The notes under the pieces: generated by a model
Told to the model about the DNA's origin: nothing
Databases searched by the model: none
Seen by the model: the letters and a program-made list of their open reading frames with translations, nothing else
Made by a program: the position numbers and the translations under genes
In this document: in pieces, positions 1 through 64,000 of the stretch
Layout of the letters: every line of letters starts with the position of its first letter
How positions within the stretch are numbered: the first letter of the stretch is position 1
NCBI GenBank assembly: GCA_014871385.1
Contig: CM026424.1
Location: 14,288,892 to 14,352,891, forward strand
Direction: 5' to 3'
Length of the DNA stretch: 64,000 nt
Source: Ceratodon purpureus
Taxonomy: Eukaryota > Streptophyta > Bryopsida > Pseudoditrichales > Ditrichaceae

Positions 1-1
1 T

Positions 2-889
2 CCGCGACGGCTCAAGGAGTTGGAGCAGACCGTGGACCGACTCACCGAGGAAAACTCGAAGGCCGTGGAGAGAATGAAGAAGCTGGAAGCGGAACGGCGG
101 GAACACCTCAAGCAGGTTCGAGAGACGGCCGCCAAGATCCAGGAGGTAAGTGGGTTGTTGTTGGTTCCAGGGGATGTGTGGCTGAAGGCGAAGACCTTTG
201 AGGCGGACCTCAAGAATGCGGGCCACCTGTCCGAGACCAAGGTGGCACTCTACATCTTGGACCAGGGCAAGAAGGTGGATGCAGCTCTAATGGCGATGAG
301 GGGTCTAGTGGATGGCTTCAGCGAATCCTTCAAGACCTTGTGGGAGTCAACGGAGGATGAAGACACTTCTTCAACCCATTGTGACCTTCCTTCACAGGAT
401 CAGATGGCCAGTAGGGGAATAGGGGAGGAAGGACAGGTGCCGGAGCAGCAGGAGGCGGAATTCGAAGACATCACGGTCCTCACAGCCGCGGTCCGCGATT
501 TCACGCCCCTGGTCCGCCCTTCCGCGCTCAAGCCAGTAGGGGAGGCTATTCAGGGCAGTAGCCACGTGGCAGATGCCACGCCACATAACCTTTTCTCGTC
601 CTTGCAGGTGGTAGCTCGAGTGCCGCCGCCACCTTCTTCGGATGGTGGGCCAGGTGGGCAGCCACATGTCGCAATTACCGCGGATCTCGGGCACGACCGC
701 CAGTTGACCCCTCCCTCGGTGACGGAGAATGCGGAGGTCGTGGGTCGGTCCGGCGAAGAAATCGGGACACGCGTCGAGACCGGGCCGGTGGCGACTCCAC
801 TTGCTCCACTGACGGCGCTGGGCCGCAAGGAAAAGTGGCGGCTGAAGAAGATGGAGGCCAAGGAGCGAAAGAAGAGGGGTAGTGCTTAG
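2..889 (+). CDS. Partial hypothetical protein with N-terminal coiled coil
   Basis: An open frame enters from the left edge in frame 2 and ends at TAG 887-889, giving about 295 residues. The first 50 or so residues are Glu/Lys/Arg-rich with heptad-like spacing (LKELEQTVDRLTEENSK), which suggests a coiled coil. A mixed helical stretch follows (VALYILDQGKKVDAALMAM), then a low-complexity acidic and Pro/Gly-rich middle, and a strongly basic tail ending KEKWRLKKMEAKERKKRG. I do not recognise the family. GC content is much higher than in the following 2 kb. A purine-rich run (871-881) lies just before the stop, so a retroelement gag-like or host coding region is possible; neither is shown. The true start is outside the window. 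Confidence 0.5.
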   Translation, partial: PRRLKELEQTVDRLTEENSKAVERMKKLEAERREHLKQVRETAAKIQEVSGLLLVPGDVWLKAKTFEADLKNAGHLSETKVALYILDQGKKVDAALMAMRGLVDGFSESFKTLWESTEDEDTSSTHCDLPSQDQMASRGIGEEGQVPEQQEAEFEDITVLTAAVRDFTPLVRPSALKPVGEAIQGSSHVADATPHNLFSSLQVVARVPPPPSSDGGPGGQPHVAITADLGHDRQLTPPSVTENAEVVGRSGEEIGTRVETGPVATPLAPLTALGRKEKWRLKKMEAKERKKRGSA

Positions 890-2340
890 GATTCTAGTTA
901 AATTCAGGTGCAAGTTGTTGAGGCAGGTAGTTAAGATTAGTTAGACTTTATTGCTTTTGTCTTTTTGCTAGTTTCGGGCCTTGGCTCTTCGGGTAGTGGA
1001 GAGTCAGTCTGCTGCCACGTGGCCCGTGATTCTGATCACGCGGTCCGTGGCTCAGTAGTTTAAAAGGGAGAACCCTTGGGGTTTTTTCTCACCATTTTGC
1101 GATGTTTGTGTTCTTTTGTTCAATTCAGGCTTTATGTTTTACTCCACATTTGTCTTGAGTTGTTTTCTTGAGTGCATGAGCAAAGTGAGTGGTCCCTCCT
1201 TCCCATTCTTGCTGTTTCCGAGTTTGCACCGGTCCCCAAACGCTGTGTAGGTTAGTTAGGTTAGTATTCCGTGTTAGGTCAGTTCGGGCTGTGAGCCTCT
1301 ATTAAGCAAGGTTTAAACATCCCTAATTCAAGCCGTTGCTCTCATGCAAGGGGGTACTTGGTGAGCTAGCAGCCGCCCCTGTTTAGGATTGGTGTACTCG
1401 CTTAATCGGTTCGGTATCACCCCCTGTGCGGAAGGTGCTAGACGGAGGAACACTAAGGGCGGAAAGGAGGAAAGGGTGGAAAGTGGGAGTGGAAGATACC
1501 AGACTTGGGTGCGGAGGGAGTACTCCGGCACAAGGATACTTGGGGATTTGAAGGGGGTACTTTGGTACAAGGATTTGAGCTTCACCATTTCCACAATCCA
1601 CCCCAGAATCGGAAGCGTGGAAATGTGGCCCTACTCTGTGTGACCTGCGGAACACAGCATTGTACCCGTTGTGAGGGTAGTGGCCCATTTCCGCATTTCC
1701 ACCCCTTCTGGGGGAGTGGTACGAGACTTGTGTGGAACAGTTTTCCGCGAGAAGGCTGCCCCCATCGAAACACCAGGCGGAGGGAGTATTAGTGTAGGAG
1801 TACGTGAAGTAGGGAGAAAACCCTGACAAATCAGTGGGCGAAATCCCCGGAAATAACTATAAAGCCTCTTTGAGCATTCTAGCTTAAACCGCTAGAATTA
1901 TTCCGGTTACGGAAGTCGGTTGGTGACGGAAAAGTGGAGCAGCAGTAAAGATTCCACTAGTAATCCCGGAGATGCTGTCATAGAGTAGCTAACTACGATG
2001 GGTTTTCGGGGATGTTTCTGTGTATATAGTGATGGGCTCTAGGGTCGGGATTCTAGGCTTGTAGTTTGTGTTAAGATAGGATATGTTTCTTGTAGTCTTT
2101 GGGGGTAGATAGTGTTCCACTTTCCACCTTCGGATAGTGGAATTCTCCGTGATACGGAGTATCCGGGATTTCTCTATCCCTTAGATTTCGTGGCCTTGGG
2201 TGTTTCTTGGGTTTGTGTTTGGGATTTTTATGTCTTTTCTTTAGATTATCTCTTCTCTCAGTTGTGTTTGCAACCGCAGGTTCTTCGTGGGAACGAACTT
2301 GGCGCGGTTTTAGCGTGTTACGCGTTATTTAGGTTATTTA
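890..2340. other. Gene-free stretch, possible LTR or UTR sequence
   Basis: No convincing coding region on either strand; the short open frames here lack recognisable motifs. Base composition is mixed, with repeated ttaggtta-like bits near 1249-1265 and several near-repeats of ggtac/gtact words between 1345 and 1800. It directly follows the purine-rich end of the preceding frame, so it could be a long terminal repeat or 3' UTR, but I found no matching second copy in the window. Confidence 0.3.
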
Positions 2341-2369
2341 ACTGAATACGTTACCACCGTGCTACGACA

Positions 2370-2529
2370 ATATCCCATTTATGACACCCATGTGGTGGAT
2401 GTCTATTTATCAATCAATCCACTACAATACAAACATGTTGATGTATAAACTTCAAGCATATCCCATTTATGACACCCATGTGGTGGATGTCTATTTATCA
2501 ATCAACCCACTATAATACAAACATGTTGA
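2370..2529. repeat. Two-copy tandem repeat, 88-bp period
   Basis: A block beginning tatcccatttatgacaccc at 2371 recurs at 2459 with only a few substitutions over about 72 bp. A 16-bp unrelated linker separates the copies. Strongly AT-rich DNA follows to 2768 with nothing recognisable in it. Confidence 0.85.
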
Positions 2530-2768
2530 TTGAATTATCAAGTGTACTTTTAATGACCTTCATGAATATAGTTTACCTAAATAAATAAGTAAATATATAG
2601 TTTCATATCAATGATGTAATTAATATTAATCATTAGTTAATATCATTTAAATAGTCATATCTATATATAATTAATTAAACTATACACGACATTTTGATAT
2701 TCATTATAAATCAATGTTCTAACTATAACATTAACCAATAGATATTACTATTCAATATGTTAAAATGC

Positions 2769-3925
2769 CTAAACATATGCCTTTCCCGCCGCCTCCTCGC
2801 TCTCAAACATCCCCAGCTTGAAGTGCTTCGAGCCTTCTTCTGTCTTGCGACTCATTTTTGCTTCGAATGCCACCGTCTCGACGCCTTTCCTGGTGCTCGT
2901 CCGCACCGTGACTCCCTTCATGCTGCTCCTCCCCTTGCTGAACTTGAGCGACGATCGCCGGATCTTCCACAGAAAGTCCCGCTCGCTCCACCCCGAGTGC
3001 TCCGCCAAGTAGTTGGTGTAATCGGACTCCGGAAAGTTGAGTGGGTATACCTTCCCCTTCCCCTCCCCCTGGCCGTCTTGCGAATCTTGAGTGCCGCCTT
3101 GTCATGCGCCCGCTTGGCCTCGTCTGCAGTAGCGAAATGCCCCAGATACAACTGCACGCCCTTCTTCTTGCGCATGTTGCGCAGCTGCCCCCCGGCCAAG
3201 CACAAATGTGCCTCGTATTTCTCGTTCGTCGTGTGGTAAGTCACTCCCATGCCCGCGGGTAGCTTGGAGGCCCCGGCCGACTTCAGAAGTGTTCCAGCGG
3301 GTCCGTAGTCGGAGGATCTACTGCCCAATTATGCACCAACTGAGTCCGTGGACATGGGCTCCTCAACCTGGATCAATTGGTCTGAACCATTGTCGATTGT
3401 GACTTTTTCGCCGTTGTTAGAACTGGGTTTAGAGCACTGGGACCACTCTGGTAAGTCGAACTGTGGTTCGTCGAGGTTCATCAAACCATCTAGGTTAAAG
3501 TCGAATTTGCTGAGGACCACGGGATCAGTGTAAACGGATTCGGCGCCTCTATATTCTAGAATACCATCATATTCGTCATCGAGTGTGCGGACCTCGAGAT
3601 TACTATGCACGGATTCGGCACTAAAAACTGACTGCTCGGGCATCTGCTCAACTCCAGGGACAGATTCGGTCAGGGCACTGATGCTCCAGCAGGATTCAGG
3701 GGGAACCGGGTCGTTGGCGTCCAAAAGCATGGGTACGTATTTGATTTCTTGAGCGGGGACGTCGAAATCTGGTCCTGCTAGAATGTTCTGACAAGCGGAA
3801 TGAGCCAGGAAGTCGACAACTGACTCCGGGTTGTCGATGTCGAGGTGGCCGGTAGCAACGTAGGAAGCCAATTCGGAGATGCTGAGATGCTCAGGCATGG
3901 ACGTCTGGCCAAGGGCGCCTTCCAT
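2769..3925 (-). pseudogene. AP2-domain transcription factor, broken by a stop and a frameshift
   Basis: Reading leftward from ATG 3925, an acidic N-terminal region of about 195 residues (start MEGALGQTSMPEHL) looks like an activation domain. An in-frame TAA at about 3329 follows, and the same frame then continues straight into an AP2 DNA-binding domain: GVTYHTTNEKYEAHL, then GVQLYLGHF and AHDKAALKIR. At a G/A-rich run near 3050-3070 the frame shifts. In the new frame a linker (YPLNFPESDYTNYLAEHSG) leads to a second AP2-like domain (KGVTVRTSTRKG, then FKLGMFESEEAAGKAY), which stops early at about 2769 without the last helix. Two AP2-like domains suggest an AP2/ANT-type rather than single-domain ERF arrangement. 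Only two lesions plus truncation point to recent loss; a sequencing error at the purine run could explain the frameshift but not the stop. It would have acted in the nucleus. Confidence 0.75.
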
Positions 3926-4119
3926 CGATCACGTACGAGCTACGTACCTTAACTGGCGGCACAGAGCAGGATCTTCGGAATGCGGCTGATCGCGAAATGC
4001 ACTGGATCCAAGTCACTGAACGTGCAAAGCGCAGGGAGTGGGGACAGCCTTGACGATGGCGGCAACAGAAAATTGTAAGAAGTAGCAAAGAAAAAGACAT
4101 TGGCTGAGGATGGATGCTG

Positions 4120-4126
4120 TATTTAT
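4120..4126 (-). promoter_or_regulatory. TATA-like box of the AP2 pseudogene
   Basis: On the minus strand the sequence reads cataaatacagc, about 195 bp upstream of the ATG at 3925. This is a plausible TATA box for the AP2-type gene. It rests on sequence and position only. Confidence 0.35.
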
Positions 4127-4129
4127 GGG

Positions 4130-7100
4130 CATGCTTCGATCTCCAGGTAGTCCTGGCCGGTCCGTTGAGACAATGGCAAAATGATCTTGTGGCCAACGGG
4201 ATGCTTTCTGAGAGCAAGGGCGTTGGCCACTGTGTCAAGGTGGCTGGATGCATTCTAGCCTGCTTCCTTCCGAGTGGCCAAGATTATGTTTATTTGGTGC
4301 TCCTATGGCTTCATACTCACACAGCTCAGCTTTTGAATCCACGATCCGACCTTGATGGTCCATGCCGGCTTTGTGAACAACATTTAAGAGTGGAGAGCAG
4401 TAGCCAAGTCCGGACTTGGGATTGCTGCTGCTCAGTGCTCACTTCGCTAATTAACCGTTCTACTCCCACGTACCAAGCTACCGAGGCGTCCGAGGAATCC
4501 GAGCTAGCTACCGAGGCTTCATCAATGGCAGGAGGTTATATTAGCCTGAGTGGGATCACTTGATCTTGTTGTTATTCGCACACTGCACTTCCTGGTCGAC
4601 GTACTCGAGGGTTATTAGTGTCGTTGGTGCCTCAACTAGATTTGAGGCATTCACTTGGTGTATGTAGTTTTCATTGCTTTTCTGACCCAGGTCACTTTGA
4701 ATGTATGTGCTCTTGCACGTGGGTACGGTGATTACGGTCAAGTTGAAATGGGTACTCATACAACGACTAGATCTGATCTTCTCGGGCGAAGCTTCAGAAG
4801 CGAACAGTTGATTATTGTGGTTGAGTTCTGATAGAGTTCTGATGGGGTTGTGAGAAGTGGCAAGAGGGCGTGATAACGGAGGAGCGGTCCCTGAAGTTTA
4901 TTCATGGATGATCATGCTTTGAGTCATAAATGATTTCTACTCATCCAAACGCACAATCCAAACTCAAACACTTGCCATGAAATGCCTTTGCACAATCTAA
5001 AATTCAAGAAGATGAAAACATTGAGGGATGAGGAAAAATGTTATCATGAATGGCTTTGATGTTGAATCAAAAACTAGATGGAGACAAAATATCAACCATC
5101 CTAAAAGTGTTTATAAACTTAGACAATTGGATATTCTACACACGTCAAGAAAAAACAATAAAAGATTAAATAATGTCATATGGAACAAGAAAAAATTGAT
5201 ATTGTCCCATCGTTTGATCAAATATGTCTTCTATATGATTTCTTTTACAACATTGATATGAAAAATAAGATAATCAAAAATAAAAAACTTGAAAAAATAT
5301 AAATTGTACTTTGTTGATGCTAACTAAACCTTTTTATGGCCAAAGTCGTTAAAATATATATCCACCACACTGCAATTAACGCATGCAATAAGATATATTG
5401 TACGACATCTTAATATTGAAGGCAAATCATAGGTATCAAGACAATGGAATCATTTATGACTATCTAAGTATTTCATTTTGATGATTATCATACATTTTTG
5501 AGACTTTAATAGCTGGATGTAAGCACTAAATCAATTAATGAGTTTTTCCACATTATGCTCCTATATTGCTTATAAAGAAGAACATTGCCAAGATTGCATA
5601 AAAATGATATATTTTATTTAAAATGAATGTATTTCAATCATATCTACCAGCAACTTTTTATATTAAAATATGTTATAAATAAAGACAAATTAACTCGTGT
5701 TGTATCAACAATTAAAATTGGTGTTATAGGTATATATCCTTTAGTAAAAGTCCTACTTTAATAGCCTTTTTGCTTGTTAATTGACGCAATTTTTGTAAAA
5801 ATACATATAAAAAAGACAGTATGATAAAGATCATGACCAATAACAATTTTTTTTCTTACAAATGCAATCATTAACCTATGACTTTTCAAAGTTCTAAAAA
5901 CAAAAGTCTTACAAATCAAAAGCAAGTAGACTTCTATTCCTAAATTTGACTTGCTACTAAAACCAACTATTATGAAACTAAAAGTATTAATAAGTTCACC
6001 AATGATGCACCTCTATTCTATGTCAAGTATACAATCATCATCGTAGATAACTGTATTTTTAAACCCGCTAAAAATTGGTTCCACAAAGATATACTAGACT
6101 ATTTATACATTGGAAGAACTCAAGAATTATGTTGTCAAAGATGTGTAATTTCAGATCCAGTAAATCAATATCTTCTTGTCTTCTCCTCATGAAATTTGAA
6201 ATGCATTTGCATTCACTAAAATATTTTTATAAGTGAACATGAAATTCGGAATGCATTTGCATTAAGTAAGATAATTTTGTGAGACAACATGAGATTTGGA
6301 ATGCATTTGCATTTAACAAAATAATTTTACAGTGAGTTTCGAACATAATAGTGTCTGTTGCGATAAGATTCATGACTTCGAAATTGCAATGCCAATAAAG
6401 TCTAAATAAATATTTGTACACCAATTCTACAACACTCCAAAAAGAAAATATGAAACGTTTCTGAACCCTTAAAGATATAGAAAACTGTGCTGACGAGCTG
6501 ACGATCTCCCCGTTACATCAAAACGTTCCGGTGTACATAGAGGTGTTGCAAACAAATCAAAATGTCGAAAACTTTCATCACAAAAACTAAATCATCGATC
6601 TGAGACCTAGAACTCCTCCAAATCTAGGTGAGGCAGCCGCGATACATAGTGCCAGATAAACAAACACATATGGATAACATGTAATCAAAATTCATACAAA
6701 CAAGATCGAGGTCATGTGCTCAAAATAAACAACCTAAACTCCTAAAAAATCTGAGTAGACATCAACCCTACAATCTAATGCTCCGCATTCAGGCTAAAGA
6801 GGTCCAGTCAGTTACGCATAAAAACAATCCCCACATCCTTCCCTACTATGGGTGAGCGATCGAACCATACTCAGAGCTAAAACAGAAACCAGCCAACCCA
6901 ACCCTACCCCAAAACAATCAGAACTGTGGAGAAAAGAGCAAGCGCAATGAAACTAGACAAATGAGCCCACATCCAAAACTAAGAATTACAAATAAGGAAG
7001 CCGGGGCATATTCTCAATCCCAAAATATAACTCACGTAGGAACATCGACAATTGCAAACTGATAACAAAGAGCAAACCTTAGAACGCATAATCCGCCTCT

Positions 7101-7322
7101 TACAAACAAAGACGAACCCACGACAACCGATGATCAGTCAGCCATTTCAATCATGCAAAACCCACGGAAGAAGGAAAACTCAAAATCCAACTCTAAACAC
7201 AGTAAACATCACAGATGAAAAATTCCATATCCCATTCAAAAAACTTCAGTGAGTAGAATGACGCATTCCATGTATTCCGGTTGCCCACGATCTTCACAAA
7301 CGAGATCATAGAACCAAAATGT
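4130..7322. other. AT-rich intergenic stretch without recognisable genes
   Basis: Apart from the three-copy repeat at 6188-6337 I see no coding region, no RNA gene and no transposon ends. Base composition drops to strongly AT-rich after 4900. The short open frames carry no recognisable motif. Confidence 0.5.
6188..6337. repeat. Three-copy tandem repeat, 50-bp period
   Basis: Copies start at 6188, 6238 and 6288 with catgaaattyggaatgcatt-like sequence and a shared atgcatttgcatt core. The second halves (ataattttgtgag-like) are more diverged. Copy number is only three, so it is a local duplication rather than a satellite array. Confidence 0.8.
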
Positions 7323-7377
7323 AAATGAAAAACCATCGCTAAAATGCTTTGGTGCCACAGGCCCAACCCCCACTTCT

Positions 7378-8402
<1,025 letters not shown>

Positions 8403-8403
8403 C

Positions 8404-8423
8404 GCTGCTGCTGCTGCTGCTGC
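8404..8423 (-). repeat. CAG repeat in RPL8 5' UTR (left)
   Basis: About seven CAG triplets end immediately before the ATG (minus strand), in the predicted 5' UTR. The length is identical in the right copy (10900-10919). Confidence 0.8.
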
Positions 8424-8538
8424 TTTCTTGCTGGTGGAATCCCTCCCGACCCGAGCGCTGGACCTGCGAGGCAGCGAGAGTGAAAAGGATGAGCGAGGGC
8501 GCCCCCCCTGCCCTAAACCCCGCTTCCCTTCCCCCCCG

Positions 8539-8547
8539 AACCCTAAT
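8539..8547 (-). promoter_or_regulatory. Telo-box in RPL8 promoter (left)
   Basis: The plus strand reads aaccctaat about 140 bp upstream of the ATG. AAACCCTAA-type telo-boxes are a known feature of plant ribosomal protein and translation-factor promoters. Assignment is by motif and position. Confidence 0.6.
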
Positions 8548-9081
8548 CTCTCGTCTCCGGTCCCGGTCCCTGAGAGAGACACTGTTCCCCTAAACGCTCG
8601 CGTTCCCTTCCCCTTGCAAACCCATTTAGCATCCTATTTTCCGGTCTATTCATACACACTCCTGTCAAGTCCACTCACCACTGGAAGCCTGATGATTCAG
8701 TGTTTTACTTGTGAAAGTGACTATATATTTATTATACAAAGTTACCGTGTATAGAATGAAGAATAAGTAAGTGGTGGTCGTTAGTCTTGATTGTGCGTTG
8801 ATTCTTAAACGTGATGACATCTGAGTATAACTCAATGAAACATGAATTTGACTAAAAAATGAGTGAAAGATGATGAAATACTATTTTAAATTGTCCCGAT
8901 GTTATCATTATAGAGATGGCTTGCGGGGAAACCAAGGTCATGGGTGCCTCTTACATGAGGTAAGTCATGTGAGTACAATAGAGAGGAGATTATCTAAGTT
9001 GAAGTTGTCTCCTCCTCAACAACTTTCATCTAGAAGGTAACAAGGTGTCTCCACTCAATGTGAAGGGTGCATTTATAAATT

Positions 9082-10241
9082 GTCTCCACTCTATCTATTT
9101 TATAGATTGCTTTTGAAACTTTATTTGAGAACCTCTTTCTTAGTAAAGTTTTGAATTAAATTGTTGTAGATACCGAAAGATGTTTCTACCTTCTTAACGT
9201 AGAGTGAAGTAGTTTCTTGGTTTTGCAATATTAGTTGAATGTTGTTTTACAACATTGTTTATGGGAAGCTCATGATTTAGGATAAAGTGACTTTTGTATG
9301 AACTTTTTTACCTTCTTTGCCATTATGTGTTCAATCTTTGGTTCAAGTAGCTTTGCTTGTTTATCCTTATTTGATTTCTTCATTGTATGGCTTATGCACC
9401 ACTTTTATGAACACAAAATCTTCTTCAAAGAATATTTCACTCAAAGTAGGAATCTTTCTTTATAAGTCCATTTCACTTGCCATCTTGATATTTTGAACAA
9501 AAGACAAATCAAACTCTGGTCATTCCAGAGGGATGCCAAGAGCCTACCCAACCACTACCCAGAGGCCCTCTGGTAGTTTTAAAGTCATTCTGGAGTGATA
9601 TCAATCAATTTGTAGATTCTGAATCCAAAATTTTATTTTTCTACCAACAACACCGTTGATAGTACGGAGAAGCTTTGATGGTAATGAACACATAATATGT
9701 CATAAATAGGCATTATTTCCAATCTTTGTAACCTAACATGTGGTGGCTATTGCATGCAGTATTTGACATTTCAACACTTTTATAATTTCTCACCTTAATG
9801 ATATTGTCAATTACGTACTACTTTGTAAAACAATTCTGGCACATACAATTTATTCACAACACTTTTCCACACCTTTGAAAATCTCTAGCACTATAAAATG
9901 AGTTGCCAACACAACCCAATCATAAATCACGTTGGAAATAGGGTTGTTTACCATATGCACCTTGTATATTTTCTTCTTATTACAAATTATATTGTATTTG
10001 ATATATTGATATTGTATTTTTGGCTTCTATTAAAATTGTCTTCTGTTGGATACGTTATTAGCAAGTTTATTTTAACAAAGTTAATGCTTTTGCTAAATCT
10101 TGAAAATTATTATTTTTATTTGTTTGTTGTAACAAACTCGACACACAAGCATCTCTAAATGGAGTCAAAGTGACACATTCGCTACCAGTGATAAGCTTTC
10201 ATTTTCTCTCTCTAAGTCCGATTCCTCTTTAGTTTCCCCTT
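9082..10241. other. Spacer between the two RPL8 arms
   Basis: This 1,160-bp AT-rich segment lies between the divergent RPL8 genes, beyond the mirrored promoter regions. I see no coding region, tandem repeat or transposon end. It is the single-copy loop of the inverted duplication. Confidence 0.7.
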
Positions 10242-10775
10242 AATTTATAAATACACCCTTCACATTGAGTGGAGACACCTTGTTACCTTCTAGATGAAAG
10301 TTGTTGAGGAGGAGACAACTTCAACTTAGATAATCTCCTCTCTATTGTACTCACATGACTTACCTCATGTAAGAGGCACCCATGACCTTGGTTTCCCCGC
10401 AAGCCATCTCTATAATGATAACATCGGGACAATTTAAAATAGTATTTCATCATCTTTCACTCATTTTTTAGTCAAATTCATGTTTCATTGAGTTATACTC
10501 AGATGTCATCACGTTTAAGAATCAACGCACAATCAAGACTAACGACCACCACTTACTTATTCTTCATTCTATACACGGTAACTTTGTATAATAAATATAT
10601 AGTCACTTTCACAAGTAAAACACTGAATCATCAGGCTTCCAGTGGTGAGTGGACTTGACAGGAGTGTGTATGAATAGACCGGAAAATAGGATGCTAAATG
10701 GGTTTGCAAGGGGAAGGGAACGCGAGCGTTTAGGGGAACAGTGTCTCTCTCAGGGACCGGGACCGGAGACGAGAG

Positions 10776-10784
10776 ATTAGGGTT
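10776..10784 (+). promoter_or_regulatory. Telo-box in RPL8 promoter (right)
   Basis: attagggtt about 140 bp upstream of the ATG at 10921 is the reverse complement of an AACCCTAAT telo-box. It is identical to the mirrored site at 8539-8547. Confidence 0.6.
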
Positions 10785-10899
10785 CGGGGGGGAAGGGAAG
10801 CGGGGTTTAGGGCAGGGGGGGCGCCCTCGCTCATCCTTTTCACTCTCGCTGCCTCGCAGGTCCAGCGCTCGGGTCGGGAGGGATTCCACCAGCAAGAAA

Positions 10900-10919
10900 G
10901 CAGCAGCAGCAGCAGCAGC
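10900..10919 (+). repeat. CAG repeat in RPL8 5' UTR (right)
   Basis: About seven CAG triplets sit one base before the ATG at 10921. Identical length in both copies suggests recent homogenisation, since microsatellites normally drift in length. Confidence 0.8.
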
Positions 10920-10920
10920 G

Positions 10921-11945
<1,025 letters not shown>

Positions 11946-12000
11946 AGAGGTGGTGGTTGGGACTGTGGCACCAAAGCATTTTAGAGATGGTTTTCCATTC

Positions 12001-14382
12001 ATGTACGCTTATCTTTTAACTTATTTAGTGATGAGTTTTTTACGACAATTTATGCAATCGCGTCGTGTATATTCTCAGGTCGTTTTTCTCTTCTATTAAT
12101 TTTAGGTGGTTCTCCTTTCCGGATATGGAGCCATTTTTTCTGTGTTGTTTTGTGTGTTTAACATTTCTGGCTTGGAAATTGTTAGCTTCTAGTGAGGTTA
12201 GGTTGTACTATGTCTATTTGTTTATCAGGTAGTTTTTTGATTGGGATGTGATTTTATTGAATTTTGAAGTTATTGGCTGTATGGTGTGAGCTTCCCCGGA
12301 ATGGTTTGATTGTTTATTCAGGAAACTGAGACTTGTATCTTTCGCGCTGTTGTTGTTGTTGGACTGCTTTGGGCCTTGTTTGTCCGGCTTCTACCGGTTT
12401 CTCGTTGTTTTGAGACTAGCAATGCATGCGTCGTATGGGAGATGGTATCTGTAACCAATATTCTTTTTGTTGTTATGCTACAACGCAAAGGTTTTTAGGG
12501 ATCGATTGCATTTTGTAGCTGGTTTTCATCGAAGAGACTTTTGATGTGACTGGAGTTGTATATAATCTGCTATTCCATATCGAGGAATGTTCTTTAAAAG
12601 AGGCTATATTTTTTGTAAAGTGGGATGCAGGTTCTTGGTTTGTTTCCGTGTGTTGGGCTTCGACTTAGGTTTGTGGATGTAGTATTCTCACGTCATGGAC
12701 ACTTGCGGGACAACTCATAAGCCTAGTTTATCGGAAGAGTATCGACAAGAACAGACAAGAGAGTGACTAGCTCACTGTATTACAACGATATTGTTAGAAT
12801 CAACCATGTTTTCTATGGCGAGTTCTAGATGAATTCTCTTCGAATTGTATTTGCGTCGTACATGGGAAGATTTTAAGAACGTGTAGCTCAAGAGAATTTC
12901 CATATACATTACCATGGAATCGCGACAAGCTTTTGTCAGATGGATTGCATCAAGGTTCGCAAGAAACTTGGCTAGTTTCTTAGAACCGTACATGCTGAAA
13001 GGTGGAAATGTTTGCAAGGGCGAAGCACTACTTTCTCGTACTCATCAGAAACTTCGATAAAATGCATGTCTTAAAAAGGACCACATCTTATTCAACACTT
13101 AGATTTGTTGAATGCTTGACTTGAGACGTATGCATATTTGCAGGGAGTCACCGAAATTGGGATGTGACCAGTGTTGGTCTGTTATGGCATCTTTTTACAG
13201 TGAAACCTTGGACAGTGGTTCATTCTAAATGGCTTTTTACCAAGTTCTCAATAGAAACATGAACTATCATTTTAGAGAAATTCAAAGAGCGTGCCAATCC
13301 TCATCCTTCACAAACGCTCTGGACCTGGATACCGTGAACAAACTTCCAATTTTGAAAGCATATAAGATACAAAGCTTTTCAAAGGAAAGAAGTTATACAT
13401 ATTCTGCAATTGGTGTAACAAAAATCTTGCAAGAATCCAATTTTTCCCTATGAAAGTAGAAGCAACAATTTTTTGAATACATGCTCGTCTTTTCTATATC
13501 TTGAGGTGTAAAATCATTCCTTATCTCCAGAAAAAATGACAAATTTTTAGAATTACACATTTGTTATATCATGTAAGAAATTATCTATAATTTTAAAAAG
13601 CAATCGAAGGATTACGAGCTTTTGACATTTCTACAGATTCTTACTCTTAAGGCGGAGACATTGTAGTTTGGTCAAATAAACTCTACAAAATTATTAACAT
13701 TTTTTTAAAGATAACATTCGGAAATCAATACGAAAGTAATTATAATACACAATTTCATCATCCTTTCTCCATAATGAATCATTTGCTAGTAGTATAAAGT
13801 TCGAGGGATGTGGTGCATGCTTCACGGCATATCCCTCGCCATGTTGTCCTCTCATAAATCTTATGGTAAATATTTAAAAGCAAGAGGATTGTGTAACATG
13901 TATCATCATCCCCCCTCCACCGCCTTTGTATGATCCTTATGCTAAAAATTTAATAAAAGAAAGGGCTATTTGATATGCCTCATCTATTTAATCAACCATG
14001 CAAAAGAGAATTTTGAATTTGGAAGAGTATGACATATGCTTCATTCAAAGATATTCTTTGAAAAAAATATGAATATTAACTTAATAGTCGAGATGAATAC
14101 ATAATACTTGTATTTTGTATATAAAGGTGAACTATTATCTTTGCCATGACTGGAAATAGTTAAAAGTAATCATAAATAAAACAAAAATTAAAATCTATAC
14201 ATATTGTGACAAAGAAAGGAGACGATAAAATAAATATTAATGATTTGTACATCACATACTTAAGGTTGACTTAAACATGAAAGTCTTGTCTTGCAAATTT
14301 TGAATGTCTTATACTGAATTCAAAGATGGGCTAATATTTGAGTCTTGGAGGAGTAGTCTTTTATATGCATGAATGTCCATAG
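12001..14382. other. Intergenic region between the two inverted duplications
   Basis: The first 35 bp or so are the unique continuation of the right RPL8 3' UTR. Beyond that the DNA is AT-rich with no recognisable gene, RNA or transposon end. Short open frames at 12310, 12772 and 13229 lack recognisable motifs. Confidence 0.5.
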
Positions 14383-14428
14383 TTACAAAACGAATACTAA
14401 AAATAGATACAAAAGAAAGATTTGAGTG

Positions 14429-14520
14429 TTGCTAATGCACATTCTTTAGAGTTGCTAATGCACATTCTTTAGAGTCGCTAATGCACATTCTTTAGAGTCG
14501 CTAATGCACATTCTTTAGAG
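14429..14520. repeat. 23-bp tandem repeat, four copies (left arm)
   Basis: Four direct copies of ttgctaatgcacattctttagag (t/c variation at the second base), without spacers. It lies just inside the outer boundary of the palindrome and is mirrored at 51657-51749. Confidence 0.9.
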
Positions 14521-15384
14521 TAGCAACATTTGTTATTAAGTACTTCTTATTAAAGACAACTCAAGCAAAAGAACTAAAAACTCCAATGGCAAGGAGGATA
14601 ACAAAATTTATGCTTACATGTGGCCATCGATGCTAAAATCTGATAGAACATTCATACCAATTAGACGTCACTAAAAGAAGACACATAGAGCGCAAGAAAA
14701 CAAACTGCTGAACCGGGAATTGAGTGGAGACAAAGTACAACAATGCCACCTATTACTTGTACAACTGTAACAAATCTCCATGATAAAACATGAAAATATT
14801 TAAGTTCAAACGTAAACTACAGTTACCGTGACAAAGGGACGTAGATTGGAAAGTGTGTCCACAAGAGCCAGAGGGCCGAGTCCAGCTCCTCGCCCACCAC
14901 CCAAGTGTCGAGATCAGCTATATAGTGTCGAGATATGTTGTAGTGTCACCTACACCTCCAATGGTTTTTTTTTGTTTTCCCCCTTCACTTAATGGTGAAG
15001 TTATTGATCGATACTTCTTTTATGTTTATTTGTTGGTGGTGAAATTTCCTTACCACTCTATTAAAAATAAAAGGAATAATGGTTTTTATCAAGTGATCAA
15101 ACTTCTTTATCCAACCAAAAATGGTTTTGATTGAAATTGGCTATTGAACCTTCTTAACCTAAACTTCATTCCATTTTTTATGCCTAAAATGCATTTCAAC
15201 AATTTCCTTTATAAGAATGAATTGTTTGACTCTTCCACTAACAATCTCAATCATGAATGCAAATCTTTTCATGATTCTCACCCAACATGCCCGATGAAAG
15301 TGATCAATCAAAGCTTCACCAAAATTTGGAGAGCAAGCCTTTCAAGTCTTAGAGCACATATTCCATTCACTTGCTGGACTTGAT

Positions 15385-17400
15385 TTAATAAGAATCATCA
15401 TTTTGCTTGTTTTTAGCAAAATGATGCCTCAAAAACGATTTAGGACAATGATCCAAGATTTCACTATATTGCTCAAAAGGAGAAAATTTGGCAATAACTT
15501 TTGGTCCGTCCTCGACAATCAAAACCAATATTCTTTGATTGTGAACCAAAGATCTATGTTCCAAATTCAACATAATATTTGACAAAAATTATCTAAAGAC
15601 ATCAAATTTTTGATGTATTCTACATCATCTCTAACTCGTCGCAAGAAAATAAATTTCCATCTTTGACTTCTTCCATCCATAACTTTATCTTATCAAATAC
15701 CGATAAGTACTCCGTCTTTGACACATATCCACCTAGAGGTCTATAGCGGCAATCAAAACAACCACAACGCACTCCTTTCTAATTGCTTTTAAAAATGAAA
15801 TAACTAATCTTGGGTTATAAATGAAATCCAAGTCCACATGTTCCTTTACATTTATATCCAAATACCACATTCACTTCTTGAAATGGCTTTTCCATTGAAA
15901 TAAAATCTGAAACCACCACATGAAACCAATATATGATTGTCAATCACATCACTAGGAATCAAGTTAGCATGTTTGCGTTGTTTACCAAGGCTAGTTTGAG
16001 GATTAGTATGGTTCTAATGCATTTAAAAAAGAGGACCCTTCAGAAAAATTCTAGAATGATAGTCTAGTACGTCTTTGCCTCCAAACTTCTTTTTATCTAT
16101 GGGTACCAATTTTTGTTCTTAGTAAGTATATTTCCGTGGCTAGCTTCCAACTATTTTGCGACATTCTAAATGTCACCTCAAAGTTATGCTACTACAAACC
16201 AATATTGTAATAATCTTCCATCTTCACCTAAACACTATTATAGATTTTCTGTTTTATATCCAAACTATCCACCGTTGCTATTTTACAAAGCAAGATGTGT
16301 TCAATTGATGTCAGACTTGAAGATGTCAGAGCCAACCATCAGACAGACTTGGGCAGGCTTCACTTGAAACTTTCCATAATCTCATATTCCAAACTTCTGA
16401 AAGTGCACCCAACATGTAGCTAAAACTATCATCAAAGAAGCATAATCACAAAACTCAATTCTCATATCTTTGTAGGAAGTCTCACCTACACTCAACCGCT
16501 GGCTTGTAATTCGTAATAAACAATGCAATCTGTTTTTTCATTTGTTATCATCTGCATTGGAACAACCAAGACAATCTAATGGTAATCTTGCTTTCTCCAA
16601 CATTTCATCTATAATACTATGATATTCCATGTTTGTTGCAATGTCATTTAATTTTGTTGATGAAAATAAATATATAATATTGCCATCGTATAGGACAAGC
16701 ATTGCAGGATGTCTTGAAAATTTATTGTCATAGTCTTCATCAGAAAGTGACTTAGATGTATCATCACGTTTTTTACAAAATACTACAATGTGCACAACAT
16801 TAGTGCATTCACTAGCTAAAATAGAATGCCTTTTAAGAAGGATTTTCTTTTCACCTCAAAAGAATCCCCGGACACCTCCTCTAAGCATTTTGGAAATGCA
16901 TAATTTGGCCTTTTTTCTTTTAAAATGTGTTTCTTGTTCAAAACGCCATTAAGGTCCTTTATAACATAAAATAGAAGATTATCTAATGATTTTTTACCAA
17001 GTGTCTTGATTGCAATGCATTGTAAACGATTCCTACATTCTTCACATTAAGGATGAGTAAAAAGTGAATCTATGAATAAGAGCTTTCACATGATCAATAT
17101 CAACCATAAAAGATAAATATCTTCCAAAAACATTTACTCTATCAATTTCAGCGTAAATTCAAGAATCTTATAATAGCTTTCCACTAGGTTTCAGAGCTAA
17201 CAAGTTTCTTAAATTGGTTTTCCTTCAAAACTAGCTTGAGGCAGTTCTTGATAGTTGGAGTAAGATTATAAGTTGTGGAATGAGATAGCTCAAGGACCTC
17301 AAGGAGTAATGCAATTTCAACCTATACGTATTCATATTCAAAATGATCTTCTGGTAATGCGAGCGCTCCATATCAATCTCGGCTTGATGTTGGACGATAT
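15385..17400 (-). pseudogene. Decayed multi-exon gene of unknown family (left arm copy)
   Basis: On the minus strand several open segments read like protein but are broken by stops and shifts. They include ALLLEVLELSHSTTYNLTPT and CLKLVLKENQFKKLV near 17200-17340, a Cys-containing piece CRNRLQCIAIKTLGKKSLD near 17000, an 85-residue frame at 16795-16538 (HIVVFCKKRDDTSKSL...) and a 66-residue frame at 15585-15385. Spacing between the pieces suits exons. I do not recognise the family. The left arm lacks 18 bp present in the right arm near 17190. Sequence 14521-15384 outside it holds nothing recognisable. Confidence 0.4.
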
Positions 17401-17929
17401 GGCTTTTCTAAAGCTACAATATTGAAATTATCTACAACTGAGGCAAAATATTCATAAGCATCCATGAACTTGGTCAACTCAGAGCATTTTTATTCACTCG
17501 AACTCCTATACACATGCATGATAGTTGTACAAAATAATCTTCTTCACTCCTCCAACTAAGCCCACCCTTGTTGAATTTGAAGAAAACTTGTGATTCTAAT
17601 ACCAACAAGATCATCCAATGAAGGAGGCACTAGTGCAATGAGTGTACAACTACACCTGGAATTCCTAATGGTGTTCATCTATTAAAATGCTCGGGCTCTA
17701 ATTGGTTAGTAGAACTTTTTGGTGTACTTTGCTCGGTTTAAGTAGTGAACTTCTACAGTGGGAAAGAGAAACAACTCATCATGCGAATCTTGGCCAATCA
17801 GAGAGAGTCACTATTTCCAATTATGTCAGAGGGTCTACAGCATGGGGCTGCGACTGGTGAGGTAAACTGCGATTTGAAGTTCTGGGTAATCACATCATGG
17901 TGATTTTGGAGGGTTTAGATTTTTCACTT

Positions 17930-18176
17930 ACAATTCAATCCATTCAAACGGTGTAACATAGACGTGACACAACACATTCTAGTCCAAATTATGGGGCAGC
18001 TGTGGAGTTTCTTGTTGCACAAGCCCGAGAGATTGGCTTGGAAGCTCAGAGGTTGGAGTTTGTAAAGGGGATGCCTGTGGTGTTGATTACTTGGACTGGG
18101 TTGGATCCGTCTCTTCAGTCGGTGTTGCTGAACTCGCACACCAATGTGGTTCAAGCTCAGAAGGAGAAGTGTTGCT
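17930..18176 (+). pseudogene. Aminoacylase-1 (M20 peptidase family) gene fragment, left arm
   Basis: The frame ending TAA 18174-18176 encodes GAAVEFLVAQAREIGLEAQ, then LEFVKGMPVVLITWTGLDPS and LLNSHTNVVQAQKEK. This is the N-terminal part of plant and animal aminoacylase-1, a zinc-dependent hydrolase of N-acyl amino acids. The family's metal-binding HTDVV reads HTNVV here (Asp to Asn). Upstream, the expected first strand (like RFxxYLxIDT) appears as FKRCNIDVT in another frame, so a frameshift lies near 17965. No later exons were found. It is a dead fragment, possibly captured by or stranded beside the LTR-like element starting at 18404. Confidence 0.75.
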
Positions 18177-18540
18177 AAGCCATGGTATGATGATGAGAGT
18201 TACTCTGCGATGTGTTTGCAGAGAAACTCTTCGGTGTGTTTGCAAGTCTGCGATTATGTATCATCTCTGCATTGGCTCTACAAATCTTGATAGGTTTTGA
18301 TTTGCACATGCATGATCCTTTTCTAGGGTTTGAGGCTAGTTTCTGTGAATTTTTGGTGCAATTCTGGCATGTCGTGTGCTTCAAGGAGATTTAATTTTAG
18401 GAGGTATGTCACGGACGTGCCATACCGGACTTCATCCACGCCCCACGAGTTTACCGTGAGACCTTTACCGATTCCGCAACACGGAAGCTTCTCAAGAGCT
18501 TTCCCAAAGAGCGGTGGCTAAGTGTGCTTAGATGCTATTA

Positions 18541-18810
18541 GTTTCTAGAAAGTTCTACATGCTTCTACTACTTTCTAGAACCTTCCACTAGTTTCCGGAA
18601 GCTTCCACAAGCTTCCTTGTAGTTCTAGTAGTTTCCGTAAGCTTCTACAAGCTTCCTTATAGTTCTAGTAGTTTCCGTAAGCTTCTACAAGCTTCCGGAA
18701 GGTTCCATACGGATCCAATTGTTTCCGGAAGCTTCCATAAGCTTCCGGAAGGTTCCACTTGACCTTCTTAGATTCCGGAAGCTCCCATAAGCTTCCGGAA
18801 GGTCCTATGG
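18541..18810 (+). promoter_or_regulatory. Heat-shock-element array with 10-bp period (left arm)
   Basis: Cut into 27 consecutive decamers from 18541, TTC occupies positions 3-5 in 23 of them and GAA positions 8-10 in 8. This gives nTTCnnGAAnnTTCn spacing, the heat-shock factor binding pattern. Typical units are gcttccggaa and gtttctagaa. The array ends about 50 bp before a TATA box. Function is inferred from spacing, not shown. Confidence 0.7.
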
Positions 18811-18861
18811 ATGCTTCCCAAGGTCTCTAGGACCTTTCTTCGGAAGTTTCCTCTAGCCTAG

Positions 18862-18869
18862 TATAAATA
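18862..18869 (+). promoter_or_regulatory. TATA box downstream of the HSE array (left)
   Basis: tataaata, followed about 30 bp later by a CT-rich start-like region (gctcctcacactc). Mirrored at 47290-47297. Confidence 0.65.
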
Positions 18870-19077
18870 GAGAGTCGAGGGCCATTGCTCCTCACACTCT
18901 TCAACACCAATTGTACATACTCTTCCAGTTATCAATATCACTTCTAGTTTTTCCCACTTCAAGAGTTATTCAGAGTCTTGTGTGAGGAATCCCCTCACTT
19001 CTAGTCTATTCTTGTCTCCCTTTGAGGTATGCCCTCAATTTAGTCCCTTGCTCTATCTTAGACTTGCCGTCCACAAC

Positions 19078-20666
19078 AGGGAATAGGGTTGGATTACAAG
19101 GTTTGGTTCTGTAATTGGTTGACACATGATTACAATGTAGGATGGCGACAACATCATCTTTGGGAGGGGAGCTCAAGACATGAAGAGCATTGGCATGCAA
19201 TACCTGGAGGCTATTCGCCATCTGAAGTTGAGTGGTTTTCAGCCCACTCGGTCTATGCATGATGAAGAGTATGGAGGCGTTTATTGACAGGTTCATCGAC
19301 AACATCATTTCACGAAAACAATATATCAATAAGTAACCATCCGGATATAGGTAACCCGAGGCAGTAATTATGAATTCATCTATGCCAATCAACTTGACAA
19401 AAAATTGATGAAACTTCCTGTCATCCTATCGCAAGGAAGCCTGAAAATTACCATGGGTCAAACACCAGCAGGGCCCATGAACTAATTGTGCAGCAGGCCC
19501 CACGCGAGACAATGATCAAGCAGAATATAGTCCTTTAGGGGACTACTAAGCTAGGTTGCCTCAACTAGACCACCCCCCGAAAATGGCATAATCACTGCCC
19601 AATTACACCAGAAGGCCTCACCTCTATACCATTTGGAATAGGCCAAAAATAATGCAAGTTCCACTATAGAATCCGCTGTAGTTATACCCACAATCCACTA
19701 GTGAGGTGATCAGTGTCACACATCCTAACATGCCCACCTAAAGAGTATTAGGTGAGCTCGATGCAAGGATAGTTAGTAATTGATGGAGGATGGCACAATC
19801 ACTGCTTGCAACACAAAATGTGCATTACCTATTTGACGAAAAAGAATGCATAGCAAAAGAAATCCAATGTACATGATACTCTCATTCCGAAGTTTCAATG
19901 TAGTGATGATGAGATGTCGATCAAAACTCTCATTCACATGGAAGGAGAAGACCACCAAGCTAGAATTGAATACCGTAGCCTACTAGCAGCTTCGTACAAA
20001 AATAATTAAAAAAACAGAAGTCGATTCTTTTTTGGAAATTACACTTGTAGGCTGCCGAAACAAAGAAAAATTACAGTATAAGAATTCTGAAATATTCGAA
20101 AATGACAACACATGGGCCGAAAATACAAAAAAAACGAACCAAACAGTCACAAAAGTCCACATACTCCACACGAGCTCCTTGCACAATCAAAAAGTAACTA
20201 CAATACTCTACTTTGTCAAGCTCCCCACATGGTCTGTCAGCACAAACGTAGGACGCGTTCACGGCGAGCTTCCCACGAGGGTGGCATGCACCACAAACGG
20301 CATTCTATCTTCACCATATTAGAGCCTAGGGTTGCAATGTTGAGTCTCTTTTCCCTTGTCGATGGAGGTTACTGTGAAAGCGAAGGGGATGTTGCTGGGT
20401 GGGCGGAAGGACGTTGGCAGAGCGCAGGCTGGTGAGGCAGCAACAGCAGCCCTACATCTAGTGACGAGGTTAGTTCTCTTTGTGTGCTTGAAATCTCTTT
20501 CGACTTGGGCTCCTCCCCGGCTGACTCTCTTTCGTCTCGCGAAACCCCGACTGACTCTCTTACCGAGCTGTAGATTCATTCTCGTGCTCTTGTAACTGTG
20601 TTGAGGCTTTAGAGTAGATTCAGTTATGAGTTTATTTCCTCAAGTGTATAGAGATTGGGCTCTAGA
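19078..20666. other. Non-coding stretch between LTR-like block and CACTA element
   Basis: There are coding-like remnants to about 19500, then nothing recognisable. The part from about 19980 to 20666 is one of the more diverged blocks between the arms (several substitutions and a 6-bp indel relative to 45505-46180). Confidence 0.4.
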
Positions 20667-23600
20667 CACTACAACAAATCCAGCCCAATGTGACTAGATG
20701 TAAACCGGCCCATGTGACCGCGTAGTCACATCAGTCATCAGTTCAGTCAAACATCGGTCATAACAGGGTCCAGTCATGGACTAGTCACGAACTAGTCATA
20801 TACCCAGTCATTTTTTTGAGGACCTGGGTGGGAACGTCTACGGGAACGAGCCATATTTTCCCCTGCGATGTTCCCATACTCATGCATTGAGTGCTTACTA
20901 TCTGCAGTCATACTAACATAGTCATATGGTAATGGTCATAGATTCTTGTATGACTCCGTTGCGTAATGGATGCCATTAAAGTGAATGCATGTAGTCCTAA
21001 AGTCTTCAAACTTACTAATTGTAGTCATGTATTTCAATCAAATGACTCGACAAAATCTTCTACTCGTGGCCTCAATGGGTAAGTGTTGTGAAATTGGAGT
21101 ACGTCCCTAATCTTCATTTGCAGGTACATAGTAGAAAAATATATTCACATAATTACAATCACTAGATATTTAGAATACAACTCTAAAAAATGAATACCTA
21201 TTTGAATGAAAGTCACCAAATATTATGACTCCACTCTCTCTAGCTTCCTACTTGCTTTCCAGATGCATGAAAATTGCTTGTACTAATAATTATGCTATAA
21301 ATTTCCTTCGCTGACAATTGAACCATTATTAATTGCCTTCCCATATTACTTTGAGGTGTCAAGCTGATTGCCAACATAATGTAGTCGTTATGACTGTCAT
21401 ATAGACGATTTTCTTCACTTATATTGGTCATTGGTTTCTGTATGACTCAGTGTTGTATTAAAGTTGATTTAGATGACTATATGTAGTCATGTAGTCATTG
21501 TTTAAATCTGGAATAATCTTTATATAAATATGTCTAGGATTTTTTTCTACTTCGCCATAGATTTCAAGAGTTGACAAAGAAGTCATTATTGATTGCCTTC
21601 CCATACTTTTTGAAATGTGAGAGTGATTGCAAAATAACGTAGTCATGTGGACAGTTTTATTTACTAAAATTGGTAATGATTGCAAAATAACATATTCATC
21701 TAGTGAAAATCAAAAAATTATGAAGACAGAGAAATGAAATTAGAATCAACTAGTTTTTACAATATTTTGTTATTTCTAAGTCATTTAAGGTCACTATTAC
21801 TGATTTTTTGCTAAAGTCACGAAATTGAGAAATTCTATTTTTGAGAAGCGAACCTTATTTTTTCATTTGCCAGGTGACAAACGTGCTATGGTGTTACGGT
21901 ATGCATTGCCCATGTGAATAAGAGATAGAACTAATAGTACTCCACCTTAGAGGCACCTTCGGCAACCTCTAGTCAAATAGTTAATTAATTTCAAATTTTG
22001 TTGTTTGGCATCAAAAAGAGCATTTTTTTTTTTTTTTCAACTTTTCAAGAAATATATATAGTTTTATTTCAATTTCCATCTACAAATAATGAATTTTCAT
22101 AATGTTTGTTATTTTAGTGAACCACGTGTGATCACTTTGAACTTTTTTAATGGATTTGATTTTAAATTCATGTACTTGATTTCAAGATATTTCATCATTT
22201 ATCTAATTTTATTTCATGATTTTCTAACAAATAGGCTATAATATTCTTTTTTTAATCCGACATTTATATTTGGAATTATTTTTTGGCAAAGCTCCCCCTA
22301 AGGTACCATAGGTTACTAGCAGCTTTTGCACTGTTTTGCCTAAAAATTAATTGAAGTGCAAGAAGTGGTTAGGCAATTCAAAAAATAATATCTCAAAGTT
22401 GGGTAATTCTAACTTATATTTTACAATGCACTCTTCAAAACCATCACATTCCATTATCAACACTATTATTAATTTTATTTTATTTGGAGCAAATAGAGGG
22501 AAGAATTTCCAGAAAATTTATGCAGATTTGTAAATAATTATTTTATGCCTAAACTGCTAATAGCCTACGGTATGCATTATGCATTACCCCACAAAGTTAC
22601 TTTGAATGATGGTGCTGTGAATGAGAGCTTAAAGCTCTACTAACTCACTACCTCCTTCCTTCACTAAAGTCATCCATCAAACCATCATCCTCCCATCTTG
22701 GCACCCAATAAGTCAATCCTCAGGTACCCTAGAACATGAGGATTTCATTTCATTGCAATTTTTCTCTCTCCGCCTCTTGTCATTCTCCTTCTGATTTGTA
22801 CTAGCCATAGCCATGCGGAATCCCCTCAAGCAGCACACTCCGGAGTAGGAAGAAGATGGTATGCAAATGAGAGGTTGAAGCTCTGTCTTTGTAAGCTACT
22901 ACTTTGTAAGCTCTCTTTTCCATTTCGTCACTTCTGTTTTTTTGCACCTTGGTGAGGTTTAGGATAAAGCCATTCATCAAACCATCTATCAGTTCATTCT
23001 GAGGTGATCTTGAGCTCATTTTGATCATGCTTTTCATTTGTGTTTTTCGGAAATGTGATTCAGAATTAGGGTTTGGTCATTTAGGGTTTCGCTTTGAGCC
23101 GTGGCTTGTCTTCAATAGCAATCCTTGTATTGGAGCTGTACTGCTTCTGAGCTTCGAAGAAACTCGATCAGCCAGGTGATGTATAGTCATTGCTCGACAT
23201 TCAAATTAGAACTATTCGAGTTTCACGGTTGTGCTATCTGTTTTTGGCTTGATTCGTCATGGTTTGAAGTGAGTATATTTTCCAACTGTATGTTTTTTGA
23301 CGACAACAATATTTGTGTGCAGTGAAGTGGAGAGGAAGACCTATGGAACTGAGGATGTCAAGTGTGGGGGGAAGCGCACGGGCGATGGCATTCATGAACT
23401 GTGCACTAGCTTTTGTGATGGCTGCTGTGTTTTGGGGCATCGCCTCCGCAGATATTTTCCAAGAAGGTATGATTCTGCTCAATTGACGCTTCAACAATAG
23501 TTACTGTCTTTGAGCAACGGAAAGGCAATGTTACTTTAGAAATTGTTAAAGTATTCGTTTTGTCACAGGATCAATTTAAATTCTATATGTGATGATATGT

Positions 23601-24882
23601 GTTGGACTGCTGTTTGCTTGCAGAGAACGCGCTTATGTTGTTCAGAAATGGGTTTCTGAATTTAATTCAAGAAACATTGTTTTGGTTCAATGTTAGACTT
23701 CAATGATGAGACGGTTTGAAGTGGATTCAGGTTTTGAGTGGAAGCTTGATGTTGCTCTATCTGGTATATGCTTATGGAGTTGAATGCAAGTTGTTTTGTT
23801 TCATCAAATTGCTTAGGGCAGAGTGATGGTTGTTGGGTGGTTTAGTAATCTAGGATGCGTGAGTTGCAGGTCATTATTCTTTGCAGCTGGCATCATGGTG
23901 GCGGTGGCACTCGCACCTGGTGGTGTCGCCACAGCCATCACGACAATCTCTAGTACCAGCCCCTGCTCTGTACGGCGAAGCCCAGGGTATGGACATATGT
24001 GATTTTTGTTCAATTTCGGAGCATATCTTTGCTGTGTTTTTTATGAAGCTAATGAAGTCGCTTTTATTCGTATATATTTGTTATTGAACAGGATGATGGT
24101 ATTATCGGATGATTTGGCGTGTTCTTTGATGAGAGGAAATAGGAAGCCTTTGGGAACAACAAACAACACTCTCTCCGTTACTTCTGTTTTCAATTCCACA
24201 TAAGGACTCCACATAGTCATCAGATGATATAGATGAATATATGTGACTATGTGTAGTGAAGTATATATGACTCTACAGAGTCGTATTATCTCAAGTCTAT
24301 GTATGAAGCAATACAGTGACAACCACATCACTATTTTGAAACTATTTCAATATTTGTGACTATGGATAGTCACCACATCAAATAAAAACTATTTCAGTAT
24401 TTGTGACTATGGGTAGTCAATTAGATGTGACTCAAATGAGTCGTATTTTCTTTACTCAATGTATGACTCAATTTAGTCACCATCACACTACTATGCGTAG
24501 TGATAAAACCATTTATGTGTTGGCTGATACATCACTACAATTAGTCATGCCAATCAAAAGATATTTTCGTATTGGTGACTATGTAGAGTCATATATTGTT
24601 GACAATACTTAGTCACCTATACGATATTGGTGACTAAGTATAGTCAACAATAGATGACTCTAGAGAGTCATATTGTCCCAAGTCCTAGAGCAGGTCCCTA
24701 CTTGAGGTCCCAAAACACCATGGGAACGCAGTATCGGGAACAAAAAATGTCCGATGTGACCGCTAGTCAGATTGTCCGGAGCGACTGACTCAAAATGACT
24801 GGAAACAATATAAGTCACATTTTGGTTTATGCCCTATTCCAGTCATAAAACCCAGTCACATTGGGCTGGATTTGTTGTAGTG
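20667..24882. mobile_element. CACTA-type (EnSpm) DNA transposon, non-autonomous
   Basis: A 4,216-bp insertion with perfect 29-bp terminal inverted repeats starting CACTACAACAAATCC and ending GGATTTGTTGTAGTG. It is flanked by a 3-bp target duplication AGA (20664-20666 and 24883-24885). The matching place in the right palindrome arm (about 45499-45501) is an uninterrupted empty site with one AGA copy (TCT on the plus strand). Both subterminal regions (about 20690-21700 and 24190-24860) are packed with agtca/tgact words in both orientations, as expected for CACTA transposase-binding repeats. I see no transposase; the interior holds a small two-exon frame and AT-rich filler. Confidence 0.95.
23343..24002 (+). 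CDS. Small two-exon ORF carried inside the CACTA element
   Basis: Exon 1 (23343-23466) starts ATG and ends at AAG|GTATGA; exon 2 (23887-24002) follows TTTGCAG and ends TGA. The phases join (124 + 116 = 240 nt), giving 79 residues. The N-terminus has a hydrophobic core (ALAFVMAAVFWGIASA) like a signal peptide or membrane anchor. The second exon supplies another small-residue hydrophobic stretch (GIMVAVALAPGGVATA). A leader with its own possible intron precedes it, ending in GTGTGCAG before 23330. I do not recognise the protein. A captured host gene fragment is the likeliest origin, and the splice model is inference. Confidence 0.4.
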
Positions 24883-25131
24883 AGAAGATTGTTTTTGGAT
24901 TTACCGTGAAGGTGAAGCCGTCCTTTCAAATTCTAATAGCACAATGCTCGTTTTAGTACAGCTGGGACTCACTTGAATCGCATAGACTCACCTGAATCGC
25001 ATACCGAAGGGACATAGACTCACCTGAATTGCATCTACACAACTCTACACATCTTCACAACTGAACCGCATCCACTCAAGACTCATGGCTCTACACACCT
25101 TAACGGCATCTACATAAACGACTCACCTGCA

Positions 25132-27489
25132 TTAATCAAGCTCAGCATGCGGTAACTTCGACCCCATGTCCGCTTTCTTTTTCTGTGTGGTCGCGCTCTT
25201 GTCTGCTCTCTTCTTCTGGGAATTTTCAGCTCTTGTTTTTGCGATTTCAGATCTTGTTTTCTTGCTGCTTGGTGCCTCTTGCTCACGCCCAATATCTTCT
25301 CGTGCATGCAGGGATCTAGAGGACCACACATTCAAATGACAACATTTTAGTTCAGGTACAATCTCAAAGCCTCTATTGTTTTCTTTTGTTGCTTACGGTC
25401 CCTCTACTGTTTTGGAGATCATGTGTATCTCCATCGCACCTTGACAGTGATTATGTTCTTCTCTGTTTAAATGAGAAATGAACCTATGTTCAGATGAAAC
25501 GGTTCCAGTGATGGCTCTAAAGATCTGCAGATACCAGTAGTTATATCTGAATTTGAACCATTTTCATGACTGTGAGTACAGTTTGAGTGCATGTCCTTGG
25601 TACAAAGTTTATTCAAAGTGAATCAGCTTAATAACGATAACTCGTTTGGAACCATTTCAGATCTGAACCTAATTGTTTATTTGGATTGGCAAGGACGTAC
25701 CTTTTGCGTGCAAGTTCTTTTAGTGAAGCGACCCTTGGCTGGTTTGATGTTGCAACTTCTGCAGCGTCGTGTAGACTCTATTCCATGACGGTTTTTATGG
25801 AGATGTCTGTATCAATTTCCTCATCATTCTGTTTTGAATCTGGTCTATATCAGTCGATTCATCCTTGAACATAGAGTTCTTCATGTGCTCATCCATGGCG
25901 CTGGTTTGGAAAGCCTGGTTGAATGCTCTGCTGAGACCACACATTTCCCATCCTCTCCTTATCATTTTCGGTTTGTTTACATACCCCCATGCTTGCAGGA
26001 GCCAGGAGCAAAGATGTGGCTTTAAAGTGGTCATTTTTGTGTCCAATTTGACATCTTTCAATTCCTTTTTGCCAATCTGCTTCTCAATGCTTTCTGTTGT
26101 GTAACTATCAATTTGCTGCCTAAAGCTGTGTTTAGATGGTCTCTATAAAATGACATCTGCTGGCTGAAATACACTAGTGCAATTCGCTGGGACGAAAATG
26201 AGCAAGATCTCTGGATGTGTCATTTTCACCCATGTTACAAACTCTTTTGAGATGTGAACGCTCCAACAATCCAGCAGCCAGATCAACTTCAAGTTTTCCT
26301 CTAAACCCATCTTCTTCACTTGTTGCTCTCTGTATGGTTGTAGAATGTATTCTACAAATTGCTTCCATGTTTCCATGTTGCTCCAATGGTTACTTGTGCA
26401 TGTTAGGTGCCATCCCTCAACTTCACATTGTTGACGTCCAACATGCATATGAGGAAGGCATCTTTGAGTGGTCCCTGTAAATATTAATTGGAATGGGAGG
26501 AGTTTACCTGCTACTGCAGAGGATACTGCAACTATAATCTGCCGTTTGTCCTCCATGCCATGGACCAAAACATGTTTTGATCCTTTCTCTGCCTAAGTTC
26601 TGGCCCCCCCTATTGGTACCAGATGGATTCTTGTCTGATCTGTGTTAACCATCATCTCCGGAGGTATTGAATGGGCTCTCACCAAGTAAGCTACCCTTTG
26701 AGCCATTTGTAAGCCCTTCAACTCCCAATCGCTTGGAAGCTTTCGTGCAGCGCCTGTTGCTTTTCTCAAAGTCCAATTCAAATTTGTTCTCAAAAAGTCA
26801 CGTGTCCAGTACAAGCTAACCCCAAATCCGGTTTTGTTGTTGAAGTCAAGTAAGTTAGGGTTTCTCATGCGGATTAATTCCCTAATTATACCTCGAGCAG
26901 TTGTAGCGTACAAAGGTTGTCCGGCGTCTCGATGGCTCTTGAGCAAAGTGATGATATCTTCTTCCAATTCGGGATGATTGGCTAGGATGTAAGCATTTTG
27001 TACACCTCCAGTAAAAGCGGCTGTTTCTTTGAAAACAGATTGTTTGGTACCTGCTTTTAACTCTCATGTGGTAGTGAACCATTCTGCTAAAGTGCTTGTG
27101 TTTAATTTGTCATAAACACTCACAGTTTCACCTGGACGTCTATATTTCAGCTGCAAGTAACGTAATGCACTCCTCAAATTCCTATGCTTGCTTACAGCTG
27201 CAAAAATAGGATCCCATAGGGAGGGCACAAACCAGTTCATGTATGTTCCCCTGCTCCTTGATGTCTTTGATGATGATTTGATCGGCGTCTCCACGTTTGT
27301 TGGAAGTAGAACAACCTCCAGCTCCTTCTTGGGCCTCCCTACAGGTCTCTTTTCAGCTTCAGGCTTCTTCATAGCTCTCTCCAGCTCCAACTTCGAATTA
27401 AGTGCTGCAAACTCACGCTCTACATTGACCTCCATTTCTTCTTTACTTACTGTAGTAAACAAACTACTTAAAAGCTTCTGCTTCGCCAT
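25132..27489 (-). pseudogene. DDE-superfamily (pogo/CENP-B-like) transposase, left arm copy
   Basis: The frame runs from ATG 27489 to about 25701, then an intron, then a basic last exon 25315-25132 (SSKKTRSEIAKTR...). The N-terminus is charged with a KRPVGRPKKE motif, an AT-hook-like or nuclear signal. The middle contains a helix-rich DNA-binding region (NHPELEEDIITLLKSHRDAG). The catalytic part shows three acidic blocks: MVNTDQTRIHLVP, LIWLLDCWSVH and CTSVFQPADVIL. In-frame stops interrupt it at 27064-27066 (TGA), 26593-26595 (TAG), 26143-26145 (TAG) and near 25780. A 1-bp deletion relative to the right arm shifts the frame near 25845. Two of the stops stand where relatives have Trp (GGxRTW) and Gln (VILQ), as expected from C-to-T decay. 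Inactive. Confidence 0.8.
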
Positions 27490-27805
27490 AGTGCCTCACT
27501 TTCTCCACACTCAACCCTAAACCATAACCAAAGTTGTCAATAAGACTCACCACCGAATGAAATTATGGAAGTTAAGTGAACATTAGGGAAAGCTAATTGA
27601 AGGAGCAGCAGCTAGTCTTTAATGCATATTGTATAAAATGGCCAATGAAAATGAATAGTATTCTGGATGAAAGTCGAACTTATGCTTATTTAATTCCCAA
27701 AAAAATCGATTTAAAAGAAATTCATTTTGGAGGTGTCGAACATCATTTTTTCAAAATAATTAAATATTCGACGGTGCATGTCAAAGCTGTTCGTAGGCTA
27801 CGGTA

Positions 27806-28010
27806 CTCTCTTTGTTTCACAAAGAAACCATGGTTTCATTATTACCACGTAAGTATGCCATCAGGAATTCAAACGAGGAAATTGCCAGGAATCTACACTC
27901 AGGAAGGTGACACCAGGTTTGGGAATTTTGAGTTTTACCTGAATGGCAGTGTCACTGTACTTAATCCTGCCAGGAAAGGAAACCAAGGTTTCTTTTCAAA
28001 ACAAAGGGAG
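27806..28010. mobile_element. Stowaway-like MITE (left arm)
   Basis: A 205-bp element with imperfect terminal inverted repeats (CTCTCTTTGTTT... and ...AAACAAAGGGAG) that extend into an AAGAAACCATGG/CCAAGGTTTCTT stem, flanked by TA (27804-27805, 28011-28012). The CTCCCT-type end and TA target match plant Stowaway (Tc1/mariner) MITEs. No coding capacity is expected. Confidence 0.75.
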
Positions 28011-28689
28011 TAGTAAGTAATTGATGAATGCTCCTTGAAAAACCTTATTTGGAAAAGACTTTGACATATCATGTTCCACTCATTATATCATTAGATGTAA
28101 ACGATATTGATCCACCTACAAGCATGACAATTGCTGATTGTTGTCTGAATTCCAATAAAACAATTCTTTGAATTCTAATGTTTCCAAATATTTCAAACGT
28201 TTCCAAATATTTCAGATGAAAAAATAACTGCTGTGAATGGAAGGCACGACCAGAGATCGTCCAAATCTACCTTTCAAGAGTTCAAAGTATATTTAGTCTA
28301 TCTTCGAGAGTTCTTCAAATTATATGTCGTGTTCTTTAGAGCTCTAAGACACCAAAATCATACCATCAATACTCCTACAGCTTCTTCAAACTATTTCCTC
28401 TTCATTAGACTTATAAGATGGAATTTTACACCATCCCTGTTACTAAAAACTGTTGGAAATATTCTTGCACACACATCACTTGCGTTCTCATATTTCCTCA
28501 AGATATACAACGCCTTTCAACAATTTGTCATATCATCGAGCCCATACCGTACCTCAATTGTGCAACTCTTCTTGTGTTTCCTAAGCCTCTCATACAGACT
28601 AGGGAGGAACCTCTATCACATCTCGACCACAAAGGTCACCCCCACACATTCGCGACAAAATCACATCATGATCGACTGGGACGATAAGT

Positions 28690-28799
28690 CTCATCACTGT
28701 ATTAATCAGAAGGTAAACCTACATGACAAAACCATCACTAATTTCCTCAGGTGCCACAGCTGCAACCTCCACTCCACTAAGCCTTGTCCACCTTCCACC
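28690..28799 (-). pseudogene. Ghost of an RPL8 3' end (left arm)
   Basis: The minus strand carries GGTGGACAAGGCTTAG, matching the last codons and stop of RPL8 (KVDKA-stop), followed by about 85 bp resembling the RPL8 3' UTR as found after 11945, including the unique part past 12000. It lies close to the 3' end of the ADP/ATP carrier gene, with a poly-A/T tract and the carrier's own 3' flank between. Mirrored at 41584-41693. Confidence 0.75.
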
Positions 28800-29067
28800 G
28801 TCTAGGTCTCCATTAGAACCCAAAAAAAAAAAAAAAAAAAAACGATTTCACGAAAGCGAGGACGCCACCGCACCCCGTAACACCGTCCTCTGCGGCCTCA
28901 ATCGGCTTATTTAGAGGTGTCACACTACCCACACCCCAAAAAATCCGCGCTACCATTCTCCAAGTGCCCCACCACCCTCCGCTCCGCCTGAAATCGCCAC
29001 CCCGACACCACCGTGCAGCATCGCCTTCATCATCATCATCATTATCCTCTACATCGTCATCGTCCCT

Positions 29068-30360
29068 CTAGCCGCTGCCGCCCGAGTACGCCTTCCCCAA
29101 AAGCAGAATCTGCAACTGGTCGTATCCCGACAACACTCCCGCTCCAGCCACCGCACGCAAGATGTTCGCGCCCGCGCCCTTGAACAGCGACTTCGTTCCC
29201 TCCTTCGCCACGATCTGCCTGAACGCGTCCATCGACCCGCTGTACTTCACCGCCTCTCCCGACGTCATCATCATCCTACGCCGAACCGTGTCGATGGGGT
29301 ACGATGCCAGACCCGCTCCGATCGTGATACCCCATCCCAGCAAGAAACTCGCCAAGAAGTTGCCCTGCACATCATCCAACCAACAACAACCACTCTCAGC
29401 ATTCCTATTCCCCACATCACCCCACATCACCCCACATTCCTACCCCACATTCCCACAAAAATGCCACAACAAAGCAATCCCACCACCCACCTCAAGGTTG
29501 CCCGTCAGCACCACCGGCTTCAACGAGTCGTAGATACCGAAGTACAGACCCCTGTACACGATGATACCCGCGCACGAGATCGTGAACCCTCTGTACAGCC
29601 CCGCGATACCGTCCGTCGCCAGCGTCTTCTTGTACACGTCCGCCAGCCCGTTGAACTGCCTGTCGCCTCCGCCCTTCTTCGACGACTTCGCGTCGTTCGC
29701 CAGACGCGTCCGCGCGTAGTCCAACGAGTACACGAACAGCAGGGACGACGCTCCCGCCGCACCTCCAGACGCCAAGTTACCCGCGAACCACTTCCAGTAC
29801 CCGTCCTTGTCCTTCTTGTACCCGAACAGCGACTTGAAGTAGTCCTTGAACGCAAAGTTCAGCGCCTGCGTCGGGAAGTATCTGATCACGTTCGCCAGGT
29901 TTCCGCGCCACAAAGCCACCACCCCCTCGTCCTTGATCGTCCGCCCGAAGCACTCGCCGATCCCCTTGTACGGGTGCGACAGACGCCCCGACTTCAACAT
30001 CTCGTCCTGGTTCTGGATCAGCAGCTTCACGCGCTCGATCGGAGCAGCCGCCGTCTTCGACACCGCCGCCGACACGCCTCCCATCAGGAAGTCGGTCATG
30101 AACGACGAGAACGTCTTCTCGCTCGCCGCCGGCACGAACACCTCCGACGACATCATCCTCCCGCCCGTCAGGTCGATCGGGCACAGGGCGTTAAAACCCG
30201 TCTGCCTCGGCATCGCGCCCAGCCTCGCGGCCGCCGCGAACGGCGTCACGCTCGCCTCCGGAGCCGAGTACATCGGCCGGCTCGGGGCCAGTCGGGAACC
30301 CAGGTACGAGTACCCGGCCATCTTCGTCACCACACTCGGGCACCTGGGGGTGTCAGCCAT
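29068..30360 (-). CDS. AAC: Mitochondrial ADP/ATP carrier, left copy
   Basis: Exon 1 is 30360-29491, intron 29490-29365, exon 2 29364-29068, stop TAG; 388 residues, normal for plant carriers. About 80 N-terminal residues form a Ser/Ala/Arg-rich extension typical of plant AACs. Three carrier repeats follow, with signatures [10 protein letters not shown] (about 107), SLDYARTRL (about 210) and PIDTVRRR (about 313). The diagnostic nucleotide-carrier motif RRRMMM is at about 318-323. The protein exchanges cytosolic ADP for matrix ATP across the inner mitochondrial membrane. The ATG at 30360 is preferred; the frame extends a few codons upstream without an ATG. The predicted protein is identical to the right-arm copy. 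Confidence 0.96.
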
Positions 30361-30379
30361 CTTCGACAATGCTCACTTC

Positions 30380-31228
30380 CTGCTCCCACCAACACATTCC
30401 CCACGTTAGTCACATTCGCCTCATCCCATCTGATTACCATTCGCTCAACCGTCTAGCCTAACTCACCCAAAAATCCATCGTCGTGCCAAAAGTTCCGTTT
30501 CCAAGTTCTAGTACTGGATTCAAGAAATGTATTCCCCGACCTAGATGTGAAATATCCATCAACTCTGCTGCTTCTCGAACTTGCAGACTCCGCAACAGTG
30601 TCTTTGGCGTCAACTAGTGGCCGTGCACGTGCAGACAAAAGTTTCAAGTAATCAAATCAACCATGCGGCACTCAACGCACTAGAACAATCTCCCATCGAG
30701 CGAACATTCAACATAGAAACTAGGACCGTCCCCACACAAATCAAACCCTGCTAACACAGAGCTAAGCCCCTCGTGTGCCCCATCATACACCACATGCCCC
30801 AAAGACATCCAAAGCTCTGAGCGACCGAGGCGATCACAGATATCAGCATCTAGCCAGGTCGACTAGGACCCAGAACTCCGACACACATTAACCCATCCCA
30901 CAGAAATCTGAAGCTAAACATCGCGATAACACTCTACACACACTCCTGGAAACAACCTAATCCAACAAAACACAATGCACGACACCGTGCTCTACAAATT
31001 CCACGCAACGAAACTCCCATCTCCCAGTTCGCACCCGATCTAGGTTACCCGACCCCAGAAAATCAGGCACAGCAACTCTACAAGCTAGAACGACGAAACC
31101 CCAGCCACGACACGATGGCTAGATCATAATGGCTAGAACACGAAGCCACAAGAAAACACATGATTCAGATGGCTAGAGCACGTTGACGAACGCAGAGCAA
31201 CGGCAAGGGCAAGGGAGGAGGGACGTAC
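30380..31228 (-). other. Probable 5' UTR intron of the ADP/ATP carrier (left)
   Basis: On the minus strand a strong donor GTACGT (31228) and an acceptor GGGAGCAG (30380) lie 19 bp upstream of the ATG. The 849-bp interval is non-coding. Leader introns are common in highly expressed plant genes; the boundaries are inferred. Confidence 0.55.
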
Positions 31229-31339
31229 CAGCAAACCCTGAGCCGAGGCAAGGGGAATGAGCGGCGGCGATGGAGACTCCCACAGCACAGCAGCAGAGCA
31301 AAGCAACCAGCAATAAAAGAGGACGACACTGCCTCAGGG

Positions 31340-31590
31340 TTAGGGGTCAAATGCTCTTCTCTTCGCCTCCCATCGCGGGCCAGGGCCAGGTCGCGGGCTG
31401 CCGGGCCCGAGCCGGTTCCTCCGTGGGCCCCGCTCCTCGCACCCGTTCGGTGCCTCCCACTCGGTGCGGCCTTCGGCTGCCGCTCGTTTGTTGCGCTGTA
31501 GGTCCTTCGCTCCGGGCTGTAGCCAGTTCCCGCTCCCTGCGTTCCCGTGCCTGCCCGCTTCCTCCCAACAGCTTCTCTTCTCTAAGTTAG
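31340..31590 (-). promoter_or_regulatory. GC-rich promoter region of the ADP/ATP carrier (left)
   Basis: A CpG-dense island of about 250 bp directly upstream of the predicted leader, in otherwise AT-rich DNA. Long frames through it look like compositional artefacts. No TATA box is obvious. Confidence 0.45.
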
Positions 31591-31599
31591 TGTATGCCC

Positions 31600-34500
31600 G
31601 GAATTTCATGGCATTATTCGCCGGCACGGCACCCAACATCAACAACGCCTCCCCTAACTTGCTATCGGTAAGTATGATAGAACCAAATGGCAACCACACA
31701 GCTCTGTCTTTAATATAAATTTGATGTAAAAGGTCGCATTTTCTATTTTTCCACTTGTATATCACTAAATGGGATTTACTTGAAACTCAAAACAAATGGG
31801 CTTCCAATCAACCTTTCAAGACACATTGTGTTTTGTTACACGGTGTTTGGTTATTTGAGTAGTGGTTGTTATTAAATCTTTGTCATGCATGGAAAGTGCT
31901 CCAATTTATAATTTCTGATTCCACATTTACATTGGTTATGTTTTATTTTCTATGTGTTTTTGTCTACTTTTCTATTTTCTATTTTTACATTTTTTGTGCA
32001 AATGTGATTGTGTTTTTAGTTTAACAGGCCTTGGAAATTGTTGAAAGCACTTTATTTGTGAAATTTTTAGCATGACTATTTTTTAATGCTTTGTTGAACA
32101 GTCAATCATTGAGCTTACAAGTGATTAAGTTTGGAAACTAAGTCTTTTCAATGTACATCACATTACAAGACTAGCTTTATTGGATTACTAAGTGTATTGG
32201 TGTATGCCAAACCAAAGTATCCTAGCTTGTTGCAAGCCATAATTCACAGATTGTTCATGTCATTCAAATGGCCTTTCAATTGAGTTTAGGAGTTAAAGGT
32301 TCAAGAGTTTAAGGGTTCAAAATTCAAGGTTTAGGTTTTAGAGATACAAAAGTATTTCTATGAGTACCAACATATTCAAAACCCTTTTTTGATCAAATCC
32401 ACCTCCCGTTTTCAAGGGTTTTCATTTCAAGAATGCAAACAAGAATCATATTTTTTTTTGCCATTTGCAAGATATAAACACCTTTAGTTGGCCACGGTTA
32501 TGACTTTCTCAGGCTTGACTTTTTGGGGTTGACTTTCTTTATAGATCTACGTAAGGCCTAGCCGAGGATTTCCCAAATGGTGTGGCACTTGCTAACCGGA
32601 CACTTTATGCATGATATATGCAAGGATGAAGTTTAAGTTTGAGGAACTGCATTCGTCCATTGTGTTCCATTGCATGTACACTCACACTTCTTCTTTGGGT
32701 ATATGGCGTATTATCTATTTCCTACATGTGCAAATGTTGAAACTTGGGTACATTTGATACACCATTTAGACAAAAGAATTTACCAGTATACCTCTCATTT
32801 TGCGAATGCACGTTCAATTTTCATAGTCTATTTGATTGATGAATACATTGTGTTTGATTCTTGCATTGATTTCAAATATGTATATTCCATCATCAAATTC
32901 TTTATAAATTGATTAGTGGACATCTCACTGTGGACGGTGTGTCAGATACACAACTCTCATAGTATATGCTCTAAGGCCCTGATTATAATCACTTCTATTG
33001 CATTTTGGTTCACTTTCAAATAATAGATCTTATTGTATTGAGATAAACTCTTGTAGCCCTTTTAATCAAAATCTTTAAAATGTAATTGCAAATAGAAATT
33101 GTTTATTCAATGAAGACAATTTTAGCATTAAAAAACTAATTACATAAGTTATTCTAATACAATACTATGAGAATTCACTCAGTCATACATGTATTCAAAC
33201 TTATTGTACTTTGAGAAAATTGTAAACATTTGACAAATCTACTTAAAAAACAAAGTGTGAGATAAATTTCAAATTTAAAAAGAATCCTATTAAAAATTTC
33301 AATAAAAACAAGTCAAATGATACTCATTCTTTGGAAAACTTGTCTTCCAAGGCAATGCATTTTTATGAAAATGAATGAGAATAATATAAGAAGAACACTT
33401 TTAAACCTTACCATATTAAATTGAAACGAGCCTTATTTATACAAATAACCGAAGCCATTTTTTTGACTAATTATTAAAATTGTTGTCATAATTTTTTATT
33501 TTTTTTCCACTAGATATTAATTTATTACTTATTGGCTTTTATGTAAGCTTTTCATGGTCAATAAGCCCAAGGTTTTGAAGCTTCTATTAAGTACACACAA
33601 TTAAGTTCTACACAGTGATAAAACTTCCACAACCTTTGGTCCATCGCATTCATTTTTTAATTTTCACTCCTATCATTTTTTATAATTTTTTTAAATACAA
33701 CACGGTTGACTAATTCTTTTTTGTATGAAGGGGAAAGAAAAGAGGCATATGCCACATCCCTTGATGATTTCAATTTTTGGCACACGGTTATTGAAAAAAA
33801 ACAACCAATTATGTCTTTATTGATATCCTCAATTAAATATGAGCTTCATTTCCAAAAATAAAGGCAATAAGAATTTGCTTTGCGTTTCTAGAATCCCATA
33901 TATTGAAAATTATAAATTCATTAAGTTTAAATTGATAAGGAAAAGTTTTAAATAATAAATATTGTAGGTTGATTAAAAACAGTTTAAATTGGTATGTTTA
34001 GTTATTAAAACAGTTATTAAATCAATTTAAATTTATAGATTGAAATTAAAATGTTTAAAATAGTATGTTTGAATTGATAAGTTGATATTAAGTTGATAAA
34101 ATAGCTATTGCTGCAAATGCTCTCTGATTCTAGTTTGGTGTCTCAGCTAACAAGCATTCGCATTGATGGGATTACCTGGCCAGGACCTGAACTTCTCTTT
34201 GATTCTAATGGCATAGATCGCCTCCTTGAAGATAAATAGTTTACCTATGTCTTCATGATACCAGTGCAAAGAGTATTGTTGACTACTCCAAGCAGATCGA
34301 CTACAGCTCTCAAAACCAAAATAGTGTAATTGGATTGTATGCTGTTCACCGAAACGAAAATCAAACGCTACTAGTAGAGCGAATGATAATGATCCTTTCA
34401 GTTGGTAATTTGTGTATTCTTTGACTATTTAGGCTTTGTTTTTTGTTTTTTTGTTTTTTATTAATTTTTGTTTATTTGTGCTTCTTTTAACTATTTAAGT

Positions 34501-35182
34501 TTTACTATGTACACTTTGCGTGGCGCGCATATTTTGCGAGTTTGGCTTTATGGCAAAAAGATGTGAAGGAGTTTCAAAATATGTCAGTGGCCGTCGTTAC
34601 TTTCATTATCAAACAAATTACTAAAACCTTGTGCGCCACATTGGGGTCGAAAAGGTGCAATCCGTTGCCATCCTCCACCCCCTCCTTCTTCAGCGCCCAC
34701 TCTAAGATCATTTGGCAGGAAGCCTTTCCATGTCTCATGCTTGACATCCACCATAAACTTCACGATTAGAACCTTCTCACCTGAATCGTATAGAAGTGTC
34801 ATTTTCGGAAAGTGTCATTTGCAAATCCTCTTGAAATCAGAAAGGCTTCTGAAGGAGTGATTAAGAATGCCGTAGTCCCTCTGAAGCTTCGTCACCTCTC
34901 GAAAATGGTTGTAAGAGGAGGTCTCAAATCAAACCTCCAATCAAACCTCCAATCCTTCAAACCTGCACGTACATGAGGAGGACAGTTAATATTGTGATTT
35001 TTGTAATACAATTGAGACATGTAGTCTCATGTCTAGAAAAATTTAAAAAATAAATTCCACTAATATTTGATGAGAAAATAGAGCGTACAGGAAATTAAAA
35101 TTTTGGATGATACCACGGCCATAGGCTCCGGCGTTTAAGGGTTAAGAGGCGCGCGAAGTTTTTGTTTGGAGGTAAATTAGCT
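31600..35182. other. Gene-free AT-rich inner arm (left)
   Basis: Low-GC DNA with poly-A/T runs and no recognisable gene or transposon end. A short GC-richer frame at 34802-34584 (minus; MTLLYDSGEKVLIVKF...) is mirrored at 35581-35799 but resembles nothing I know. The innermost 150 bp contain TTAAGGGTTAA at 35135-35145. Confidence 0.5.
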
Positions 35183-35200
35183 TGCGTAGGGGGTTTTCGT
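35183..35200. other. 18-bp central spacer of the giant palindrome
   Basis: tgcgtagggggttttcgt separates perfectly complementary arms (ggtaaattagct / agctaatttacc). Paired coordinates sum to 70383. With such a short loop the arms could extrude a cruciform or hairpin. Confidence 0.97.
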
Positions 35201-38200
35201 AGCTAATTTACCTCCAAACAAAAACTTCGCGCGCCTCTTAACCCTTAAACGCCGGAGCCTATGGCCGTGGTATCATCCAAAATTTTAATTTCCTGTACGC
35301 TCTATTTTCTCATCAAATATTAGTGGAATTTATTTTTTAAATTTTTCTAGACATGAGACTACATGTCTCAATTGTATTACAAAAATCACAATATTAACTG
35401 TCCTCCTCATGTACGTGCAGGTTTGAAGGATTGGAGGTTTGATTGGAGGTTTGATTTGAGACCTCCTCTTACAACCATTTTCGAGAGGTGACGAAGCTTC
35501 AGAGGGACTACGGCATTCTTAATCACTCCTTCAGAAGCCTTTCTGATTTCAAGAGGATTTGCAAATGACACTTTCCGAAAATGACACTTCTATACGATTC
35601 AGGTGAGAAGGTTCTAATCGTGAAGTTTATGGTGGATGTCAAGCATGAGACATGGAAAGGCTTCCTGCCAAATGATCTTAGAGTGGGCGCTGAAGAAGGA
35701 GGGGGTGGAGGATGGCAACGGATTGCACCTTTTCGACCCCAATGTGGCGCACAAGGTTTTAGTAATTTGTTTGATAATGAAAGTAACGACGGCCACTGAC
35801 ATATTTTGAAACTCCTTCACATCTTTTTGCCATAAAGCCAAACTCGCAAAATATGCGCGCCACGCAAAGTGTACATAGTAAAACTTAAATAGTTAAAAGA
35901 AGCACAAATAAACAAAAATTAATAAAAAACAAAAAAACAAAAAACAAAGCCTAAATAGTCAAAGAATACACAAATTACCAACTGAAAGGATCATTATCAT
36001 TCGCTCTACTAGTAGCGTTTGATTTTCGTTTCGGTGAACAGCATACAATCCAATTACACTATTTTGGTTTTGAGAGCTGTAGTCGATCTGCTTGGAGTAG
36101 TCAACAATACTCTTTGCACTGGTATCATGAAGACATAGGTAAACTATTTATCTTCAAGGAGGCGATCTATGCCATTAGAATCAAAGAGAAGTTCAGGTCC
36201 TGGCCAGGTAATCCCATCAATGCGAATGCTTGTTAGCTGAGACACCAAACTAGAATCAGAGAGCATTTGCAGCAATAGCTATTTTATCAACTTAATATCA
36301 ACTTATCAATTCAAACATACTATTTTAAACATTTTAATTTCAATCTATAAATTTAAATTGATTTAATAACTGTTTTAATAACTAAACATACCAATTTAAA
36401 CTGTTTTTAATCAACCTACAATATTTATTATTTAAAACTTTTCCTTATCAATTTAAACTTAATGAATTTATAATTTTCAATATATGGGATTCTAGAAACG
36501 CAAAGCAAATTCTTATTGCCTTTATTTTTGGAAATGAAGCTCATATTTAATTGAGGATATCAATAAAGACATAATTGGTTGTTTTTTTTCAATAACCGTG
36601 TGCCAAAAATTGAAATCATCAAGGGATGTGGCATATGCCTCTTTTCTTTCCCCTTCATACAAAAAAGAATTAGTCAACCGTGTTGTATTTAAAAAAATTA
36701 TAAAAAATGATAGGAGTGAAAATTAAAAAATGAATGCGATGGACCAAAGGTTGTGGAAGTTTTATCACTGTGTAGAACTTAATTGTGTGTACTTAATAGA
36801 AGCTTCAAAACCTTGGGCTTATTGACCATGAAAAGCTTACATAAAAGCCAATAAGTAATAAATTAATATCTAGTGGAAAAAAAATAAAAAATTATGACAA
36901 CAATTTTAATAATTAGTCAAAAAAATGGCTTCGGTTATTTGTATAAATAAGGCTCGTTTCAATTTAATATGGTAAGGTTTAAAAGTGTTCTTCTTATATT
37001 ATTCTCATTCATTTTCATAAAAATGCATTGCCTTGGAAGACAAGTTTTCCAAAGAATGAGTATCATTTGACTTGTTTTTATTGAAATTTTTAATAGGATT
37101 CTTTTTAAATTTGAAATTTATCTCACACTTTGTTTTTTAAGTAGATTTGTCAAATGTTTACAATTTTCTCAAAGTACAATAAGTTTGAATACATGTATGA
37201 CTGAGTGAATTCTCATAGTATTGTATTAGAATAACTTATGTAATTAGTTTTTTAATGCTAAAATTGTCTTCATTGAATAAACAATTTCTATTTGCAATTA
37301 CATTTTAAAGATTTTGATTAAAAGGGCTACAAGAGTTTATCTCAATACAATAAGATCTATTATTTGAAAGTGAACCAAAATGCAATAGAAGTGATTATAA
37401 TCAGGGCCTTAGAGCATATACTATGAGAGTTGTGTATCTGACACACCGTCCACAGTGAGATGTCCACTAATCAATTTATAAAGAATTTGATGATGGAATA
37501 TACATATTTGAAATCAATGCAAGAATCAAACACAATGTATTCATCAATCAAATAGACTATGAAAATTGAACGTGCATTCGCAAAATGAGAGGTATACTGG
37601 TAAATTCTTTTGTCTAAATGGTGTATCAAATGTACCCAAGTTTCAACATTTGCACATGTAGGAAATAGATAATACGCCATATACCCAAAGAAGAAGTGTG
37701 AGTGTACATGCAATGGAACACAATGGACGAATGCAGTTCCTCAAACTTAAACTTCATCCTTGCATATATCATGCATAAAGTGTCCGGTTAGCAAGTGCCA
37801 CACCATTTGGGAAATCCTCGGCTAGGCCTTACGTAGATCTATAAAGAAAGTCAACCCCAAAAAGTCAAGCCTGAGAAAGTCATAACCGTGGCCAACTAAA
37901 GGTGTTTATATCTTGCAAATGGCAAAAAAAAATATGATTCTTGTTTGCATTCTTGAAATGAAAACCCTTGAAAACGGGAGGTGGATTTGATCAAAAAAGG
38001 GTTTTGAATATGTTGGTACTCATAGAAATACTTTTGTATCTCTAAAACCTAAACCTTGAATTTTGAACCCTTAAACTCTTGAACCTTTAACTCCTAAACT
38101 CAATTGAAAGGCCATTTGAATGACATGAACAATCTGTGAATTATGGCTTGCAACAAGCTAGGATACTTTGGTTTGGCATACACCAATACACTTAGTAATC

Positions 38201-38792
38201 CAATAAAGCTAGTCTTGTAATGTGATGTACATTGAAAAGACTTAGTTTCCAAACTTAATCACTTGTAAGCTCAATGATTGACTGTTCAACAAAGCATTAA
38301 AAAATAGTCATGCTAAAAATTTCACAAATAAAGTGCTTTCAACAATTTCCAAGGCCTGTTAAACTAAAAACACAATCACATTTGCACAAAAAATGTAAAA
38401 ATAGAAAATAGAAAAGTAGACAAAAACACATAGAAAATAAAACATAACCAATGTAAATGTGGAATCAGAAATTATAAATTGGAGCACTTTCCATGCATGA
38501 CAAAGATTTAATAACAACCACTACTCAAATAACCAAACACCGTGTAACAAAACACAATGTGTCTTGAAAGGTTGATTGGAAGCCCATTTGTTTTGAGTTT
38601 CAAGTAAATCCCATTTAGTGATATACAAGTGGAAAAATAGAAAATGCGACCTTTTACATCAAATTTATATTAAAGACAGAGCTGTGTGGTTGCCATTTGG
38701 TTCTATCATACTTACCGATAGCAAGTTAGGGGAGGCGTTGTTGATGTTGGGTGCCGTGCCGGCGAATAATGCCATGAAATTCCGGGCATACA

Positions 38793-39043
38793 CTAACTTA
38801 GAGAAGAGAAGCTGTTGGGAGGAAGCGGGCAGGCACGGGAACGCAGGGAGCGGGAACTGGCTACAGCCCGGAGCGAAGGACCTACAGCGCAACAAACGAG
38901 CGGCAGCCGAAGGCCGCACCGAGTGGGAGGCACCGAACGGGTGCGAGGAGCGGGGCCCACGGAGGAACCGGCTCGGGCCCGGCAGCCCGCGACCTGGCCC
39001 TGGCCCGCGATGGGAGGCGAAGAGAAGAGCATTTGACCCCTAA
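38793..39043 (+). promoter_or_regulatory. GC-rich promoter region of the ADP/ATP carrier (right)
   Basis: Mirror of 31340-31590: a CpG-rich block just upstream of the leader exon that ends at the GTACGT donor (39155). Confidence 0.45.
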
Positions 39044-39154
39044 CCCTGAGGCAGTGTCGTCCTCTTTTATTGCTGGTTGCTTTGCTCTGCTGCTGTGCTG
39101 TGGGAGTCTCCATCGCCGCCGCTCATTCCCCTTGCCTCGGCTCAGGGTTTGCTG

Positions 39155-40003
39155 GTACGTCCCTCCTCCCTTGCCCTTGCCGTTGCTCTGCGTTCGTCAA
39201 CGTGCTCTAGCCATCTGAATCATGTGTTTTCTTGTGGCTTCGTGTTCTAGCCATTATGATCTAGCCATCGTGTCGTGGCTGGGGTTTCGTCGTTCTAGCT
39301 TGTAGAGTTGCTGTGCCTGATTTTCTGGGGTCGGGTAACCTAGATCGGGTGCGAACTGGGAGATGGGAGTTTCGTTGCGTGGAATTTGTAGAGCACGGTG
39401 TCGTGCATTGTGTTTTGTTGGATTAGGTTGTTTCCAGGAGTGTGTGTAGAGTGTTATCGCGATGTTTAGCTTCAGATTTCTGTGGGATGGGTTAATGTGT
39501 GTCGGAGTTCTGGGTCCTAGTCGACCTGGCTAGATGCTGATATCTGTGATCGCCTCGGTCGCTCAGAGCTTTGGATGTCTTTGGGGCATGTGGTGTATGA
39601 TGGGGCACACGAGGGGCTTAGCTCTGTGTTAGCAGGGTTTGATTTGTGTGGGGACGGTCCTAGTTTCTATGTTGAATGTTCGCTCGATGGGAGATTGTTC
39701 TAGTGCGTTGAGTGCCGCATGGTTGATTTGATTACTTGAAACTTTTGTCTGCACGTGCACGGCCACTAGTTGACGCCAAAGACACTGTTGCGGAGTCTGC
39801 AAGTTCGAGAAGCAGCAGAGTTGATGGATATTTCACATCTAGGTCGGGGAATACATTTCTTGAATCCAGTACTAGAACTTGGAAACGGAACTTTTGGCAC
39901 GACGATGGATTTTTGGGTGAGTTAGGCTAGACGGTTGAGCGAATGGTAATCAGATGGGATGAGGCGAATGTGACTAACGTGGGGAATGTGTTGGTGGGAG
40001 CAG
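39155..40003 (+). other. Probable 5' UTR intron of the ADP/ATP carrier (right)
   Basis: Donor GTACGT at 39155 and acceptor ending CAG at 40003, 19 bp before the ATG at 40023. No coding content. Mirror of 30380-31228. Confidence 0.55.
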
Positions 40004-40022
40004 GAAGTGAGCATTGTCGAAG

Positions 40023-41315
40023 ATGGCTGACACCCCCAGGTGCCCGAGTGTGGTGACGAAGATGGCCGGGTACTCGTACCTGGGTTCCCGACTGGCCCCG
40101 AGCCGGCCGATGTACTCGGCTCCGGAGGCGAGCGTGACGCCGTTCGCGGCGGCCGCGAGGCTGGGCGCGATGCCGAGGCAGACGGGTTTTAACGCCCTGT
40201 GCCCGATCGACCTGACGGGCGGGAGGATGATGTCGTCGGAGGTGTTCGTGCCGGCGGCGAGCGAGAAGACGTTCTCGTCGTTCATGACCGACTTCCTGAT
40301 GGGAGGCGTGTCGGCGGCGGTGTCGAAGACGGCGGCTGCTCCGATCGAGCGCGTGAAGCTGCTGATCCAGAACCAGGACGAGATGTTGAAGTCGGGGCGT
40401 CTGTCGCACCCGTACAAGGGGATCGGCGAGTGCTTCGGGCGGACGATCAAGGACGAGGGGGTGGTGGCTTTGTGGCGCGGAAACCTGGCGAACGTGATCA
40501 GATACTTCCCGACGCAGGCGCTGAACTTTGCGTTCAAGGACTACTTCAAGTCGCTGTTCGGGTACAAGAAGGACAAGGACGGGTACTGGAAGTGGTTCGC
40601 GGGTAACTTGGCGTCTGGAGGTGCGGCGGGAGCGTCGTCCCTGCTGTTCGTGTACTCGTTGGACTACGCGCGGACGCGTCTGGCGAACGACGCGAAGTCG
40701 TCGAAGAAGGGCGGAGGCGACAGGCAGTTCAACGGGCTGGCGGACGTGTACAAGAAGACGCTGGCGACGGACGGTATCGCGGGGCTGTACAGAGGGTTCA
40801 CGATCTCGTGCGCGGGTATCATCGTGTACAGGGGTCTGTACTTCGGTATCTACGACTCGTTGAAGCCGGTGGTGCTGACGGGCAACCTTGAGGTGGGTGG
40901 TGGGATTGCTTTGTTGTGGCATTTTTGTGGGAATGTGGGGTAGGAATGTGGGGTGATGTGGGGTGATGTGGGGAATAGGAATGCTGAGAGTGGTTGTTGT
41001 TGGTTGGATGATGTGCAGGGCAACTTCTTGGCGAGTTTCTTGCTGGGATGGGGTATCACGATCGGAGCGGGTCTGGCATCGTACCCCATCGACACGGTTC
41101 GGCGTAGGATGATGATGACGTCGGGAGAGGCGGTGAAGTACAGCGGGTCGATGGACGCGTTCAGGCAGATCGTGGCGAAGGAGGGAACGAAGTCGCTGTT
41201 CAAGGGCGCGGGCGCGAACATCTTGCGTGCGGTGGCTGGAGCGGGAGTGTTGTCGGGATACGACCAGTTGCAGATTCTGCTTTTGGGGAAGGCGTACTCG
41301 GGCGGCAGCGGCTAG
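40023..41315 (+). CDS. AAC: Mitochondrial ADP/ATP carrier, right copy
   Basis: Exon 1 is 40023-40892 (290 codons), intron 40893-41018 (GTGGGT...GTGCAG), exon 2 41019-41315 ending TAG; 388 residues. Six transmembrane helices in three repeats are expected, with PIER, SLDYAR and [11 protein letters not shown] signatures, and an Ala/Ser/Arg-rich plant extension precedes the first. The third-position G/C bias is extreme compared with the flanks. Immediately 3' is a GAT/ATG-rich stretch (about 41318-41362), then a T tract (about 41540-41562) and the RPL8 ghost. Both copies appear functional, are divergently arranged about 9.7 kb apart (ATG to ATG), and have the same protein sequence. Confidence 0.97.
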
Positions 41316-41583
41316 AGGGACGATGACGATGTAGAGGATAATGATGATGATGATGAAGGCGATGCTGCACGGTGGTGTCGGGGTGGCGATTTCAGGCGGA
41401 GCGGAGGGTGGTGGGGCACTTGGAGAATGGTAGCGCGGATTTTTTGGGGTGTGGGTAGTGTGACACCTCTAAATAAGCCGATTGAGGCCGCAGAGGACGG
41501 TGTTACGGGGTGCGGTGGCGTCCTCGCTTTCGTGAAATCGTTTTTTTTTTTTTTTTTTTTTGGGTTCTAATGGAGACCTAGAC

Positions 41584-41693
41584 GGTGGAAGGTGGACAAG
41601 GCTTAGTGGAGTGGAGGTTGCAGCTGTGGCACCTGAGGAAATTAGTGATGGTTTTGTCATGTAGGTTTACCTTCTGATTAATACAGTGATGAG
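41584..41693 (+). pseudogene. Ghost of an RPL8 3' end (right arm)
   Basis: ggaaggtggacaaggcttag corresponds to the end of RPL8 exon 2 and its stop. The following bases (ctgtggcacc, gatggtttt, tcatgta, tagtgatgag-like) track the 3' UTR of the RPL8 copy at 10921-11945 into its unique downstream part. The rest of the gene is absent. Confidence 0.75.
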
Positions 41694-42372
41694 ACTTATC
41701 GTCCCAGTCGATCATGATGTGATTTTGTCGCGAATGTGTGGGGGTGACCTTTGTGGTCGAGATGTGATAGAGGTTCCTCCCTAGTCTGTATGAGAGGCTT
41801 AGGAAACACAAGAAGAGTTGCACAATTGAGGTACGGTATGGGCTCGATGATATGACAAATTGTTGAAAGGCGTTGTATATCTTGAGGAAATATGAGAACG
41901 CAAGTGATGTGTGTGCAAGAATATTTCCAACAGTTTTTAGTAACAGGGATGGTGTAAAATTCCATCTTATAAGTCTAATGAAGAGGAAATAGTTTGAAGA
42001 AGCTGTAGGAGTATTGATGGTATGATTTTGGTGTCTTAGAGCTCTAAAGAACACGACATATAATTTGAAGAACTCTCGAAGATAGACTAAATATACTTTG
42101 AACTCTTGAAAGGTAGATTTGGACGATCTCTGGTCGTGCCTTCCATTCACAGCAGTTATTTTTTCATCTGAAATATTTGGAAACGTTTGAAATATTTGGA
42201 AACATTAGAATTCAAAGAATTGTTTTATTGGAATTCAGACAACAATCAGCAATTGTCATGCTTGTAGGTGGATCAATATCGTTTACATCTAATGATATAA
42301 TGAGTGGAACATGATATGTCAAAGTCTTTTCCAAATAAGGTTTTTCAAGGAGCATTCATCAATTACTTACTA

Positions 42373-42577
42373 CTCCCTTTGTTTTGAAAAGAAACCTTGG
42401 TTTCCTTTCCTGGCAGGATTAAGTACAGTGACACTGCCATTCAGGTAAAACTCAAAATTCCCAAACCTGGTGTCACCTTCCTGAGTGTAGATTCCTGGCA
42501 ATTTCCTCGTTTGAATTCCTGATGGCATACTTACGTGGTAATAATGAAACCATGGTTTCTTTGTGAAACAAAGAGAG
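42373..42577. mobile_element. Stowaway-like MITE (right arm)
   Basis: Mirror of 27806-28010, with TA duplications on both sides and ctccctttgttt / aaacaaagagag ends. Its presence in both arms dates it before the duplication (or before the last conversion). Confidence 0.75.
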
Positions 42578-42893
42578 TACCGTAGCCTACGAACAGCTTT
42601 GACATGCACCGTCGAATATTTAATTATTTTGAAAAAATGATGTTCGACACCTCCAAAATGAATTTCTTTTAAATCGATTTTTTTGGGAATTAAATAAGCA
42701 TAAGTTCGACTTTCATCCAGAATACTATTCATTTTCATTGGCCATTTTATACAATATGCATTAAAGACTAGCTGCTGCTCCTTCAATTAGCTTTCCCTAA
42801 TGTTCACTTAACTTCCATAATTTCATTCGGTGGTGAGTCTTATTGACAACTTTGGTTATGGTTTAGGGTTGAGTGTGGAGAAAGTGAGGCACT

Positions 42894-45252
42894 ATGGCGA
42901 AGCAGAAGCTTTTAAGTAGTTTGTTTACTACAGTAAGTAAAGAAGAAATGGAGGTCAATGTAGAGCGTGAGTTTGCAGCACTTAATTCGAAGTTGGAGCT
43001 GGAGAGAGCTATGAAGAAGCCTGAAGCTGAAAAGAGACCTGTAGGGAGGCCCAAGAAGGAGCTGGAGGTTGTTCTACTTCCAACAAACGTGGAGACGCCG
43101 ATCAAATCATCATCAAAGACATCAAGGAGCAGGGGAACATACATGAACTGGTTTGTGCCCTCCCTATGGGATCCTATTTTTGCAGCTGTAAGCAAGCATA
43201 GGAATTTGAGGAGTGCATTACGTTACTTGCAGCTGAAATATAGACGTCCAGGTGAAACTGTGAGTGTTTATGACAAATTAAACACAAGCACTTTAGCAGA
43301 ATGGTTCACTACCACATGAGAGTTAAAAGCAGGTACCAAACAATCTGTTTTCAAAGAAACAGCCGCTTTTACTGGAGGTGTACAAAATGCTTACATCCTA
43401 GCCAATCATCCCGAATTGGAAGAAGATATCATCACTTTGCTCAAGAGCCATCGAGACGCCGGACAACCTTTGTACGCTACAACTGCTCGAGGTATAATTA
43501 GGGAATTAATCCGCATGAGAAACCCTAACTTACTTGACTTCAACAACAAAACCGGATTTGGGGTTAGCTTGTACTGGACACGTGACTTTTTGAGAACAAA
43601 TTTGAATTGGACTTTGAGAAAAGCAACAGGCGCTGCACGAAAGCTTCCAAGCGATTGGGAGTTGAAGGGCTTACAAATGGCTCAAAGGGTAGCTTACTTG
43701 GTGAGAGCCCATTCAATACCTCCGGAGATGATGGTTAACACAGATCAGACAAGAATCCATCTGGTACCAATAGGGGGGGCCAGAACTTAGGCAGAGAAAG
43801 GATCAAAACATGTTTTGGTCCATGGCATGGAGGACAAACGGCAGATTATAGTTGCAGTATCCTCTGCAGTAGCAGGTAAACTCCTCCCATTCCAATTAAT
43901 ATTTACAGGGACCACTCAAAGATGCCTTCCTCATATGCATGTTGGACGTCAACAATGTGAAGTTGAGGGATGGCACCTAACATGCACAAGTAACCATTGG
44001 AGCAACATGGAAACATGGAAGCAATTTGTAGAATACATTCTACAACCATACAGAGAGCAACAAGTGAAGAAGATGGGTTTAGAGGAAAACTTGAAGTTGA
44101 TCTGGCTGCTGGATTGTTGGAGCGTTCACATCTCAAAAGAGTTTGTAACATGGGTGAAAATGACACATCCAGAGATCTTGCTCATTTTCGTCCCAACGAA
44201 TTGCACTAGTGTATTGTAGCCAGCAGATGTCATTTTATAGAGACCATCTAAACACAGCTTTAGGCAGCAAATTGATAGTTACACAACAGAAAGCATTGAG
44301 AAGCAGATTGGCAAAAAGGAATTGAAAGGTGTCAAATTGGACACAAAAATGACCACTTTAAAGCCACATCTTTGCTCCTGGCTCCTGCAAGCATGGGGGT
44401 ATGTAAACAAACCGAAAATGATAAGGAGAGGATGGGAAATGTGTGGTCTCAGCAGAGCATTCAACCAGGCTTTCCAAACCAGCGCCATGGATGAGCACAT
44501 GAAGAACTCTATGTTCAAGGATGAATCGACTGAAATAGAACCAAATTCAAAACATAATGATGAGGAAATTGATACAGACATCTCCATAAAAACCGTCATG
44601 GAATAGAGTCTACACGACGCTGCAGAAGTTACAACAGCAAACCAGCCAAGGGTCGCTTCACTAAAAGAACTTGCACGCAAAAGGTACGTCCTTGCCAATC
44701 CAAATAAACAATTAGGTTCAGATCTGAAATGGTTCCATACGAGTTATCGTTATTAAGCTGATTCACTTTGAATAAACTTTGTACCAAGGACATGCACTCA
44801 AACTGTACTCACAGTCATGAAAATGGTTCAAATTCAGATATAACTACTGGTATCTGCAGATCGTTAGAGCCATCACTGGAACCGTTTCATCTGAACATAG
44901 GTTCATTTCTCATTTAAACAGAGAAGAACATAATCACTGCCAAGGTGCGATGGAGATACACATGATCTCCAAAACAGTAGAGGGACCGTAAGCAACAAAA
45001 GAAAACAATAGAGGCTTCGAGATTGTACCTGAACTAAAATGTTGTCATTTGAATGTGTGGTCTTCTAGATCCCTGCATGCACGAGAAGATATTGGGCGTG
45101 AGCAAGAGGCACCAAGCAGCAAGAAAACAAGATCTGAAATCGCAAAAACAAGAGCTGAAAATTCCCAGAAGAAGAGAGCAGACAAGAGCGCGACCACACA
45201 GAAAAAGAAAGCGGACATGGGGTCGAAGTTACCGCATGCTGAGCTTGATTAA
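42894..45252 (+). pseudogene. DDE-superfamily (pogo/CENP-B-like) transposase, right arm copy
   Basis: Exon 1 is 42894-44683, intron to 45068 (GTACGT...TTCTAG), exon 2 45069-45252; phases agree and the frame has no indel. It shares the TGA and TAG stops of the left copy and adds a private TAG at 44217-44219 (Gln codon CAG in the left arm) plus an Ala-to-Thr and a Phe-to-Leu change next to it. Past the left copy's frameshift it retains the longer frame HNDEEIDTDISIKTVME, then TAG, then SLHDAAEVTTANQPRVASLK. Three catalytic acidic blocks are visible. About 657 codons with the stops counted through. Inactive. Confidence 0.8.
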
Positions 45253-47081
45253 TGCAGGTGAGTCGTTTATGTAGATGCCGTTAAGGTGTGTAGAGCCATG
45301 AGTCTTGAGTGGATGCGGTTCAGTTGTGAAGATGTGTAGAGTTGTGTAGATGCAATTCAGGTGAGTCTATGTCCCTTCGGTATGCGACTCAGGTGAGTCT
45401 ATGCGATTCAAGTGAGTCCCAGCTGTACTAAAACGAGCATTGTGCTATTAGAATTTGAAAGGACGGCTTCACCTTCACGGTAAATCCAAAAACAATCTTC
45501 TAGAGCCCAATCTCTGTACACTTGAGGAAATAAACTCATAACTGAATCTACTCTAAAGCCTCAACACAGTTACAAGAGCACGAGAATGAATCTACAGCTC
45601 GGTAAGAGAGTCAGTCGGGGTTTCGCGAGACGAAAGAGAGTCAGCCGAGGAGGAGCCCAAGTCGAAAGAGATTTCAAGCACACAAAGAAATCTAACCTCG
45701 TCACTGGATGTAGGGCTGCTGCTGCTGCCTCACCAGCCTGCGCTCTGCCAACGTCCTTCCGCCCACCCAACAACATCCCCTTTGCTTTCACAGTAACCTC
45801 CATCGACAAGGGAAAAGAGACTCAACATTGCAACCCTAGGCTCTAATATGGTGAAGATAGAATGCCGTTTGTGGTGCATGCCACCCTCGTGGGAAGCTCG
45901 GCGTGAACGCGTCCTACGTTTGTGCTGACAGACCATGTGGGGAGCTTGACAAAGTAGAGTATTGTAGTTACTTTTTGATTGTGCAAGGAGCTCGTGTGGA
46001 GTATGTGGACTTTTGTGACTGTTTGGTTCGTTTTTTTTTGTATTTTCGGCCCATGTGTTGTCATTTTCAAATATTTCTTATACTGTAATTTTTCTTTGTT
46101 TCGGCAGCCTACAAGTGTAATTTCCAAAAAAGAATCGACTTCTGTTTTTTTAATTATTTTTGTACGAAGCTGCTAGTAGGCTACGGTATTCAATTCTAGC
46201 TTGGTGGTCTTCTCCTTCCATGTGAATGAGAGTTTTGATCGACATCTCATCATCACTACATTGAAACTTCGGAATGAGAGTATCATGTACATTGGATTTC
46301 TTTTGCTATGCATTCTTTTTCGTCAAATAGGTAATGCACATTTTGTGTTGCAAGCAGTGTTTGTGCCATCCTCCATCAATTACTAACTATCCTTGCATCG
46401 AGCTCACCTAATACTCTTTAGGTGGGCATGTTAGGATGTGTGACACTGATCACCTCACTAGTGGATTGTGGGTATAACTACAGCGGATTCTATAGTGGAA
46501 CTTGCATTATTTTTGGCCTATTCCAAATGGTATAGAGGTGAGGCCTTCTGGTGTAATTGGGCAGTGATTATGCCATTTTCGGGGGGTGGTCTAGTTGAGG
46601 CAACCTAGCTTAGTGGTCCCCTAAAGGACTATATTCTGCTTGATCATTGTCTCGCGTGGGGCCTGCTGCACAATTAGTTCATAGGCCCTGCTGGTGTTTG
46701 TCCCATGGTAATTTTCAGGCTTCGTTGCGATAGGATGACAGGAAGTTTCATCAATTTTTTGTCAAGTTGATTGGCATAGATGAATTCATAATTACTGCCT
46801 CGGGTTACCTATACCCGGATGGTTACTTATTGATATATTGTTTTCGTGAAATGATGTTGTCGATGAACCTGTCAATAAACGCCTCCATACTCTTCATCAT
46901 GCATAGACCGAGTGGGCTGAAAACCACTCAACTTCAGATGGCGAATAGCCTCCAGGTATTGCATGCCAACGCTCTTCATGTCTTGAGCTCCCCTCCCAAA
47001 GATGATGTTGTCGCCATCCTACATTGTAATCATGTGTCAACCAATTACAGAACCAAACCTTGTAATCCAACCCTATTCCCT
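45253..47081. other. Non-coding segment of the right arm including the CACTA empty site
   Basis: Mirror of 19078-20666 plus 24883-25131. The pre-insertion site lies at 45499-45501 (tct). Divergence from the left arm is higher here (45,500-46,180) than nearer the centre. No recognisable gene. Confidence 0.5.
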
Positions 47082-47289
47082 GTTGTGGACGGCAAGTCTA
47101 AGATAGAGCAAGGGACTAAATTGAGGGCATACCTCAAAGGGAGACAAGAATAGACTAGAAGTGAGGGGATTCCTCACACAAGACTCTGAATAACTCTTGA
47201 AGTGGGAAAAACTAGAAGTGATATTGATAACTGGAAGAGTATGTACAATTGGTGTTGAAGAGTGTGAGGAGCAATGGCCCTCGACTCTC

Positions 47290-47297
47290 TATTTATA
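47290..47297 (-). promoter_or_regulatory. TATA box downstream of the HSE array (right)
   Basis: tatttata on the plus strand, i.e. TATAAATA on the minus strand, mirroring 18862-18869. Confidence 0.65.
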
Positions 47298-47348
47298 CTA
47301 GGCTAGAGGAAACTTCCGAAGAAAGGTCCTAGAGACCTTGGGAAGCAT

Positions 47349-47618
47349 CCATAGGACCTTCCGGAAGCTTATGGGAGCTTCCGGAATCTAAGAAGGTCAA
47401 GTGGAACCTTCCGGAAGCTTATGGAAGCTTCCGGAAACAATTGGATCCGTATGGAACCTTCCGGAAGCTTGTAGAAGCTTACGGAAACTACTAGAACTAT
47501 AAGGAAGCTTGTAGAAGCTTACGGAAACTACTAGAACTACAAGGAAGCTTGTGGAAGCTTCCGGAAACTAGTGGAAGGTTCTAGAAAGTAGTAGAAGCAT
47601 GTAGAACTTTCTAGAAAC
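47349..47618 (-). promoter_or_regulatory. Heat-shock-element array with 10-bp period (right arm)
   Basis: Mirror of 18541-18810. The array length is unchanged between arms despite its repetitive nature. Confidence 0.7.
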
Positions 47619-47982
47619 TAATAGCATCTAAGCACACTTAGCCACCGCTCTTTGGGAAAGCTCTTGAGAAGCTTCCGTGTTGCGGAATCGGTAAAGGTCT
47701 CACGGTAAACTCGTGGGGCGTGGATGAAGTCCGGTATGGCACGTCCGTGACATACCTCCTAAAATTAAATCTCCTTGAAGCACACGACATGCCAGAATTG
47801 CACCAAAAATTCACAGAAACTAGCCTCAAACCCTAGAAAAGGATCATGCATGTGCAAATCAAAACCTATCAAGATTTGTAGAGCCAATGCAGAGATGATA
47901 CATAATCGCAGACTTGCAAACACACCGAAGAGTTTCTCTGCAAACACATCGCAGAGTAACTCTCATCATCATACCATGGCTT

Positions 47983-48229
47983 AGCAACACTTCTCCTTCT
48001 GAGCTTGAACCACATTGGTGTGCGAGTTCAGCAACACCGACTGAAGAGACGGATCCAACCCAGTCCAAGTAATCAACACCACAGGCATCCCCTTTACAAA
48101 CTCCAACCTCTGAGCTTCCAAGCCAATCTCTCGGGCTTGTGCAACAAGAAACTCCACAGCTGCCCCATAATTTGGACTAGAATGTGTTGTGTCACGTCTA
48201 TGTTACACCGTTTGAATGGATTGAATTGT
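47983..48229 (-). pseudogene. Aminoacylase-1 (M20 peptidase family) gene fragment, right arm
   Basis: Mirror of 17930-18176, with the same frameshift, HTNVV substitution and lack of further exons. The lesions therefore predate the duplication or have been copied between arms. Confidence 0.7.
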
Positions 48230-48779
48230 AAGTGAAAAATCTAAACCCTCCAAAATCACCATGATGTGATTACCCAGAACTTCAAATCGCAGTTTACCTC
48301 ACCAGTCGCAGCCCCATGCTGTAGACCCTCTGACATAATTGGAAATAGTGACTCTCTCTGATTGGCCAAGATTCGCATGATGAGTTGTTTCTCTTTCCCA
48401 CTGTAGAAGTTCACTACTTAAACTGAGCAAAGTACACCAAAAAGTTCTACTAACCAATTAGAGCCCGAGCATTTTAATAGATGAACACCATTAGGAATTC
48501 CAGGTGTAGTTGTACACTCATTGCACTAGTGCCTCCTTCATTGGATGATCTTGTTGGTATTAGAATCACAAGTTTTCTTCAAATTCAACAAGGGTGGGCT
48601 TAGTTGGAGGAGTGAAGAAGATTATTTTGTACAACTATCATGCATGTGTATAGGAGTTCGAGTGAATAAAAATGCTCTGAGTTGACCAAGTTCATGGATG
48701 CTTATGAATATTTTGCCTCAGTTGTAGATAATTTCAATATTGTAGCTTTAGAAAAGCCATATCGTCCAACATCAAGCCG

Positions 48780-50792
48780 AGATTGATATGGAGCGCTCGC
48801 ATTACCAGAAGATCATTTTGAATATGAATACGTATAGGTTGAAATTGCATTACTCCTTGAGGTCCTTGAGCTATCTCATTCCACAACTTATAATCTTACT
48901 CCAACTATCAAGAACTGCCTCAAGCTAGTTTTGAAGGAAAACCAATTTAAGAAACTTGTTAGCTCTTAGAAGAATACTCTGAAACCTAGTGGAAAGCTAT
49001 TATAAGATTCTTGAATTTACGCTGAAATTGATAGAGTAAATGTTTTTGGAAGATATTTATCTTTCTTTTATGGTTGACATTGATCATGTGAAAGCTCTTA
49101 TTCATAGATTCACTTTTTACTCATCCTTAATGTGAAGAATGTAGGAATCGTTTACAATGCATTGCAATCAAGACACTTGGTAAAAAATCATTAGATAATC
49201 TTCTATTTTATGTTATAAAGGACCTTAATGGCGTTTTGAACAAGAAACACATTTTAAAAGAAAAAAGGCCAAATTATGCATTTCCAAAATGCTTAGAGGA
49301 GGTGTCCGGGGATTCTTTTGAGGTGAAAAGAAAATCCTTCTTAAAAGGCATTCTATTTTAGCTAGTGAATGCACTAATGTTGTGCACATTGTAGTATTTT
49401 GTAAAAAACGTGATGATACATCTAAGTCACTTTCTGATGAAGACTATGACAATAAATTTTCAAGACATCCTGCAATGCTTGTCCTATACGATGGCAATAT
49501 TATATATTTATTTTCATCAACAAAATTAAATGACATTGCAACAAACATGGAATATCATAGTATTATAGATGAAATGTTGGAGAAAGCAAGATTACCATTA
49601 GATTGTCTTGGTTGTTCCAATGCAGATGATAACAAATGAAAAAACAGATTGCATTGTTTATTACGAATTACAAGCCAGCGGTTGAGTGTAGGTGAGACTT
49701 CCTACAAAGATATGAGAATTGAGTTTTGTGATTATGCTTCTTTGATGATAGTTTTAGCTACATGTTGGGTGCACTTTCAGAAGTTTGGAATATGAGATTA
49801 TGGAAAGTTTCAAGTGAAGCCTGCCCAAGTCTGTCTGATGGTTGGCTCTGACATCTTCAAGTCTGACATCAATTGAACACATCTTGCTTTGTAAAATAGC
49901 AACGGTGGATAGTTTGGATATAAAACAGAAAATCTATAATAGTGTTTAGGTGAAGATGGAAGATTATTACAATATTGGTTTGTAGTAGCATAACTTTGAG
50001 GTGACATTTAGAATGTCGCAAAATAGTTGGAAGCTAGCCACGGAAATATACTTACTAAGAACAAAAATTGGTACCCATAGATAAAAAGAAGTTTGGAGGC
50101 AAAGACGTACTAGACTATCATTCTAGAATTTTTCTGAAGGGTCCTCTCTTTTAAATGCATTAGAACCATACTAATCCTCAAACTAGCCTTGGTAAACAAC
50201 GCAAACATGCTAATTTGATTCCTAGTGATGTGATTGACAATCATATATTGGTTTCATGTGGTGGTTTCAGATTTTATTTCAATGGAAAAGCCATTTCAAG
50301 AAGTGAATGTGGTATTTGGATATAAATGTAAAGGAACATGTGGACTTGGATTTCATTTATAACCCAAGATTAGTTATTTCATTTTTAAAAGCAATTAGAA
50401 AGGAGTGCGTTGTGGTTGTTTTGATTGCCGCTATAGACCTCTAGGTGGATATGTGTCAAAGACGGAGTACTTATCGGTATTTGATAAGATAAAGTTATGG
50501 ATGGAAGAAGTCAAAGATGGAAATTTATTTTCTTGCGACGAGTTAGAGATGATGTAGAATACATCAAAAATTTGATGTCTTTAGATAATTTTTGTCAAAT
50601 ATTATGTTGAATTTGGAACATAGATCTTTGGTTCACAATCAAAGAATATTGGTTTTGATTGTCGAGGACGGACCAAAAGTTATTGCCAAATTTTCTCCTT
50701 TTGAGCAATATAGTGAAATCTTGGATCATTGTCCTAAATCGTTTTTGAGGCATCATTTTGCTAAAAACAAGCAAAATGATGATTCTTATTAA
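48780..50792 (+). pseudogene. Decayed multi-exon gene of unknown family (right arm copy)
   Basis: Mirror of 15385-17400. Pieces in order: ALLLEVLELSHSTT near 48850-48950; EIDRVNVFGRYLSFMVDIDH near 49020-49090; CRNRLQCIAIKTLGKKSLD near 49140-49200; HIVVFCKKRDDTSKSLSDED at 49385-49639; HILVSCGGFRFYFNGKAIS near 50240-50300; a Cys-containing CFDCRYRPLGGYVSKTEY near 50420-50480; and NIMLNLEHRSLVHNQRILVL at 50595-50792. They are separated by stops and frame changes. It keeps 18 bp near 48970 that the left copy lacks. Family unknown. 48230-48779 and 50793-51656 hold nothing recognisable. Confidence 0.4.
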
Positions 50793-51656
50793 ATCAAGTC
50801 CAGCAAGTGAATGGAATATGTGCTCTAAGACTTGAAAGGCTTGCTCTCCAAATTTTGGTGAAGCTTTGATTGATCACTTTCATCGGGCATGTTGGGTGAG
50901 AATCATGAAAAGATTTGCATTCATGATTGAGATTGTTAGTGGAAGAGTCAAACAATTCATTCTTATAAAGGAAATTGTTGAAATGCATTTTAGGCATAAA
51001 AAATGGAATGAAGTTTAGGTTAAGAAGGTTCAATAGCCAATTTCAATCAAAACCATTTTTGGTTGGATAAAGAAGTTTGATCACTTGATAAAAACCATTA
51101 TTCCTTTTATTTTTAATAGAGTGGTAAGGAAATTTCACCACCAACAAATAAACATAAAAGAAGTATCGATCAATAACTTCACCATTAAGTGAAGGGGGAA
51201 AACAAAAAAAAAACCATTGGAGGTGTAGGTGACACTACAACATATCTCGACACTATATAGTTGATCTCGACACTTGGGTGGTGGGCGAGGAGCTGGACTC
51301 GGCCCTCTGGCTCTTGTGGACACACTTTCCAATCTACGTCCCTTTGTCACGGTAACTGTAGTTTACGTTTGAACTTAAATATTTTCATGTTTTATCATGG
51401 AGATTTGTTACAGTTGTACAAGTAATAGGTGGCATTGTTGTACTTTGTCTCCACTCAATTCCCGGTTCAGCAGTTTGTTTTCTTGCGCTCTATGTGTCTT
51501 CTTTTAGTGACGTCTAATTGGTATGAATGTTCTATCAGATTTTAGCATCGATGGCCACATGTAAGCATAAATTTTGTTATCCTCCTTGCCATTGGAGTTT
51601 TTAGTTCTTTTGCTTGAGTTGTCTTTAATAAGAAGTACTTAATAACAAATGTTGCT

Positions 51657-51749
51657 ACTCTAAAGAATGTGCATTAGCGACTCTAAAGAATGTGCATTAG
51701 CGACTCTAAAGAATGTGCATTAGCAACTCTAAAGAATGTGCATTAGCAA
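51657..51749. repeat. 23-bp tandem repeat, four copies (right arm)
   Basis: Mirror of 14429-14520 (ctctaaagaatgtgcattag units), about 45 bp inside the right palindrome boundary. Confidence 0.9.
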
Positions 51750-52037
51750 CACTCAAATCTTTTTTTTGTATCTATTTTTAGTGTTTGTTTTGTAATCTAT
51801 TTTGTGGTCGTGATCATGATGTTTTGAGAAGGAGAATGTACGCGCTGGGAGATAGTGGGCGTCCCCGTAGGTTTTTTTGGCGTGCGGAACTGTGCGGAGG
51901 GGCGGAGGTTTCACTGATTTCTGGAAGTGGCGTGTTGGGAAGGTGGGCAAAGTCGGCGGTTCCGCTCATGAGAGTGTGAGGTTAGGATCGTGGGCTTGTT
52001 GTTGGTCGTGGGACGAGAGCAACATTGGTTTAGGGTC

Positions 52038-55000
52038 ATGGCGGAACCCCCTGTGTATTTAGCGGAGGAGAGAGTTGCTCTCCATACCTGGGCAATTGAG
52101 CGAGGGGCATCAGAGCAACAAGCAGCGCGGATTGTGAATTTGCTGGACTTAGAGAAGCTACTGTGGGTCCCGCTTACACCTCGCACTTAGAGGAAGTCGG
52201 GGACTTTGGATTTCAAGTGGGAGCGATTTCTGTTTCGGAGACACGTTCAACACGTCCCCAAGTGGACTGAGAGGCGAGAAGAAGGCTATCCAGAGGGCTT
52301 CGGCGAGTGGCTGAACAATCTCATACGGAACAAGTTGTTCGCTGAGCCGTTGACGTCTGGAGGTGATGGCGAGAATGAAGGCCGCGGCGAGGGCATTCGG
52401 TAGGCGATTCGGCGAACGGGGCAGCGGGGAGGGGGGCTCGATGGAGGGGCGTGTGGTCAGCGGCCTAGTCCCCGTGCCAGTGCAGGTCGAAGTCGTGTGT
52501 TTCATCGGGGAGGAGTTCTCCATGGCAGGGGCGCTGGGTGCGAGCAATGTGCAGACACACAATGTTGCGGTGATGGGGGACGCCCCGCCGTTTGGGAGCC
52601 AGGACACGATGCAGGAAGAGCCGGAGGATGGCTAGCAGATCGCGTACTGTTGGGAGCCGACAACACTTGTGAGGGGGAAGGCGTCGGGGAAGTTTGTGCT
52701 TTACCTGGGCGACACGCCCCAGGGCTCCCCGATGTCAAGAGATCCGCCCAACCGGATTTGCACACGCAAGGAATTGCACCGTGCAATCAGGGGCGCGCGG
52801 ATTGGCCGCGGTCGAAGAGGAGAAGGGGGTGTGCGTCGCCGAATCCCGACGGAGGAGGGGACACCTGCAAGAAATGAGACAGGCCGTGGCCGCGGAGTGC
52901 GCAGGGGTGGGGCGCGACGCGGCAGGGGAAGGGCACAGGTGCTGCCGACGAGAGCATCACCTGCACTTCAGAAAGAGTCACCCCGAATTTTGGAACAACC
53001 GGACAGATGGGTTGCACTACCGATTTTGGCGACTGTGAGGAGTCCATTTTCGCTTCGTAGACGACTGGCGCCCGCTGGAGGAATTGGGGAAGACGGGGAG
53101 GGTCCAAACGAGATGCACACATCATTGGAGGATGCGGTTGCTGTGGGGTTGGAAACACCCACACGCACTGGATTTGAAGGCGGTTTCGAGAGCGAGGACG
53201 GTACCGGATGTGAGTTCGCAGCGGCAGACTTTGTGCCTGGTGCGACCCCGCTCAGTGCTGAGGCGCGGCAGAGGACTGCATGGGAATTGGGCATCACCCA
53301 TGTCTGTGGGAATTCGGCGTGTCCGATGCGAGTCGTGGTCGGCAGCTGCAAACCCGAGGCTGCTACTAATTGCTATTCTCCATCGCGGACTGGAGACATT
53401 GCGACACTCAGAGTGGTGGATGAGCGAGCTTTTCCGGGAATACTGAATGTGCTTGTCAAGCTTTCTGTATTGGGAATTGACGAGACGTTGTGGGGGGACT
53501 TGCAGAAATTTTCTAGAATTGTGCGGTCACGCTACTATCATCCCGTGACCAATCTCCCGATGTACATGGTTGACTTTGGCAGAGGCATTGGGCAACGCAT
53601 TGTTCGGGTTTGTGACACTGAACTCGACACGGAGAAGCAGTTCCAAGCAAACCGAGGAGGCAGCAACCTCAGCGCTCAAGTGGGGGGATCTACGGCACAT
53701 GGCTTTGGGCAGCAACGTATCGATGCGGGCCGAGGGGAATCCGAAGATGAAGATCTAGAGTGGGAAGCAGGCTTCGAGGACTTCAACTGTTCGCAGGCTT
53801 CAGGTGAGGGTTCTTTCTCTGTCACTACCTCCTTCGTGGAAGAACCGATGAAGGAATTGGGCTTCTACGAATACGATGAGGACGTCTCCGGATGGGCTTT
53901 CGACAAGTTGTTTGCAGATGACCAATGGCAGGATCAGGCCACCACGTTTGTCCATGACACGAATTACTTCACAGGCCCACTGCCTGGCCCTACGTCAGAA
54001 CCTGCTGACGATGCAGAGGATTATTTCCGGCGGTACTGGTCGGATGGGGTGCTGCAGCGTATTGTAGCCGAAACAAACCGGTTTGTCTTTCCATTTTGCC
54101 TCTATACATACTGAATGCAGCTTTCATTTGCCTCCATGTGCTGCGTCAGCTTTCAATGTCTGTATGTGCTGTGTCTATGGCTTTCATTGAACAGCATGGT
54201 AGGCTATGAGTATATGGACAGCTGCTAATTGCCAAGCCTTACGGTATTGATACATGGGCCTTACGGTTTTGATGCGTTCCAGTTGGTACTTTATGCAGAT
54301 ATGCATTGGCGCCATCGGAGGCATTCCCCGCTCAGACCAACGGCAGGTCGGACTGGACCCCCATCGACGTGGAAGAGCTGCTGGCATGGTTCGGGATGCT
54401 GATCTTGATGGGGTTGAAGGAGTTTCCACACATCAGATGTTATTGGGCGAAGAAGCCATTCTACAACTGCCATGTGATATCCGAGGTGATGTCTAGGCGT
54501 CGTTTTGAGGCAATCATCAGGTGTGTTCACTTGGTGAATAACGAGGACGTGGTAACTGACAAGAGCTCTCCCGACGTCGACAAGATTGCAAAAGTGAGGT
54601 GGCTGTGTGAGTCTTTCGCCTCTCTCTCTCAAGCTCTTTACAATAACGATCGAGTGTGCACGGTAGACGAGATTATGGTGCCCTACAAGGGCCGGTTCTG
54701 CAATATCCGGCAGTACATGAAGGCCAAGCCAGTGAAGTTCGGGGTGTAAGTCTGGGCACTAGCATCGTCACAGTCCAGGTATGCTTACTCCGCATCACAA
54801 GCTTGCGGTTTTCAATGTTGGCATTTTGTTATAATTTTCTGTGCTTCTATCACTGTTCGTCGTTGTGCTTTGAATGAAACTTCCCGCTCTGTCCTAATCC
54901 TCTTACCTTTGACTTGCAGATATGTCTCCAATATCATCATCTACCTTGGCGCAGATGATACAAGAGAAGAAGGTGAGTCAGTGGGTGAGGACGCTGTTCT

Positions 55001-55808
55001 GACAGCGATTCGTGGTCTGGAAGGAAGGGGTCATGTGATTATCACTGACAACTTCTTCACCAGCCCACGTCTCTTAATGAAACTGATTGAGCGCGGTTTC
55101 TGGGCTACTGGTACCTGCAGGAAGACCCTCAAAGGTTTCCCGGAGTCGTTTGCAGGCTTTCCGAAGACTGCGCTTCCCAACCGTGGGCATCTGGTCGTGA
55201 AGATGCATAGGTCCCGAAAAATTCCCGCCATCTGTTGGATGGACGCCAAACCGGTGTTCCTGCTATCCACAGCCTGTGATCCAGTGGGTGTTGGTGATTC
55301 GTTCGGAGGGCGCTGGGTGGGACGGGAGAGGGTCGATTTTCCTACGTCACCTATTCTCCTACAGTATCAGGCCGGGATGCGGGGTGTAGATGTTGTAGAT
55401 CAGAAGCGGCAAGAGTACTCCACCCAGCTCCACTCGCACAAGTGGTGGCACCGGGTCTTCCTGTTCGTCCTCGACAGCACTCTTCTGAATGCGTACGTGT
55501 TGTACTCCGAAGATCAGCGTGCTCGCGGGCTGCCACTCTATACTCGCGGTTTATGGCACTACACTCTGCCTGAGCAGCTCATCCGTCCTCGCTTGAGAGC
55601 AGGACACATTCGCGGTCCACTTCGGAACCTGGCCGCAGGAGGTTTGCATGTATCAGAGGCACATGGCTCTCTCCGTCGTTGGTGTGTGGTGTGCCATAAA
55701 CGAACCCGTCGCATGTGCGGTGGCTGCGCCGGGCAGTTCATGTGCAAGGGGCGTTGTTACCGTGTTGTCCATACCCAGCCAGGGTATCATGCGAACCTCC
55801 GTCACTAA
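52038..55808 (+). pseudogene. piggyBac-type (PGBD, DDE_Tnp_1_7) transposase, broken
   Basis: The first exon region (from ATG 52038) carries in-frame TAGs at 52188 and 52633 and a frame change near 52380. The main frame then runs to ...AETNR at 54080. Introns 54081-54298 and about 54778-54919 join in phase. Family features are YFRRYWSDGVLQRIVAETNR followed by YALAPSE, then LLAWFGMLILMGL, SRRRFEAIIRCVHL, catalytic Asp in VDEIMVPYKG, TDNFFTSPRL and RGVDVVDQKRQ, and a C-terminal Cys-rich zinc-finger-like domain (CVVCHKRTRRMCGGCAGQFM). A TAA at 54747-54749 stands where a Lys codon is expected (KFG-V-K-VWALA). The N-terminal half is Gly/Arg/Glu-rich and disordered. It would cut and paste at TTAA; here it is dead. 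51796-52037 before it shows no element end. Confidence 0.85.
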
Positions 55809-56750
55809 TCCCTTGTTGTTCCAATTGTGGGTGTTTCAGGCAGCGGTCTTGATGGAGAAGTGGGTGGCCGAATCGCTGGCTTCCTTGCGTGGCTCGACGA
55901 CACAGTGTGGTCTCGGATTTGAAGTCTGTTTGAGTTGGCGGCGTGCTGCAGCGAATGCGAGGATGCGGTTTCTGTGATGTGGGAGCTAAGGGGGAAGGCA
56001 TCGGCGGTTCCCTCCAGATTGGTCGTGCAGACGCTCAGTGCTTCGATTAGCCCTCGTGTATGTTTGCTTAGTCGTGCAAGGGGTGTACGTAGCAGTTTTT
56101 TCAGTAGTAGTGCGCATAGAACTTTTCCGGTTTTGATACCGAGGCCTTCTTGGCTGGGCAATATGCAAAGTTTAGCGGCGGCTCCACTTGCTTACAGACA
56201 TTGACCAGCAAACGCTTCTTGCACACACTCTTAGTATTCCTGTGCCTTTTACCGAACACAATGTGTCATTTCTTGTTGTAATACACCTGTTTTATGCTGG
56301 TCCATGCTAGCCTGTTCTTTGGTGCACACCTCGGTGCCTGCCTCCTTCGTTGGCGGGGATAACTGCTCGTTTGGGAGCCGTATGTCTGCTGAAGTGCCCG
56401 CGTGGCTCCCCTTGCACGGACGCTTACGATTCTCGCCATTCCCGATTGCATGTGTCGCCAGGGGAAGGGGACACGTCCATTTCACCTGCGTATGTGCCGT
56501 GCGGTGCCTATCCATGCTCCGGGCCACCCGACCTCCCTGCCTACAGTCCCATTTTCCCACGAAGATGACTAAATCTCTGAAGATCAAGGCCAGTGTTCAC
56601 TTTACAAAAAACACCATCGGCAGGGGAATTCTGCTCCGCTACCATCCATACGGTTGGAATTCAGAAATCGAATTTGATTTCATGCCCCGTACAGACTTAT
56701 ACAGCGTGTAGAGCTACGGCCCAGGAAAGTACCTCGAGACCCCAGCAGAC

Positions 56751-56763
56751 GTTCAGGGGTTAA
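56751..56763 (+). mobile_element. Probable right terminus of the piggyBac-type element
   Basis: gttcaggggTTAA, about 950 bp after the transposase stop, has the G-rich end plus TTAA expected for piggyBac. It resembles the right end of the 57750-58610 element (actataggggTTAA). No TTAACCCC partner was found before the coding region, so the left end is lost or outside a rearrangement. Confidence 0.55.
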
Positions 56764-57745
56764 GTCAACTTCAAGTTTCAGAATTTTTTAATTGTATGAC
56801 AACTTGATGATCAATTCCGCAGTGTCAACACTATATTGCTTGATGTTGTGTTTCACTCCAAATGCCGTCAATTCACTGTAATCTTCTTGCTATTAGATAT
56901 CATTTCCTTTTGAAACTCCATTTCAAATTCTTGAGCATTTTGGAATATTTCTTGGTGGACATAACAAATTAAAATAACCTGGAATCATTTTTTGATATGA
57001 ATAATCTATGTATAAATAGTTCTAGTATCGGATAATGAAATGATACTAACAGATTTTTACACTTATCGAGCGTAACTTTCTTCATAATTGAATCGATGAC
57101 GTTTAGCATTGTAGCTATCAAAAAAAGTAGACCTACAAAATGAGTATGGTCAAAAACAATAAACATTAAATGATGCTTCTTTACACTTGTATACAACGTG
57201 GCTTTTGGCTTTTGGTCAACGTGCCTAATACCTTGTTAAAGTCTTATATTCACCTCTAATAACAAGCTCATGATTTTTATAGTATTTGGCGTAGAATTGG
57301 TCATATTCCATTATCAAGTGATTGATGTTGTATTTTGACATGGCTACATAGAACGTAGCTTTAGGTGAAGTATATACAAGCCAAGATGTTGCAATAATAA
57401 TAGGAAGATTTGTAGTATATTGTTGAATGTAGATGACTTTGATACTTTAGTTGTTTTGTTATCACTACTATGGTCGCCTCCTTTAACTCGATATAAAGTA
57501 TACTTCATGTGTTCACCTAATTATGTACAAAATTGTTGGAAAAGAACAATATAATAAAAAAAAGTCTTAATTTATCGGAAGAGGTAAACTTTAGTATAAT
57601 GAATTAATAATATACATATATTTGTTTGTTCAGTTTGATACCTCTTTAGAACACTACACAAGCTCGTGACATAAGACCAAATTTTATAAATAAGTGTGCA
57701 AACCTTCAAATGCTAAACATGAAATAGTATAGATAGCTAAAGTAT
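56764..57745. other. AT-rich interval without recognisable genes
   Basis: Nothing recognisable on either strand; a short minus-strand frame at 57196-56969 has no family features. Confidence 0.5.
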
Positions 57746-58614
57746 TTAACCCCTAAAGGACAATTTGGCAAAATGGGGTATTTTGGGAGTTTGGGCATGT
57801 ACCTGCAAATGCAATTAGAACTCAGATTTTATGAAAATTTTAATGAAAGTAGACCTTGGTGAGACCTTTGTGTCAGTATTTTTAATTTTCAATTCCGATG
57901 TCGGAGTGGAAAGTTATTCACCTTTGAACCGCAAAAGCTCCTTCAAGGGCAGTAAGTTAGCCAATGAGAATGACAGTGAAAGCAGCAAATTCTGCCCAAA
58001 ACTGCCCAAAACTGCCCAAAATTACCGAAATCTGCCTAAAGACAAAATTGAGATTTTAAATTCTTCCAAAATTGAGATTTTGATATTTTTTTTAAAATAA
58101 AAATTCCAATGTATAGAGAAGGCAGTAGAGCATGTTCCCCCTGTTCGGATTTTTAATCCAAATTTTTTCATATGCTATTTGTATTGTCAAAAAACGGCCT
58201 TTGTTTGTGAATTTCAGTGTACCCCCTAGCGGAAAATGATTTTTAGGGCAACCTTCCACAAATTTTTAGATTTTTTTTTTTTATATAATTAGCTAACTCA
58301 GTCTTCTTTGACGTGCATCAAAACCTCCAAAATTCATAATGCAAAAAAATGGTTTTTTGGGCGTTCAAAACTCTGCTATTCCTTTTTACGAAGGGAAAAA
58401 AACTTGTTTTTCAACTTTGAACGTTACCATATTGCGATTGGTGAGGAATGAGTGTGTAAGATTTGGTGGACATGTAGACACAGAAGTTAGCTACAAGCTC
58501 TTACGGTTAGATGTACTATTTAAGACCCTAACCTTGCAAAATCCACCTTGCTTTGAAGAGGGGTTGTTTTCAGGCAGTTTTGATGAAAAATACCGTCAGA
58601 ACTATAGGGGTTAA
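57746..58614. mobile_element. Non-autonomous piggyBac-type element with TTAA duplications
   Basis: TTAA 57746-57749, then CCCCTAAAGG, a body of 861 bp (57750-58610) and an end ...ACTATAGGGG followed by TTAA 58611-58614. Terminal inverted repeats of about 10-13 bp (CCCCTAnAG) and TTAA targets are the piggyBac hallmark. Short direct repeats (ctgcccaaaa, three times) lie near 57993-58020. No transposase is visible; open frames at 57831 and 58339 are unassigned. The body was probably mobilised by a relative of the adjacent transposase. Confidence 0.75.
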
Positions 58615-60531
58615 AATAAAACACATCGATAATATGAATTATTTACACTATTTCTTGGCTTAGCCATTATCACAGTTAGTTTTCTCTCCAGGAAAAAGTT
58701 AAATATTTAAAGATGATGGAATTTTAAAAACTTATTCGTCAATATTGAAGTATCTAATATTTTTTTGGAACTCACTTCAAGTAATAGACTCTTGGAAGTC
58801 AAACCCGTGGCAATATTTTAAAGCACTCAGTGCTATTTTTCAAATATTTTCAATGATTGATTGCTAGTGATGGCTTACTTTTATATAAATAGTTAAAATA
58901 GATAATTCAAGTCAAATAATCGACGGATGTATCAAGAGTCCGCTTATCACTTTTTTCTTTCTTATTAAAATGAATGTCACCACCTTAAACAATTACCACC
59001 TTAGTATGATGTACAATATAAAATTCCAAGATATCATGCACTATAGATTGAAATAAAATCTAAAGATGTCAAAGTAATATTTTGAACATTCATATCCTAA
59101 GGTAATCTAATGCTTCGATAAAGAAAATTACTATACTACCGTATATGGCCAACAATTTACTTTTTGAAAAATAAATTAGCTTGTCAAGAACTAAATTTCT
59201 CAAATTTTTATAACAAAAAATCAATAAAAATGACCTTAAATGGCGTAGAAATAACAATTGTTACAATTTTATTTTAATTTTTTTAAAATTTTTTTTGTCT
59301 TCATTATTTTTCAATTTAATAAAAACAAATATTTTTGGACAAACCTGCTATAGTATTATGGTATCATAAGATATATGCCCACATTTTTTAAGCCTATGGA
59401 ACTATTTTACCTAATTTTAATAAATTATTCAAAGCATTTAGATAAATATTATTGTATTAATATGCACCTAGAAGTGGAGAAGGTCATATATCATTGTCTA
59501 GCTCCATAACTTCTCTTGACAATCTCAGATGCACTATTCTATATACAATATTTGCTACTAACCAAAAGCTCTAAGAGCATTACAAGTGGTCGTTTAACCT
59601 TCAAGCCCCTAAAGATGCTTTAATGAACAATTCTTTTACCTTTACGGGTGCACTGGAATTCCGATTGACTAATAGCCGTAATTTTTCCACATATATGTAG
59701 ACCTGACATTTATTCAATTAAAGTAGGGCTTTACATGATAATCATATTTAGAAAATTTACGGCTGGCCTGAAACGAGCTATAATTATTATGTCAAGGCTC
59801 GTTTCCAGTCCGCGATCTGGATAGTTAAAGTATTTACAGTCCACCACTAGGCCTATTTAAGACGTTTAAGCTTATAAGCCGGATGGAGGTTTAAACTGTG
59901 GGTACGAATTTTTAAAGTGGAGATGGGTCTGAGTCATTTGTAACCCTAATCTTGTAAGGGGTCTCTACCTGTCTTGGAGCTCTCTTCCAATCACGGCAGT
60001 AGCATAGTTTCTTTTGACCTTTGAATACAGTACAGCTAAGGTGGAGGTACCCATACCCGAGAAGCTCCCCATGCTCAGCATGTAGGCTTCCCGGATGTTG
60101 CACATGTCATGACCCAATGTGGACATTTTTTTTTAATATTGGTAAACTGACTGACAGCGCCGGGTAATTGAACAGTGCGGAAATGGCTGCACCCGGGATT
60201 AGCATTCAGTTTCTTAGAAAATGGAAATAGAAGAGTTGTTGTGGCCATGATGGCAGTGGTGGTATGGTGGTTTGCATTCACTTAATGACAACTTCCAGAA
60301 AATCGAAGGCTCGGTTGTGGAAATGAATGTTAACTGAAAATTGGTGCAAAATTAGCAGCTACTAGTTCCATCTTTGTCAGAATTAAAAATCTGTGACGTC
60401 AAGCAAGAAGCAATAAGAAGTCAGGTTTGAGGCAACCTTTCCACACATCATTCTAAGCACTTCTTCCTCACAATCTCATAGTTTTATTGTGCAATTTCAA
60501 TAGTTACAAGTGTTGCCTTCACTAGCATATC
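58615..60531. other. AT-rich interval, no recognisable gene
   Basis: No coding region or element ends seen. The part from 59800 to 60530 is less AT-rich and could be upstream sequence of the acidic frame at 60532. Confidence 0.45.
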
Positions 60532-60735
60532 ATGGCACCTCAACTGCATGGTACCGTAGCACTTAGTGATCACTATGAGGGAACTTGGTCAGATGAGGAT
60601 AACCAGAGTGGAGATGGTTTAGAGGACGAGGATCAGAACATGGAGGGCAGTGACGAAGGTAGTAGTGAAGAAGGGGAGGGCGAAGGGAACCAGATGATGG
60701 ACTATGGCCAACTGAACATGGTCATGCGGACGTAG
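60532..60735 (+). CDS. Short acidic ORF, hypothetical
   Basis: ATG to TAG, 67 residues, extremely rich in Glu, Asp, Gly and Ser (DEGSSEEGEGEGNQMMDYG). After the TAG the same frame continues LVRERRAVSEDLKSREHRM before a TGA at 60799-60801, so this may be the first exon of a broken longer gene. Family not recognised. Confidence 0.3.
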   Translation: MAPQLHGTVALSDHYEGTWSDEDNQSGDGLEDEDQNMEGSDEGSSEEGEGEGNQMMDYGQLNMVMRT

Positions 60736-61179
60736 CTTGTACGTGAGCGGAGAGCGGTGAGCGAAGATTTGAAGAGCAGAGAGCACAGAATGGGGGACTG
60801 AACCTAAAAATAGAACTTTTAATACTAAAAATAAAAAATAAAAATAGAAGATTCGAATATTCTCAGTATATTTTAGAAATATACTTATTTTAGTAACTTA
60901 ATTGACCCTATAACCGTGGACTAATTACAGTATTCTCATTGAATTTGTAGTTCGTTTTCTCTTTTTTTGGTGATTAATTTTTTGACGCGCACCAATTACT
61001 ATGCTTGAGCTCCCTCTAACTAGTTCAGGCATACACTAATTCCCCTTATTCCTTCACATTTATATGCAAATTACTACTTAAAATGTACCGGTATTGAAGC
61101 TCTGAAGAGGGATTAAGTAACCTTTAATATTGTAACATTTTCTTAAAATTACTAGAATTCATCCATTCTTGTCTACGTG

Positions 61180-61440
61180 CCTTTAATTTTTTTAATTTTT
61201 TTTATTCATAATTATCTTGTATTTTTTTTATTAACTTCCTCTATTCTATCTATCTTGTTAATGGAGTGGAAAGACTCCTTTCATTTAATTTTATCTTTCA
61301 TTTTATTTTCTCTTTCTTTTCTTAATCTCTTTCATATTATTTTCAACCTTCATATTTTTTTTATTTTTTTTTTGTTTTTCTTTTCTCTTTTTTAATTTAA
61401 TTTTTTTTAATTTTAATTTTAATTAAAAAAAATAAAAAAT
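61180..61440. repeat. T-rich low-complexity tract
   Basis: Poly-T/TTTA-rich sequence ending in ttttaattaaaaaaaataaaaaa. The long open frame through it (Phe/Ile/Leu only) is compositional. It lies just downstream of the truncated tomosyn-like gene. Confidence 0.8.
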
Positions 61441-61589
61441 GCTAAATGACTTCTGCACAACCCTCTTCCTTTTTCATTAAGTTTAGGAGGATGACAACTT
61501 TTAAATGAAGGAAAAGTCGATTTTCAAGGGCGCCAAGCATCACTAACTTAAATATAGAGATACTTGATCCAATACCACATTTTTTAAAG

Positions 61590-64000
61590 AGAATCACTGA
61601 AGACACACCACCCTGTAGCGCACCTGCATACTTGGTACATAACAAGGATAAACTACAATCATATTTTGAGTTCAATCATCACCTAAAGTAGGACTCTAGC
61701 TGCTGATGAATCAGGCGACACTAGAAATAGTTGGGAAAATACAACATTTTTTAGGGGAGCCTGCCGCGGAAGTGGTTGCAAACATGCTTGCTTCACGGAA
61801 TCTTTGGCAGAGGAAGAAAAGAAGTTGGAGATAATGCCAACATCGTCATACATGTGAAGCCATGCAGGTGAAGATAGTACTAAAATTGTAGCCACATGTG
61901 TGCTCAAGGTGCCCCCTGGTCTTGAAAGTGTCACTGCATCTGCAAATGGCCCATGAAGTGGTAGCTCAAGTTGTTTCTCACTTGCTTCTTCATCTAACGA
62001 CAAGACCTAAAAAAGAAAAAGTATTGCAAAAATTAATAGATATTCATATATTTGACCTACATATCTCATACCTTGTTTCTTTGGTACCAGAACCTCTTAA
62101 ACGGGACAATACTCAAATGACCAGGTATTGAGCAAGTAAAACTTGTTACCGACGGTTGACCTCAAGTGACCAGGTATCATCACTTATTCATCAATTCATA
62201 TAGAAAAAATATTAATCGACACAATATACTTTGTGGAAAAGATAATAAGATACAAGTGGAGCTAGAACCCACCGTCAAAGCCTAAGTTGCATTTAGATCA
62301 GAACCCCCGTACACAAAATGCTGACCACTTGCATCCTTGTTATCTTTGCCTCCTTTGCCGCTTGCACACCATTTTATTAAAATTACAGGCATTTTCATGG
62401 ACTTGCCTGGGACTAAGTCTATTTTACGCAACGGCGTCTCTGAAATAAACGATAAATCTACCTCAGAATGGTCGCCTGAGCCTCCCTCTTTCAAGGTGGG
62501 AACAGCCCACAACCAAATATCTTCGTCTACATAACCAGCAGCTACAACGGTTCCACTCTAGCATGCCCAACACACGGTGCAGATTTCTTTTTCTTCTTCC
62601 TCTTCATCCTCAACTTCAGCTTTTGGGGAGTACTTTGATCCAAACTGCTCTACTAGACTGGCTGCACGATGAGCCACCTTCTCTGTGAATGTGCGTGGAC
62701 GGTCGGAATTTGGGCGTGCTCTATTAGCCGCTTGCGCTATGCTTCTATGCCACCCCAAATGGCAAGGACTGTTGTCTTGTGAAGACCCCATAATACTAAA
62801 AACTTGTTTCCGTATGCAATGACCAATCTGTGCAGGACATGCAAACACAAGCGTTAAATGTAGACCTAAAAGTTTACCAAGATCTCCATAACCTGGCACC
62901 CTGAATCTCCATAACCTACATCAAGATCAAACAGTTCAAGAGAACATTTGTATCTTAACAATCATAGCAATACCTGCTAAATGCACCATTCACTTGCGGA
63001 AGAATACCAACAACTGAAGGTGCAGTGCTACTTCCAGGTCTTACCAACCCCCCTGAAACGCATTAAATTACAACTTGTTAAACATCAGTGTGCCGAGACA
63101 TGCGGTGTAAGAGACATGGTTTAAACTTTCATATATATCACAACAGGACGACCACCGTGTCTACCACGCTAGAAGTCAGGAGATGATTTACCTAGGATAA
63201 TATATGCAGGGATGCAATAAGGCAACGTGACTATTTCATTTGATTTTTCATCGTATTGTAATACAAAAACAGTTCCAACTTCATCTCCAAGATACCTGCA
63301 CGATGAGACTGTTACTACAAACACAGTGCAGATATCAACCAAATTACTAATCCAGGTGTCACCCTCACGACAATAAGGTGGAACTAATATGGAAAAGAAG
63401 CAAACAAACATAAATGCTTCAATTCGTACTGCATGAATAGCTCTCCAACATTTTACAGTTCGCGAAAATAAAGGAAAATGAACATTTACATATAAGTTGT
63501 TCCTTGCAAAACTGCAATAGCAGTGATGTCATGATCCCATTTTATCGAACACGCCACTTCTAGTTTTTCCAGATTCCAGACCTAATTCAAATATTGCAAC
63601 ATGAGTTGTAGCAAAATCCGAACGTCCAATCTAAAATTCATACTGTGGGTGGAATCAGCGGGGTTCCCCAACAAGATTTCTTCAACGTGAGGAATGTAGT
63701 GATAACGTCTTAAATGGTTACACAATGTTGCAAAAGTAACAACAGTAGGAGACCAAATAGAACTTACCTCAATATCATTTTGAGTGGTGACATTGACTAA
63801 TTGTCCTCCATGATTCATAAACTGCAGCAATAGACATCAAAAATTAGAATAGATCTCCTTAATGCTTTGAATATAAACACAAATATTGCAAGCACATAAA
63901 AATAAATAAAAGGTAGCTCACTTCAAGGTACTTGCAGGGTGCCCGAAGCGGTGACTGGAGCAACGCTTCAATGCCAAGTGCACCAAAGAGTTTAATCCGC
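61590..64000 (-). pseudogene. Tomosyn/Lgl-type WD40 protein gene, partial and broken
   Basis: Exons on the minus strand (inferred, phases agree): 64000-63922, 63821-63768, 63581-63490, 63295-63192, 63052-62974, 62827 onward, 62006-61683, and a short piece from 61623. They encode LFGALGIEALLQSP, then VNVTTQNDIE and VWNLEKLEVACSIKWDHDI, YLGDEVGTVFVLQYDE, SVVGILPQVNG, LVIAYGNKFLVLWGLHKTT, EEEKEICTVCWAC, VVAAGYVDEDIWLW and GPFADAVTLSRPGG. This is the order of WD40 blades in plant tomosyn-like (syntaxin-binding, Lgl family) proteins that regulate SNARE-mediated exocytosis. Lesions are a frameshift near 62750, TAG at 62558-62560, TAG at 62282-62284, and loss of everything after the ALQGGVSS motif at 61600. 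The 5' part lies beyond the window. Confidence 0.7.

Follow-up and report, generated by a model that had tools for sequence, protein, structure and literature searches.

A 37-kb palindrome with twin ADP/ATP carrier genes around an 18-bp spacer in a moss window, and its possible homogenisation by gene conversion

The closest plant counterparts of the locus reported here are the palindromes W.P1 and W.P2 of the willow (Salix purpurea) W chromosome, which have arms of about 20 kb that are on average more than 99% alike, indels between the arms and signs of conversion in part of an arm only (PMC7023750). They lie in a sex-determining region and carry genes with floral-biased expression, and the spacer of W.P1 is of kilobase scale (2.6 kb in the text and 3.6 kb in the table of that report; PMC7023750). 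The palindromes of the human Y chromosome, of which P6 is an example, also have inverted arms homogenised by conversion in kilobase tracts, and sit on a chromosome without a recombining partner; for one such palindrome the mean length of the inferred tracts is at least 2,068 bp, and tracts longer than 9 kb are possible (PMC3723533). P6 itself has arms of about 100 kb, a spacer of about 46 kb and GC-biased conversion (PMC3723533).

Inverted copies are also found in two other settings. In the fold-back inverted duplications of human and yeast, the copies flank a spacer that is itself unduplicated and is bounded by short inverted homology (PMC3907307, PMC7467729), described as 2–8 bp of inverted microhomology (PMC3907307). 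The 21 sequenced human spacers in these reports are all at least 766 bp, and the human events are terminal rearrangements of patients (PMC3907307, PMC7467729); in yeast with normal MRE11 and SAE2 the hairpin loops have a median of 36 nt (PMC7467729). In fold-back read artefacts of sequencing, in turn, a sequence runs to a midpoint and is then repeated in inverted form, with little or nothing between the two halves (PMC12870357, PMC13265396).

Here we describe a palindrome in a window of 64,000 nucleotides, the whole stretch of DNA analysed. Its arms resemble those of the willow palindromes in size and identity, but its gene is a mitochondrial housekeeping carrier and its spacer measures 18 bp. 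It would be an established interstitial locus, unlike the human fold-back events, and differs from read artefacts in having arms that are set apart by an insertion, six small indels and 40 substitutions, and flanks that are unrelated. Titles and opening abstracts on moss and Physcomitrella palindromes, inverted gene pairs and conversion revealed no such structure in a moss among the matches listed.

Architecture of the palindrome

Comparison of the window with itself by BLASTN returned two inverted matches, a self-palindromic one over 24883–45501 (99.78%) and a second pairing 14379–20666 with 51800–45499 (99.16%). Together with an arm-to-arm alignment, in which the paired-coordinate sum in the core is 70383, these matches confirm the palindrome that a preliminary description of this DNA had read from near-constant coordinate sums, with a total extent of about 37 kb.

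14383–35182, plus strand: left arm, 20,800 bp long, of which 4,219 bp are an insertion (self-BLASTN and arm alignment)
35183–35200, no strand: spacer TGCGTAGGGGGTTTTCGT, 18 bp, with AGCT on either side (sequence and fold of the centre)
35201–51795, minus strand: right arm, an inverted copy of the left without the insertion, 16,595 bp (self-BLASTN and arm alignment)

The arms are at least 99% identical over kilobases, as in gene-converted chromosomal palindromes, and their length alone excludes a chance origin; the difference in length between them is mostly the CACTA-type insertion in the left arm. The innermost 98 bases fold with a z-score of −15.4 against 200 shuffles. The AGCT on either side of the spacer is the same four bases as the arm ends, so that primer and copy look alike here. 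Beyond the arms, the flanks (1–14382 and 51796–64000) share no BLASTN similarity at E 1e-3 and word size 7. A search for tRNAs found none, and no Rfam family reached its gathering threshold.

The carrier genes

29068–30360, minus strand: left copy of the ADP/ATP carrier (ANT), its coding region complete, with exons 30360–29491 and 29364–29068 by inspection
40023–41315, plus strand: right copy of the ADP/ATP carrier, also with a complete coding region, identical to the left and at mirror coordinates (sum 70383)

The duplicated ADP/ATP carrier noticed earlier is complete in both arms, as judged from the arm alignment, from a Pfam Mito_carr match to the left copy (1.3e-63, read-through frame) and from a complete translation. 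Both copies are transcribed outward, and no other intact gene was recognised in either arm. The left copy lies on the minus strand, and a Pfam scan of the long open reading frames and the plus strand did not pick up the carrier; a PDB sequence search with the antisense open reading frame gave no match.

The carrier protein falls within a moss clade, with support of 99/97 in a tree of the query and 32 of 120 fetched proteins, and of 93/89, below the tool's own mark, in a second tree of the query and 21 of the 120. One match was out of line with the bryophyte matches and was used in neither tree; this protein, P0007, carries the label Penicillium chrysogenum and matches at 79% across 65% of the query. 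The plant context proposed earlier is thus right and, by the trees of this one gene, more exactly moss. Moss gametophytes are haploid, and mosses are normally sequenced as haploid tissue; every chromosome of a haploid gametophyte, like the Y, is without a recombining partner.

The CACTA-type insertion and other transposon traces

20664–24882, plus strand: CACTA-type insertion, left arm only, 4,219 bp, comprising the element (20667–24882) and one copy of the target duplication (20664–20666)
25948–26511, minus strand: DDE_1-type transposase remnant (Pfam PF03184) in the left arm, its frame broken by stops (Pfam and open reading frame list)

Elements of the CACTA family have CACTA...TAGTG ends, a terminal inverted repeat and a 3-bp target duplication. 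All three are present in the insert at 20664–24882: the ends of the element are CACTACAACAAATCCAGCCC and GGGCTGGATTTGTTGTAGTG, its terminal inverted repeat is perfect over 29 bp, and its 3-bp target duplication is AGA, with the corresponding site in the other arm cleanly empty. The target duplication and the empty site imply that two distinct copies predate the insertion. No Pfam domain was found in any of the six frames of the insert, and thus no transposase of its own; we take it to be non-autonomous.

The decayed cargo ascribed to the arms in the preliminary description stands for the one transposase remnant with its in-frame stops, and otherwise comes down to a sub-threshold Pfam match to Peptidase_M20 in the outer arm (19.6 against 24.6 bits). 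The Pfam scan covered 7301–12000 in two of the six frames and 51796–55999 within long open reading frames. The idea that the arms are the long inverted termini of one giant transposon is not supported, with neither a target duplication nor a known terminus at 14383 or 51795 when the edges are read by eye. As piggyBac terminal repeats with TTAA around the transposase in the right flank, one pair was found, and with 10 of 14 matches it is unconvincing.

A mosaic of identity between the arms

14383–14416, plus strand: outermost 34 bp of the arm, with 3 substitutions (counterpart 51762–51795)
19189–26187, plus strand: island of raised divergence on both sides of the insertion, with 32 of 2,780 left-arm positions substituted
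26188–35182, plus strand: left side of the identical core, 8,995 bp with 0 differences against 35201–44195
35201–44195, minus strand: right side of the identical core, the mirror of the left (arm alignment)

Besides the 4,219-bp insertion, the arms differ by six small indels (1, 4, 14, 7, 1 and 1 bp) and, with the insertion left out, by 40 substitutions in 16,581 left-arm positions, as the earlier reading of insertion, indels and substitutions had it. The differences form a mosaic of identical and diverged stretches of the kind seen in gene-converted palindromes, with four zones that carry, from the outer edge inward, 3/34, 5/4,772, 32/2,780 (around the insertion) and 0/8,995 substitutions. 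Against a uniform rate, twice the log-likelihood difference is 113.8, a descriptive value for zones drawn after the differences had been seen. Divergence in the island is equal on both sides of the insertion (17/1,475 and 15/1,305, or 1.15% and 1.15%).

A difference-free run as long as the core arose in 0 of 20,000 random placements, and a core without differences has a probability of 2e-21 under the pooled rate outside it and of 8e-5 under the low rate of the outer zone. The excess at the outer edge has P = 7e-6 at the neighbouring outer-zone rate and P = 0.007 at the island rate. By GC direction the unpolarised differences divide 17 to 16, with no GC bias seen. Purifying selection is ruled out as the cause of the identical core, because only about 1.2 kb of the 9.0-kb core is carrier coding sequence, and intergenic DNA and part of the transposase remnant, within which the core boundary (26188) falls, are identical too.

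An RPL8 pair in the left flank

7324–9081, minus strand: left arm of a second inverted repeat, with a complete RPL8/uL2 gene (coding sequence 8402 to 7378, one intron, by inspection)
10242–11999, plus strand: right arm of this repeat, which also carries a complete RPL8/uL2 gene (coding sequence 10921 to 11945), divergently oriented from its twin

The two copies differ at offsets 4, 14, 37, 45, 50 and 1746 of 1,758 and share an identical run of 1,695 bp across coding sequence, intron and upstream DNA; a run as long occurred in 0 of 100,000 permutations. The preliminary description mentions neither this repeat nor the complete identity of the inner 8,995 bp of the palindrome arms. Among the best 120 of 7,456 matches, the top ones are a JGI protein at 96% and then a fern at 89%, and no moss is named. 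As this pair has the same edge-and-core pattern as the palindrome, the homogenising process would not be special to one locus.

Proposed origin and maintenance of the palindrome

On the evidence of its sequence, we slightly favour reading the palindrome as a genuine inverted duplication within the nuclear genome of a moss, whose arms are homogenised by gene conversion between them that is blocked near the insertion. A broken or stalled 3′ end would have folded back at the AGCT/AGCT inverted microhomology around an 18-bp loop, and outward copying from the folded end would have produced two head-to-head copies of the ADP/ATP carrier locus. The following step, which the arms themselves record, was the entry of a CACTA-type element into one arm only, with its target duplication, and the build-up of substitutions and small indels. 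Homologous recombination between the arms would since have kept overwriting one with the other, completely in the inner 9 kb and nearly so in the outer 4.8 kb; conversion would be blocked for about 1.3–1.5 kb on either side of the 4.2-kb heterology and would fail at the outermost edge, where homology ends. Two housekeeping genes would each be kept in this way as identical, divergently transcribed twins. Published work on Physcomitrella discusses frequent repair by homologous recombination and the probable conversion of tandemly arranged genes (PMC3729371, PMC3045890).

Several features sit uneasily with this scheme. A perfect 9-kb palindrome with an 18-bp spacer is expected to extrude cruciforms and be cleaved, and some engineered palindromes are unstable in yeast (PMC7467729). 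No GC bias is seen among the arm differences, although conversion in human P6 is GC-biased (PMC3723533); such a bias is not universal. Patchy coalescence between haplotypes could mimic the mosaic, an insertion being likelier to be seen where coalescence is old. We consider it improbable that the palindrome is real yet free of ongoing conversion, having formed in two steps. The outer arms, about 1% diverged, would then stem from an earlier duplication, inverted or dispersed, and a recent fold-back with break-induced copying would have remade just the inner 9 kb before connecting to the older copy. Such a course would account for the sharp start of identity at 26188 and for the 18-bp centre being intact, since an old palindrome should no longer have it, but it leaves unexplained the second zone of low divergence outside the island (5/4,772), the centring of the island on the insertion, and the RPL8 pair.

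An assembly artefact is a more serious alternative, though one we regard as rather doubtful: a fold-back chimeric read at the centre would have joined two near-identical loci tail to tail, either dispersed paralogs or, in a diploid or mixed sample, two alleles, with the outer differences allelic or paralogous and the core either one molecule read twice or a region in which the loci are identical. Fold-back of a single molecule is rejected as the sole cause, as it had been at the outset, because the arms differ by an insertion with a target duplication, by small indels and by 40 substitutions; the second half copies the first throughout only in the inner 8,995 bp, not in the palindrome as a whole. 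That core is nevertheless symmetric and of read length, and its 18,008 bp including the spacer are what one fold-back long read would leave, which counts against a real palindrome. Fold-back reads are frequent in certain libraries, making up about 0.55–0.6% of ONT genomic reads (PMC12870357), 1–4% and up to 20–30% in tumour data in work cited there, and about one-third of tardigrade mitochondrial reads after multiple displacement amplification (PMC13265396). They occur with nothing or about 2 kb between the halves, so the spacer length is compatible with an artefact both here and for the RPL8 pair, but there are virtually none in PacBio HiFi data, from three PacBio samples in all (PMC12870357). 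Noisy reads would need polishing, which should restore locus-specific differences in the core unless the loci are identical there. An artefact must also contend with the excess divergence at the outer edge, with the edge-and-core pattern of the RPL8 pair, with the haploidy of moss gametophytes, and with the unrelated flanks, which call for an extra structural difference at exactly the arm ends. Being unlike alleles, these flanks count for a real duplication.

The inverted join of two haplotypes, given in the preliminary description as the main rival, is weaker than claimed, because the carrier tree points to moss, normally sequenced as haploid tissue. A plain join of two alleles is disfavoured on the same ground and by the unrelated flanks; alleles would continue beyond the palindrome, where no BLASTN match is found, unless a large structural difference at the arm ends hides it. 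The same kind of join could still arise between near-identical paralogs, or from a diploid or mixed sample that has such a difference. The proposed likeness to ampliconic Y-type regions holds for the mode of evolution, with near-identical arms and a conversion-like mosaic, but nothing points to sex linkage; a carrier as the only recognised intact gene of the arms would speak against, not for, a sex-chromosome palindrome.

Implications

Should the palindrome prove to be an artefact, it would be an instructive example of a fold-back join that easily escapes notice because its outer arms carry genuine differences. We put forward tentatively, as a quite possible generalisation, that a moss nuclear genome keeps housekeeping genes (the ADP/ATP carrier and RPL8) as divergent twins in palindromes continuously homogenised by arm-to-arm conversion, one of them 37 kb long, near-spacerless and tolerated in living cells, with a transposon insertion shielding its surroundings. 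If real, conversion-maintained palindromes would reach beyond the sex chromosomes of the willow and human cases to a housekeeping locus, in a group of plants known for efficient homologous recombination. The locus would then offer a natural test of how a near-spacerless palindrome survives replication, and of the distance over which a large heterology shields neighbouring sequence from gene conversion.

Anatomy of the large palindrome

Comparison of the window with itself reveals one very large and one small inverted repeat. The large palindrome had been placed correctly in the preliminary description, its coordinates, arm lengths and spacer agreeing with both the self-comparison and the arm-to-arm alignment.

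Components of the large palindrome
14383–35182, left arm, 20,800 bp (arm-to-arm alignment)
35183–35200, spacer, 18 bases, TGCGTAGGGGGTTTTCGT, with AGCT at each side
35201–51795, right arm, 16,595 bp (arm-to-arm alignment)

The gap in arm length is almost wholly accounted for by one insertion confined to the left arm (20664–24882; 4,219 bp in the alignment). Together with the spacer, the inner 8,995 bp of each arm (the core; 26188–35182 and 35201–44195) form a symmetric block of 18,008 bp. Just within both outer edges is a 23-bp unit repeated four times (14431–14521 and 51657–51747), and located at 18553–18803 and 47356–47606 is an imperfect tandem array of 10-, 20-, 40- and 50-bp units with TTCCGGAAGCTTCC-like motifs, in part self-complementary.

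A CACTA-type insertion in the left arm

The insertion starts with CACTACAACAAATCCAGCCC, finishes with GGGCTGGATTTGTTGTAGTG, features of the CACTA family, and is bordered by AGA at both sides; BLASTN aligns a perfect 29-bp terminal inverted repeat. At its counterpart in the right arm is an intact empty site, CTCTAGAAGATT, and the insertion arose by true transposition. As a six-frame search gave zero Pfam domain matches, we regard the insertion as a CACTA-type element of the non-autonomous kind. A segment within it (21707–21862) is ~70% similar to 59317–59167 in the right flank, perhaps the remnant of a related element.

As the element entered one arm once both copies existed, one molecule read twice is excluded as the source of the whole palindrome. 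The earlier argument that a simple single-molecule fold-back would be insufficient is thus borne out, by this insertion together with the substitutions and indels between the arms.

Mosaic divergence between the arms

The chief new evidence is how the differences between the arms are distributed. With the insertion left out, the arms differ by 40 substitutions over 16,581 left-arm positions (29 transitions and 11 transversions), distributed as a mosaic: 3 within 34 bp at the outer edge, 5 across the following 4,772 bp (the outer zone), 32 in the 2,780 bp of a diverged island around the insertion, and 0 in the 8,995-bp core. The two sides of the island are similar, with 17/1,475 on the outer side of the insertion and 15/1,305 on the inner side. 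The alignment also contains six small indels, divided equally between the outer zone and the island, and no GC bias was seen among arm differences (17 vs 16).

None of 20,000 random placements gave a difference-free run as long as the core, and four zones, drawn after inspection of the data, improved on one uniform rate by 113.8 (twice the log-likelihood gain). An empty core would arise with probability 2e-21 if the rate were that pooled over the rest of the arm, and with probability 8e-5 even under the low rate of the outer zone; core divergence has a 95% upper bound of 0.033%, ~35-fold below the island.

Genes and remnants in the arms and flanks

Both arms contain an ADP/ATP carrier gene, the duplication of which was recognized in the preliminary description; each copy starts ~4.8 kb from the palindrome centre and is transcribed outwards.

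Features of the arms
30360–29068, minus strand, coding region of the complete left ADP/ATP carrier copy (Mito_carr, 1.3e-63 in the read-through frame; one intron by inspection)
40023–41315, right carrier copy, mirror image of the left, within the identical core
25948–26511, DDE_1-type transposase remnant, its frame broken by stops

No Pfam domain above threshold was found in the outer arm, where a Peptidase_M20 match fell below it. Among the best 120 of 8,000 scored matches to the carrier protein, the top entries that carry an organism name are mostly bryophytes; a misfit among these 120 is an entry labelled Penicillium chrysogenum with 65% query coverage. In a tree of the query and 32 of the 120 fetched entries, the carrier groups with Ceratodon purpureus (100/99) within a Sphagnum-containing clade (99/97); a second tree (21 entries) keeps the moss clade with lower support (93/89). 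The best 120 of 7,456 RPL8 matches include no named moss. We regard the window as moss DNA.

In the right flank is a piggyBac-type transposase (54273–55805, perhaps from 52636; DDE_Tnp_1_7, 1.3e-29 and 1.2e-23) comprising two ORFs that share a frame and are divided by an in-frame stop, perhaps intronic; a search for TTAA-flanked terminal repeats found none convincing. In the left flank, 3077–3250 on the minus strand is AP2-domain-like below the Pfam cut-off (28.7 bits vs 33.3), possibly a decayed gene.

A second inverted repeat carrying RPL8

Feature of the left flank
7324–9081 and 10242–11999, inverted repeat with a 1,160-bp spacer and a complete RPL8 (uL2) gene in each arm, the pair lying head to head

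The arms of this repeat differ at six positions (offsets 4, 14, 37, 45, 50 and 1746 of 1,758), the first five at the outer edge beyond the stop codon and the sixth at the inner edge. Between them are 1,695 identical bp comprising coding sequence, intron and upstream DNA, a run whose length was reached in 0 of 100,000 random placements. An identical interior with decayed edges, as in this second case, is the trace expected of gene conversion between paralogs, whose tracts stop short of the points where homology ends.

The RPL8 tail at 11924–12035, which covers the last codons and the 3′ region, shares 75% similarity with 28798–28690, ~270 bp downstream of the carrier and in the same sense, and the other copy (7322–7399) matches the same place at 80%; judged by similarity, this site appears to hold a fragment of an old RPL8.

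Proposed origin and maintenance of the palindrome

We give slightly better than even weight to a real inverted duplication whose arms have been homogenized by conversion. It would likely have originated when a 3′ end folded back at the AGCT/AGCT microhomology, leaving the 18 bases as a loop. Human fold-back duplications have 2–8 bp of microhomology at 13 junctions, with larger spacers (PMC3907307); in yeast with normal MRE11 and SAE2, the median loop of a fold-back hairpin is 36 nt (PMC7467729). Recombination between the arms would then homogenize them, probably through ongoing conversion. The 4.2-kb heterology should halt tracts nearby, which would leave a diverged island centred on the insertion. 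For a human Y palindrome, the inferred tracts have a mean of at least ~2 kb and may be longer than 9 kb (PMC3723533), and the lengths needed here are therefore reasonable. Work on Physcomitrella discusses a high rate of homologous-recombination repair and also tandem genes that have likely undergone conversion (PMC3729371, PMC3045890).

Such a palindrome would have to persist in living cells, and against this, fragility is expected of a perfect 9-kb palindrome whose spacer is 18 bp long; its perfect centre should also be lost in an old palindrome. The lack of GC bias among the arm differences may also weigh against conversion. An artefactual join through a fold-back long read, which we regard as a real but lesser possibility, fits the 18,008-bp core and spacer, the size of one such read. 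This join needs a pair of separate loci that are near-identical, agree fully over the core and have unrelated flanks, and high-accuracy reads or polishing to leave differences hidden. Moss genome tissue is normally haploid gametophyte, so there would be no second haplotype to mis-join unless the plant was polyploid or the sample mixed. Fold-back reads are frequent in some libraries (PMC12870357, PMC13265396); one of these studies describes read halves separated by 0 to ~2 kb, which would permit spacers like that of the RPL8 pair, and PacBio HiFi data virtually free of such reads, across three PacBio samples in all (PMC12870357). A real palindrome without ongoing conversion, its core rebuilt recently in a two-step history, would reconcile the symmetric core and perfect centre with the expected fragility; we consider it improbable, as it leaves the second low-divergence zone unexplained.

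Comparison with known palindromes

Among the matches listed in a literature search of titles and opening abstracts, no description of moss palindromes or inverted gene pairs was found. The preliminary description had drawn a parallel with Y-type regions. A sex-chromosome palindrome is unsupported here, the recognized gene in the arms being a housekeeping gene. Willow W palindromes have ~20-kb arms that are >99% alike, conversion confined to part of the arm and a kilobase-scale spacer (PMC7023750). The parallel holds for evolutionary mode: with its near-identical arms and conversion-like mosaic, the moss palindrome resembles those of the human Y and the willow W.
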